This document shows, piece by piece, positions 1 to 64,000 of a DNA stretch of 64,000 nucleotides (positions are counted from its first letter, which is position 1; every line of letters starts with the position of its first letter). A program made the translations under genes and the position numbers. The notes below the pieces were generated by a model. It was not told the DNA's origin. It was given only the letters and a program-made list of their open reading frames with translations, and searched no databases. The stretch lies in contig JAUJYZ010001076.1 of assembly GCA_033675265.1 (NCBI GenBank), forward strand, positions 62,001 to 126,000, read 5' to 3'. The stretch is from Actinostola sp. cb2023 (lineage: Eukaryota > Cnidaria > Anthozoa > Actiniaria > Actinostolidae).

Positions 1-612
1 ATGACTGTAAATGGGAATATTCCAAGCTTTGTGAAAGTCGGAGCACACGAGTGTAAAATCTGGTATCGTGGACAACGGCAAACCTGCAGAAAATGCTATA
101 GCACGGAGCACTTCGCTCGGGATTGTCCAAGTGTTCAGTGCTTTAGATGTAAGGAGATGGGGCATGTGTCGAGGAACTGCACCGAGGAAGAATATTGCGA
201 AAGATGTGGAGAGGGTGGCCATGTGGCATGGAGATGTGGAGCTTCGCGCTACTCGAATACAAGAGCTAGCACTTTGGAGGTGCCCGTGTCGGAGGGGCTA
301 GAGGTACTAGCTGAAGGGAAGGTGGAGAAAGAACCGGAAAAAGAACAAGAGCAGCAGAAGCAGGAGTCGAAAGAAAGCGTAGCAATGGACGATCTACCAT
401 TTGGAGACACGGACGGGGAAGAGGAGCAAATTACGAGCCAGGATGGGGAAGATATAGAGAGATTGAAAGAGGCGGAAGAAGTCACACAAATGGAGGCGGT
501 GCAAGGGACGGCTAAAAGACAAAGACCGCCCTCCCCGCTTGCAAGTCCAAGAGCAAAGCAGCGGAAGGACAACGTGCAGAAGGAAAAAGAGGACGACGTT
601 GGCGAAAACTAG
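1..612 (+). CDS. LINE1 ORF1 protein, C-terminal part, CCHC zinc knuckles
   Basis: Partial ORF1 nucleic-acid-binding protein. The reading frame enters from the window edge, so the first ATG need not be the true start; the RRM-like N-terminal half seen in LINE5 ORF1 is missing. Three CCHC knuckles follow each other at about residues 29-84 (CRKC...H...C, CFRC...H...C, CERC...H...C). The rest is an acidic, glutamate-rich tail that contains the motif MDDLPFGD, also present in the LINE3 ORF1, and ends in a basic KR-rich stretch. By analogy with Tx1-type ORF1 proteins it should coat the element RNA. The stop at 610-612 is followed by 123 bases before ORF2. Confidence 0.85.
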   Translation: MTVNGNIPSFVKVGAHECKIWYRGQRQTCRKCYSTEHFARDCPSVQCFRCKEMGHVSRNCTEEEYCERCGEGGHVAWRCGASRYSNTRASTLEVPVSEGLEVLAEGKVEKEPEKEQEQQKQESKESVAMDDLPFGDTDGEEEQITSQDGEDIERLKEAEEVTQMEAVQGTAKRQRPPSPLASPRAKQRKDNVQKEKEDDVGEN

Positions 613-735
613 GTATAGTTTAGCTTAGTTTTTTGCTTAGTTTTGGCTTAGTTTTTTGCGCGAATTGAATCGAGTAACTTTTTTTGGTTTTTGAATATTT
701 AATGAGTGTAGTATGCTAATGTCTTGTAAACTTCA

Positions 736-3700
736 ATGGCTAGTATTAACCTATTGTCTTGTAATGTTCGTGGAGTGTCAACTGTCGCGAGGCGAGATGT
801 GATTGGTCCAGTATTGTCAAAGTGGAATGTTGTGTTTGTACAAGAGTCTTTTGTTTGTAATCAACGGAAAGCTGAGCGGTTTGGAAAGGCATGGAAAGGT
901 CAATGTTATTGGAGTTTTGGTGAGGTGAGGAGTGCGGGTGTAGGGATTTTGTTCAGCGATCGTGTGAGTTTAGATGTTTTGGATGTTCGTCGAGATACTG
1001 AGGGGAGAGTGTTGAGTTTGTTAGTCAAATGGGGGAATGTAAGATATACTTTTTTGTGCGTGTATGCGCCAGTGGATGTTAGCGATCGTAAATTGTTTTT
1101 TCAGGGGCTTCATGATTATGTGTTTGCGAACTCGTACTGTGTAATGGGGGGGGATTTTAATTGTGTGTTGGAGAGCAGGGATACAACGGCGACGACAGGA
1201 ACAAATAGGGCTGGTGGCGAGGAATTGAAGGCGTTTTTGAGTGATTTTAAATTGTCTGATGCTTGGGTGTCTGTGCATGGTCGTACGGTTTCGTTTACAT
1301 GGATGGGTCAGGGAATAGGATCGAGATTAGATCGGTTTTATGTGTCAAAGGATTTAGTGGATGTTGTAACTGGCTGTTTTGTAGAAGTGTTAGGAGTATC
1401 GGATCATGACGGTGTTGTGTTGTCTTTAAATCGTAGTGTGGGTTGTAAAAGCAAAGGGCTGTGGAAATTTAATAATGGTTTGTTGGAGGATAGTGGGTTT
1501 GTAAAGAGCATGAGAAATTGGATAAGGCAATATTTGGAACGAAACAAGGGGGAGAGGGTAGGGGTTTTTGGGTCAAGTTTAAAAAAGGGGTCAAGAAATT
1601 TGTCATTCGACATTCGGTGGCAAAGGCGAGAGAGAGAAGGAAGAAACGGGATAAGATAACTAATAAGATTATAAGGTTGAAAAGGGGTTTAGCTTTAGGA
1701 GAGGATGTGGGTGGGAGAATTAGTGAATTGAATGGGGAATTGAAAGCGGTAGTGATGAGAGAGAGTGAAGGTGTGAAGGTAAGGAGTCGTGCGCAATGGA
1801 TTGAGGAGGGGGAAAGACCGACGAGATATTTTTTTAACTTATGTGGGGGGCATGGACAGGGGAATTTTATAGATGTGTTGAAGGATGGGAATGGAACAGA
1901 ATGGAGTGATGAGAGTGAAAAAAGGAAGGTGATTGAAATGTTTTACAGGGAATTGTTTAAGTTGGAGGATGTAGATGTAGATGTACAAGATGTATTGTTA
2001 AGTAAATTGTCAGCAGTGCTGTCAGATGAGTCGTGTAACAATTGTGAAGGGAGAGTAAGAGTGGAGGAGTTAGAGTATGCAATGAAGGGAATGGCTAATG
2101 GGAAAACACCGGGAGATGATGGGCTATCGTTGGAATTTTATAAGTGTTTTAGTGAGTTGTTACTACCTGTAGTGTGTCAGCTGGCAAACGAGAGTTTCGA
2201 GGTGGAGAGTTTGCCGGAAGAATGTGTGCGGAGTGTTGTGAGGTTAGCGTTTAAGAAGGGAGATCGGAAAGAACTCAAGAATTGGAGGCCGATCTCTCTC
2301 TCTTCTTAATTTGGATTATAAGATAGTCTCTAAGGCTCTGAGTGTTCGTTTGAGGAGTGTCATGTCAGAAGTTGTGTGTGAAGACCAGACGTGTGGGGTG
2401 ATGGGGAGGTCAATCACTGATAATTTGAATGTGATGAGAGATGTACTAGACCATATTGGTCATACTGGGGAGGGAGGGGTCATTTTGACTTTGGATCAGG
2501 AGAAAGCGTTTGATAGGGTGGATAGGGGTTTTTTGAATAGGGTGTTGGGGAGGTTTGGTTTTGGGGAGGATTTTAGAAAGTGGATGAATGTGTTATATGT
2601 GGGTGCGACAGCGAAAGTGATTTGTAATGGGGAGTTGACGGAGAGTATTGTGCTCGAGAAGGGGATTAGGCAGGGGTGTTCGCTGTCACCTATGTTGTAT
2701 GTGTTAATGGCAGAAGTGTTAGCGTGTAGTGTTCGTGCGGAGAAGGGTATAGGTGGATTTTTGGTGCCAGGGTCGGGTGGTCAGCATACTAATATTTCTC
2801 AGTATGCTGATGACACGACTGCTGTGCTGCGGGATGAGGTGTCAATTAGTAAGTACTTAGATATCGTGGAGTTTTTTGGGCGTGGCACGGGGGCGAGGTT
2901 GAATAGAGGGAAATCAGAGGCAATGTGGATAGGATCGTGGAATAATCGACCAGATAAACCATATGGGTTAAAATGGGTAGTGCGAATGAAAGTATTGGGG
3001 GTGTGGTTTGGAGATAATGTAGAGGATGAGAACTGGGTGGCGAAGTGTGAAAAGCTAAAGAAGGTATTAGATATGTGGAAAGGTAGATGTTTGTCGTTGA
3101 GGGGTAAAGTGTTGATTGTTAAAGTGTTGGGGTTGTCAAAGCTAGATTATGTGGCTAGGGTGTTAACTGTGCCGAGTTGGGTGGTGACTAAAGTGAATTC
3201 GTTAGTGTGGAGTTTCGTGTGGAATGGGAAAGTAGAGTTGATCATGTTTGTTACCATGTTTGTCAGGGGGGTTGGGAATGGTGGATTTTGGGGTTCGTGT
3301 GCGTGCTTTGCATATAGCAAATGTAGTAGGGTGTTTAAATAGGTTGTCGGGTAAAATGTGGTGTTATTTGAGATATTATTTAGGTGTGCGGTTGTCATCG
3401 TTACGTGATGATTGGATGTTTTTACGGGATAACTTGAAGCCAGGGGCGGGGTTTTTGTCTACATATTATAAAGCGGTGTATGCGGAAATTCGTTTGTGTT
3501 CAGTGCAATGTTGTGCAGTGGTGAGTAAGATGTATGAGTTCTTAGTAAACAGTAAGTTGAAACAACCGAGGTGTATAGGTTATTGGAGTGATGTGAGTGA
3601 GTGTAACTGAATGGAAGGAAGTCTGGGGGGGGTTTCGTAACAGTTTGTCTGAAAATATTGGGGGTGAGGTGAGGTGGCGTATTGTACAGAGAGTGACAAA

Positions 3701-4124
3701 AGTGCGTGACAGTCTTGTTAGATGGGGGTATAAGGTGGTGTCTAAGCGGTGTGCAATATGTGGGAAGGATGAAACTATCGAGCATTGTTTTTTGCAGTGT
3801 AGTCGTGTGAAAAAAGCGTGGGGATGGGTCGTGAGAATAGTCCGAAAGTGGTCACGCGAGTTTGTTGTCAATGCACAGTGTGTGTTTTTGGGTTTGTTTA
3901 AGGGGGAACGTAAAGACTTGGTGATGTTTGTAGTAGAATGTATGTTAAATAATATTTGGTTTTTTCGTAATAGTGCGACGTTCCGTAACAGTGTTCGTCC
4001 GTATATTGATATTGTAAGGAAGTGTAAGAAGGATATTGTGTTTCGTTTGAGTGTTGAGTCGTATCGTTTGAGTGGTAAGGATTTTCGAAAGATATGGGTA
4101 AGGCAGGAGCAATTTTTTGAGTAA
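736..4124 (+). pseudogene. LINE1 ORF2 (APE endonuclease, reverse transcriptase), frameshifted
   Basis: Degenerate ORF2. The start at 736 is credible because the protein opens with the APE-endonuclease Asn motif (SCNVRG), then the Glu motif (VFVQES), GGDFNC, SRLDRF and SDHDG. Reverse transcriptase follows with a YADDTTAV catalytic box near 2800, and a C-terminal CAIC...H...C knuckle near 3750. The frame changes at about 1518-1659, at 2300 (an expanded CT run gives a stop), at about 3250-3340 and at about 3600, so at least four frameshifts break the gene. Codon third positions avoid C throughout, unlike LINE2 and LINE5, which use A and C. Certainly a LINE ORF2; not functional as it stands. Confidence 0.88.
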
Positions 4125-4698
4125 AAAAGAAAGAACAATAGAAAAAACAATGATGCATACTAATGAGCAATTTTGCACAAAAATCAGTTAGTAGAAATGG
4201 CCTTAGAGCAGGCGCAGCAATTAGCGGATGTGAAAATAATTAGTCATTAAGAGGAAGGAGGAAGGAGAAAAAACAAAAAAGACAAAAAATAGTACTTATT
4301 AGAGTTTATCGTGGGAAATAACTAATTTATTCAGTTTTGGCGAAACTAAGGAAAATACGCCAAATAGTGTGCAATCGATATTACAAATGATAAAATGATG
4401 AAAAAGTGGGATAGAACGTCAGGGGGGACAGAAATAGGATGAAATAAGTGGAAAAAAGGAAAAAAAAGAGAAATAAGAGAAATTAAATTGGAAATTGATG
4501 AGATGTGTATATAAGGAAAACTAAGAAAGGAATTGATGAAATAAGTGTATGTAAGGGGAAATAGATGTATATCAGAGAAAATAAGATGAAAATGTTGTAA
4601 ATAGCGAGATAGTATAGCGTAAACAAGATGTAACCTGGGTTAGTGCCCATTTGTTTTTAAATCTTATTAAAGATTTTATAAAAAAAATAAAAATAAAA
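4125..4698 (+). other. LINE1 3' UTR and A-rich tail
   Basis: A-rich non-coding stretch with many GAAAAA and GGAAA runs and no credible reading frame. The text TGCATACTAATGAGCAA near 4153 recurs in the LINE3 tail near 10889, which ties the two elements to one family. It ends in a short hairpin (4659-4676) and an A/AAT-rich tail that abuts U2. Confidence 0.7.
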
Positions 4699-4712
4699 AT
4701 CTGTTCTTATCA
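4699..4712 (+). other. U2 snRNA remnant between LINE1 and LINE2
   Basis: The 14 bases ATCTGTTCTTATCA are identical to U2 snRNA just downstream of the branch-site-pairing region (compare 26733-26746). They mark the LINE1 3' insertion junction and served again as target for LINE2. Confidence 0.85.
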
Positions 4713-4909
4713 AAGATCAGTTTGCTGCACTTGATCAACGCTCTCAAAATCGCCGTGCTGTAAAGCTTATTCTTCATTAACACCTCTAGTAGTACTCTTG
4801 GAGGCTGCTCTCACGTGTGGGAGTCTAAGACCTCCAGTGCTCACGGTTTTACACGTTTTTCCGCTCTCGCAATAAAACGTCGGACTTTAAGCGAGGTCCA
4901 TCAACCACC

Positions 4910-6429
4910 ATGAGGCCAGGGGGGACCCCTGGCATACCGGCTGGCGTCACCACAGGAACCCCACGCCCAGAAGAGAGAAATACCACAGGGAGCCCAAATT
5001 CCAAAAATTTGGAAAAACTCAGAGATGAAAATGCGACTGAAACAGGAGAAAAAAAAGACAAAAATGGAAGCACAGAAGTTGAAGAAGAACACCCAGGAGA
5101 TAATCAGACACCATGGAGGCCCAAGACACTGAGCCTGCCCATAGCCGGAAAGGACGTCCTCCGACAGGACTACATCCAGGCCCTGAAAGATCATGGCATC
5201 GAAGAAAGGAATATCTGCTGCATACAGAGGACGGCCTCGAGGGTCATGGTCACCCTGAAGAATGAAGTCATCAAGCAGGACCTTCTGGACGTCGGCCTAT
5301 TGCAGGTCGCGGGCCAGAACCTGACCGTACAAGACGCACAAAGCAGCCTGACGTTCGTGACCATCTTCGACGCCCCCTACGAGCTGCCCGACGAAGCCAT
5401 CAGTAGAATCCTCCGCCCATACGGACGCGTGAAGACACATCGACGACAAATACATCGGGGAACGACAATTGAAACAGGGGTTCGTACGGTGCGTATGAAC
5501 ATCGACAAGCCGATACCCAGCTACATCCGGGTAGGCAAGATGCTGATAGGAGTAAAGTACGAAGGCCAGGAAGCCACATGTAAGAAGTGCGACCAACCTG
5601 GCCACAAGCAATGGCAATGCCACCTAATGAAGTGCTACAACTGTGGGGAGATGGGTCACGCTGCTGTGGAATGCGACAAGCGAGCATGCTGTAGCCTCTG
5701 CACCAGTCCAAGACACTTCGCGTACTACTGCCCACACAATTGGCTATACCAGGACGAAGACGAGAACAACAACGACGATGACACCGACGCGCCCAAGAAG
5801 AAATGGAATTACCGGAACTACCACTGAATCCACAGAACCCAGCGACCACGAACCCACAACAACAACCACCACAGACTCCAAAACCGCCCCCACTGATGAC
5901 ACCGCAACATTTACAGACACCGCCTTCGTCACCAATACCGACGCCAGACTTTTGGCAGACCACGAACGCCAGACTACTATTACCGCCACAACTACGAAAG
6001 GGATCAGGACGACCACCGGCCAAACTCGACACCACGACAAACGCGCCTACGAGACAAGCTACGCGACCTACAAAAACGACTACTAAGACCCCACTGGAAG
6101 AAGAACTACGACACACTGCGACCAAAAACACGAACGACGAGACCAACAACGACGGCGACAACGACCAAATGGAGGTACAATCAACGTGTTCGAAGCGTAG
6201 CCGCTCCTCGTCGATTGGAACATCCTCAGAAGGTGACCATCCAGCTACCGACACCTCCCAAGAACGAACACTTGAATCTGCCCCACCGACCCCAGAAAAG
6301 AAACCACCTGGGCCTACAGCCCCCACCCTGGCGGTCAAACACCTACGAAGAAAACACAGACCAAAACGGACGAAGAACAACAAATCGTTATACCACTATA
6401 GACTAATTCTTAAACATTACATCAATTAA
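4910..6429 (+). pseudogene. LINE2 ORF1 (RRM-like region plus three CCHC knuckles), one frameshift
   Basis: ORF1 RNA-binding protein. The frame from 4910 (start MRPGGTPG, matching LINE5 MMPGGTPG) runs to 5827 and carries the conserved central domain and three knuckles (CKKC, CYNC, CSLC, near residues 225-280). Near 5795-5805, in the run CCCAAGAAGAAATGG, the frame shifts, and the proline/threonine-rich tail continues in the frame of 5803-6429 with the CSKRSRSSS and TLESAPPTPEKK motifs shared with LINE5. The shifted frame runs into the start of ORF2 and ends at 6429. Known relatives are the ZCCHC3-like ORF1 proteins of Tx1 elements. Confidence 0.87.
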
Positions 6430-9400
6430 CATTAGAGGGGTAGGGGAGGCCAGTAAGCGTGATACGCTCATTGCAGACCTAGCCGCGCGAGGAGACGACT
6501 TCACTCTCCTCCAGGAAACCTATGTAGATGGCAGCGGAAAGGCAGACAAATTTAACAAGGAATGGGGGTCTCAGGGTTACTGGTCTTTCGGGACAAACAA
6601 GTGTGCCGGGGTGGGAATTTTAACCCGTGCAAATTCACAATATAGAGTGCTACAATTTCAACAAGACACGGCAGGGAGAGTTATGAGCTTGTTGGTCGCT
6701 TGCGGCCAACGGGTTTTTAACCTTCTGTGCATATACGCACCTGCAGGCATAACCGCACGGAAGGAATTTATCAGAGACCTACATCAATATTTATACACCG
6801 GAGTACCAGTAATAGTGGGGGGAGATTTCAATTGTATTGAAAGCACAGCAGACCAGTTTGGTCACGCTACCGATGCGTGCAAGGCTGGGGGAGTAGAGCT
6901 GACAGCCCTTAAGGCAAATTTTGACCTCATAGATATCTGGAGACAGCAACATAGAAATGTAAAACAATATACCTGGTGGAAGAAAGATTGCAGTGTAGGT
7001 TCTCGCCTCGATAAATTCCTGATCGATAAGCGATTCCTGGAGGTGCGCAACAGCACTATCGAACCGTGTGTTCTTTCAGATCACGAATATGTATCCATAA
7101 GCATGAAACTCACAGCGACACCGCGAATGAGCCACTTATGGAAACTTAATGTTTCCAACTTAGAAGACCCTGAGTACACGCGACTGATCGAACAGACTCT
7201 AGACAAAGCAATACAAAGGAAAACACACTCCCCATCCCTACAAGAGTGGTGGGACGAACTAAAACAAAACATACGGACTACCACCCAGACGTATGACAAA
7301 CAAAAGAGGAAACGAGACAAGGAACATCAAGACAGACTGACCAGAAACATAATCAAACTTAAACGCACATTCGACCCACAGAACAAACAACAGATACAAC
7401 AAATCACTGACCTGGAAACAACACTACGAGAACTTAAATTCCAGAAAATGGAAGGGGCAAAAATCAGGAGTCGAGTCCAATGGATCGAACAAGGAGAAAA
7501 ACCCACGAAATACTTTTACAACCTAGAAAAACAAAGAGCAAAAACTAACTCCATGGACAGCGTACGAGACGACAACGACAACGAGGTGACGGACCCAAAC
7601 ACAATCAAAACGGTTGTAACAGACTTTTACACGAACCTCTGTAAGAAAGACATGATTGATATGAACGAACAAAACCAACTCCTTACAAATCTCTCGAGGA
7701 AACTAAACAGAACTGAATCACAACAGTGTGAGGGAGACCTTTCTCTAGAAGAAGCAACAAATGCCATACAAGAAGCTAAGAACTAAGAACGGCAAATCCC
7801 CCGGGAAAGACGGGCTCCCCCCGGAGTTCTATAAACGTTTCTGGGACAAACTCGGGCCTGAACTAGTCACAGTCTTGAACGAGGGATATGAGAAAGGTCA
7901 CCTGGCACCGACACAACAAGAGAGCATTATCCGACTACTGTACAAAAAGGACGACAGAACTTATTTAAAAAACTGGCGACCAATCTCCTTACTAAACGCT
8001 GACTACAAGATTGCAACGAAAATACTGACGAACCGACTAAAACGAGTACTAGAATCTCTAATCAATGAAGACCAGACGTGCGCCATACCTAACAGAGACA
8101 TTAGCAACAATCTGAACTTAATCAGAGACGTACTTGACTATACGGAACGAACCCACGAAACAGGAATCTTACTCAGCCTAGACCAAGAGAAAGCTTTCGA
8201 CCGCGTCGACCGCTCCCTCTTGCACAACGTGCTGCGCCGGTTTGGATTTGGTCCATCGTTCACAAGATGGATCAGCACAATCTATGCCGGCGCGAGCGCG
8301 CAGGTTATATGCAACGGCGAACTGACTGAAACTATCCCCCTTGAACGGGGTGTACGACAGGGCTGTCCCCTTTCCCCTGCGCTATATGTGCTCGTGGCAG
8401 AAGTACTGGGCGAAACTATAAGAACTGACAAGACCATAACAGGATTTCTATTACCAGGGGCACATGGGAAAGAATTCCGCCTAGCACAATACGCAGACGA
8501 CACGACGTTATACATTAAGACAGACAGATCACTACAACAAGTACTCAACGTAGTTCAACGGTATGAAAACGCTTCAGGAGCACGACTAAACAAAACAAAG
8601 ACGGAGGCCATGTGGCTGGGCCAATGGAGTGGACGAACAGACACTCCACACGGGCTCAAATGGGTTAAGAAAATGCGCATTCTAGGCATAGTTTTCGGCC
8701 ACGGTGAAGTAGAAACGGACAACTGGAGCCCAAAACTTGCCAAACTAGAGAAAAGCCTTAACGTGTGGCGGACGCGCGAATTATCACTCATCGGCAAAGC
8801 GCTAATCATCAACACCATAGGCGCCAGCCGTTTCTGGTATGCTGCTCGGGTACTACCAGTGCCCAAATGGGTAGTATTACAATACGAGAAGCTAGTCTGG
8901 GCCTTCATCTGGAAAACTAAGGTGCAACCAGTGGCACGAAAAACCATGATTGGACCAATACAGGAAGGAGGAATTGGGATGGTCGACCTCGCCACAAAAA
9001 GCAAAGCGCTACGAGCGTCGACCATCGCCAAAGGCGCATGCAGAGCCAATAACAATTGGCACTACATGCTCAAACACTTTGTAGGTACGCAACTTGCACA
9101 AATCCGTCCTGTGTGGGCACACTTGCGTGACAATAAGACACCAAGTGCAGAAAAACCCACACCTTTTTTACAACTCTGTATCGAGACTCTCAGAGAAACA
9201 AAGCATAGCGATACGAAAGACATATACAATGAACTACTTAAACTTGTATTCCAAGTACCCAAACCAGCGATACGCTGGGGAATACAAGCTAACTGCCAGT
9301 GGAAGACTCTCTGGCAACGGGTTCGGCAACGAATCGCAGAGAATAAGAAAAAACGACCTGCTCTGGACAATCGTGCACAGAGGGGTCAAGGTCCGTGACC

Positions 9401-9807
9401 GACTATACGAGTGGCAGGTGACACGGAATAGAAACTGCGCCACATGTGGCAAACCGGAAACAATTAGCCACTGCTTCCTAGAATGCAAAAGGGTGCGAAA
9501 GGTCTGGCGAACATTTACCCCGCTCCTCCGGGAGCTAGCGGGACCTTTCGCACCCGAGGTACAGAGCGTCTTTCTACTGACATTCACTGATCCTAAAGAA
9601 TCAAAGCTATGCAAGCAAGCTAGTTATATAATAAAGACTATTCTGTATTGGATTTGGCATGCAAGTAACCATGCCACATTCAATAACGAAGTCGAGTCGC
9701 ACCGAGATATAACTAACTACATTAAGAAAGACATGGACTTCCGCTTCAAGTTTAGCGCTACGGGCCTAAACGAAGCCAAAGAACTTTACTATGAACTATT
9801 GATCTAA
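6407..9807 (+). pseudogene. LINE2 ORF2 (APE endonuclease, RT, CCHC), two frameshifts
   Basis: The ORF2 frame is open from 6407 (after a TAA) and begins with the APE Asn motif SINIRG, but has no ATG until 6611, well inside the endonuclease. Endonuclease motifs LLQETY, GGDFNCIE, SRLDKF and SDHEY are present. A frameshift at about 7780, where AAGAAC is duplicated around a stop, moves the frame to 7761-9398, which holds the RT with AQYADDTT near 8490. A one-base gain in the A run near 9350 moves the rest into 9094-9807, with the CATC...H...C knuckle near 9440. Without these two indels it matches LINE5 ORF2 end to end. Confidence 0.9.
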
Positions 9808-9942
9808 ATAACAGAACAGAACAATCAAAGACAAAAGATCAAACCAAGTGATAAGTAGTGCTATAATAAATGAAAGTAACTTGTAAAGTAAGAGATAAAG
9901 TTTATTTACAATAAACACTATTATACAAAAAAACAAAAAAAA
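9808..9942 (+). other. LINE2 3' UTR with terminal hairpin and A-rich tail
   Basis: Short 3' UTR. The GTTTATT/AATAAAC hairpin (9900-9916) precedes ACACTATTATAC and an A/C tail, and the tail joins U2 sequence at 9943. The same order occurs in LINE5, so this end is probably what the reverse transcriptase recognises. Confidence 0.65.
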
Positions 9943-9953
9943 ATCTGTTCTTA
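9943..9953 (+). other. U2 snRNA remnant between LINE2 and LINE3
   Basis: ATCTGTTCTTA, identical to U2 at the same position as the remnants at 4699 and 26733. It is the 3' junction of LINE2 and the 5' flank of LINE3. Confidence 0.8.
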
Positions 9954-11030
9954 AATTCAAGCAGCTACACTTTTTTCCCCGAGTTTCTCGGGGAAATCTT
10001 CCAACACACTGAGGAGAAGTTTTTTGGGTCAGTTCCGCGCCTACCATGGCAAAGTACACTACATCTACCAAGGTCGTCAGGTTACACCTCACTAAAGATG
10101 ACGAAATCTCAACGCTAGACGTGCTACGAGCACTCAAACAACACAAGACGGACATAATTGGCGCCCAAGCAAGCTACAACGGCCAAGCCATTGACGTCGT
10201 CTGTGCAAACGAAACCACCGCGTCCGAAATCGCGACACATGGTTTGAACCACGAGGACCGCCACTATGACCTCCGCGGGGCATCGCGACCAAGGGTCCAT
10301 GTGTGTCCGTTTTCGTGCCAATTGGAATGCCAGACGACGTCTTGGCCGAGCTAATGGCCCGTTATGGCAAAATCGAACGCACGCGACGACTACACTACAA
10401 AGAAACTGATCTCCGTCATTACGAAAATGGCGTCCGGGTGATCGAATTTGATGCCCTGACACAGCCAATACCCAGCCGAGTCAACTTCGCTGGGATCAAT
10501 ATTGGTTTCAAATATACTGGCCAGCCAAAGACCTGTGTCAGGTGCATGTCTTTCGATCACCTGGTCAAAGATTGCACGGCTACTCGCCGTGCGAAAACCA
10601 CTCAAGACCAACACCCTAAGAAACCTTCGCCGCCCGTGGCTACGACGTTCGACCAAACAACGAATCATCTACAGAAACCTTCGCCCCCTGTGGCTACCGA
10701 CCAAGAACACCCATCAATGGACACCGACGATTTGCCTTTCGGCGATCTGTCGTCGGACAGCGAGTCAGACGACTCTAATTCTGAAGACGACTCTTCGTCT
10801 TCGTCTGAAGAAGACGAAGAAACCAAAACCGAAGCCACCAACACCCGCCTGACCCCTGACATTGAGAAGAAAAGTTATGCAGTTTTTGCATACTAATGAG
10901 CAAATATGGACAAAATCAAGTGGCAGATAAAGGGGTTAAGAGTAGTATTGACAATTACTGAGGACGCAGTCCTGCTTAAATAAAGGTGGAGGTGGTTTTG
11001 GGAAGGAAAAAACGAAAAATTAATTTAGTC
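9954..11030 (+). mobile_element. LINE3: internally deleted U2-inserted retrotransposon of the LINE1 family
   Basis: About 1.1 kb. It begins directly after a U2 remnant, has a 5' UTR with a CCCCGAG/CTCGGGG hairpin, a broken ORF1 (10046-10896) and then a tail resembling the LINE1 3' UTR (GCATACTAATGAGCAA near 10889). ORF2 is absent: the ORF1 tail passes directly into 3' UTR-like sequence. DDLPFGD in ORF1 is shared with LINE1. The 3' end is lost; at about 11031 the sequence jumps into the right part of a tyrosine-recombinase element (identical to 59764 onward). Confidence 0.8.
10046..10896 (+). pseudogene. LINE3 ORF1, frameshifted, single CCHC knuckle
   Basis: Starts MAKYTTSTKVVRL at 10046. A frameshift at about 10300-10350 moves the frame to 10303-10896. 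One CCHC knuckle (CVRCMSFDHLVKDC) is present where LINE1 has three, so two appear deleted. A serine/acidic tail with DDLPFGDLSSDSE follows, and a tandem KPSPPVAT repeat sits between. The last codons (about 10877 onward) read into 3' UTR-like sequence after an internal deletion that removed ORF2. Non-functional. Confidence 0.8.
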
Positions 11031-12784
11031 CTTGGAATATGACCAGCACTATACCACTAGAGAATGTGTACCTTCTTAAACGTTGATTGTACACATAAAC
11101 TGGTTAAGTTATCTTCAAATACGACAAAGTTAGATCGATTTGACTTTCACCTGTAAATGTCGCTTTTTTGCTGACAATTAGAGAAAACTCAACCAAACTC
11201 TCATATCTTAACTTCATTTGTTTATGCTGTAGAACATGACAAAATGTAGTTGTTATTAACATATTATTAAAGGATCTTCATGCACGAACACAGGTAACTC
11301 TTGTATTTCCTTTAACCTATTATTTAGTAAAACAACTTCAATTGATCAAATTCATATGAAAATCACTTTCCGGTGAACGAATTCTACGGAATTCGAGTAG
11401 AGCAGTTCCTTAAAATGCTGTAAACCATGTTTAAACAAAAAAGGAATGGAAAACAAACACTTAGACCAATGCTTAAAATAGTGTCGCCATGTCAGCAAAA
11501 ATGTCTCCATGTCAGCAAAAATGTCTCTATGTCAGCAGAAATGTCGCCATGTCAGCAAAATCGCGACGTTAAAAATCGACACTTAAAATACGTTTTCTGC
11601 TGACAACTTCAACTTCAACTGTTCTGGTGAACGAATTATTCGGAACACCAGATCCTTATATTGCCGTAGGCCATATTTAAACAACAAAGAAATCACAAAG
11701 AAACACTTAAAACAAAGCCTAGAATAGTGTCTCCATGTCAGCCAAAATGTCGTTATGTCAGCAAAGTCGTACGGTTAAAAATCGGCACTTAAAATGACGT
11801 TTTTTTCTGCTGACAAATTCAAATGATCAAAGCTCTCTTGTTTTTAAGGGAAACTGCACCAAACTTTCAGAACGTTCTTTGTTTATGCCGAAGAATATGA
11901 CAAAATGTTTTTATTAAGATAATATTAAAGCGATCTTTATCACGTGACCGTTTAAACATAGCCGTAAAATCTTAACATTACGTACTATTTAAAAAATATA
12001 AAAATATAAATATTTATACTTTTAAGAATATTTTCTTATGGCAATCCATTGCAGATCAACAGAGTAGTTCGTTAGAATGCCGTAAATAATGTCGGAACAC
12101 AAAAAGAACACACAACGGATCAAGGAAAGCAAATCAAAAAATAGCCGTAAAATACCACTTTTTCAACAAAACAAAATCATATCAAAATCACTTTCCGGTG
12201 AACGAATTCTTCGGAATTCGTGAAGAACAGTGTCTTATAATGCCGTAAAATGTGTTTGCTTCAAAAGAGACACAACAAGACACGACGAAAACAATGCCCA
12301 AACTAGCCGTAAAACAACATTTTTACAAAGGCAAATATTCTTCGGAAAATGCTTTGAAAGTTAAATAATTTTACGTCTACGAGAAAGAATACTTCCCTAC
12401 AATGCTGTAAATGATGTTTTAACAATACGAAAAACAAATAAAACAAAGATTTACAAAGAAAACACTCGCAAAAACTACACGATTTTCATACGAAAATATT
12501 GCTATGAAAATTATCTCCCGGTCAGCTCATTTCTTGTGTAAATGAAAGAACAGCACCTTATAATGTCGAAAACCATGTTTGAACAAAAATGAAATCACAA
12601 AGAAACACTTAAACCTAAGTTTAAAGTAGTGTCTCCATGTCAGCAAAACAGTGTCTCCATGTCAGCACGAAAATGTCGCGCGGTCAGCAAAAATGTCTCC
12701 ATGTCAGCAAAAATGTATCAAAGTCAGCAAACGTGTCTCCATGTCAGCAAAAAGTGTCTCCATGTCAGCAATGCATGGCCGTAG
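11031..12784 (+). mobile_element. Truncated right end of a tyrosine-recombinase element (copy of element B end)
   Basis: Non-coding, about 1.75 kb, nearly identical to 59764-61518. It contains the subterminal motif arrays TGTCTCCATGTCAGC (about 11487-11570 and 12635-12770) and ends with GTCAGCAATGC followed by the core ATGGCCGTAG at 12775-12784. No reading frame is credible. It is the surviving right end of an element B copy from the previous array unit; the left part has been replaced by the LINE1-LINE3 block. Confidence 0.82.
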
Positions 12785-12786
12785 AC
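12775..12786 (-). other. 5' end of a 5S rRNA gene used as integration site (previous unit)
   Basis: On the minus strand this reads GTCTACGGCCAT, the 5' terminal sequence of 5S rRNA. It is the right junction of the truncated element. Beyond it lie A/T-rich bases and a TATAAAT on the minus strand about 27-33 bases upstream of the 5S start, as at 61547-61553. Confidence 0.75.
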
Positions 12787-13200
12787 AAAATTAAAAGGCG
12801 ATAGAAGTAGCCATTTATAGCTACAATCATCGACAATATTAATGAAACAACTATCTCAACATTGCGACTGATTTGACCGAACTTGGCACTAAGTTGCACA
12901 TCAACTGCATGTCATGGTACAAACCCCCTTCCCCGTCATCAATGTTGGGGGTAGCAATGATCACCGTGTTCGACTCGCACCACTAATCAACATTGATTTT
13001 GTTGGGGGGGGGGGGGAGAGGGGGTAAAAAAAAGACCTCATACGTGCGCCAAAAAAAAACATTATTCATGTATTTTCAAAGCGTTAGTGTTTCAAAGTAA
13101 ATTGGCGCCGATGGTAGCTTCTGCCACCATTTTGGAACAAGTCACAAAGAAGCAGTATCGTATTGTCAGCACAAATGTTGTTTTTTTCAGATTAAAATTG

Positions 13201-13227
13201 TTAGGGTTAGGGTTAGGGTTAGGGTTA
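13201..13227. repeat. Telomere-type TTAGGG repeat, about 4.5 units
   Basis: Perfect TTAGGG units in the spacer. The duplicate at 61929-61968 has about 6.5 units, so the copy number differs between paralogous spacers. Interstitial; nothing else marks a chromosome end. Confidence 0.9.
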
Positions 13228-13530
13228 CCTCAAGAGGTTCAATGAAGTAGTGGCTGAGAAACCTCGATTACGGTATGTTAACATTTTAAACGTGCCATTG
13301 ATAATACATTACAAGTGGAAATAATAATAATCATCATCATAATCATAGAAATGAAGCGTGACAGGTGGCATGAACAAGACCAAGATGATATGACAGTTCA
13401 CAACTGCTCCCTACTACTAAGTCTGCTGAGAAAAGAACATAATATATCATTGCTTTTGTGTCCTGGCCTGATGAATCACCTCGCAAGTATTATGTTTGTG
13501 AGAAAGAGCTTCAAAATCGAACAAGCAGTC

Positions 13531-13596
13531 AGGTAGTGTAATGGATAAGTAGTGAGCGTATTGTGCGAGGGGTCACTGGTTCAACTCTGGTTGATG
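13531..13596 (+). repeat. tRNA-like pol III segment (SINE head), first copy
   Basis: A-box-like TAGTGTAATGG and B-box-like GGTTCAACTC (13578-13587) lie about 40 bases apart, the spacing found in tRNA-derived SINEs. The duplicate at 62281-62350 is the same. No complete tRNA cloverleaf is evident, so I do not call a tRNA gene. Confidence 0.55.
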
Positions 13597-13904
13597 ATTA
13601 ATAACTACATTTTTTTCCATGATAAGTAAGAGGTAGTAAGTCCACTAAGTTTAAGGTAAGTAACATAATGGTCAATCTACAATAATTTCAGTATCTTGAT
13701 CTTGAGCTAATGAATTATTATATATCAAACTCTCGTGCTATAGCTTCTAGTGATTTTCCTCTGATGTTTCATTGGGTATCAAAGTGCATGCACATTGGAA
13801 GTTCACCTAATCAATTGTTCATGAGTTTGAGAAGTAACGTTTTAAAGGCCGACAATGAAGACTTCGCCACGGACTTGAAACCCCGTCCAGTCCGAATTGG
13901 AGGC

Positions 13905-14482
13905 ATAACGAGCCGCAGTCACTTAGTTACCAAAGAACCCCCCACAGATGCGGTAATAGTTTATTACCGCATCTGTTGGGGGTCTTGCTGGACTATCTTG
14001 TAAAGGTCTGTCGAGAACGAGTGGTGTTACTTCTAACACTATACATTGCAACGAAACCGACTCTTCAATTACAGCAGTCAGCATATAAAAATATGTAACC
14101 ACAGACAACACTCAACTATTTCTCCGAAGCGCTCAGGCAAATAAATCGCCAGGACTTCTCGCTGGATGTACCAACTAGAGAAATTAATTGCAAAAAATGC
14201 TTATCTGAGTCACAGTAGTCTGTTTAGTTGTTTGTCCATAATGTAGAGCCAGTCTACTGCAGTCTGAAGGAATTGTATTTATAACTTCGCGCCAAAATAA
14301 ATGCTTTGACGTGTGCTACTCCTTGAACTGTCCATATAAGAAACGCACATACTGACATACAATCGTTAAGTTTCCAAGCTACTGTTGACATATCCCCACT
14401 TATCGAAATGAGATTATAAGGTCAGGCATAGCAACCGGAAACCCTGCTGTTTTGGGAACTTTTCTTGGCTGCGGCTCGTTGT
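13905..14482. mobile_element. Foldback/MITE-like insertion present in only one spacer copy
   Basis: Comparison with the second spacer (AATTGGAGGCCTATGAAC near 62680) shows about 580 extra bases here. The ends are inverted repeats around AACGAGCCGCAG. Inside, at 13937-13983, CCCCACAGATGCGGTAATA and its complement form a tight hairpin. It encodes no protein. The target duplication is at most 2 bp and unclear. Confidence 0.7.
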
Positions 14483-14611
14483 GCTATGAACTACTTCTAA
14501 AACGAATTCATTATTCGGGAGGAATTTGTTTATTCAACAAAAAACAATATTCAATGACGCATTAAAGGAATGCCAAGATAAAGGTGAATCAAATTCCGTG
14601 ATTCTCATGGA

Positions 14612-14686
14612 ACTACCTGATGGCATAGTGGTAAGTAAAGGGATTAGCATGCAACTTATTAATGAAGTGTTCCGGGTTCGAATCTT
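14612..14686 (+). repeat. tRNA-derived SINE segment with truncated 3' stem, first copy
   Basis: A box GGCATAGTGG (14622-14631) and B box GGTTCGAATC (14675-14684). In the duplicate at 62841-62925 the B box continues as CCCGCCGTAGCGAG; here about 15 bases after the B box are missing. Confidence 0.6.
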
Positions 14687-15070
14687 ATGAAATTATCAAA
14701 TGCGTTTTTTAAGCAGTTGAAAATCATGCATTGCCAGTTTTTCAAGACAAATATCATGTTACTTATTTGAAATAGTATATCCTGTCAGAAATTAAGTGAT
14801 TCATTTCTATGATACTTGAACTGATATTTCCAGTCCCAGGACTTGAAACAATCTTTCAAAGTACTCTAGAGCGGAATTGATCCAAATCAATCCAAAGTAC
14901 TCTAGTATTCCGCGGGGGGATCCAGTTCCATCATGTGACCAAATTGAGGGCACCTGGATAGCTGTTTATGAACCCTAGGGTGGATAAGTAGGTCTCGTAC
15001 TCATTCATTATTCATGAGGAAACCAACTAATCCAATGTCCACTATTTGTTAGAATTTCCTACTAGAACAA

Positions 15071-15098
15071 ACGATGACGTCATACGTCACGTGATCAT
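15071..15098. promoter_or_regulatory. CRE/E-box-like element upstream of U2 (candidate distal element)
   Basis: TGACGTCA at 15075-15082 followed by TACGTCACGTGATC lies about 280 bases before the U2 5' end. The same block is preserved 268 bases before the other U2 at 63362. Vertebrate U2 genes have a distal enhancer near -220; assigning that role here is inference. Confidence 0.4.
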
Positions 15099-15356
15099 CA
15101 AAAGCTTTGCACCCAAATCTTGAGGACTCCAAATCCAATATATGCACTAGTTTTCGTGCAAACATATCAAATGTGTGCTGAGTTTTGGAAGAAAAAGACA
15201 ACTCTCAAAAAGGACCACATTATTACACACCCCACTAGCCGTTCAGCCAACATTGCTTCATGAAATATGGTCTCATCAAATAGCGATTTTCGCGGCAAGG
15301 CCCACACGGGGTACTGAGGAATTCTGGAAGGGGTGCAAACGGCGCACTACAACGCT

Positions 15357-15385
15357 ATCGCTTCTCGGCCTTTTGGCAAAGATCA
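15357..15385 (+). ncRNA. U2: U2 snRNA, 5' fragment interrupted by LINE4
   Basis: The first 29 bases of U2 (ATCGCTTCTCGGCC TTTTGGC..AAGATCA), with one change from the usual sequence (T to A at base 22). The rest of this U2 gene is displaced by two LINEs: a middle part at 21434-21469 and the 3' part at 26733-26882. Confidence 0.9.
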
Positions 15386-15799
15386 GCACCGTCTTTGTTT
15401 GTGGAGTTCCTGTGGTGAATTTCTTCAAACTTCAGAAAGTTGTTACGCGTGTGGGACCCATTTCGGACGTTTGTAAGTATACTGTCTGTATCTGTCACTT
15501 TTTAAACATTACCTAGTGGGCGTTGTCGATCCAGACCTCCCCCACTAGGTCCCACCTTTTTGGGAGGACCTTTTCTGTGAATTTATCGCATAAATTTGCA
15601 TAAATTTGCCTTTTCTCAAAACATCCCACAAGCGTTTCCGGGCAACCTTGACGTGAGATAGGGACACTTTGGTGTCGCCTATCTCCAGGGCTCGATCACC
15701 GTGGTCAAGCCCGGGTGGGCTTGATCACCGCAGTTCGGCCCGGTTGGGCGAAGTGCTCAGTTTTTCTTTTTTCATTTTCATTTTTCTCTTCTTTTTGAA
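15386..15799 (+). other. LINE4 5' UTR, highly structured
   Basis: Several stem-loops: CCTAGTGGG/CCCACTAGG at about 15511-15549, GGTCCC/GGGAGGACC just after, TCAAGCCC/GGGCTTGA with a GGGT loop at 15705-15724, and TTCGGCCC/GGGCGAA with a GGTT loop at 15734-15752. The octamer GATCACCG occurs twice. These may act in translation or in 5' processing; the sequence alone does not decide. Confidence 0.6.
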
Positions 15800-17236
15800 A
15801 TGGCGGTCGCCGAACAGTTAGACAATTTTTCTGTCAGACGTCCTGATACTTTAGAGCTTTCACTTCCGAACTATATGCGTTCTAGAAATAATAATATTTC
15901 TCGTACTGATTTTTGTAAATCCGTTTTTGAGTCCCTGGGAGATGAAGCCAAGGGCCAGATTAAGTGTATCCAGCGTTCATCTTCTGGGACCAACTTTAGA
16001 GTTACTTTTAAGCCGGGGCAGGATGATCTTCGAGATAAACTTCTCATCGAGGGAATCCACCTCTACGGCAACTTTTGTTATTTCTTGGAATCCGAATCAA
16101 GGGCCCAAGTTGTTACTGTTTTCAACCTACCTACGGAAATCTCCGATAACATCGTAGGCCAGGCTTTCACTAAGTACGGGTTCGTGAGAAGCGTCTCACG
16201 CCCGGTAGACAGATGGGGTATTGAAACTGGGGACAGGAAAGTTCTCATCCAGATGCAGTACCATATACCCAATTTAGTTTTTATCGGGAAGTTCCCTGCC
16301 ATCATTACTTATCCTCGCCAGCCCATGTGCTGTCACCACTGCAACTGGTGGGGACACCGCAATCGACACTGCCCTTTTTCTCGTGCCTGCCGGAACTGTG
16401 GCGACAAAGATCATACCTCCGACGAATGCATCATGGGGTACGTGCCGGCACCAGCATACCCGGTGACAGGGCAGATGCCAGTCTTCTCTCATCCCTTCCA
16501 CGTTCGGGCATCCCAGGACTCAACCACCAGCTCAGTCAGGCCTGAAGTGAACAATGATAGCCCAGCGATTCAGTCTCAGTCTCAAACTTCAGATGTTCCT
16601 CCGCCAACACCGGCCTCCCAGCCAACACCGGTTCCACAGTCACCACCGGGCTCTCTGTCAACACCATCAGAACCGTGTGCGTCACTTACTCAACTTTTTG
16701 GCTCTATGTCGGACATGTCAGAAATGTCAGCTGATGACATAGACCCCTCCAATACTCAAGTTCTTTTTGACTCCCAGCCTGATGGAGATGCAACCTCACA
16801 GGTGCAGATCTTCCCACATCCCACAGCAGAGGACTCCCTCAATCAGATGGCTGTTGATGACACCCCTCAAGAGCAGGCTATCCCGGAGACCCAAGAACAA
16901 ATGTTCCCGAACTCCACACCAGATGACTCTCTCAATCAAGCTTCTGTTCCTTCTGGGGATCCTCCTGAGAATCACTTCCCAAAGTCAACCCCAGAGGACT
17001 CCCTTCAAGGAGTGCAGCTGCTCACCCCGGGCACTGCACTTCCTTCTGCAGTATCTTTCAACCAGCAGTTTAAGTGTGCTACAGCGGCCAGGCCGAAGTA
17101 CAGCCAGGTGGTGGCAGATAAATCTAGGAAAACACCAAAGGGCATGCACATGAAAGCCCCCTTTACTACACTGAAACGCCTGTGTCCTCCCTCAGCTTCA
17201 GCCTCAGATGCCCGGAAGAAAGATAAGAAGACCTGA
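15800..17236 (+). CDS. LINE4 ORF1 protein (zinc knuckle, repeat-rich tail)
   Basis: A 478-residue ORF1 protein, probably the RNA-binding partner of ORF2. The N-terminal 170 residues resemble the RRM-like region of LINE5 ORF1 (including a VVTVFNLPTE segment where LINE5 has FVTIFDAPYE). Two CCHC knuckles follow at about residues 176-210 (CHHC...GH...C and CRNCGDKDHTSDEC), against three in LINE5. The tail is rich in P, S, T and Q and holds three repeats of the form FPxxTxxDSLNQ (about residues 338-400). It ends in a basic stretch. ATG 15800 is the first in frame and has no competing upstream start. Intact. Confidence 0.87.
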   Translation: MAVAEQLDNFSVRRPDTLELSLPNYMRSRNNNISRTDFCKSVFESLGDEAKGQIKCIQRSSSGTNFRVTFKPGQDDLRDKLLIEGIHLYGNFCYFLESESRAQVVTVFNLPTEISDNIVGQAFTKYGFVRSVSRPVDRWGIETGDRKVLIQMQYHIPNLVFIGKFPAIITYPRQPMCCHHCNWWGHRNRHCPFSRACRNCGDKDHTSDECIMGYVPAPAYPVTGQMPVFSHPFHVRASQDSTTSSVRPEVNNDSPAIQSQSQTSDVPPPTPASQPTPVPQSPPGSLSTPSEPCASLTQLFGSMSDMSEMSADDIDPSNTQVLFDSQPDGDATSQVQIFPHPTAEDSLNQMAVDDTPQEQAIPETQEQMFPNSTPDDSLNQASVPSGDPPENHFPKSTPEDSLQGVQLLTPGTALPSAVSFNQQFKCATAARPKYSQVVADKSRKTPKGMHMKAPFTTLKRLCPPSASASDARKKDKKT

Positions 17237-17322
17237 TTTTTTCCTGTTTCCTTTTTCTTGTCTTGCTTTTGCTGCAAGTTTTTTAAATTTTGTTCAAAAA
17301 CAGTTAAAGATGTATTGTATAG

Positions 17323-17623
17323 GGTTCCCTATGTCCAAAATGGACATCTGGAACCGCGTTCTGTATGCCCAAAATGGGCATATAGAACAATTGATGTCTG
17401 TGTCATGTTCTTTATGTCCAAAATGGACATATAGAACGAGTCTTCAATGTATTGGGTTCCTTATGTCCAAAATGGACATATGGAACCGCGCTCTGTATGC
17501 CCAAAATGGGCATATAGAGCAATTGATGTCTGTGTTTGTCATGTTAATTGAAAAAATTGAAAAAATGTTAATTGAAAAAAAATGTAATCTGTGCTTCCAT
17601 ATATCCAAAATGGATATATGGAA
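17323..17623 (+). other. Six tandem hairpins between LINE4 ORF1 and ORF2
   Basis: Six inverted repeats, each with an AAA loop flanked by A-T: 17323-17355, 17358-17388, 17407-17437, 17455-17487, 17490-17520 and 17595-17623. Arms are 13-15 bp. Stems differ from each other yet stay paired: GTTCT/AGAAC in the second becomes GCTCT/AGAGC in the fifth, GTCCA/TGGAC alternates with GCCCA/TGGGC, and the sixth is a perfect 13-bp stem with ATCCA/TGGAT. The first two and the fourth and fifth are pairs 2 bases apart, arising from a duplication of about 132 bases. The last hairpin ends 60 bases before the ORF2 ATG at 17683. Confidence 0.9.
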
Positions 17624-17682
17624 AATCTTTTAAGGAGTTTTTCAATCATACAAGAGCCTTTTTTCTCAAAAAGAGCAAAATC

Positions 17683-20600
17683 ATGAAAGCAGCTACCATA
17701 AATACAAGAGGGCTCAGAGATCATGTCAAGAGAGCGGCCTTCATATGTTGGCTGGACTCTCTGGGCATGGACTTCATCTGTATCCAAGAGACCCCCACTG
17801 CACCTCCCAACAAGAACTGGATTCCTGGGTATCTCTCTCTCCTTTTTGTGCCTTTGGGGCATTCTTTACAAGCAGATCTGCTGGAGTCGCAATCCTTATA
17901 CGCAAGGCGGATGACGGATGGCAACAAATGATGGCCGCTTCCTTGCCCTGCAAATACAAGCTGGGACATCACACTTCACGGTGTGTACTCTCTATGCTCC
18001 AAATCACAACCCACAGAAGGCTACCTTTCTCGAGGACTTAACTCAACACCTCGATCCCACAGAAGATATTATTCTCATGGGGGATTTCAACACAGTACCC
18101 TACCCTGATCTGGACAGGTCATCCGCGAGGGCGGCCCTACACCATTCTTACGATTGTCCGGTCGCCGTGGATGAGCTTCTCACCTTTTCCCGTAATGTTG
18201 ATGTCTGGAGGTACTTCCATCCTAGAGATGCCAAGTTCACATATTCCACCTCAGATGGTCTGGCACACTCTAGGATCGACCTTATTACGATGCCGATCCG
18301 CTTTATTCCCACAGTCTCTTCATGCAGTATAGTCCCTTGTCCTCATTCAGATCACTGTTATGTAACTGTTTCATTTCAACTTCCTACCGCTCCAGAAAAG
18401 GGACCAGGCTACTGGAAACTAAACACCTCCCTTTTGCAAAACGACTCTCTAAAAGATCTGATCCAAACTTTCTGGGCCTACTGGCGTACCCAGCGTCCCA
18501 GGTATCAGTCCCCGCTGGACTGGTGGGAACTGGGAAAACGTCGGATAAAGAACCTATGCATAACCTTCAGCGTTGAGCAACGCAAAAAAAAGAACTCCCA
18601 AACCCATGCACTTGAAAATAGGGCCATGTACCTCAAGGCGCAGATCGACTCTGGTAATCTCTCTGGTCTAGCGGACTACCATAATATCTTGAATGAGCTG
18701 GCTCTCCTAAATAGTGAAAAGGCTCAGGGCGAGAAGGTGCGCTCAAGGGCGCGCTGGATCGAGGAAGGAGAAATATCGACCGGCTTCTTTTTTAGGCTAG
18801 AGAAACAACACATGGCCGAATCAACTATTGACGTGATTCAAAAAGAAGACGGTACCCTTACCACAGACCCTGAGGAACTTCTCTTAACTTGGCATAAATT
18901 TTATGACGATCTTTTTTCCGCGTCTCTAACCGATAGAGGCTTGCAGAACTCTTTCCTCAACACCTTGGAAAGAAAGCTCCTCCATCACTCTTCTGAATCC
19001 TGCGAAGGCCTCCTCTCCACAGAGGAATGCCTCTCTGCCCTGAGAGGCATGTCAAATAATAGAACACCAGGAATTGACGGCCTTCCAAAAGAATTTTATA
19101 TTGTTTTTTGGGATACCATCGGCCCAGACCTGGTGTCTGTTCTTAACTACGCTTTTCGAACAGGCACCCTGGCTTACTCCCAACGCTTGGGCATCATCAA
19201 ACTTATCTATAAGAAAGGGCCAAGACAACTATGTAAAAATTGGCGTCCAATCTCCCTCCTGTGCTATGACTATAAGATCGCCTCTAGGGCGATCTCTTCA
19301 CGCCTTAGGGGAGTCATAGCACAGGTCGTCTCTCCAGACCAGACATGCTGTGTCCCTGGGCGTTACATTGGTGAAAATGTGCGCCTCTTATCTGACTCCA
19401 TTCTTTATGCTGATATGACAGGCCAGCCACTTGCTCTTCTCTCACTAGATCAGGAGAAAGCTTTTGACAGGGTGGACTGGCCTTTCATGCAGCGAGTTCT
19501 ACAACGCATGGGCTTTGGACCCTCTTTTTGTGGTTGGGTGAGGCTTTTTTACACCTCCCCAATAGCCTCCGTACAAGTAAATGGCTTTTTCACTCCAATT
19601 ATTCATCTTTCCCGAGGAGTCAGACAGGGATGTCCCCTGTCTGCAGCTCTCTATGTTCTCGTTGCGGAGTCTCTGGCTTGCATGCTGCGTGCCTCGCCCT
19701 CCCTAAGGGGACTCTCCCTTCCGGATGGGTCGGGGCGAGCAGCTCTTGTAAGTCAGTACGCTGACGACACAACCCTCTTTTGTACCTGCGATGCAGAGAT
19801 CACGCAGACGTTTCAAGTTTACTCTGATTATGAGAAGGCCTCTGGGGCAAAATTGAATATGGATAAATCGAAGGGACTTCTTTGTGGCACCTGGATTGGT
19901 CGGTCGCAGCTGCCGGTGGTCCTGCAGTGGTCCTCCACTCATCTGAGATGCTTGGGGGCTGCTGTGGGCCACGGGGGGCTCGACAAAGACAACTGGGATG
20001 GCCGCATTGAGTCCCTCAGAAAAGTTCTAGTCTCATGGAGACAGCGCTCTCTCTCACTGTCAGGAAAGGCCTTGGTGGTAAATGCACTGGCCCTATCGGG
20101 GCTATGGTACATAGCCTCGGTAGTCCATCTCCCTGATAGCTTTTTAAAACAGATCAACTCTCTAGTGTATCCCTTCTTCTGGTCTGGCAAGAAGGACCTC
20201 GTTGCCAGAGATGTCGTCATGCAGCCTCTGGACAGCGGGGGCTATAACCTTGTCAGCACCAGACTGAAAGTATTGTCACTTCACGCCATTTGGATCAAGC
20301 GCCTCAGCTGCTACCAAAGCAAATGGTGTGCCTTCTTCTCCTTTTTTGTATCTAGAGCCTATGGTGCGTCAGTAGATGACATCCTTACTGACCCGGTCTA
20401 CTATCCCCCCCACCTCCTCCCACCCTTCTATGCATCAGTGCTGGAAGGCTGGGCGCTCCTAGGGGGTCACCATGATTTTTCTTTAGGTCTCGCTGTGCGC
20501 ACGAGCTCCGGCAATCCACTTGCCATAGCGGATGCCACAACGAAGATCCTATATACTACGCTTGTCGAAGAGACTGGTCCCACTCCTCACTGTGTTGCAA

Positions 20601-21187
20601 AGTTTGAACCGGTGTATGGAGCGCTCTACTGGCCGGTCACCTTCAAACAGCTATCTTTAATGCCCCTGGACCGGAAGGTGCGCGCGCACAATTGGAAGAT
20701 TGCGCATGGGGTCCTCTACACGGCAGATCGACTTGTTGGCTTCGGTCAACAGGTTGACCCAAAGTGCTTCTGCTCTACAGCAAGAGAGGATCCTCCACAT
20801 TTGTTCTTCTCTTGCGTTTTTATCTCTGCACTGTTACTTTGGGCACAGACCATTCTACTGAGAGTCACCCCTCTGTGCCCTTCGCTTCAAGTACGACATC
20901 TCCTTTTTGGCTTCAGCGCGGATGAATTGGAAATAGTACCGCCTGTTGCCACCTATCTCCTGAACCTAATTAAGTATTTTGTATGGTTAGCGCGAAACGA
21001 TCTGCGCTTCAATGGAGTGGTGCCTGACTCTGCACGCACAAGAGCGCAGATCATTGCGCGTTTCAACCTCCATCTGAGAATTTTCTCCAAGAAGTTCAAG
21101 ACACAGAGGCAGAGGAGGTTCTTCCACAGAGCCTGGAATGTCTTGGGCAAGTTTGCCCCAGACATCAAAACTATCTCTTTTAACTAA
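17683..21187 (+). pseudogene. LINE4 ORF2 (APE endonuclease, reverse transcriptase), N-terminal frameshifts
   Basis: The start ATG at 17683 begins MKAATINTRG, the APE Asn motif, with FICIQET (Glu motif) 30 residues on. Near 17840 the frame moves to the one reading SAGVAILIRK, and near 17925 to the long frame 17918-21187. Two indels therefore break the endonuclease N-terminus, although the remaining 1089 residues are open: GDFNTV, SRIDLI and SDHCYV endonuclease motifs, the RT fingers (GIDGLPKEFY, NWRPISLL), SQYADDTT at about residue 612, and a degenerate C-terminal knuckle (CFC...H...C). Probably a recent copy with few lesions. Confidence 0.88.
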
Positions 21188-21433
21188 TTTGCCTCATTAT
21201 TCATTGCCAGAGTGTCTTCCCCTTAACAAGATGTTTTTCCTCAGGTAGAGACGTGGTCTCTTCCCTTAACAGTTTCAAATACATTATGAATATAATGGGT
21301 ATCCGTAGTATGCCAAACCGGTTTCCGTAGTGTCAAAATTAGATATTCCCAATTTTTCGATCTTTTCCAGGGACTCAATGTTCTTAGGTGACAATTTCTG
21401 GGGTCCTCGCGACCCCTAACAAGCAAAAACAAA
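21188..21433 (+). other. LINE4 3' UTR
   Basis: No coding potential. The GGGGTC/GACCCC hairpin at 21400-21416 sits just before a short CAAAAACAAA tail, which abuts U2 sequence at 21434. LINE1, LINE2 and LINE5 also have a hairpin just before the tail. Confidence 0.6.
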
Positions 21434-21469
21434 AAGATCAAGTGTAGTATCTGCTGCTCATTGAGTAGC
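21434..21469 (+). ncRNA. U2: U2 snRNA middle fragment with internal deletion
   Basis: AAGATCAAGTGTAGTATCTG (U2 bases about 22-41, with the GUAGUA branch-site-pairing element) is joined directly to CTGCTCATTGAGTAGC, which in the intact 3' part lies at 26764-26779 (stem-loop IIa). About 27 bases of U2 are missing between. This is the 5' flank of LINE5. Confidence 0.8.
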
Positions 21470-21664
21470 ATCTTACTGCACTTGATCAATTGTCTCAGTC
21501 AAACCGAGCTGTAAAACTTTTTGTTCTAGTCGTAAATCTACTTGTGATCTTGGAGGCTGCTCTCACGTGTGGGAGTCTAAGACCTCTACTGCTCACGGTT
21601 TTAACACTTTCCCGATCTCGCAATAAAGTGTGGACTTTAAGCGAGGTCCAGTCTGCTACAAACC

Positions 21665-23122
21665 ATGATGCCAGGGGGGACCCCTGGCTCAGCGGCCGGG
21701 CCTACCACAGGGAGCCCGAGCCATCAGAGAGATAACGCAGGAAGCCCAAATTTGGAAAATTTGGAAAATTTGGAAAAGCCAGGAAACTCAGGAAACCAAA
21801 GCACGAAGGACAAGAACTCAACCAGAGACACCAGAGACAACCCGACAGACTCCCCTTCAGATGCCAGAGACAACCTAACGCCATGGCGGCCACTCACAGT
21901 GAGCCTCCCTATGGCTGGACGTGACATTTTGCGACAGGACTACATACAGGGCCTGAAAGATTATGGCATACTCGAAAAAGATATCTACTGTATCCAACGA
22001 ACAGCAACGAGAGTGATGGTCACTGTAAAAACCGAAGCAATAAGGAAAGATCTTATTGACTCTGGCCTAATACAGATTGCTGGACAACAGATGACCATAC
22101 AAGACGCACAGAGCAGTCTCACCTTCGTAACAATTTTCGACGCTCCATACGAGCTACCAGACGACGCTATCAAGCGAATCCTCCGCCCATACGGACGGGT
22201 TAAAACCCAACGCAGACAAGTTCATCGAGGGACGACCATTGAAACAGGAATACGCACCATCCGTATGAACATCGACAAGCCCATACCCAGCTATATCCGG
22301 GTGGGCAATATGATACTAGGCATCAAATACGAAGGGCAAGAGGCAACTTGCAAGAAATGTGATAGCCCGGATCACAAGCAATGGCAATGCCATTTAATGC
22401 GCTGCTACAACTGTGGAGAAATGGGCCACATGGCCGTGGAGTGCAAAGAAAGATCGAGGTGCAGTATCTGCACCAGCAAGCAGCACTACGCCTACCACTG
22501 CCCTCATAACTGGCTATACCAGGACGATGATGACACTAGAACACAGGACGAGGAGGCCGAAAAACAACCCACAACTGACCACACTCAGGCAAACAACGTG
22601 GCGCCTACATCGAGCACCTTTACCCCACCGCCACAGCTACCTCAGCTACCACAGCCACAGCCGACTCCCCCACTGATGCCCGCACCCGATTTCTGGACAA
22701 CGGCTAACAGCAAGCCCCTACATCCGCCCCAATCACGAAAAGGCTCTGGAAGACAACCAGCTAATTTAGGCAACACGCCACAAATACCCACAAGAAAGGC
22801 TACCCAGCCAGCCAAAATGACGGCGAAGACCTCGCTAGAGGATGATTTAAAACAGACTGCAGAGAAGAACACAAGCGACCAGGACAAAGGAACTACGAAC
22901 GAACAGATGGAGACAGAATCGGTATGCTCCAAACGCAGCCGATCATCATCGCTCGGCACGTCATCGGACGGAGAACGCGATACCGACACATCACAAGAAA
23001 GAACTTTGGAGTCAGCTCCTCCGACCCCTGAAAAGAAAAAGAACGGGCCAGCGGGACCTAGCCTGGCGGCAAACAACTTAAGGAAAAAACACCGATCGAA
23101 GAAGAAAAGGACACGCAAGTAA
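21665..23122 (+). CDS. LINE5 ORF1 protein (ZCCHC3-like, three zinc knuckles)
   Basis: A 485-residue nucleic-acid-binding protein that should coat the element RNA. A charged N-terminus of about 75 residues with repeated NLENLE is followed by a conserved region (residues about 75-225) with two RRM-like halves, including FVTIFDAPYELP, then three CCHC knuckles at about 226-280 (CKKC, CYNC, CSIC, each with H and a final C at standard spacing). The tail is rich in P, T, S and Q with the CSKRSRSSS and TLESAPPTPEKK motifs and a basic end (KKHRSKKKRTRK). The layout matches ORF1 of Tx1-type LINEs and the domesticated ZCCHC3. ATG 21665 is conserved in LINE2. Confidence 0.9.
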   Translation: MMPGGTPGSAAGPTTGSPSHQRDNAGSPNLENLENLEKPGNSGNQSTKDKNSTRDTRDNPTDSPSDARDNLTPWRPLTVSLPMAGRDILRQDYIQGLKDYGILEKDIYCIQRTATRVMVTVKTEAIRKDLIDSGLIQIAGQQMTIQDAQSSLTFVTIFDAPYELPDDAIKRILRPYGRVKTQRRQVHRGTTIETGIRTIRMNIDKPIPSYIRVGNMILGIKYEGQEATCKKCDSPDHKQWQCHLMRCYNCGEMGHMAVECKERSRCSICTSKQHYAYHCPHNWLYQDDDDTRTQDEEAEKQPTTDHTQANNVAPTSSTFTPPPQLPQLPQPQPTPPLMPAPDFWTTANSKPLHPPQSRKGSGRQPANLGNTPQIPTRKATQPAKMTAKTSLEDDLKQTAEKNTSDQDKGTTNEQMETESVCSKRSRSSSLGTSSDGERDTDTSQERTLESAPPTPEKKKNGPAGPSLAANNLRKKHRSKKKRTRK

Positions 23123-23208
23123 GAAGATATGAACAACAAGGAAAACGTAAGCAAATAACTAAGAACATTGAACATTGAACAGTAGAAAACTACCTTAACT
23201 AACGATAA

Positions 23209-26200
23209 TTCTTAAACATTACTTCAATTAACATTAGAGGGATCGGGGAGGCCGGAAAGCGTGAGATGCTCATTGCAGACCTGGCCGAGCGAGGGGACGA
23301 CTTTATTCTCCTTCAAGAGACTTACGTCGATCGCAGCGGCAAGGCAGATAAATTTAACAAGCAATGGGGATCTCAAGGCTACTGGTCCTTTGGGACAAAC
23401 AAGTGTGCCGGGGTGGGAATTTTGACACGGGCAAACTCGAAATTTAAGGTTTTACAATTTCAACAGGACACAGCAGGAAGAGTCATGAGCTTGTTGGTCG
23501 CTAGAGACCAACAGGTTTTTAACCTCCTGAGCGTCTATGCACCCGCGGGTATAACCGCTCGAAAGGAATTTATCAGAGATCTGCATCAATACTTCTACAC
23601 CGGGGTACCAGTAATAGTTGGAGGCGATTTTAACTGTATTGAAGCCGAAGTAGATAGATTTGGTCACTCCACCGATGCATGTAAGGCAGGGGGAGTAGAG
23701 CTGACAGCTCTCAAGTCCAATTTTGACCTCATAGACATTTGGAGGCACCAACATAAACGTGCAAAAGAATATACCTGGTGGAAGAAGGATTGTAGTGCAG
23801 GCTCTCGACTAGATAAATTCCTTGTCGATAAGCGGTTCAAAGAAGTAAGAAGCAGCGCGATCGAACCGTGTGTTTTCTCGGACCATGAATACATCTCTAT
23901 TGTCATGCGGCTCGCAGTGACACCGCGCATGACCCATTTATGGAAGCTCAACGCATTGAATCTAGACGACCCTGAATACACACGAAGGATCGAGCAGGTT
24001 TTAGACCAAGGCATACAAAGGAAAACACACTCCCCTTCCCTACAAGAGTGGTGGGAGGACTTAAAACAAAACATACGGACTACTACACAGACGTACGACA
24101 AACAGAAGAGGAAACGTGACAAGGAAAACCAGGACAGAGTGACAAAAAACATAATTAAACTTAAACGAACATTAGACCCACAGAACCGAGAACGAGTACA
24201 ACAACTTACTGACCTTGAAACGACACTACGGGAACTTAAAGTCCAGAAAATGGAAGGGGCGAAGATCCGAAGTCGGGTCCAATGGATCGAACAAGGGGAA
24301 AAGCCCACGAAATTCTTTTACAATCTAGAAAAACAACGAGCAAAAACAAACACAATTGACAGCGTACGAGACGACAATGACGAGGAGGTGACGGACTCAA
24401 ACGCCATCAAAACCGTCGTGACAGACTTTTACACGAACCTTTACAAGAAAGACCTGATAGACATGATCGAACAAGACAGACTACTGACAAACATTACAAG
24501 GAAACTGGACAATACCGAATCAGAACAATGCGAGGGACCCTTCTCTATAGAGGAGGCGACAAGCGCTATCCAAGAAGCCAACAACGGGAAGTCCCCCGGG
24601 AAGGACGGGCTCCCGCCCGAGTTCTATAAACGATTCTGGAACAAACTCGGTACGGAACTAGTCGCAGTTTTGAACGAGGGGTATGAGAAAGGTCACCTCG
24701 CCCCGACACAACAAGAAAGTGTCATCCGACTACTGTACAAAAAAGACGACAGAACTTACTTAAAGAACTGGCGACCAATTTCATTTCTGAACGCAGACTA
24801 TAAGATTGCTACGAAAATACTGACTAACCGACTGAAACGAGTACTAGACGTTTTAATTAACGAAGACCAGACATGCGCAGTACCGAACAGAGACATTAGT
24901 AACAACCTAAACCTGATAAGGGACGTACTGGACTACACGGAAAGAACCCAAGAACCCGGTATCCTATTGAGCCTAGACCAGGAAAAAGCTTTCGACCGGG
25001 TAGACCGATCACTGCTGCATAACGTGTTACGTCGATACGGATTCGGGCCATCTTTCACACGATGGGTCAGTACAATCTACGTCGGCGCTAGCGCACAGGT
25101 TATATGCAACGGAGAGTTGACCGAACGCATCCCACTAGAACGGGGCGTACGACAAGGCTGTCCCCTCTCCCCTGCACTATATGTGCTGTTGGCAGAGGTA
25201 CTCGGCGAAGCCATTAGAAGCGACCCAAATATTACCGGGTTCTTGTTACCAGGGGCAAAGGGGAAAGAATTTCGCCTAGCACAATACGCTGACGATACGA
25301 CCGTATACATTAAGACGGACAGATCCCTACAACAGGTACTACATGTAGTCCAACGCTACGAAAACGCTTCGGGAGCGCGCTTGAACAAAACTAAAACAGA
25401 AGCCATGTGGCTGGGGAAATGGTCTAGCAGAGAAGATACACCACACGGACTCAAATGGGTACAAAAAATGCGCATTTTGGGCATAGTATTCGGGCAAGGG
25501 GAGGTTGAGACGGACAATTGGGGTCCAAAGCTCGCCAAACTAGAGAAATGTCTCAATGTATGGCGGACTCGAGAACTCTCACTGATTGGCAAAGCGCTTA
25601 TAATAAATACTGTGGGCGCCAGTCGCTTCTGGTACGCCGCTCGTGTGCTACCAGTGCCCAAATGGGTAGTCCTTCACTATGAAAAACTAGTATGGGCCTT
25701 CATCTGGAAGACCAAACTGCAACCAATAGCCAGGAGAACAATGATAGGCCCAGTCAAAGAAGGGGGAATAGGAATGGTAGACCTAGTAACAAAAAGTAAG
25801 GCACTAAGAGCATCGACCATCGCCAAAGGAGCAAGCAGTGCCAATAACAATTGGCATTACATGCTCAAATACTTTGTAGGCGTTCAACTAGCGCCTCTCC
25901 GATCTGTATGGGCGCACCTGAGGGACAATAGAACCCCTAGTGCAGAAACGCCTTCGTGTTTTCTTCAGTTATGCGTAGAGACGCTTAGGGAAACGAAACA
26001 TAGTCAGACACAGGACATCTACAAAGATCTCCTTAAACAAATATTCCAGATCCCTAGACCGGCAATACGCTGGGGTATACACAATGATTGTCACTGGGAA
26101 ACACTCTGGGAGAGGGTACGACAACGAACCTCGGAGAATAAGAAAAACGATCTGCTCTGGGCTATCGTGCACAGAGGGATTAAGGTTCGGGACCGCTTAT

Positions 26201-26601
26201 ACGAGTGGCAAGTCACACAGAACAGGAATTGTGCCACGTGTGGCAAAGCAGAAACGATTAGCCACTGTTTTCTTGAATGTGCACGGGTGAAGAAGGTCTG
26301 GCGAGCCTTTGCCCCGCTTATCCGGGCAATGGTAGGGCCTTTCACGCCCAATATACAGAGTGTTTTCTTACTGACATTCACCGAACCTAAAGAAACGAAA
26401 TTGTGCACACAAGCTAGCTATATAATCAAAACTGTATTGTATTGGATCTGGCATGCGCGAAATCATGCCACATTCAACAATGATATAGAACCTTACAACG
26501 ATATCATCAAGTATATTAAGAACGATATAGACTTTCGCCTCAAGTTTAGCGCTGTGGGCCTAACTGAAGTCAAGAAACAATACTATGAACAAAAACCATA
26601 G
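23209..26601 (+). CDS. LINE5 ORF2: APE endonuclease and reverse transcriptase
   Basis: The enzyme for target-primed reverse transcription into U2. The frame is open from 23209; the first ATG is 23266 (1111 residues), but the APE Asn motif TSINIRG lies upstream of it at 23224-23241, so a start at 23266 would remove a catalytic residue. LINE2 has ACG at that position. Motifs by residue from 23266: LLQETY (Glu about 18), GGDFNCIE (about 118), SRLDKF, SDHEYI (about 205), RT region about 430-740 with LSLDQEKAFDRV and AQYADDTT (about 671), and a C-terminal CATC...H...C knuckle near 988. No frameshift or stop. The start mechanism (non-AUG or reinitiation after ORF1, whose stop is 87 bases upstream) is unknown. 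Confidence 0.9.
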   Translation, partial: FLNITSINIRGIGEAGKREMLIADLAERGDDFILLQETYVDRSGKADKFNKQWGSQGYWSFGTNKCAGVGILTRANSKFKVLQFQQDTAGRVMSLLVARDQQVFNLLSVYAPAGITARKEFIRDLHQYFYTGVPVIVGGDFNCIEAEVDRFGHSTDACKAGGVELTALKSNFDLIDIWRHQHKRAKEYTWWKKDCSAGSRLDKFLVDKRFKEVRSSAIEPCVFSDHEYISIVMRLAVTPRMTHLWKLNALNLDDPEYTRRIEQVLDQGIQRKTHSPSLQEWWEDLKQNIRTTTQTYDKQKRKRDKENQDRVTKNIIKLKRTLDPQNRERVQQLTDLETTLRELKVQKMEGAKIRSRVQWIEQGEKPTKFFYNLEKQRAKTNTIDSVRDDNDEEVTDSNAIKTVVTDFYTNLYKKDLIDMIEQDRLLTNITRKLDNTESEQCEGPFSIEEATSAIQEANNGKSPGKDGLPPEFYKRFWNKLGTELVAVLNEGYEKGHLAPTQQESVIRLLYKKDDRTYLKNWRPISFLNADYKIATKILTNRLKRVLDVLINEDQTCAVPNRDISNNLNLIRDVLDYTERTQEPGILLSLDQEKAFDRVDRSLLHNVLRRYGFGPSFTRWVSTIYVGASAQVICNGELTERIPLERGVRQGCPLSPALYVLLAEVLGEAIRSDPNITGFLLPGAKGKEFRLAQYADDTTVYIKTDRSLQQVLHVVQRYENASGARLNKTKTEAMWLGKWSSREDTPHGLKWVQKMRILGIVFGQGEVETDNWGPKLAKLEKCLNVWRTRELSLIGKALIINTVGASRFWYAARVLPVPKWVVLHYEKLVWAFIWKTKLQPIARRTMIGPVKEGGIGMVDLVTKSKALRASTIAKGASSANNNWHYMLKYFVGVQLAPLRSVWAHLRDNRTPSAETPSCFLQLCVETLRETKHSQTQDIYKDLLKQIFQIPRPAIRWGIHNDCHWETLWERVRQRTSENKKNDLLWAIVHRGIKVRDRLYEWQVTQNRNCATCGKAETISHCFLECARVKKVWRAFAPLIRAMVGPFTPNIQSVFLLTFTEPKETKLCTQASYIIKTVLYWIWHARNHATFNNDIEPYNDIIKYIKNDIDFRLKFSAVGLTEVKKQYYEQKP

Positions 26602-26732
26602 ACACTAAGTACAAATACCGAGTAGTTTTCTGTAAGTAGAGTGATAAATAGATAACAAATGGCTATAATGTAACGTAAGAGACAAAGTTTATTCTAATAA
26701 ACACTATTATACAAAAAAAACAAAAAACAAAA

Positions 26733-26882
26733 ATCTGTTCTTATCAGCTTAATATCTGATACGCTGCTCATTGAGTAGCTCATATATTAAACTGATTTTT
26801 GGAACTGGGCTGTGGAAAAGAGGCTTGCCTCGTCCCAGCCACGGGTTGTCTCGGTATTGCACTACCTCCGAGCACGGCCCAC
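26733..26882 (+). ncRNA. U2: U2 snRNA 3' portion
   Basis: Continuous U2 sequence from ATCTGTTCTTATCAGC through the Sm site (GATTTTTGG, 26794-26802) and the 3' stem-loops (GGTATTGCACTACCTCC). Joined conceptually to the 44-base 5' fragment type seen at 63630, it gives about 187 nucleotides, the usual U2 length. A CTTCC-TTCG-GGAAG hairpin follows at 26882-26895. The gene is separated from its promoter by LINE4 and LINE5, so it is disrupted. Confidence 0.93.
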
Positions 26883-27014
26883 TTCCTTCGGGAAGACAAC
26901 TTGGCAAGCCAAAGCAAGAACAACAAGGCCTGGAAGTAATCCTAGGGGCAGGCTGCATCCCACACTGGCACGACGCTACGATGCACACAATGCCAAGCAG
27001 AGCCTTTTCATGTC
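26883..27014. other. Interval between U2 and U1
   Basis: About 130 bases with no reading frame and no clear snRNA promoter element. It begins with the short TTCG hairpin after U2 and ends TTTTCATGTC directly before U1. Confidence 0.4.
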
Positions 27015-27104
27015 ATACTTACCTGACGCGGGAGGCAACTGTGATCAAGAAGGCAGTCCTCTCAGGGTGAGGCCCTTTCATTGCACTTCGATTGGGTTGA
27101 CCTC

Positions 27105-27136
<32 letters not shown>

Positions 27137-27180
27137 TATAATTTCTGGTAGTGGGGACCTGCGTTCGCGCTCGTCCCCGA
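27015..27180 (+). ncRNA. U1: U1 snRNA
   Basis: Starts ATACTTACCTG, the 5' splice-site-pairing end. Loop I GATCAAGAAGG (U1-70K site), the GCGATT-CCCCAAATGTGGG segment, the Sm site AATTTCTGG near 27141 and the terminal stem-loop GGGGACC TGCGTTCGCGC TCGTCCCC are all in order, 166 nucleotides in total. It lies on the same strand as U2, 132 bases downstream. A run of about 28 A follows at 27185, which could mean a retroposed copy; no target duplication is evident. The sequence itself is intact, and whether it is transcribed is unknown. Confidence 0.93.
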
Positions 27181-27184
27181 AAAG

Positions 27185-27212
<28 letters not shown>
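27185..27212. repeat. A homopolymer between U1 and 5S
   Basis: Uninterrupted A tract after GAAAAG at the end of U1. It is either the tail of a retroposed U1 or, on the minus strand, a T tract downstream of the 5S gene. Confidence 0.85.
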
Positions 27213-27216
<4 letters not shown>

Positions 27217-27236
27217 CGCACATGATGGAATCAAAA

Positions 27237-27358
27237 AGTCTACAGCACCAGGTATTCCCAGGCGGTCACCCATCCAAGTAACCTAACCTGGCCCTACCGG
27301 GCTTGACTGCGGTGATCGGACGAGAACCGGTTTTTTTCCCGGTGGTATGGCCGTAGCC
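27237..27358 (-). rRNA. 5S rRNA gene, 5' flank replaced by element A
   Basis: The minus strand reads as 5S rRNA over about 122 bases: CTACGGCCATACCACC near the start, GGTTCTCGTCCGATCACCG, TACTTGGATGGGTGACCGCC, then GGGAATACC and GTGCTGTAGACT, followed by a TTTTT terminator (27233-27237). The internal control region is essentially complete. An A run (GGGAAAAAAACCGG) is unusual in the helix III region. The first bases are GG in place of GT and come from element A. In the spacer copies the 5S upstream side has a TATAAAT; here it is gone. Confidence 0.92.
27347..27356. other. Left integration core (5S target) of element A
   Basis: ATGGCCGTAG, inside the 5S gene on one side and next to the element A end (CCAGGCTTTGCTGAGCAATCG) on the other. 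Identical cores lie at 36222-36231, 61509-61518 and 12775-12784, and I saw no other copy in the window. Confidence 0.85.
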
Positions 27359-30351
27359 AGGCTTTGCTGAGCAATCGACACTAGACCTAGGCTTGTCCGA
27401 TATACTTCAAATTTGGTGTGGTGATAGCTCTCGATGAGTGAAACGTATTGACCAAGTTTGGTGAAGATCGAGTCAGGAGGGTTGAAGTTACGGCCTGTTA
27501 AACACCAAAAGTCGGCCATTTTGTCGAACTTTGAGAAGCTCTAACTCAGCCGTTTTTGAATCTATCTCAATTCTGTCAACTGGAGCTGAACAAGAGTCTC
27601 AAGATGTACCTTGCCTGTGAATAAAATCGTGATATGTTGTTTGCCGGTTCGCTTGTCGTGAAGTTTTCAAAACCACTATGTACTGACTGTAGCTACACTA
27701 GATGCAAACTCTTACTTGGTTTTTGGACTAAGTCAAGTTATGCAACTTCGTTAATATACAAGCTATTGAGTTGAAACTTTCACACAATCTGCCGGTTAGG
27801 GATAGTGATATACTGACGAAGTTTCGTAGTAATTGATGCGCATGCGTGGACATGAGAGCCGTTTACATTTTTTGTCAACATGTTGATTTTTGCTGACTTT
27901 CGTTAACGTGGATTTTCTCGCTGGTTTTAAAGACAAACTTAACGATATTTTCAGAACATTTTGTATTCGACTATATCTTTAGGCTGTGAAAGTTTGAATG
28001 TATTGCTTTGCATAGTTTTGATTTTAGAAAATTTTAGAATTTCAAAGTCAGCCAAAAACGACACATGTCAAAGGAAGTTCATGGACACACTACTACGTTT
28101 GGGGAAACAAAACTACATTCGCAGTAAAGGCCATTCCTTTGTAATGTCAAAATCTGCAATTAGTGCCGTCATTTTTACGTGTTCTTGATCACGTGACCGT
28201 TTGTTTGTAAAGGTCCGAAACACGTTCAATTTTCATATAGACGTTACGCTTGATATGTTATTCTTCACTAATACCCGTCAAATTTTAGTATGTTATGTAC
28301 CTTAATGAACTTAACATATTAGCTCAGTTTTAACTCACAATATTTTAAAGCGCATGCGTGGCGATTTTTTAACTGATTTTCGTTTAACGTAAGCTAAAAA
28401 AATAATAGTGCAACCTGCAGCTTGTAGTTTTCTTGTGCTAATAGACATTGATATTATGGCAAAAGTTGCAAAAGAGAGTTGGATTTGGATTAGAACTCAG
28501 TGCGTTATGGCGTGATAAATATTTGGGCAGCGGTAACTTTAGTTCACATTAGGGTTTCATATTACTTTGTCATTTCTTAGAGTACGCTCACGAAATACAA
28601 ATATGTTATGAACACTATTGAGCACTATAAGTATTACGAGTTTTCACGCCAAATTAATCAGCTGCGCATGCGCTAGCTGTCAGCAAATTAAGTGAGCCCG
28701 CGCTATTTTCGCCGTGTAAAAACCGCCTTAAACAATGTTTTTGACTCCAGTTTTTCACGAAATATGTTTAGCTGATAAAGACAAAGTTGCCACAAAAATT
28801 TGGTGATTGTACATTGTAACGTCGTAGAGATAAGGCCATTTATTTATTTGGTCAGCGGTCGACGACATTGCAAAATACGGTTTCACTTTTATTTCCTTAT
28901 ATCTGGCTGTACGTCAACGAAACTTCGATATGTTATTAACAACGTTGGGTAGAAGATATGATCGCAGTTTCGTGTCAATTACAGTAGCTGCGCATGCGTC
29001 AGATGTCAGTAAATTTTGTTGAGCCCGCGCTATTTTCATCCCGTAAAAACCGCTTTATTGAACGTTTTGAAAGACAGTCTTCACATTGTATGTTCATGTG
29101 GATAAGATAAAGCTCTCACAAAAATTTGATTGTTACCCAGTTAAACGCCGAGGAGTTTATGGCCTAATAATATTTCGGTCAGCGGTAATTATAGTCTACA
29201 ATTTGTTTTGCGATAGTTCAGTTAATTATAAGTTGTATTTAATGAAACTCATACGGTGAGGTAAGCTGTACGTGGGCAAAACGCAGCCGATATAAAAAAT
29301 GATTTCAATGTAATGCGCATGCGCAATGGTAGTCACAATATAGCGAGCCCGCAATACTCGTTTTTTCTGAAACAGCCTTAACGACAGTTTTGAAAACTCT
29401 TCTTTCGCACACTTATTGTCCTTATAAAAGCGAGTAATTTGTATTAGTTTGGTTAACTTTGGTTATACCCTGTATGATTTAATGCTTTCTCGGTCATTTT
29501 TAACCCTAACCTTCAGATGTGTTTAATAGTGAATGCAATTGCGCAATACCCATCAAAACTACCGTATGTGATTGAAAATCGATCATAAAGCATATATCTA
29601 CTAAAAAACATTGCTTTATTGTCATTTCCTGCAAAAAATTGGGTCGAAAATAGGCGAAGTTTAAACATTCACTACTTCTGCGCATGCGCACTATAATACT
29701 TGAATCACTCAACATATGTTGCTCATAGTCTTATATAAATCATTAATGGTTAGGAGTTACAAGTTTCAGTTGTCAAGTATAAGTAAACTGCGTGGAAATC
29801 CAACTCGTTTATACCAAAACTCCCCATTTGTCCTTAAATTGACAACGTACCACCCCTCCCTTCTCTTCAGCTGCAGTACTTACAGTCCTGTTAAGACGTG
29901 TTTTTTACAGCTCTCTGGTTTATGCGTTCACAGTCCCTTTCATTAGTTGGTCGACAAAATCAATCATAAGCATTGTATTTGTAAGGTAAGTAAACACTAG
30001 AAAGTTAAATGTTTTTTAAAGTTTAACACATATTTGACCGAAATTCGTGTGATTTAGTTCAGCTGTCTCTCATTACGAACGACAGTGGCCATTGTAAGTG
30101 AAAAAAAAAATAGATAGGGAAGGGTGGGTAGGTATGTTTTCTTCATCATGTTTGATTATTCAGTTTTAGCTAAAAACAACACAGTTTTGATACTGATTAC
30201 GCCTTTTATTCCAGACGTAAAGGAGTAAAGGAATGCCTAGGCGTGATATGGATTAATAATACATTATTATTAATTATTGATTTTCCGTGGGGCAATCCAG
30301 GGGGGGGGGGCGCGGTGTACTATTTCTTAACGTAATTTTATGTCTTTTAGA
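27359..30351. repeat. Element A left non-coding region with periodic TGCGCATGCGC units
   Basis: About 3 kb without a convincing gene. The palindrome-like TGCGCATGCGC (or a close variant) occurs at 27837, 28350, 28663, 28989, 29314 and 29679, mostly 313-365 bases apart. Each is followed by a gAGCCCGC-TATTTT-AAACCGCCTT block, and GGTCAGCGGT with an AGGGTTT segment occurs between some of them. The same arrangement is present in element B (41453 onward). It probably contains the promoter and a 5' intron of the recombinase gene; no motif identifies them. Confidence 0.7.
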
Positions 30352-33300
30352 ATGGCTTTTGTTTCAAATTCGTTCCTGATTTTTAACATGGGGACGCTAA
30401 GAGCGGCGTACCACCAAGCCTACAATATCGACAAAACACTGTGTAACGTGGTAGGCATTACATTTTGCTGAAAGTAATAATATTGCCGTTAGTTTTGATG
30501 CCTGCCGTTCATTTCAATTTACTTTTAAGCTTCAAGACCAGTTCAAGCTCAATAAAAAGCTATTACAGCATTGGTATGGAGTGACCGATGTTGGCGACAT
30601 CACCACTCCACTGGGCACAGCTCTGCACCCTCAATTTCCTTCCGTTGAAGGTGCGTCGTACACATATGCCTTAATAATATATTGATATGGAATGAAGTTA
30701 ACATTCTAACGCTTCGTTACAGATTATGGCGGGGTGTTCTTCACTTCTCTACGTCCACCGCAAACATCGTGTGTTAATGCAGAAGTTCAAACCGGTAAGA
30801 TACTTACCATATATTTTATAATAAATTCATATTCTAACAAAGAGTTATTTGGTTATTCCAGACAAAGTGGACGCATATCCACCTATTATCATACATGCAG
30901 ACCAACAAGTTCAATGCAATGAAGCAGAGCGCATTCTCGATGGCATCGATAGTGACGATGAAGACATAACGCCGCATTACAAGCCTGACGTAGTGCATAG
31001 TGAAAGCCAGACATATTCGAAAGTTATTGTTGTTGACGCTGGTAAGTGTGGTTTCTACATTGAATTAATTCTTACTCCGCGATTGCAAATAAAACCAATC
31101 ATTATTATTCACTGACAGGTATCGACCTTGAAAGAGCGACGTTTATTGAAGCGAAGGGTATGTCTGACCTTCCAAATTCTGTTTGTAACCGTAACTAATT
31201 ATTATAAAAATATTGTTTTGCTTTTAACATTGACGTTTCAGCTGATAAAGGGACTCAAACCATTGAAGTTTGTGAGCGGCTGGTAGTGCGGCTGAAGGAT
31301 ATATGCCGCTACCACAACGCAGGTAAGTAATATTTAGATCAATTGTTTTGGCTAGCGTTCAATCCCAATGAAGGACTTTACTATTTTAGGATCTCAAACG
31401 GAGATAACATCAAGCAGCGGTGTTGCAATACAAAACCAAACCTGCACCGATGAAGGTACTGATTGTGCTACCGACAATGGTTCTACTGGTAAGCGCAACA
31501 ACGGTAATACAATACTTAATGTTGAATCTCAATTAAATTGAGTTTATTATTACATAGGCAAACTGTTACATCAACCAATGCAGTCCGATGCTGAGATTCA
31601 ACTCAATCCACGAAGCAGTAAGTGTTGCACAATACGCATGTGTTGATTCTTAAGCTATTCGCAGTCACACAGTAATTCATCGCTTTTTAAAGGCTTGCCC
31701 TTAGAACCACAAATTATTGTTCTCTCTGGTCATGACGACAATTTCAGTAAGGACGAAAATGTGACCATGGCACAAGCATTCGTTGGTCAAGGTGCGTATA
31801 TGCCTCGATGTATACAAACAGCTTGTGTCGAGCTATAATCACTTGTTGTATCAACTTAATATTGTAGATCCTGACTTGGTAGTGTGCGAGAGAGATGAGC
31901 AAGATATCAATGATGAGTTTCAACCAAATCCACAAACCAGTGAGTGTTGTATTCATGTGTTGATTCTTAAGATATCCATACATTAATTAATCCCTTTTGT
32001 AAAGGCTTGCCCTTAGAACCAGAAATTACTGTTATTTGTGGTCATAACGACCAGTTGAATGAGGACGAAAATGTGATCGTTGCACAAACATTCGTTGGTC
32101 AAGGTGCGTATATGCCTCGATGTATACAAACAGCTTGTGTCGAGCTATAATCATTTGTTGTATCAACTTAATATTGTAGATCCTGACTTGGTAGTGTGCG
32201 AGAGACATGAGCAAGATATCAATGCTGAGTTTCAACCAAATCCACAAACCAGTGAGTGTTGTATTCATGTGTTGATTCTAAAGATATCCATACATTAATT
32301 AATCCCTTTTGTAAAGGCTTGCCCTTAGAACCAGAAATTACTGTTATTTGTGGTCATGACGACCAGTTGAATGAGGACGAAAATGTGATCGTTACACAAA
32401 CATCCGTTGGTCAAGGTGCGTATATATGCCTCGATGGATACAAACAGCTTGTGTCGCGCTATATAGTAACTTGTTGTATCAACTTCATCTTGCAGAACCG
32501 GCTGAGTTGGTAGTGTCAAATCAATCAGTGGATGGTATGTATATGAATATTTATGAAAGTCAATTCGAACTTGTTTACACGAGTATTTATTGCAGTAGAA
32601 GTAGAAGAAATTGAGCAGCCACCATCTGGCGATGAAAAGGAAGACGACCTAGAAGAGGACATAATAGGTAACCATTGCATCCCACTCAAAGTAGTTTGAG
32701 TTACTGTTGTTAGACTTATATTTTATGTTTCTAGAAACAAAAATACTTCATAAGAAGGCGGTGTGCCACATATGCAAGGACCAGGTAGCAGCACTACCAC
32801 GTCACTACAGGCTTGTTCATGAATGGACAACAGAAGAGTATAAGCAGTTTAAGCATAAGGGGCGTGAAAATGCGAAAACAAAAAATCCCAGGAGAAAGTG
32901 CCCTTTTAAAAAGTGCACCTTCACGGCTGTGCGATTTGACAGACACTTTTCAAAAGAGCACAAAGTTCAACGTAATACTGAGAAGTAAGAGCGACAAAAT
33001 ATACAATAAAGCATGAAGATGGTGATCTGATTATATTTTATTTTAATTAATCCAGATACAAGAAGTTAATTAGGGCGCTGAGATCTTCAAGAGTAATCGA
33101 GAAGCATTCTGATACAGGTAAGCTAGTAAAGTACAAATTAGTTTCTAATCGTTAAATGTATGTTCTACAATTACCTGTTTATATTCTAGTAAAAAGAGAG
33201 GAAAAGCCTGAAACGCGGCAAATAAACAATCCACCACGTAAGTGTATGGCTTTGTAAATATATAAATATCATTCACTAACCTCATTTTCGTCATTTCCTT

Positions 33301-33491
33301 AGCCGCCACTACAAGCGCAAAGAGGAAGTATGTCTTGGTAGAGGTTGAGGACAAAGACGGTCCCGTTCCGAAGGATGCAAGAACAGAAGAACAGAACGAG
33401 GAGGAAAGCGATGACAATGGTTCTGATTGCGAAGGTAATGCGCATTTGATGATAGTTATGTTGTAATTAGCGAATACAAAATATGAATATA

Positions 33492-33526
<35 letters not shown>

Positions 33527-35787
33527 GTTGCATTGACCGCGGAAAGTCAGCAAGATCTTGAAGATGACCTAATGCCGGCTTCGAACATTGGTATTTCAAC
33601 TGAAACAGTGTTTGGCAAGTCAATCCTTGCCTTCAAGGAACATCTCACGAGGCCTGATGGTGGCAAAAAGGTAGGCAAGTGAGAGAAGCATGTGATAATC
33701 ACGTTACTAACTAAGGCTCACTACATTTTGTTTACTCTCCTTCACAGCCAGAAAGACAGGCTATTATTGTTTCGAGGGAGGTTTCCAAGATAGCATGCAT
33801 AGTTTGCCTTGACACTGAACCCTGCGATCTTTCGCAGCCATGGCTGGATAAAGATCTAGTATGGGGGTCATTCTTTGAGCCAAAACTTGAGGAATACAAT
33901 AAGTATCACTCTGGCAAAGAACACGGTATGAAAAGTAATCTGTCGTTATATAGCTTAATTTATTATTGATGATTTTTATTGATGACTTATTCTATTTATT
34001 GAATAGATATCCCAAAGGGTCTTTGCCCCAGTACGTTGCAGTGCTACTCTACAGCACTTGAAGAATATGGAAACTTCATTTTGGCTGCTCGAAAATGGTC
34101 CAACGAACTGTCCGAAAAGGGAAGGGACGGACTGAATGGTAAGTGAAAATTGAGACGCGTAGCAGTAGCCAAAACGGAGTGAAATGCTGAAATCGTTTGC
34201 TTATGTTGTTAGCTCTTACCAAATGTCAGAAGAAGTGGCGGTACGCCCTCAAAAAAGACCGTCGAATCCAGGTATCCATCCTATTCTATTCTAATCATTC
34301 ATTCCATTTATTTGATAACATTTGTTTGTTAACTCAGAACAACAGACGATTTGTTGAGGATAAACACAACATTTTATCACTGGAGGACATCCATAAAGTT
34401 TTGGATTCACAGGTATATTAGGCGGTTGTCGAAACCATCTATATTCACAATAAAAATAACTTGTTGAATAATATTGTCTATCTTCGCAGCATGCCAAAGA
34501 TTGTGCGGCGAGGCTGAAGCACTACTATGATCTTATCAAAGACGAGAAGACGGTTAGTATGGCAACAATAGGAATGTTCAAATGCTATGAACCTAACAAT
34601 ACACGCTTATCGTTTAAAACCTTTAGAAGACTCCAACTGTCGATGCCGAAGAAGGGCGAAAGCTACAATGCTTCCTGATGACATTTCTATTGGTGGGTAA
34701 TGCAGGGCGTGCATCGCTGTTATCAAAGTTTACCTTCCAGGCAGCGGATGAAATAAAGAACGAAAACGACATTTACACCGCTTTCATAACCGACCACAAA
34801 ACGGCAGCATCAAAGGGAACAGCCTATCTGCAGATGCGGCGTCCTGGATATCGATACCTGAAAGCGTATCAATATGTCGTGAGGTAATAATTAAAATGGT
34901 CGTCTGATTTCATATCCTTGTAGTGTGTTAATTATATTTTTATGTCGTAGGCCTACCTTTCAGACAGTGAATTCAGACAACTCATTTTTTTTAACTACAA
35001 CTGGTAGAGCTGTTACAAGCAGCGCCGTCTCAAACTACATTGCCGCCTTTGTGAAGGAGTCGGGAGTACTGCCAAGGGAAAAGGCAAGGTGTTTCATGTT
35101 TTACCATTTTCATAGCGTGTAGCAACTTAACCATTCCCTTCCTCATATAGGCCTGCCCTACAGACCTTCGCAAGATGTGGGTCACCACAGTGTACAAAGA
35201 TGGAACGCCAAAGGAGAGAAGGCAATTATCAACCAAGATGGGACACGGCGAGAGGTTGGCAAATTGTTAACTATACTGCAACGTATCAAAAGTATTTTGT
35301 GGATCTCAAGTGTTTCATATTTATTTCTCTAGGACGGCTCAAATTTGGTACGATTTTACCGAGAAACAAGACGAGGCAACGGAGGCCTTCAAACTGATGG
35401 AAAACCATCTGGAAAGTGTAGGGGGGAAGAAGACCGACGAAGAGTCTCCTGTCAAGTCGAGCAAATTAACACCCAAGAAAAGGTTGGATTTCGTATCTCA
35501 AAAATCAAAACGTATCGGTTAGGAGTTAACATGGAATGATTTGGGTTTCAGGAACAGATGCTCATGGAACAAAGAGGAAGAATCAAGCGTAACTGTCACG
35601 TTCCGCGAGGAAATACGGTCTACAGACAAACTGAAGAAGGCCACAATATTGGCCAAGTTCAAGAAGGACCTTCCCAACATCTATGCGAAGGAAGACAGCT
35701 ATAAGTGGCGTGAACGTTGCTTTGACAAAGTGAGATCACTCTGGAGGCGCTACAGTCCAAGCAGTGAAGTCAAGAAAAGTTCTTAAA
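30352..35787 (+). CDS. Element A tyrosine recombinase with C2H2 fingers and SANT-like tail (multi-exon)
   Basis: A gene of about 25 exons, introns mostly 65-90 bases with GT/AG ends. The ATG at 30352 (MAFVSNSFLIFNMGT) lies 2 bases after a splice acceptor, as in element B. Order: an unknown N-terminal domain (exons to 31041), an acidic linker with three duplicated exon pairs (31693, 32005, 32317), two C2H2 fingers (32735-32986; CHIC...H...H and CPFKKC...H...H), a core-binding domain (33528-34553), then the catalytic domain with GNAGRASLL (Arg, about 34705), DHKTAASKG (Lys, about 34795), DLRKMW (Arg, about 35165), KMGHGER (His) and WYDF (Tyr, about 35355). A Myb/SANT-like exon (35551-35787, WNKEEE...RCFDKVRSLW) ends the protein. 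No RT. I saw no stop inside the exons I could join. Confidence 0.8.
31693..32534 (+). repeat. Tandem exon amplification in the element A recombinase gene
   Basis: A 312-base unit holding two exons and two introns is repeated: exons beginning GCTTGCCCTTAGAACCA start at 31693, 32005 and 32317, each followed by an exon DPDLVVCER...NPQT (the last one divergent). Exon and intron copies are both highly similar and frame is preserved, so the linker grew by recent unequal exchange. Confidence 0.85.
33495..33527. repeat. ATT/TTA microsatellite in an element A intron
   Basis: About ten ATT units just before a splice acceptor (ATTAG at 33527) in the recombinase gene. Confidence 0.8.
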
Positions 35788-36221
35788 ATAAAATATCGTT
35801 TCATTGATATATCCCTCATTCATATTCTCATGAAATTGTAAAACCGAAGGGTAGTGATAAAAATACAGTGATTAAACTGATAAGTGGTTTGTTTTTGTGA
35901 ACATTCTGAAGAATCCGCAAAGAGAAAGAGCATCGATTGGAAGCTAAACGCTCTGTTCACGAAAACACACACAATCACTTGGGAAATCATCTAAATTACC
36001 AGAAATCATCATAAAATACATAAAAAGTAGAACAGAATCATCAAACAACATGTAATTTAAAACGAAGAAAAAACAACTGTCGATATGTCAGCATTTTCGT
36101 GTCGAAAAGTCAGCATTTCGTGTCGATCGGTCAGCACATTGTCGAAAAGTCAGCCTTTTGTGTCGAAAAGTCAGCAAAGTGTCGAAAAGTCAGCAAAACC
36201 GTGTCGATTAGTCAGGAAAGT
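35788..36221. repeat. Element A right end with subterminal GTCAGC motif array
   Basis: Non-coding 3' region. Between about 36080 and 36220 the motif GTCGAAAAGTCAGC and its variants occur about seven times at 15-25-base spacing, the last (GTGTCGATTAGTCAGG) touching the core at 36222. By analogy with recombinase arm sites, these are candidate binding sites. Confidence 0.75.
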
Positions 36222-36231
36222 ATGGCCGTAG

Positions 36232-36989
36232 CCATGCATTGCTGACACGGAGACACTAGTATCTAGATTGCTTCATTTAAGCTCATATTCGGTACACATG
36301 TAGACCTTCGTTAGTAAAGCTTCCAGAGTTACAGACGTTTAAGGAGGCTGGAAAGGGTATTTCAGAATAACTATGCACTCATTGACAAACTCCTATAACT
36401 TTAAATTGCTTTAGACAAGATATTGATTCAATATGCTATTTTGAAGCTGGACAAATAAAGATTCGAAAATTTATGACAATATGACGTTTGATGTTGTCAT
36501 GGCAACTACATAGTACTTCCAATTAGACCCTAAATTCTCATTTAAAAATTTATAACTCGATTTCCATTCGGTGAATTTTTTTTTTAGCTTGCAAATTTTG
36601 AGTTTCACCCTTGATCTTTCTTTTGAGAGAAAACGAAAAAATTCTGTAATGCGAAATTCATAATATATCGCAAAAACCTATTTTGTTAGTTATAAAAAGC
36701 TTCTCATTACAGAATTTGTTTCTATTTCGCCTATACAATTTTGAACCTAAGTAGAAAAAAATGTCAAAAAATTAAAACATTTTACCGAACAGTTTTTGAG
36801 TTATTGGCATAAGAATTTCTTGTACACGTCAGATGGGTCTTGTAAAACTAGAAGAACTGCGCATGCGTCAAGCTTACCATTCGAGAACGGCCTTCGAGAA
36901 CAGTTGAACGATGCGAAGAAATTGGAGTTTTGAGTTCTTTAAATAGCGTTTCGTCGGATAATAATGAATGGCTTTCAAGTGAGGATAGA
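36232..36989. other. Element B left end and Kolobok left flank, non-coding
   Basis: The first 110 bases are the left end of element B (homologous to 27357-27460). From 36343 it is the Kolobok 3' region: A/T-rich, no reading frame, one TGCGCATGCGT at about 36857. Confidence 0.55.
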
Positions 36990-38099
36990 TTACTGTGTTT
37001 CGAAGTGGTAAATTATAGAAGCAATGATGCGTGAAGTCTTGGAAATTCTTGCTGTTGGTCGAGATGTCGTTGGGGACGTTGATGGCGGCAAAGCGAGTAC
37101 TGCATACAGTCCTATTTTCCCGTACTGCTGGTATACACGATTCAAGTGCTGATAGGAAATTCCTTGGATCGTCATCTTCTTAATGATTCCTAGTTTAACT
37201 GGACCCTGATCGTTAAAATGGTCGTAAAGATTTCCTTGATACGAACGCACGAGGTCGTTGCTTTGGTCGAGTAGCTTTATGTCTCTAAAGGCATCCTCAG
37301 CTGAAATGCTGTTACATTCATTAACAAGGAGTTCCCGACTGAGTTGGAGAGGTGAACTGCGTGACAAAAACAGTTTACACAGTGCTTTTGAATCCTCGAG
37401 GGCATCGTGTGCATCAAATTCTTCGTTCATCAAAGTGTTGAACAAAGTTGATAGGTTTTCTTTACTGGGCATCTCTACATTTGGCGGAGGATGTTTTTTG
37501 AGGTAGCGAACGATTGAGCGGCTGTCAGCAAAGTACACATTCATGTCTTGGAGTTGATCAACAAAGGATTTACCTGCAGTACGAAGGAGAACAGGAGTGT
37601 CAAAGAGTTCAGAATTGTGTCCAAGTAGAACAGTTACAGGCTTTGGATTGAGAGCTTGATCAAGTGGTGCTATGAAGTGGAGTAGTTCTTCCAGGCAGAC
37701 TTCTAATGATACGGTAGGTAATTCAGTGTTATTCTTGTACAATAGTCTTCTTCCATTTTCTTTAACTACGTGTAAATTATTTACTATCTGAGCACTGTCA
37801 CTGACTTCACCTTTGGGGACGAGGTATTTAGATAAACAATGTCCATCTTCCTTGATTGCAGCTAATTGACAGATTTCTGCCGAACGACCCAAGGATGTCG
37901 TTTCAAGATCAAAACAGATGAAATGATAATTTAAATTAGAACTGTAGTGAAGTTGGTTCTTGTTTGGACGGATTTGGCGAGGAGGAAGTAGTTTTTCAAA
38001 TTCTTTGAGTTCAGAACTTGATATAGTGTCCAGGTTTATGCCATCGAGTACTTTTAACTTATTGATAACTTGTTGTTGTTGTTGTTGTTGTGACAATGT
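36990..38099 (-). CDS. Kolobok-associated DEDDh 3'-5' exonuclease domain
   Basis: About 368 residues of the DnaQ-like family: motif I FDLETTSLG (about residue 60), motif II GHNSELFDTPVL (about 160), motif III HDALEDSKAL (about 230). A polyglutamine run coded by CAA repeats precedes it. There is no ATG before motif I. The open frame overlaps the end of the transposase exon (stop at 38107-38105) in another frame. It is therefore either the C-terminal part of the transposase reached after a frameshift (mutational or programmed), or a separately spliced exon. Related transposon proteins with an exonuclease after the transposase are my recollection of the family, not something seen here. The frame ends at 36990. 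Confidence 0.72.
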   Translation of the reverse strand, partial: TLSQQQQQQQVINKLKVLDGINLDTISSSELKEFEKLLPPRQIRPNKNQLHYSSNLNYHFICFDLETTSLGRSAEICQLAAIKEDGHCLSKYLVPKGEVSDSAQIVNNLHVVKENGRRLLYKNNTELPTVSLEVCLEELLHFIAPLDQALNPKPVTVLLGHNSELFDTPVLLRTAGKSFVDQLQDMNVYFADSRSIVRYLKKHPPPNVEMPSKENLSTLFNTLMNEEFDAHDALEDSKALCKLFLSRSSPLQLSRELLVNECNSISAEDAFRDIKLLDQSNDLVRSYQGNLYDHFNDQGPVKLGIIKKMTIQGISYQHLNRVYQQYGKIGLYAVLALPPSTSPTTSRPTARISKTSRIIASIIYHFETQ

Positions 38100-38104
38100 A
38101 ACAT

Positions 38105-40652
38105 CTAAGTTAGACCAATATCTGTCTCATAGCTCCTCCCTTCCTTTTTTTCTTTCAAAACATTTCTTGAAATTTTCTTGGATGTTAGTTCTTTTCTTCT
38201 GTGCTTGAATTTACGTGTGGATTTTCTAATGACATCCAAAGAAGATTTTTTATCTTGTGACTCACCATGGCTTTCACATTGTAATCCAGGCTGGATATTG
38301 ATGGATTCTAGTGTCTTACTTACATAGGAGTGCCCAATGTTCTTTTGTGCAACACCACAAGCTACCCGGAAGTCGCTACTCTCACTACCACCATAGTACC
38401 TAAAATAATAATAATAATAATGATTATTGATTTATTTTTACATAATCATAGATAGATAGATAGAAACTTTATTTATAGAGGGTAACACTAAATAATAGTT
38501 TATCTTATATATTTGAATATTTTCTAGTTTTATTACCTTATTTTCAAATTGTTTGATCCAATTGTATTGTTCAGTGATTCATTCCTTTGAGAATTTTCTG
38601 CTGGTGCAATCTTTTTCACTGCTATGTCTGTGGCGTACTCCTCAAAGAGACTAGTGAGTGCCATCCTTAATGACTCTCCGTACATATCTTTGCCATATGG
38701 TAATTCCCCATGTCTATAAGATGTTACATTTGTTAATGCTCGACACCAACTAGGATTGCATAGATGGTGATCACCAAAAGCGTGAGGAACTATAGAAATT
38801 AATCCTTTCTGAAGTCCTTCTGCATTGTTTTTATTTTGAGAAATGCAGTAGCTAAAACACTTTGTGAGGTAGTTGATGACTTTAGATGACAGTGGTGTTG
38901 CACCAGGGAATTTTTTTCTTTGACTTAAATTGTAAAGCCTGGTGCCTAAGGACCTTTTAGTGTGATATTGGTCAGACCATTTGTTGATGCCATAGGGAAC
39001 ATTCTGCGACAGGTGCAACAGAGTTGTACTGTCATCATCTCCAACATATGTTGAGTACTTTACTTTGCCATCCTTGACTGAATTTGTGAACAGCTCACAA
39101 GCAACACTTGATTCCATCATTTTTGAAGAGCCTTCATGATTGGCTCGGCAGTCATGTGATCTGGGCTCTTTTCCATATTTCTTTGCAGCTTCGCATACCC
39201 GACAAGTCTTACATCTAGTACTGAATGCCAAGACCTTACCAGTTATGAGTCCCATGGTAGCACCATGACCTGTGTTAGAATTGTGGCCTTTACCCCTCTT
39301 TTGCCAACCCATGTCATATGATACATTGATATCAACAATATCATTTTCATCATGCTTGTGACCTACATTTTGTTTAAGATAATGATTTTTTTCTTTTTCT
39401 ATATTTTCTTTGCAGCTCCTTTTTGCAAGCTCTTCAACAGCTCTACCAACTTCTCTCTCTCTTGTTTTGAATGTGGTATGATTTACTGGTGGTACATTCA
39501 TGGTGGATAATAATGTGCTCAGATGTGTATGGCCAATTCCAGCATCCAACGAACCAAGCACTACCCTACTGTTGATATCATATGCTTGAGGCCCCCTTTT
39601 ACCACTTTTATGCTTTTCTGATGTTGTTACTTTATTGTTGCTGCTACAATACTGGCATTGAACTGTGAACTCACTGGCAAGACCAACTCTCTTTTCATCA
39701 ATTATATTTGTAAGTGACAATGGACCTGTAAAATTATGACGTGAAATTATGATCTATACATTTGTACATGATGCACATGTACTCAGGAACTATATTTATA
39801 TCACATAATGTAAATGGCATCATTATAAGGAAGTCAACTTTGTTGGAACACTATTTTGTCACTTTCAAAAACAGAACTTTGTATGATACAAAATAACTGA
39901 GTTCATGATTTATTGACCTGCTGTTCATATGCTTCATCAGGTTAGGGTCAGTGTATGGTGTGCCCATATGAGTTATGTATTTGATTTCTGGAATAAAATT
40001 TTATTTTTCAGAGTCTATTATGTTTGTTTTTAAATATTGTTGTAGTGAAACAATAATTATTACCTTACCCTGTTAGTACAGTCTCTATTTGTCCTGGTTG
40101 GACAGAATTGAATGAGAATCTCAAGACATTACTCTACTAACAGCTAGCATGTAGTAAAAAGCAAACACATGGTTTATTTCCTGGGTATCATGGTTACTGT
40201 ATAACTCACCTTTGTTGCATTTGCTACATGATTGTAATGATCTACAAAGACTATCCATGTTGACAACTCTAGTTCCTAGTTGTTCTTGCTCTTCATTTTT
40301 CTGGGATGGGAGATGTACAAATATTTGTTTTACAAGAACATTCAGACAAAGCTGATGAATGACACTTTTTGGACAGCTCGTGCCCATCATTTACCATTGA
40401 TCTTGTTTTCTTTCGTGGTACATGTTCCGCTATTTCTTCGCTAAACTCCAGTCTACGTTTGCACGACAGCATCTTCTTAGCTTTATTTTTATGTAAATTT
40501 GTGATGTTTTGTTTTGGATACTGACTTGCAAAGCGTCCATTTTCCGATCGGCAGATGTTTTTAGGATCAACAGAGGAGTCAGAGAATTCCATTTCTAAAC
40601 TGCTCAAGCAATATAAAGTAGTTTTACAACACCTGATTTCTGACGCGTACAA
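38105..40652 (-). pseudogene. Kolobok transposase, Mutator-like DDE domain, three exons, probable frameshift in exon 1
   Basis: Minus-strand gene: exon 1 40652/40592-40210 (donor GTGAGT), exon 2 39725-38537 (acceptor ACAG, donor GTAATA), exon 3 38399-38105. Exon 2 carries the catalytic region: VNISYDMGWQKRGKGHNS-type first Asp block (DINVSYDMGW), GHGATMG, a CxxC pair, YVGDDDSTT second Asp block and SLNNTIGSNN. Exon 3 starts YYGGSESSDFRVACGVAQKN and ends SYETDIGLT before TAG, a typical terminus of this family. In exon 1 the frame breaks at about 40300 in an A run (PIPEK versus SQKNEEQ). The N-terminus contains a possible CxxC zinc element (CSKCNKG). Likely a slightly decayed copy. Confidence 0.78.
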
Positions 40653-41121
40653 TAAGCTTAGATATATTTTTTCACGAAATGATGTTTTACTTACGTCATG
40701 TATTTACGCGTGTGCAGCGCCGATATGATTGCAAAAGAAAGACTTACAGAATACATCGTACACTGTTTGAGAAGCTTGCAAAAAGAGACAAACATAGAGA
40801 GATGTATAAACAGTATTTATTTTATTATATCACGGAGAATAATGTTGTTTACATTGATTTGGTGCGATCGTCTCGAATTACCAGAAACGACCAATAATTT
40901 ACGCTGATCTATCAAGCTGTGGCCTTTTCGAAGTAAAAATGACCATGATAAATGTATTTGTGAGAATATTTGTTTAGTAAATGGTCATTATCACTTGTTT
41001 TACTCAAAGTTTAGTAGATTTTCTTCTGAATCGGGAAGCGCCGCCATTTTGTTTTCATTTTGTTGAAATTTTTTCGTCACCATTCTCCGCGCGGTCAGAA
41101 AACCCTTTCCAGCCTCCTTAA

Positions 41122-42963
41122 GTGCAGTTTTCCGGTTATTTTTCGACACTTTGAGACGCGCCATCTCGAAGACGATTAAAGATTTTTCGATTCTGTCTGC
41201 AACCATGTAATCAGTACTTCAAACACTATGCGGTGGATAAAAAGGCCGACGGGTAAATAACGGCGGAGTTATTTTCGTTCGCGTCAAGGTCTAGTGTACT
41301 TGATGTAGGTACTCTCGATCGAAAGTTGAAGTTGAGATTTGGATTTGGTGACTTACTGTAACTTCTTTGTTTCTCACGCTACTGAAACCAAACTTTCACA
41401 CGATATGTTAATCGTCAAATTAGGTTTGTGTTAGAAGTGTCATCAACTTTACTGCGCATGCGCGGAAATTAGAGCTATTTTCGTATTTGTCGAAAATGTC
41501 GTATTTTGCTGACTCAGCTCTGTCTCTCTTTCTTTTCTTCGAAACTATCGGAGATTCTGTGAATATTTTCTACTCGATAGTTACTTTACGTGCTGAAAAT
41601 ATGGTTCATTTTGCTTTAATATTTTCGATTCCTGATCAATCTGAATTTTGAGTGTCAGCTAAATACGACACAAAGTAAACCGTAATACTGACTTTATTTT
41701 TCAACTTAGAAGACTTCAAATACCCTTGTAGTAAACATTGGTTACTACTAATGTTGAAAATAGGTTGATTTGTCCTTAAAATGTGTGCTTTCGTCGTCAC
41801 GTGACTGAAAGTTTAGGTGTACCTCAAAACGTAAAGTTGTAATCAGTTTTTCATAAAAGCGTTACGCTTAACAGGAAGCCTTAGTTGCACGAGGATAAAA
41901 TTTATACACAAAGTGTACCTTATTAAGTTTTAACGATTCGCAAACTTTAATCTCAAAATATTGTAATACGCATGCGTACGAATTTTTTTTTTGTTCTCGA
42001 GAAAGGCTCTTCCCAAAAATCAGTCTTTAATAACCAGGCTATTATTCTTTGCAAGTGAATAGCTAATGCTATGTTCTACAACATATATGAAAATCAGTTA
42101 TGGCAGAATTCAATTTAGGGTAGAAATGATGCTTTGAATTTGTGGTCAGCGGTCTTACCCCATTCAAATTAGGGTTTCACTTTATACATCTATGCCTATG
42201 ATTGCGTATACTAAAACATTCACGTGTCTTGGCAGTTAGTAATACCAGTGAATGGGAACAATATTGGGTCATTTTACGAAAATGCGCATGCGCTAGAGCT
42301 CACTAAACTTTACCGCGCCCGCGATTTTTAAACCGCCTAAATGCAACTTTTTGAAACAGAATTTTCGCGTAAAGTGCTCAGCTAGATGAAATACACCTTC
42401 TGTGAAAGTTTGGTCAGCTTTTGTATCGACACCAAGGCTTTATTAAGTAAAGAATAGGTCGGTCAGCGGTTATACCCAATTCATATTAGGGTTTGAATTA
42501 AAACTTCCATGCCTTTCAATTGGTGCACCAAAACTTCAACATATCTTAGAAGGGTATACTGCTAGTGGATGGTATTAATATTATGTCATATTACGTAACT
42601 GCGCATGCGCTAGAGTTCACTAAACTTTACCGAGCCCGCGATTTTTAAACCGCCTAAATGCAACTTTTTGGAACCAAATTTTCGCGAAAAGTGCTTGCCT
42701 AGTCGAGATACATCTTTCTGGATATTTTATACAACTACAAGTATGACAGGCAAACACTGTACAAGTTACTGTCTCAGCTAACCCTAACCCCCCAAATCGT
42801 CAAAACTGCACTAAAGCAGACGAAATTATGTGGAGTAATACTTGATACAATGTCATTACATTTGCTAATGTGACATTCTCTTTCTAGTTGTTGCGCTGCT
42901 TTTTATAATTTTTGTTGCTTCCATATAGCTCCTGGATAGTATGTCCATGTATAAAAATCGGCA
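41122..42963. repeat. Element B left non-coding region, periodic TGCGCATGCGC units
   Basis: No gene. TGCGCATGCGC or close variants at 41453, 41969, 42283 and 42600 (spacing 516, 314, 317) match the spacing in element A (513, 313, 326). The block CACTAAACTTTACCG-GCCCGCGATTTTTAAACCGCC follows the last two, and GGTCAGCGGT recurs between units. The region continues after the 11-kb insertion at 53940. Confidence 0.75.
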
Positions 42964-43000
42964 CACGTAGGGCACGCGCGCGCTCAAAAATGCCGGGGTT

Positions 43001-43459
43001 TGATGTAACAGACGCCATATTGGACGGGAGACAAATATAGAGGTCTGGGAACGAATTAACGGTTTTTTCACGATTGCGAAACGGCCAGTTTTTTCGGAGC
43101 TTCGTAGATCGTTCGTTCTCTTCCGATTAATAATCGATTGGCGGCAAAAGACCGAGCTGTGGTTGCTGTTCATTTTGATGTCAAAGATGGCGGCAGTTTG
43201 ACAACAAAACAATTTTTTTCGAGATGTTGCTTTCGCGAGATTTCTTCAATCTCGATATTTTTTAACAGAGGGCATGTTTTGACCCTTGTTTTAATTTTGT
43301 CGTCTGAACTGTTGTCAAAATGAATTTATGCTTGTTCGAAAGCTGAAGCTATGTCTGTTATCGTGTTCTTTTTATTTTTTTGATTTTCGACTTTGATTTC
43401 GCTTGGTACGCGCCTGTAATTTCCTGTTATTTTGCTGTAATATTCATTGAATTGTTACA
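43001..43459. other. Left subterminal region of the 11-kb element
   Basis: Contains GACGCCATATTGGACGGGAG and an ATGGCGGC at 43187; the right end also has ATGGCGGC on the opposite strand at 53847. Nothing else recognisable. Confidence 0.4.
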
Positions 43460-43635
43460 ATGCCACGAGTTAAAGTTGGAGACTACACGAAGAAGATGGA
43501 AATGTCTCTAGCCGATCTCGAGGCTAAGAAGCGGTTGAGGAGAAGACAAAGGAGATTGACCAGAAGAAGAGAAGTCAAAGATCTGAATAAGAAGTTCAAT
43601 GCAAAGAAAATCCAGCTTCAAAGGCTGGATGATAA
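43460..43635 (+). CDS. Small basic exon of unknown gene
   Basis: ATG at 43460 begins MPRVKVGDYTKKMEMSL; the 59 residues are very rich in K and R (RRRQRRLTRRR) with a helical, coiled-coil-like pattern. It ends in AAG followed by GTGAGC, a plausible splice donor, so it may be the first exon of a gene whose remainder I could not find. It lies 500 bases inside the left end of the 11-kb element. I do not recognise it; it could be chance. Confidence 0.3.
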
Positions 43636-43902
43636 GGTGAGCTAGACCTACGCGCGTATGATTTCATATAACAGAATATTATACTACTTATCACTTTATC
43701 AGGAAAAAATATAAGCTTATAGATATCCCTTGTAATTTTTATCAGTTTATTAAGCTTAATTATTTTATTCCCCTATGTATGTCTTGCAGTGATGGGTATC
43801 CTCCTTTCCAGGAACCCCCTAATGTAGGTGTACATGTAGATGAATGATGATCTGTATATTAAAGTATTAACCTTACATGTACATGCGTAATAAATACATG
43901 TA

Positions 43903-43927
43903 TGTCGAGTAGCAGTAGCAGCAGTAT

Positions 43928-43966
<39 letters not shown>

Positions 43967-43976
43967 CAGTAGTAGC

Positions 43977-44049
<73 letters not shown>

Positions 44050-44072
44050 ATAGTAGTAGTAGTAGTCATAGT
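43903..44072. repeat. TAG/AGT trinucleotide microsatellite
   Basis: Long run of GTA/TAG units with occasional C interruptions. The long serine or threonine reading frames over it are artefacts. Confidence 0.95.
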
Positions 44073-44084
44073 TATTGCGGGAAG

Positions 44085-44242
44085 AGCACCGGTCATTTGG
44101 GAACTTGACCGGTCAATTGGGACCCTGACCGGTCGTTTGGGAATGTGACCGAATATGTGGGACTAGCACCGGTCAGTTGGGAAGACGACCGGTCGTATTG
44201 GGAAGATGACCGGTCACGTGGGAAGATGACCGGTCACGTGGA
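44085..44242. repeat. Minisatellite, 20-base units around GACCGGTC
   Basis: Eight imperfect units of about 20 bases, each GACCGGTC followed by a variable 4-5 bases and GGGAA. Single related units recur at about 49968 (GTGGGAATACGACCGGTC) and 50311 (GTGGGAACACGACCG) inside the same element. Confidence 0.85.
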
Positions 44243-45350
44243 AAAACACCTAGCGGCAAGTCTAAAGTAGGTATGTCTTCTTGTTTGTTGAAATTATTCC
44301 TCTTTTTCATGTGTCTATTGAATTTCCACATGTTAAAAAGTAGATATGAAGTTAGTTAAGGGTATTTCACACCAAAGAATCGTAGGGAATTCAGTAAAAT
44401 AACGAATTCAATGAGGAAAAGTGATCTAAATATGAATACGATATTTGTATGTTGTATGGCCTGAATTGCAAAACTAGAAAGCCAACCATTTCATCTACAA
44501 TGTACGTACTCGGAGCAAAATATTATAGATAGCTACGATTGTGTAACACGCAATTTGCTTATATGAATGATGTTTGCTGTGACAAGTGGTATTGTATGTT
44601 CCGGGTATCATTTCATGTCAATAGTGGCGAATCCCTAATTACCATAACAAATTACTGTAATATATTATCCTCCAATATGCTAATATAGCGAGCGGATTAC
44701 ACTCTATAAAAGTAGTTTTGCTTTTAAACAATTATTGGATGAGGTTTGATAATATCCGAAATTATCAATGTAGAGGTAAGTCATTTGCCGAGACATTGAT
44801 AATTCCGGATATCATCAAAACCGAATTATTCAATAATTGTTTTATTATACATTGTATAATAAAACTGGTGTTGAGAGAGTCTTTATCATCTAATAATTTA
44901 CTAATTTGTTCTTCGTTGAATTCTGTAAAACGCGACATGTTGAATTAAAATGACAGCACTGTAGTAACCTACAACCAATCCGCTGATCTACGCATCGGAT
45001 CGTTTTTTGCAGATAACTACAGATAACCACCAGACCGCCGAAATATCGCTGGTGCCCCACTGATAGTTAGAATTATCGAATATCTGTAGGCTCTCGACCA
45101 ATGAGAATACATATACTGAGTGCAATGTATAATAATACAAATTATAACTGGGAGTTTTAGACACAGCTTGTTTCATTTTAAGTTGATCCCAACTACAATA
45201 TGACGTGATTAGACTATTGGTGGCTATTTTTCTATTGCGAATGCGAATTGCACCAGTCAACAAGTAACCGGTACAAAAGGCTGGCCTTGTCGGGGGGAAA
45301 TCAAACTCAAAAAATATTAATTTGTGTGTTATTCTTTTTTCGTTCTGCAG
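44243..45350. other. Non-coding stretch with a foldback repeat
   Basis: No gene seen. A palindromic element at 44722-44844 has arms of about 50 bases (AAACAATTATTG, GATAATATCCGAAATTATCAATGT and complements) around a 21-base centre; it is MITE-like. The rest is A/T-rich. A splice acceptor CGTTCTGCAG ends at 45350, just before the recombinase gene. Confidence 0.6.
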
Positions 45351-48300
45351 TCATTGGTTCTCCGTTAAAATACACGTACGATGAATTATACTGATATCAT
45401 GGAAATGGATCTTTTTGCTCCAATCACCGCACCCATCAGTGATAGATATAGTGAGATGCAGAATGACCAATGGTCAACCTTATGCAAGAAGTATATAAAT
45501 CAATTAATGTTGGAACAGCTTTTTGCCGAGGATGAAGAGTCACTTTCATCATTTACCGAAAAGACTGAATTTCTTATATCAACGTTGAGAGCGCATCATG
45601 CCTGTAGGACTGGTAATACAATAACTGGCATCCCCATTGGAAAGAATAGCTTTGACAGCGACAAAGCAATTGTAATCGAAAATGCCCGAAACCTGTTGAA
45701 GGCAGCAGATAAAAGTAATAGTAAAGGAGGTGATACTGAAAATTCAACATTCTGCAATGTTCAACAGGTCAGTTTAATAAACGAACTTGTAGCTTGTAGA
45801 GAGACCGTTAATAAATCGCTTTTTGTGTTATTATGTTATTATTAGGTTGCGGGCAGTGACGCAAGCAAAAACATACCAGAATCAATTGATGTACATGATG
45901 TTCCTGTACCCTGTACTACGCAGGTGGACAGCGATGGCAATGAACAAAGTGAGGTATCCCTTGTCAAGGAAGCAAACAGAAGTTGTGAAGAGCCACCGTT
46001 GCCTACTTGTGATGGTACTGAGAAGACACCTCTATCCAATGAAGCTAAAGGGAATCAATTCTGCAATGATCAACAGGTCAGTTTAATAAACGAACTTGTG
46101 GCGTGTAGAGAGACCGTTAATAAATCGATTTTTGTGTTATTATTAGATTGCGGGCAGTGACGCAAGCAAAAACATACCAGAATCAATTGATGTACATGAT
46201 GTTCCTGTACCCTGTACTACGCAGGTGGACACCGATGGCAATGAACAAAGTGAGGTATCCCTTGTCAAGGAAGCAAACAGAAGTTGTGAAGAGCCACCGT
46301 TGCCTACTTGTACTGAGAAGATAACTTTATCCAATGAAGCTAAAGGGAATCAAAAACGACCCCTATTATCCACTGGCGAATGCCCTGTGTGTGGAAAAAA
46401 GAGAAAGCATCTCCGTGCTCACATGCAAACACAACAAGCTGGGCATGGGTGGTCTGCTGAACAGTATGAAAAGTGGTTATATACCAAGCAAGCTGAACAA
46501 AGAAAAGACAAGCATAGGAAGCGTTTTTGTCCAAAAAAAAATTGTGTTTGGTCTGGTGTGAAAATTATCAATCACTTAAACCGACAACATGGAGTCGCAG
46601 TGGAAAGTAAAGAGATGACACAACTGAGATCCAGAAGTAAGGTAGTTGGCGGTAAATCTACAACAACTACGTCAACTTCCACCAACAAACGTGCAGCTGA
46701 CGATCAGCATAAAGGAAAACCTGCAGCAAAGAAAACTCGCACTGAGAAGGATGAAAGTGACGATAGTTCTGAGCCCTTTTCACTGACAAAGCACAAGAAG
46801 GCTCTGTATCAGTTAGCCAAATCGATCAAAAAGCGTAAACCTATCATTTGCGACACGGAAGAGGAAAACAATACGGAAAGTGATAAAGAAGATAATCTAA
46901 ACGATGATAAGGCCGAACAATACTCTGAAGAAGAAATACAAGTTCTGAGAGAAGAAGATTGGGAAAGTAATGAAGAGGAACTTGAAAATGAAGAGAACGT
47001 TAATGATGAGAACGATGTTGCAATATATGAGGAAGAGTGTGAAGAAAACCTTGGCCCGCATGGACCAACATCAAAGCCTACAAACATATTCCAGACATTA
47101 GTAAGAGGTTGGAGCCAGCACTTACAGACTCCAGATGGTACAGAAAAAACACCTGCTATGATACGTCAAATGTGCCAACAGGTGGTGACTATTGCCAAAG
47201 CAGTTGATCCAGAGGCCAAAGATCTAGTTATCTTTCTTGACAAAGACCTAGTATACAAACGCTTTTTCAAGGTACAATTGAACCTCAGAGCACAAAACAA
47301 TTCTGAAGGACTTAGTAGCAAAACGCTCTCAGTTTATTCTACAAGTCTTGAACGCTTCCTTACATATGCAACACGAAGCATGCGAGACTCTATGTCCGAA
47401 AGGAGGCGAGAGTCTCTAGAAGATTTAAGAGATGTACAATCTAACTGGCGGCAGGCATGGGGTAAAAACATTGCCAAAGAAAGGGCAGAGTTGGAGTGGG
47501 AGTCCCACAAAAACCTCCCAACTATCAACGAAATAATTCAACTAAAAACTTCAAAGCATGCCCAAGACGTTCGTCAGATGATATTACGGTCATCCAGCTA
47601 CAACCTCACCATCGAGGATGCCGTAGCAGTACGGAACTTCATAATTTTCTTAATCAACACAGAAAATGCTAATAGAGCTGGACCAATTGCAGAGATGACA
47701 TTCACTAATTTTGACGACGGAAGGACAGTCGATAACAAATGGTCGGTTCACATTGTCAACCAGAACCACCAAGACACACGGAGGGATTATTCTTAATTTT
47801 TCAAGTGACCTTTGTCTGCTCATCCGCAAATATATCAAGCACTTTCGCCCACTATTGCTACGCCAAGGTGCCCCCGATACAGATGCTTTATTTCTCAACT
47901 CAACAGGATCCACCTTAACAAATATTCATGTCCACCATGCTCTTAAGCAGTTTGCCAGTAAAGCTGGAACTCTTCGAGAAGAAACTCTCTCTGCGTTTTC
48001 CTCAACGATGCTTCGAAAATGGGTGGTAACAAACACAAGGGACAAGCCCTCCCCAGAGAAGAACAAGCTAGCTAGTAAAATGGGTCATACTAGGACTACT
48101 GCTGATCGCTCGTACAATGTTATAAACAAGTTACAAGTAGCATCAGAAGCGCACGATACTGTAACGAGTCTTATGGATAACCAAGAATCATCATCCAAGG
48201 ATGCGCAAACACACCACTCAGAGGACTCCGTTAGCATCATTTCACCATCAGAGAATGCATATACCGAGGTAGCAACGATTTACCACTCAGTGGTGAAAAG

Positions 48301-48502
48301 ACGCGCGTGGCTAGATGAAGATGTAAAGAAGCTGGCATACGTCTGCCGCAATGAGATCAGCAATGGAAATGTTCCTTCACGAGACACCATTCTCAGGAAG
48401 GTGCGCAGTAATCCTGATACCGCTGCAATGCTTGAGAGGGAGACAGCCGAAAGGACTTATCAGAAGGTTAAGCACATGCGAAGAAATTACAAAAAGCAAT
48501 AA
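45351..48502 (+). pseudogene. Third tyrosine recombinase gene (intron-poor), single-base frameshift in the catalytic Lys motif
   Basis: Three exons: 45351-45767 (ATG 45381, acceptor at 45350), 45846-46076 and 46147-48502; phases are all zero. Order as in elements A and B: N-terminal region, duplicated linker exon, two C2H2 fingers (CPVCGKKRKHL...H...H and CPKKNC...H...H, about 46380-46590), acidic region, core-binding domain (LSSKTLSVYSTSLERF), catalytic Arg (NRAGPIAEM, about 47675), Lys motif NHKTHG (about 47770), LRKW (Arg, about 48010), GHTR (His, about 48086), Tyr (RSYNV, about 48115), then a SANT-like end (RAWLDEDVKKL). One extra C at 47769-47770 shifts the frame between NH and KTHG. Where A and B have many introns this gene has none after 46147. 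Confidence 0.82.
45768..46146 (+). repeat. Duplicated exon plus intron in the third recombinase gene
   Basis: Exon 2 and the start of exon 3 (AGSDASKNIPESIDVHD...) and the introns before them (GTCAGTTTAATAAACGAACTTGT) are near-identical with a period of 301 bases. Linker duplication also occurs in elements A and B. Confidence 0.85.
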
Positions 48503-48680
48503 CTCTAGAGCCTTTCTAGGTGGAAAGTTAACAAATGATATTGATATTATGTCAGATATACAACAGTCGTTGAATTGCTAATAAAACTGTTAAATATTGA
48601 GTGAAGGAATCACAGAATGAAACATTATAATTATAAACCGAATGCAAAAATGGCTGCCAATTGAAATTACGATTGCTTTC

Positions 48681-48748
48681 GACTGACTAGCCTCGTGTCC
48701 ATGCTGCTGCACAAAAGAGATTTCACATGGACACGAGGTTAGTCAGTC
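48681..48748. repeat. Inverted repeat, 23-base arms
   Basis: GACTGACTAGCCTCGTGTCC at 48681 and its complement ending at 48748, with one mismatch and a 22-base centre. Confidence 0.85.
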
Positions 48749-48935
48749 AAAAACAATGACTATTTAAATTTCGGAGCAATTTTTGCATTCGGTCTATAGA
48801 GCTTCGTCTTTTTGCAAAAGTTATTTTTGCGTTTGTTACTTCTGTTACTGTGTATCTTGAATAAAGATGAATACTGATTAATAGTTATTTTTGCGTTTGT
48901 TACTTCTGTTACTGTGTATCTTGAATAAATAGAGG

Positions 48936-49054
48936 TTATTAGTCGGCTAAGCATCTAATACGGCTGTGTATTTTTACGAGTCATTTGGTATTTTGGCGAG
49001 CCTTTAGGCGATGTAAAAATTCACAGCCGTATTAGATGCTTAGCCGACTAATAA
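48936..49054. repeat. Perfect 33-base inverted repeat (foldback)
   Basis: Left arm 48936-48968 (TTATTAGTCGGCTAAGC...) and right arm 49022-49054 are exact complements; pairing continues inward for about 8 more bases with one mismatch. The centre is about 50 bases. Confidence 0.93.
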
Positions 49055-49446
49055 GTTGTTGTTTATTTTTTATTTTTTGTCAAAGAAACTAGCTATTCTG
49101 GTGAAAGAAAAACAACAAATTACAATGAAAACTTGGAAATCTCTGTACGAGCGCGCGCTAGCCAATGTAGAATTCTCGCACGCTGATTGGTTAATTTTCA
49201 TCACACGATTCTGCATGAATGATTGGAAAGCCAGTTTGAAGTAACTACCCAAAATACGGTCCCATATTTCGCGCGTTCTTGTGCATATTTCGTGCGTTCT
49301 TTGACAAAAAAAATATAATAATAGATCATAGATTTTGACAGGGAATCAGCCAATCAGAGCGTGCGTATCATGTAAGCTATATTATAAAACAATTATAGAC
49401 TACTCTTTCTCGTTTTCTATGCGTTGAAATAGTATATTTTCAACTA

Positions 49447-49620
49447 TACAAGCATCAAGAATTCCAGACTTCCGGTATTAATACAAAGGAAAAGTAAACA
49501 CCAATTCTAGACACAGGTAGCCCAAGCTATGTTTTGCTCACTTGGTGCTCACTTTTCCTTTGTAATAATCTCACAATGCATTGCGCGCGTACCGGAAGTC
49601 TGGAACTCTTGATGCTTGTA
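49447..49620. repeat. Foldback element with arms of about 30 bases
   Basis: TACAAGCATCAAGAATTCC at 49447 onward pairs with GGAACTCTTGATGCTTGTA ending at 49620; CAGACTTCCGGTA continues the stem. A short inner pair AGGAAAAGT/ACTTTTCCT is also present. Confidence 0.85.
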
Positions 49621-51186
49621 TTGACTCATAGAAAACTCGAACTCATAGTGTAATTGTTAAACAGTGATGGGTTATTTTTAATAATTAACTTTCAATTGTC
49701 AAAAAATATCTAACTGGCATGGCGAGAAACTGGTGCGCATGCCCAAAAACGAAATATCAAAATGTGCTGTAAAAACGGGTAACTGCAGTTTTGTGCAACT
49801 TGTCGCGCAACATTGTTGCGTTGAAAGTTGCACAGTTAAGATTCACTCATCATCATTCATATGGTGAAAATAAGCATCATACATACTTCACTGTTAGAAT
49901 AGTTTCATCTGTCAATTAAAAAATGCATCTTGGTTGATGATGTCATGTATATCCAAACACTAGTGGGAATACGACCGGTCAGGAGGCACTCTACTACCCG
50001 GACTATAGTTTTTCGTGTATATCTCTGATAAAATCGCAATATTATAATTGATCAATAAATAACTAATACATGTTGAAGACACTACCAAGGACTATTATAT
50101 ATGCACATTTGAGAGTGTTTGAATTGTTATGGTTAAAGTTGTTATTTTTAAAATTTAGAAATGAAATAAATTCTCACACCCCAAACAATAACAATACATA
50201 TTTCTAAATCACATATTCGTATTGAGAACTAGTTACAATACATTTTGTGTGAATTTAGTTGAGATTGGTTAAGTCCTTCTGGACAGTTGTTCACATATTG
50301 GTTATTTTAGTGGGAACACGACCGTTTTCAGTCCTACTTTTAAAACCTTTATTGTGGTACTTTCCCGTTGAGCTGTAGCTCTCAAATTTTCCAAGTCTGT
50401 TAGTCTATCGTTTACCTTTACATCAGTGGTACTGTTATGAGACAAAATGTTTTTTAAGTGAAAATATCAAATTTTATATAATGTCACCTAAAAACCCATG
50501 AAATATCTCTAAAAACAGGTGGAATTAATATTTTGTCTCCTTATTTCTACAACACATACAAAGAATAAAGTTCATTAACCTGTCGAATATTTGTTATATT
50601 CCATTAAATTTTCAATGAGATACTGCTCAGTTCAAATTCGGTCTGGATCCCACTTTTTGGATCTCGGTTATTGCGCAATCGATGACGTCACAAAACCTAC
50701 CCCTCCATTTGTCTTGGCATCCGCAACATTTGTTCAAAGTTTGGTTGCAATTGGTTTATTCTTTCCAGAGTTATTTTAATAAATATATATTCGCACGAAT
50801 TAAGAAATAAATCAACCATATTCCTGCACAAGGCTTAGTGGGCTCGAAGTTGTTTACTCTGTCGCTCATCGCCATTATTGGGCACGCTCATCATAATTGA
50901 CTGGGAGATAATATACCTGGATATCTATCTTCACTGGACATATTTGATCGATCCGTTGTTATGGTAACGTTTAAGATCATATCAAAGTTTCACGACCGAA
51001 ACTTCCGTGTCACGGTGAAATGCTGTATCTTCAAAACACCATGACCAATTTTGTTCATCTTATGCCATCTTGACCTAGTAGGGCTAAAGTTATCGTACAC
51101 CAGTTTATAACCATAAGCCTGTATATCGAAGACAATAATGATTGATATGAAAAAGCGTATTTTGGGAGATAAACGACCGATAATTA

Positions 51187-51188
<2 letters not shown>

Positions 51189-51222
<34 letters not shown>

Positions 51223-51376
51223 CAGTAGTAGCAGTAGTAGTAGTAGTAGTAGTAGTAGTAGCAGTAGTAGCAGTAGCAGTAGCAGCAGTAGTAGTAGTAG
51301 TAGCAGTAGCAGCAGCAGTAGTAGTAGTAGTAGTAGTAGTAGAAGTAGTGGTAGTAGTAGTAGTAGTAGTAGTAGC

Positions 51377-51446
<70 letters not shown>
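51189..51446. repeat. GTA trinucleotide microsatellite, about 85 units
   Basis: Nearly continuous GTA with scattered GCA and AGA units. Valine/alanine reading frames across it are artefacts. Confidence 0.95.
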
Positions 51447-51888
51447 TTTTAGTTAATTATTTACCAATGCCCAGGCTAGTACCATACAATTAAGCTGATG
51501 CCATTTGTGAAGTCTATACATTTTGTATATGTATAGGTAAGGTATACAGGTGTACAATGTTGATGATACTCTCTATAATGGCTTGAACGAGGAGGATACA
51601 ACGTGCATGGTTGCTATTGAGATCAGAGAAACTATACTAACTCTTGCTAATTTTTATCTATATAGGGAAAGTGAGTTTGTTTGATTTGGAGAGCCGTACA
51701 CGTTCCGTTATACTATTGGAGGTGATGCGGCTACAAAATGATACTTGGAAGCCATGGAAATACCAGCACCAGTTGAAAGTTGCTAAATAGGTGTCGAGAA
51801 GCTAAAATCATGTCCCATGTCTATGTTGGAATAATAATAGCTTTAATGATATATTGATCTCTCTACTTGTTAAGCTAAGTACTATATA

Positions 51889-51980
51889 CAATATGAGCGG
51901 CCGATCTGTATGGGATTTACAAACTCGAGCCGTAGGCGAGAGTTTGTAAATCCCATACAGATCGGACGCGAATATTGTAT
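51889..51980. repeat. Hairpin with 26-base perfect arms
   Basis: CCGATCTGTATGGGATTTAC at 51901 and its complement to 51965, with a 13-base loop; weaker pairing extends outwards (TACAATAT/ATATTGTA). Confidence 0.9.
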
Positions 51981-53599
51981 ATTACTTATCGAATCCAACG
52001 ATGTATAAGTGGATGTTTTACTATAATTTGGATGATAGGAAGCAGTTTGGCCGAGAAAATCCAAGTTAAAGTTGAATGCAAATGAGGACGAATCTGTATC
52101 CGATTTACAGATGTCCTTCACGGTAGTGATTTCTATTGTATTTAACTCATTAATTATTCATGAATTCGATAATGTCTCATAGACATGTTGGAATAATAAT
52201 AGCTTTAATAATAGATTGATCTCTCTACTTGTAAGCTAATGTCTCATAGACATGTTGGAATAATAATAGCTTTAATAATAGTTTGATCTCTCTACTTGTA
52301 AGCTAATGTATCATAGACATGATTAATCTCTTATAATTTGTAAATTTATTCCTTGAGAGATTGTCTTGTGCATTACCTAACCCATGAAACAAAATTAATG
52401 CAAATACCAATAATGAATGTGTATGTCAAATTGACCAAAATAATGTAGATTATGAATACTAGATTGTGAGAGTGTGTCTGTTTTTGACTATCAACATTAA
52501 TTTTCATCGGCTATGTGCAAACCACTCTGAAGAAAAAACATGTATAAACTCCAGTACAATGTATACATGAAGTCAGTGAATAATATCTGATTGTAGTTTA
52601 ATTGAATGTCACTAACAGTGAATAAGTAGAGTAAAGATAACAAACTCATGAAAAAAATAGCCTTTTGAACTACATGTCCAATTGTACCATATTATATTTT
52701 TATATTATTATATGTTCTTTGGGTATTAGTGCTCCTGGTCTTCCATTTGGGTGATGGATGTTGTGGGTAACCATAAGTGTTACATTCACCGTAGCTAAAT
52801 TGGATGATCATTTGCCCTGTCGAATGCTTGAGACACAGACACAATCAGTTTCACATTATGGCCATTCCTACTTGGATTGTTGAGTGTACGACTGAAGTAT
52901 TTATTCACCTCTCTAGAGCTGGGGGGAGGGGGGAGGGGCTGGTGGGGAGGAAAGGGTGGGGGGCGCTTAATATAAAAACTTAATTTCAACTCGGAAACAA
53001 CTTCCATATGGTACTACATATAGGAACATGACTTAACTTTGTAATAAAATGCAAGTTCTATTCCATATTCTGTAATCTCTTACTGTACCATATTTATTGG
53101 GGGAGGAGTGGGGGTGCATAATCGAGAGGGGGGTATTTATTTCAAATTTTGAGGGGGGGGGGCTTAATCGAGGGAAGACGCTTAATTGAGGGTGGGTACT
53201 TAATCGAGGAAATACGGTATGTTAAGCCACAGTTTTCCCTCAGGTAGAAGTAATGTACAGATGAAGCAGTAAAAACATACAACCCAATTACATGTAGATA
53301 TCTGTGTAGAAGCTAAAAAAGTGTGAGCAAAATCCGAGCCACAGACTCATTGAGCTTCTACATACATCTAATATATTTTTCAGTGAAATTGTCGTTTAAA
53401 AACACAATAAGCTAAGTAATTATCAACTTTAAAGTTTATTGAATTTAATTTCATTGCAAATTGTTCGTGAAATCTCAACTTATAAACATTGATATTCAGT
53501 GACACTAAATAATATTAAAATGGTACTCAAAACTATATTTCAAAAGCTAGTAGTATAAATAACTCAATGAAAAGTAAACTTTACCATCTGATCGAGTGT

Positions 53600-53847
53600 C
53601 AGATGTTTAAACTGTTCAATGATGGGCAAGAGAGCATCCAGTGACTTGGCAATACAAAACTCCTTTAATATCGAACCCTTCTCTACCGATACCTTCATAT
53701 TTTGCGAGACATTTTCGTAGTTTTTCTCTCTCACTGTCTTCCTCCTCGTCTACTACATCGCCTTCCTCGCTAATGTCATCATCATGGCTAAAACTCTGCC
53801 CAAAAATATATTCTAAACCTTGTTCAGTGTTGAAACCTGCCGCCATT
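53600..53847 (-). CDS. Small acidic exon of unknown gene at the right end of the 11-kb element
   Basis: On the minus strand ATG 53847 begins MAAGFNTEQGLEYIFGQSF, then an acidic run (DVVDEEEDSEREK). The frame stops near 53616, but a one-base shift near 53655 would let it run on as CIAKSLDALL to a GTAAAG donor near 53585. It lies about 90 bases inside the end of the element, transcribed inward. I do not recognise the product; a degenerate first exon is the most that can be said. Confidence 0.3.
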
Positions 53848-53942
53848 TTGATTTTTCAAACTCAGCACTCATGAAGTCTACCGCTGTACAAAAGATATGG
53901 CGAACCCTGGCATTTTTGAGCGCGCGCGTGCCCTACGTGGCA

Positions 53943-54654
53943 CACTCGTGCATGCGCACTAGACACGTCGAAACATTATGGATGTGTTGCTTATAGATGT
54001 ATCTTATCCACTATATGTCTGGTATACTGATCGCTCTTAATGCAGTACATGTATTTGTGTCACCTAATCGTGCTAAAATACCAAAAAACCCGCTAGTTTC
54101 ATAAATTGAAATGCTCCCTCCCCTCCCTCCTCTTTCACTGGTGTACTGACAGATATTGAAAGACGTGCATTTGAAGCTCACCAAAACGTGTTCAGTTCTC
54201 GCTGTGTTTAGCTTAGTTTGATTCCTCAAACAATAACGATCATTTTCGTAAGGTCAGTATGTACTAGTTTATGAACAGATGTTAAATGTTTGTTGTATAT
54301 TTAAGCGGCGATCGCCTTATTTCCTCTCGGTCTTTGATCGTCAAAGACGATCGTGCTATTGCACAAGAATAGCAAAAAGCTATTCTAAAGGTGAGGGAGG
54401 GGAGGGTCGTTCGTGCACACGATTAACGATAAAATAGAATAAACCGCAATACTGTCTATTTGTTTCAAATTACAATGCTCAAAATACAATCAAAATACAC
54501 CAAAACTTCAACGTGTGTTACCCAAGAACACTGCTAGTGAATAGTAACAATATTAGGTAATGTTACATAATTGCGCATGCGCTACATTGCACTAAACTTT
54601 AGCGAGCCCGCTAAAAAAAAAAAACCGATGTATATGTATTTTTCTTCTTCTAGA
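53943..54654. other. Element B left region resumed, upstream of its gene
   Basis: No reading frame. TGCATGCGCACTA at 53948 and TGCGCATGCGC at 54572 continue the periodic units interrupted by the 11-kb insertion. The second is followed by CACTAAACTTTAGCGAGCCCGC, then by the splice acceptor TTCTTCTTCTAG that ends at 54652. Confidence 0.6.
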
Positions 54655-57600
54655 ATGGCAGTCGCATCTTTTAATTTCCTTAGTTTCAATATGGAATCGC
54701 TGAGAGTCGCCTACCACAAGGCATACAAGGTTAAAGACCTTGCTCTTTGCAAATTGGTAGGTATCTCAGGTTGCAAATATTAATGACAGTGCTATAGGCT
54801 TATTGGTCCTTGTTCTTTTGCGTTTACATTCAAGCTTGAAGAGAACTTCAATTTCACTGGTAGATTGCTGGCCAAAGTGCACAAGCTTAAAGTTGGAGCG
54901 ATATCGCAACGTTTAGACCAACCTTTGCATCCAAAATTCACAGCGCTGGATGGTAAGCAACTGCCTTCATAATATACTGATAATATACATGACTGATATA
55001 CTCTTTATGTTAACATTAGACATGCGAAGATTGACTTTTTCTTCCCTGGCCCCGCCGGAAACGTCAATGGCGGATGTGGAGATACAAACTGGTTAGTAGC
55101 GTTCACTCTCCTACATTACCCAATGAAAGTGAATTTTAACAAATAAATGTATTTGTCTATTATAGACGAGAATCCTCCACTAATTCGATTTAAGACCTCA
55201 TGCAGCCAATCCACACAGTGTGATCCCATTCTCCCTGTCCCCTTCTCTGAACCTGCATATGTCAGTATGCAGGACCGAGAGACTCAGACAACATGTAAAA
55301 TCAAGGTCATTGAAGTGGGTAAGTTTTGTCTATGCTTGATGTCTATTTCTCTATGGTTATAAACTACTCGCTCTTAATTGTTTATTAATAGTGATTGATG
55401 ATGCCGTTCTGAGGAAATCGTCTGGAATATCGACGATAATTGTAATAATGGTAAGTATAATCAATAATGTACAAAAATGTGTTCCCATTGAAATGTTGGA
55501 GCTCAAAGAATTATTATTATTATTACTATTATTATTACAATGAATGGTTTCATTCCTTTAGGCGATCAGGTTGCTACATCTTCAGGCTCCATTGCGGGCA
55601 AAACTCGAACGAGTAAGTACCATATTCATGTATATATATTGGTGCGTTGTGCTTCCCCTCATTATGTTTGTTTTTTTCTCTTAAAGTGATACCCTTAGAA
55701 CCCAATATTATTGTTATTATTGTTATTGAACCACCACCTCAAGGTGAGAACAATGTAGAATGTGCCGTTATTGACACGCCTGGTCCAGAACGAACGAGTA
55801 AGTACCATATTCATGTATATATTGGTGCGTTGTGCTTCCCCTCATGATGTTTGTTTTTCTCGTAAAGTGACACCCTTACAACCCAATATTATTGTTATTG
55901 GACCACCGCCGGAAAGTGAGATCAATGTCGATTCTGTCGTTCTTGAAACGCCTGAACCTGACGCTGATGGTAAGTGCATCTTTTGTAATCAAGGTGAATG
56001 CAAATATATTTACGCAGGTATTTATTTCAGTACAAGAATTAGAAGTCGACGACGCGCAGGCAAGAAATGCAGAAATAAGCGACGACGATGAGGAAGATAG
56101 CGCCGGTGAGAAAATATCAGAAAATAATCAACTCCACATTATTTTATTTACACGTTTTGTTTTAGACCTAGGTACCGTAACAACGCGCTCAAAACGTGTG
56201 TGTCCGGTGTGCGGAAAACTGAGGAGTCAGCTGGCGAGACACCTTAAGACGTTTCACGACTGGTCGTCAAACAAATACCGAATTTTCAGTTTGGGCGGCG
56301 ACAACACGAAGACCAAAAATCCGCTGCGAAAGTGCCCTGTGTCAAAGTGTGGCTTCCGAAGTGTACGTTTCGACAGGCACATACCTTCAGTCCACAAAAT
56401 TAGACGTGGTTCTGAGAAGTAAGTACAATGAAAGAACATGAAATATCAAACAGAGTGATCATTGGTTGGCATGTCATTTTTTGTCAGGTATAAGACGCTA
56501 ATGAACAAGCTGCATTCAACCAGTCTGGTGCAGAAACACCTTAGTGTTGGTAGGTAATACTTGTGATCCAGTAATATAAACCCCTAGTGAAATACGTGTC
56601 ACCTTAGGATTCCGTTTATTTTATAGACGGTTGCGCTAAAAAGCCCCAGAAAGTGACAACACCTAAGAAGAAGGGCACGTCGAAACTGCAAAGTAAATAT
56701 GTCAAATTATGTACTCATTTCATTTTCTGTATTTCGATGAACGTTTCGTGTTATTTCTCGATTCCCTTCTAGAAAAGCAGCCCGCTACACAACCCAAAGT
56801 TGTCGAACAACAACAACAACAACGCACGGACACGGATGAATTGCAATCACCGAGTAAGTATATTGTTTTCTAGATAGATAAATATTATGAACTGACTTAA
56901 TTATTCGTCAGGGCCAGAATCGACACGGAAACGAACAATGATAGTATCCGATAACGACGACTCGGACTTCGATAACAACGAGAATGCTCCCAAAAAGCAA
57001 TGCAACGAGAGTGTGACTTGCGAAAGTGATGTGGATATGGTTGATGAGGACGTAGATGAATTCAATGTAGAATGCGCCGAAGAAGAGGAGGAGGAATTGG
57101 CGGCGCCCAATGAGTCATCATTGGGTTTTACAGATTCGGAGTTTGGGCAGTCTATGGCAGACTTTAAAACTCACCTCATGCTACCTGACGGCGGCAAAAA
57201 GGTATTTAAGGATAGACATATAGCAATGAAAATGTCCGCGACTAACCGTGTTTTACCTTCAACTGATAGACTGAAGTCCAGGCTAATATAGTGACGAGAC
57301 AGGTCTCAAAGCTCGCCATTTGTATGTCGGAAGGAAAGGAGCCGAACAGCATGTCTGGCCCATGGATGGACAAAGAGAGAGTGTGGAAGACATTTTTTGA
57401 GCCGAACCTCAGCGAGTACAACTCCTCTCACGAGACAGGAAGAGAGAAAGGTATGGAATATACTTTTTTGACTTATGTTCATGTTGATAACTTATGTATT
57501 ACAATATATCAATAGCTATTCAGAAGGGACTCAGCCCCAGCACGTTACAGTGCTATTCTGCCGCAATGGAAGAATATTGTAACTTCCTTACCTCGAACAA

Positions 57601-59230
57601 CAAGTGGACAACGAAGTTCAATGATAAAGAAAGAAATGCTTTAAGCTGTAAGTGAAAGTGTTACCGTATCGTAACGAAAACCTCATTTTAATATTGGTGT
57701 CTTTGCTATATTAGGCATAGCAAAATGTCAGAAAAAATGGCGTCTCTCTCTAAGGAAGGATAGAAGAGTACAGGTATTGTCATCTATAATGGTAATAAAA
57801 CATGCTATTCATCGTAACATATGTTATTTTTGTTTTCACAATAGATGAACAGGCGGTTTGTTCAAGACAAGCAAACCCAACTGACCCTCGATGATATCAA
57901 CAAAGTGTTGAAGTCAGAGGTACATTACTCAGTGACCAACACAATTTAAACTGAATGCCCAACTGACTTTTTTATTTTTCTATTTTGCTCACCAGCATGC
58001 CAAAGATTGTGCCGCAAGGCTAAAATACCTTTATCAGCTTGTCAAAGAATCTAAGCCGGTTAGTATACAGTAACACATTGACAATCGTATAACCTATATG
58101 GCAATATATTTATATTATAATTTTCAGGTGCCTGTTATTGAGAAAGCGAATTGCCGTCAGCTTCAGGCTTTCCTCATCACGAAGCTGGTAGTCGAAAATG
58201 CCGGTCGTTCGTCGCTACTATCCAACTTCACTCTCAAAGCCGCTGATGAGATGACGCCCGATGATGGCCTATACACGGCCTTCATCACGGATCACAAGAC
58301 TGCCGCTTCTAAGGGAACGGCTTTCCTACAGATGCGTCGTTCCGGCTACCGGTATTTAAAGGCGTATCAACACGCTTTGAGGTAAGTATGGAATTATATA
58401 TCAAATATGTTTAGGGAATCCCTTTGATTTTATAATTCTATAATATCTATGCCATAGGCCAATCATTGAGGCACCCAAGTCGGGATCACACTTTTGTCTA
58501 AATTCCGCCGGGACGCCAATAACAAGTAGCATGGTGTCCGGCAACGTGCAGGCATTTGTAGTCGAGGCAAACGTTTTACCCCGGGACAAGGCCTGCCCAA
58601 CCGACCTGAGAAAAATGTGGGTGACAAGCGTGTACGCGGACGGGACTGAGGCTGAAAGAAGACAACTCTCCTCAAAGATGGCGCACAGCCCAAGGTGGGT
58701 AAATTTTAACCAATAAAACTCAAATAATAGCTACGTATCAATCACTGTTTGCTAATATATTCCTGTCCATAGAACTGCCCAAATATGGTACGATCTCACG
58801 GAGAAAAAGACGGAGGCGTCAGCAGGTTTCGTCCTAATGGAAAAGAGACTGGAACACGCAAGTGGGGAGGCGGGAGCGCAAGAAGAGTCGCCAGTTAAAT
58901 CGACTGCTATGAAGACCAAAAGGTATGGCGATGTTTCTTCAAAATGTTATGTAGCGACAGAGACGTAATATAATTATTTCTCACAGGAAAAAGAAATCGT
59001 GGACCAAAGAAGACGAGGTAGCGATTGTGGCTGGGTTTCTTGATGACATCAAGTCACCAGAGAGACCAAAGTTGGCAGAAATATTGGCAAAGTTTGAAAA
59101 GAACCTGCCTGCCATCTACAATCGTGAAAATTCCAAAAAATATCGAGAGCGCTGCTTCGATAAGGTCAGGGCGCTCTGGTCCGCACATAACAAACCAAAG
59201 CCGTTGAGTAAAGAAAAAGAAACAGCATAG
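54655..59230 (+). CDS. Element B tyrosine recombinase with C2H2 fingers and SANT-like tail (multi-exon)
   Basis: Ortholog-like partner of the element A gene, with matching exon order. ATG 54655 (MAVASFNFLSFNMES) follows an acceptor; the first exon ends at 54756 (GTAGGT). Two C2H2 fingers lie at 56170-56420 (CPVCGKLRSQL...H...H, CPVSKCGF...H...H). The core-binding domain spans about 57130-58060, the catalytic Arg ENAGRSSLL about 58195, Lys DHKTAASKG about 58290, Arg TDLRKMW about 58605, His KMAHSPR about 58680, and Tyr WYDLT about 58790 after an intron. The last exon (58988-59230) is the SANT-like KKSWTKEDE...RCFDKVRALW. The usual His three residues before the second Arg is replaced by Thr, as in element A. 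All exons I could join are open, so it may be functional. Confidence 0.8.
55687..55977 (+). repeat. Duplicated linker exon in the element B gene
   Basis: Exons beginning ACCCTTAGAACCCAATATTATTG (about 55690) and ACCCTTACAACCCAATATTATTG (about 55870) and the introns between them repeat with a period of about 181 bases. Confidence 0.75.
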
Positions 59231-61508
59231 ATAGTACAGGAATCGAAAGTTATGCCAACACTGTACGATTAGATCATTTTGTCCCTTCTTCAACGTTGTA
59301 ATTGATTGTACACAAAAATTGGTTACGTTTTCTTCACATACGCGAAAGTTAGATCGATTTCACTTTCACCTGTAAATGTCGCTTCTTTGCTGACAACTTC
59401 AATTGGTCATTAAACCGTTGTTTTGAAGACAAACTTCACCAAACTTTCAGAATAATATTTGTTTAGCATATTCAATATGTATGCCAAGTTTAGTTGCATT
59501 TGGTGGAATTGCTGTTATTTTCGGTTTTCGATATCAGCAAAAATCGACACTTTGTGCGCCATTTTTCTACCCGATTCATTCTGCTTAGAACGGTTCAATT
59601 GTATTTTTCAGAAACCTTATTATCTGCCTACAACAGCGAAATGTTGATAATAACGTATTTGTAAAGACTTCTTTATCAGGTGAACGTTTGAACATAGGCA
59701 ACTGAAAAGTAACGGAAATATAGCGATTTGGGAAGACTGGACTGATAAATGACATGTCCTCCCTGTCCTTGGAATATGACCAGCACTATACCACTAGAGA
59801 ATGTGTACCTTCTTAAACGTTGATTGTACACATAAACTGGTTAAGTTATCTTCAAATACGACAAAGTTAGATCGATTTGACTTTCACCTGTAAATGTCGC
59901 TTTTTTGCTGACAATTAGAGAAAACTCAACCAAACTCTCATATCTTAACTTCATTTGTTTATGCTGTAGAACATGACAAAATGTAGTTGTTATTAACATA
60001 TTATTAAAGGATCTTCATGCACGAACACAGGTAACTCTTGTATTTCCTTTAACCTATTATTTAGTAAAACAACTTCAATTGATCAAATTCATATGAAAAT
60101 CACTTTCCGGTGAACGAATTCTACGGAATTCGAGTAGAGCAGTTCCTTAAAATGCTGTAAACCATGTTTAAACAAAAAAGGAATGGAAAACAAACACTTA
60201 GACCAATGCTTAAAATAGTGTCGCCATGTCAGCAAAAATGTCTCCATGTCAGCAAAAATGTCTCTATGTCAGCAGAAATGTCGCCATGTCAGCAAAATCG
60301 CGACGTTAAAAATCGACACTTAAAATACGTTTTCTGCTGACAACTTCAACTTCAACTGTTCTGGTGAACGAATTATTCGGAACACCAGATCCTTATATTG
60401 CCGTAGGCCATATTTAAACAACAAAGAAATCACAAAGAAACACTTAAAACAAAGCCTAGAATAGTGTCTCCATGTCAGCCAAAATGTCGCCATGTCAGCA
60501 AAGTCGTGCGGTTAAAAATCGACACTTAAAATGACGTTTTCTGCTGACAAATTCAAATGATCAAAGCTCTCTTGTTTTTAAGGGAAACTGCACCAAACTT
60601 TCAGAACGTTCTTTGTTTATGCCGAAGAATATGACAAAATGTTTTTATTAGCATAATATTAAAGCGATCTTCATCACGTGACCGTTTAAACATAGCCGTA
60701 AAATCTTAACATTACGTACTATTTAAAAAATATAAAAATATAAATATCTATACTTTTAAGACTATTTTCTTATGGCAAACCATTGCAGATCAACAGAGTA
60801 GTTCCTTAGAATGCCGTAAATAATGTCGGAACACAAAAAGATCACACAACGGATCAAGGAAAGCAAATAAAAAAATTGCCGTAAAATACCACTTTTTCAA
60901 CAAAACAAAATCATATCAAAATCACTTTCCGGTGAACGAATTCTTCGGAATTCGTGAAGAACAGTGTCTTATAATGCCGTAAAATGTGTTTGCTTCAAAA
61001 GAGACACAACAAGACACGACGAAAACAATGCCCAAACTAGCCGTAAAACAGTATTTTTACAAAGGCAAATATTCTTCGGAAAATGCTTTGAAAGTTAAAT
61101 AATTTTACGTCTGCGAGGAAGAATACTTCCATACAATGCTGTAAATGATGTTTTAACAATACGAAAAACAAAGAAAACAAAGATTTACAAAGAAAACACT
61201 CGCAAAAACTACACGATTTTCATACGAAAATATTGCTATGAAACTTCTCTCCCGATCAGCTCATTTCTTGTCTAAATGAAAGAACAGTACCTTATAATGT
61301 CGAAAACCATGTTTGAACAAAAATGAAATCACAAAGAAACACTTAAAACAAAGTTTAAAGTAGTGTCTCCATGTCAGCAAAACAGTGTCTCCATGTCACC
61401 AAGAAAATGTCGCGCGGTCAGCAAAAATGTCTCCATGTCAGCAAAAATGTCTCCAAGTCAGCAAACGTGTCTCCATGTCAGCAAAAAGTGTCTCCATGTC
61501 AGCAATGC
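59231..61508. repeat. Element B right non-coding end with GTCAGC motif arrays
   Basis: Non-coding. The segment near 59287-59420 (GTTAGATCGATTTCACTTTCACC, TGTCGCTTCTTTGCTGACAA) is repeated at about 59813-59920, an internal duplication. TGTCTCCATGTCAGC arrays lie at 60218-60300 (four) and 61363-61508 (seven), the last touching the core. From 59764 onward it is nearly identical to 11031-12784. Confidence 0.8.
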
Positions 61509-61520
61509 ATGGCCGTAGAC
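61509..61520 (-). other. 5' end of 5S rRNA gene at the right junction of element B
   Basis: Minus strand GTCTACGGCCAT, the first 12 bases of 5S. Upstream of it (61547-61553, minus strand) TATAAAT lies at -27 to -33, a plausible 5S upstream element. The rest of this 5S gene is 34 kb away at 27237-27346, across elements A and B. Confidence 0.82.
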
Positions 61521-61928
61521 AAAATTAAAAGGCGATAGAAGTAGCGATTTATAGCTACAATCATCGACAATATTAATGAAACAACTATCTCAACATTGCG
61601 ACTGATTTGACCGAACTTGGCACTAAGTTGCACATCAACTGCATGTCATGGTACAAACCCCCTCCTCCGTCATCAATGTTGGGGGTAGCAATGATCACCG
61701 TGTTCGACTCGTACCACTAATCAACATTGATTTTGTTGGGGGGGAAGGGGGTAAAAAAAAGACCTTATACGTGCGCCAAAAAAAAACATTATTAATGTTT
61801 TTTCAAAGCGTTAGTGTTTCAAAGTAAATTGGCGCCGATGGTAGCTTCTGCCACCATTTTGGAACAAGTCACGAAGAAGCAGTATCGTATTGTCAGCACA
61901 AATGGTTTTTTTTTTCAGTTTAAAATTG

Positions 61929-61968
61929 TTAGGGTTAGGGTTAGGGTTAGGGTTAGGGTTAGGGTTAG
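61929..61968. repeat. Telomere-type TTAGGG repeat, about 6.5 units
   Basis: Paralog of the shorter run at 13201-13227. Confidence 0.9.
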
Positions 61969-62280
61969 TTTGATACCTCAAGAGGTTCAATGAGGTAGTG
62001 GCTGAGAAGCCTCGATTACGGTATGTTAACATTTTAAACGTGCCATTGATAATACATTACAAGTGGAAATAATAATAATAATAATAATAATCATCATAGA
62101 AATGAAGCGTGACAGGTGGCATGAACAAGACCAAGATGATATGACAGTTCACAACTGCTCCCTACTACTACGTCTCCTGAGAAAAGAACATAATATATAA
62201 TTGCTTTTGTGTCCTGGCCTGATGAATCACCTCGCAAGTATTATGTTTGTGAAAAAGAGCTTCAAAATCGAACAAGCAGT

Positions 62281-62350
62281 CAGGTAGTGTAATGGATAAG
62301 TAGTGAGCGTATTGTGCGAGGGGTCACTGGTTCAACTCTGGTTGATGATT
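62281..62350 (+). repeat. tRNA-like pol III segment (SINE head), second copy
   Basis: Same A-box-like and B-box-like text as at 13531-13596. Confidence 0.55.
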
Positions 62351-62840
62351 AATAACTATATTTTTTTCAATGATAAGTAAGAGGTAGTAAGTCTACTAAG
62401 TTTAAGGTAAGTAACATAATGGTCAATATACAATAATTTCAGTATCTTGATCTTGAGCTAATGAATTATTATATATCAAACTCTCGTGCTATAGCTTCTA
62501 GTGATTTTCCTCTGATGTTTCATTGGGTATCAAAGTGCATGCATGTGACTAAAAAGGAACATCATTCGCATTGGAAGTTCACCTAATCAATTGTTCATGA
62601 GTTTGAGAAGTAACGTTTAAAGGCCGACAATGAAGACTTCGCCACGGACTTGAAACCCCGTCCAGTCCGAATTGGAGGCCTATGAACTACTTCTAAAACG
62701 AATTAATTATTCGGGAGGAATTTGTTTATTGAAATGGCAATAGCTTTGCATTTGTTTATTCAACAAAAAACAATATTCAATGACGCATTAAAGGAATGCC
62801 AAGATAAAGGTGAATCAAATTCCGTGATTCTCATGGAACT

Positions 62841-62925
62841 ACCGGATGGCATAGTGGTAAGTAAAGGGATTAGCATGCAACTTATTAATGAAGTGTTCCG
62901 GGTTCGAATCCCGCCGTAGCGAGTT
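62841..62925 (+). repeat. tRNA-derived SINE segment with intact B box
   Basis: A box GGCATAGTGG (62848-62857) and a perfect B box GGTTCGAATCC (62901-62911), followed by CGCCGTAGCGAG. No anticodon arm could be assigned with confidence, so this is called a SINE head and not a tRNA gene. Confidence 0.62.
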
Positions 62926-63358
62926 TATGAAATTATCAAATGCGTTTTTTAAGCAGTTGAAAATCATGCATTGCCAGTTTTTCAAGACAAATATCATGTT
63001 ACTTGTGTCTAAGTTTCATTTGAAATAGTATATCCTGTCAGAAATTAAGTTATTCATTTCTATGATATTTCTATTCCAAGGACTTGAACTGATATTTCCA
63101 GTCCCAGGACTTGAAACAATCTTTCAAAGTACTCTAGAGCGGACTTGATCGAAATCAATCCAAAGTACTCTAGTATTCCGCGGGGGTATCCAGTTCCATC
63201 ATGTGACCAAATTGAGGGCACCTGGATAGCTGTTTATGAACCCTAGGGTGGATAAGTAGGTCTCGTACTCATTCATTATTCATGAGGAAACCAACTAATC
63301 GAATGTCCAGATGTCCAGAATCAGACCACTATTTGTTAGAATTTCCTACTTGAACAAA

Positions 63359-63386
63359 CGATGACGTCATACGTCACGTGATCATA
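63359..63386. promoter_or_regulatory. CRE/E-box-like element upstream of second U2
   Basis: TGACGTCA at 63362-63369 and TACGTCACGTGATC, 268 bases before the U2 5' end at 63630; preserved with the first copy at 15071-15098 while nearby bases differ. Confidence 0.4.
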
Positions 63387-63629
63387 AAAATCTTGAGGAC
63401 TCCAAATCCAATCTATGCACTAGTTTTCGTGCAAACATATCAAATGTGTGCTGAGTTTTGGAAGAAAAAGCCAACTCTCAAAAAGGCCCACATTATTACA
63501 CACCCCACTAGCCGTTCAGCCAAGATGGCTTCATGAAATATGGTCTCATCAAATAGCGATTTTCGCGGCAAGGCCCACACGGGGTACTGAGGAATTCTGG
63601 AAGGGGTGCAAACGGCGCACTAGAACGCT

Positions 63630-63673
63630 ATCGCTTCTCGGCCTTTCGGCTAAGATCCAGTGTAGTATCTGTT
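63630..63673 (+). ncRNA. U2: U2 snRNA 5' fragment (44 bases) interrupted by LINE6
   Basis: U2 bases 1-44 ending TAGTATCTGTT, with two changes (TTTCGGC for TTTTGGC, and GATCCAG for GATCAAG). The insertion point agrees with the ATCTGTT 3' junction of LINE1, LINE2 and LINE5. Confidence 0.9.
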
Positions 63674-64000
63674 GGATTTATTTTCGAAGCTACTGGATCG
63701 TAGTTAATCAGACTCAGTTTTCTTTCGGCTTGGCCGAAAGAAACTTTAAAGAGAAGTCAAAACTAGAAAGATGTACCAACGATGTTGCTCAGTCCGACTC
63801 GCGCTCGAGCATGACGTAACAAAGAGAGTGTCGCCAGCCGACGTGGTGGAGTACTTATATGGTGATGGAGAATATGATGTTGGACAAGTCAAGTGTGTAC
63901 AGGTCAATAAGGATGGCTCGGTCATTGTCACTTTCGAGAATCAGGAGTGCGTGGAATGGATCTTGGCCCAGGGTACCATCACCATCAATGGGTACCCCGT
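63674..64000 (+). mobile_element. LINE6: 5' end of another U2-inserted retrotransposon
   Basis: Begins directly after U2 ATCTGTT. The 5' UTR is about 97 bases and contains ACTGGATC, complementary to the altered U2 GATCCAGT upstream, and a TTCTTTCGGC/GCCGAAAGAA hairpin with a TTG loop (63720-63742). The window ends inside ORF1. Confidence 0.75.
63771..64000 (+). CDS. LINE6 ORF1, N-terminal part (RRM-like), cut by window end
   Basis: ATG 63771 opens a frame of 76 residues that runs off the window. VKCVQVNKDGSVIVTFEN followed by the WILAQGTITING segment resembles the RRM-like N-terminal half of LINE5 ORF1 (YCIQRTATRVMVTVKTE). Position after a short 5' UTR and after U2 supports ORF1 of a Tx1-clade element. 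Family and integrity cannot be judged from this fragment. Confidence 0.65.
   Translation, partial: MYQRCCSVRLALEHDVTKRVSPADVVEYLYGDGEYDVGQVKCVQVNKDGSVIVTFENQECVEWILAQGTITINGYP

What the first reader, a model, noticed from the sequence alone, without database searches (positions are those of the whole stretch)
27347..61518. Two tandem tyrosine-recombinase transposons integrated at the 5' end of a 5S rRNA gene
Seen: the core ATGGCCGTAG occurs at 27347, 36222 and 61509 (and 12775), always in the same orientation, and equals the complement of the 5S 5' end. The left copy sits in a complete 5S gene, the right copy continues into GTAGAC plus 5S upstream DNA. Element A ends match each other (GTGTCGATT...) and element B ends match each other (GTGTCTCC...), and the A/B junction carries the right end of A and the left end of B. 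Both contain a YR gene with Arg, Lys, Arg, His and Tyr motifs. Known: tyrosine recombinases and Cryptons recombine at short shared cores. Inference: site-specific integration into 5S by these enzymes, twice in succession. I know of no described transposon of this kind with 5S as target.
Basis: partly seen in the sequence, partly recalled or inferred. Interest (0 to 1): 0.93.

Follow-up and report, generated by a model that had tools for sequence, protein, structure and literature searches.

The report
5S-targeting tyrosine-recombinase transposons in sea anemone
A sea anemone genome carries jumping DNA elements with a phage-integrase-like enzyme that sit at one exact spot near the start of 5S ribosomal RNA genes, here two of them back to back.

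Summary
On a 389-kb contig of a sea anemone (Actinostola sp. cb2023, inferred), elements A (27357-36225) and B (36232-61512) stand in tandem at the 5' end of a 5S gene, with the core CCGTAG (5S nt 3-8) left of A, between A and B, and right of B. Each has inverted terminal repeats and one intact multi-exon gene (1107 and 976 aa) with a tyrosine-recombinase (YR) domain. B is 25 kb only because two other transposons sit in it (net about 9.5 kb). Eight outward-facing right ends were found, all on this contig, and all 8 abut 5S upstream DNA; a second A copy, 2 substitutions apart, occupies another 5S gene; 11 of 16 5S 5' ends found are empty. Best reading: a YR DNA-transposon lineage, distantly related to CryptonV-like elements, integrating at 5S by site-specific recombination. 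5S as target is not new: fungal Starships (YR) and fish Dada (DDE) use it. An animal YR transposon at 5S was not found in my literature searches. Strand chemistry is inferred; a 6-bp target duplication is not excluded, and two remnants elsewhere could not be tested.

The parts
27237..27356 (-). 5S rRNA gene (target), cut by element A after nt 3; Rfam match printed as 27237-27358
   Evidence: Rfam RF00001, 95.8 bits; empty 5S copies L003-L006
27351..27356 (.). core CCGTAG at the 5S/A junction
27357..36225 (+). element A (YR transposon, 8.9 kb)
   Evidence: junctions; near-identical solo copy A' 39 kb upstream
27357..27381 (.). A left inverted terminal repeat
   Evidence: 20 of 25 positions match the right end
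30352..35786 (+). A gene, 30 exons, open frame of 1107 aa, YR domain
   Evidence: hand-made splice model, one GC-AG intron; 45% identical to B protein over 785 columns
36078..36221 (+). tandem repeats of about 20 bp (GTGTCGAAAAGTCAGCA) at the right end of A
36201..36225 (.). A right inverted terminal repeat
36226..36231 (.). core CCGTAG at the A/B junction
36232..61512 (+). element B (YR transposon, 25.3 kb with, about 9.5 kb without nested elements)
36232..36256 (.). B left inverted terminal repeat
   Evidence: 24 of 25 positions match the right end; I14
36343..41117 (-). nested transposon with TTAA on both sides and a Mutator-like transposase gene; not part of B proper (name Kolobok recalled)
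   Evidence: inverted arms I24, PF20700 1.8e-102
42965..53938 (.). nested element with inverted ends and 5-bp duplication GGCAC
   Evidence: I4, 37 nt, 97%; B copy without it in L076
45375..48502 (+). third YR gene N (frame broken near 47790) between (TAG)n tracts; CryptonV-like
54655..59230 (+). B gene, 22 exons, open frame of 976 aa, YR domain
   Evidence: hand-made splice model (one exon of my first model was dropped); database gene model P0001 has 18 of the 22 exons, the last cut short
60219..60297 (+). 20-bp tandem repeats near the right end of B
61362..61505 (+). 20-bp tandem repeats (AGTGTCTCCATGTCAGCAAAA) at the right end of B
61488..61512 (.). B right inverted terminal repeat
61513..61518 (.). 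core CCGTAG at the B/5S-upstream junction
61519..63629 (.). 5S upstream DNA running to a U2 gene: right flank of the tandem
   Evidence: matches flanks of A', B' and L050-L054; U2 at 63630
11028..12784 (+). B', truncated B relative with its right end at the same 5S position
   Evidence: 98% identical to 59765-61518

Best explanation
A and B belong to one lineage of YR-encoding DNA transposons, a distant relative of cnidarian CryptonV-like elements, that integrate site-specifically into 5S rRNA genes at nt 3-8. Proposed steps: (1) the element excises as a circle whose joined ends form a XerCD/lox-like site, two inverted arms of about 11 bp (CCATGCATTGC) around the 6-bp core CCGTAG; (2) its YR pairs this site with a 5S gene, which offers the same core and one similar half-site (CCATAC, nt 9-14); (3) strand exchange within the core inserts the element and leaves the core at both ends; (4) each insertion leaves a core next to a 5S half-site, so a second element can enter beside the first. 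A, which looks young, probably entered at the 5S/B junction of the older B. Shown by sequence: ends, cores, target, genes, empty sites, repeated use of the site. Inferred: circle, YR chemistry, order of events.
Confidence: 0.75

Rival explanations
1. Cut-and-paste by a DDE transposase supplied in trans, with a 6-bp target duplication CCGTAG (Dada-like targeting); the YR gene would be a passenger.
For: Inverted ends plus a 6-bp direct repeat at a small-RNA gene is also what Dada makes (6-7 bp duplications; PMC8869645).
Against: The only long gene of A and of net B encodes the YR protein. The DDE gene inside B belongs to a nested element with its own TTAA-flanked ends. Dada-5S hits ATTCCCAGGCGGTC, another part of the 5S gene. 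A and B have different terminal arms but the same core.
Confidence: 0.12
2. The repeated junctions mostly reflect duplication and gene conversion of one old insertion within the 5S/U1/U2 cluster, not repeated targeting.
For: All outward junctions lie on one contig within about 216 kb; right flanks are 88-98% alike; A' and B' right flanks are 97.9% alike.
Against: A and A' are nearly identical but their left flanks share only 106 bp around the 5S, and the A' and B right flanks are 92.3% and 89.4% alike. A and B are different families (56% in the YR half). In 4 of 5 further copies the terminal part of the element is less like B than the flank is (L051 81.0 against 93.1%, L052 77.3 against 88-90%, L053 90.3 against 94.1%, L050 94.9 against 97.6%); L054 is the reverse (96.8 against 95.4%).
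Confidence: 0.08

Closest known systems
CryptonV (cnidarian Cryptons; known to me through PMC8869645, which cites Repbase Reports 2012)
   Same: Cnidarian DNA transposons with a YR and target preference; the nested gene N, flanked by (TAG)n, fits this group, and A/B proteins are collinear with N (24-28% identical to N and its relatives).
   Different: CryptonV is described as inserting in microsatellites (some families); A/B use 5S, have split genes, and are far from N and its relatives, which are 50-62% alike among themselves. Repbase itself could not be checked.
CryptonA / CryptonI (animal Cryptons)
   Same: Animal DNA transposons whose known gene is a YR.
   Different: Reported to have no terminal repeats, direct or inverted (PMC3212892 section 8); here inverted ends of about 25 bp and a fixed gene target.
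Starship Osiris (Enterprise family, fungi)
   Same: YR element inserted in 5S rDNA; Starships often have direct repeats of 2-12 bp and inverted ends (PMC12153272).
   Different: Mean lengths of the Osiris haplotypes listed there are 38-138 kb, with cargo; fungal; captain-domain kinship was not tested beyond the absence of a Pfam hit.
Dada-5S (fish)
   Same: DNA transposon targeted to 5S genes with about 6-bp repeats.
   Different: DDE transposase, different 5S position (ATTCCCAGGCGGTC; PMC8869645).

Membership tests
YR-encoding DNA transposon (Crypton in the wide sense) | encodes a tyrosine recombinase | tested here: met
   motifs, link to N and XerD/PF00589 matches, core-binding fold; A and B alone have no Pfam hit
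YR-encoding DNA transposon (Crypton in the wide sense) | no reverse transcriptase (against DIRS/Ngaro) | tested here: met
   no frame above 81 aa outside the YR gene in A or net B; no RT match for either protein
YR-encoding DNA transposon (Crypton in the wide sense) | circular intermediate recombining at a short shared core | not testable with these tools
   only the shared 6-bp core and arm-core-arm layout were seen
animal CryptonA/I | no terminal repeats (as reported in PMC3212892) | tested here: not met
   inverted ends in A and B
CryptonV | YR sequence within the CryptonV group | tested here: inconclusive
   24-28% to N and three relatives against 50-62% among them; no Repbase references held, no rooted tree made
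CryptonV | microsatellite target (some families) | tested here: not met
   target is 5S; note this marks only some CryptonV families
Dada | DDE transposase encoded | tested here: not met
   Pfam scan of A and B proteins shows none; the DDE gene in B is in a nested element with TTAA ends
Starship | captain YR of the fungal (DUF3435) type | tested here: inconclusive
   no such Pfam match at E <= 10 for the three YR halves; captain sequences were not compared directly; the domain name is recalled

The most novel reading that the evidence does not exclude
An undescribed lineage of animal YR transposons with a lambda-integrase-like two-level design: 11-bp inverted core arms plus a one-sided array of about 20-bp repeats bound by the protein's zinc fingers, which would give direction to integration into the 5S gene as a multicopy safe harbour. 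Fungal Starships and these anemone elements would have reached the 5S gene with YR enzymes independently.
Probability: 0.35. Interest if true: 0.75.

Novelty: new variant of a known kind. Interest (0 to 1): 0.6.

Why it matters
Animal transposons that use a tyrosine recombinase and hit one fixed position of a multicopy RNA gene would be natural Cre-like insertion systems with a defined, possibly harmless target, and a case of convergence, since YR elements of fungi and DDE elements of fish also settle in 5S genes. The A-B tandem would show stepwise accretion at one attachment site, as in bacterial islands, in an animal chromosome. Open genes and exact end sequences make the idea directly testable.

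Tried and rejected
Rejected: B as a 25-kb cargo element (two nested transposons account for the size). Rejected: the Mutator-like gene as B's transposase (own TTAA-flanked ends). Rejected: the 5S fragments on C649 and C880 as further YR insertions, although they too break right after CGTAG; their left side resembles that of five other 5S 5' ends (L058, L059, L064, L067, L069), so they look like retro-copies of a 5S-headed element (by eye).

Led nowhere: protein database searches with B and with A+B+N found only the window's own gene model (in both only the nearly 8000 candidates sharing most words were scored). PDB sequence searches gave nothing or unrelated weak hits; PHROGs nothing relevant. 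The single-sequence AlphaFold model was useless (mean pLDDT 34.6). The genome search with P0001 was dominated by its misjoined retrotransposon tail. In one search, 99 matches stand against 91 in the backwards control; 10 of the 99 are on C804 and are the element ends discussed; of the other 89 I looked at one (C348, L055), which shows no element. A search for further left ends was sent six times and not answered. The table speaks for residues 426-586 of the model only.

Papers: PMC8869645 passages; PMC3212892 abstract, sections 5 and 8, passages; PMC12153272 passages; PMC12220804 and PMC12747079 passages; PMC3706591 and PMC4640811 search listing only. That an animal YR transposon at 5S was not found in print rests in the held open-access library; Repbase Reports are not held and most subscription journals are missing.
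Full report
WHERE. The window is C804:62001-126000 of a 424-Mb genome. A protein predicted on a contig of the same length (388949 bp) is annotated as Actinostola sp. cb2023, a sea anemone; the identification is inferred from that match. The surroundings are a small-RNA gene cluster: U2 at 26700, U1 at 27015, 5S on the minus strand at 27237-27358, and another U2 match at 63630, with long retrotransposon-like frames next to U2 sequences (by eye).

JUNCTIONS. The four exact core hits are far above chance (0.08 expected). As left flank, core, right flank: 5S GGTGGTATGG CCGTAG CCAGGCTTTGC (A left); A right GTCAGGAAAGTATGG CCGTAG CCATGCATTGC (B left); B right GTCAGCAATGCATGG CCGTAG ACAAAATTAAAAGG (5S upstream). 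Upstream on the contig a solo copy A' lies between a 5S gene and 5S upstream DNA: GGTGGTATGA CCGTAG CCAGGC and AAAGTATGG CCGTAG ACAAAATT. As A' has ATGA on the left and ATGG on the right, only CCGTAG needs to be shared; the longer match partly reflects likeness between the element arms and 5S nt 9-14 (CCATAC), which I read as a half-site.

EMPTY SITES AND COUNTS. A pattern for the 5S 5' end (up to 2 mismatches; backwards control 0) gave 16 places: 11 run on into ACAA.. upstream DNA (empty at this site, several of them broken further inside the 5S by other sequence), 2 hold A-type left ends (A, A'), 2 are 5S-headed fragments broken at CGTAG|CGATCC, 1 is diverged. L067 and L069 are empty sites with the same flank type as the occupied ones. 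A pattern for the B-type end gave 7 right ends on C804; with A' that makes 8 facing outward, all 8 followed by ACAAAATTA(A/C)AAGGCG, 7 with core CCGTAG and 1 (L052) with CCATAA. Three left junctions are known (A', A, B). At least one B copy has lost its left end (L076), and B' is cut at 11028.

NESTED ELEMENTS. B contains a TTAA-flanked transposon (36343-41117; arms, PF20700) and an 11-kb element with 5-bp duplication GGCAC (42965-53938), the latter confirmed by a B copy without it. Inside the 11-kb element lies a third YR gene, N, between two (TAG)n tracts; its frame is broken once. Relatives are in Actinia and Nematostella. CryptonV is described as cnidarian and in part microsatellite-specific (PMC8869645), so N is probably CryptonV; Repbase could not be checked.

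DISTRIBUTION. With the B YR core as query (66 matches), A/B-type genes lie at 9 places: 7 on C804 (B, A, A' and four more at 83-94% to B) and 2 remnants elsewhere: C91, about 86% to B in DNA, cut by the contig end on one side and by unrelated sequence on the other, and C900, 147 bp. The remaining matches are 23-35% identical and mostly in one continuous frame, like N. So 7 of 9 places are in the C804 cluster, and the targets of the other 2 are unknown.

TIMING. A and A' differ inside the element by 2 substitutions and 8 small indels; two of the indels fall in exons, so A' reads as broken. The A' right flank is 97.9% like the B' flank and 92.3% and 89.4% like the B flank; the left flanks of A and A' share only 106 bp. 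In the five further copies, element end against flank identity to B is 81.0/93.1 (L051), 77.3/88-90 (L052), 90.3/94.1 (L053), 94.9/97.6 (L050) and 96.8/95.4 (L054). B carries two later insertions. I infer that A is younger and entered at the 5S/B junction; gene conversion between A and A' cannot be excluded.

MECHANISM. The joined ends of B would read GCAATGCATGG-CCGTAG-CCATGCATTGC: 11-bp inverted arms around 6 bp. PMC3212892 states that YR sites are typically two inverted repeats of 11-13 bp separated by 6-8 bp. Beyond the arms, the right ends carry 20-bp direct repeats (A 36078-36221; B 60219-60297 and 61362-61505), while each left end shows one unit in the terminal 30 bp. N has such repeats near its left end instead (44079-44236). 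I take them as possible extra binding sites for the zinc-finger part; untested.

COMPARISON. 5S as a transposon target, and a YR element at 5S, are known (Dada-5S, Starship Osiris). An animal YR transposon at 5S was not found. I therefore call it a new variant of a known kind.

Noticed in passing
44064-51186, gene 45375-48502: A CryptonV-like YR gene (N) between two (TAG)n microsatellite tracts, nested in element B; frame broken once; relatives in Actinia and Nematostella.
   Followed up: partly
36343-41117: TTAA-flanked transposon with a Mutator-like transposase (PF20700) and a separate exonuclease-like frame (PF00929), nested in B.
   Followed up: partly
42965-53938: 11-kb element with GC-rich inverted ends and 5-bp duplication GGCAC; its own transposase was not identified.
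   Followed up: partly
about 15360-26690 and from about 63700: Long retrotransposon-like frames directly beside U2 sequences, suggesting U2-targeted non-LTR elements; by eye only.
   Followed up: no
L008, L016, L017, L018, L019 (L007 similar): 5S genes whose 5' part is replaced after ACCGGTTTT (or ACCTGTTTT) by GTACGTTTTT plus sequence that differs between places: perhaps another family using the 5S gene at a different point.
   Followed up: no
L058, L059, L060, L063, L064, L067, L069: 5S 5' ends joined near nt 41 to a similar foreign sequence (GTTGGACAC-type), as if a 5S-headed retroelement uses the 5S promoter; two copies (L060, L063) break right after CGTAG.
   Followed up: partly
28350-29700, 41454-42610, 54573: Palindromic GCGCATGCG-type motifs repeated in the left parts of A and B and before the B gene; role unknown.
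   Followed up: no
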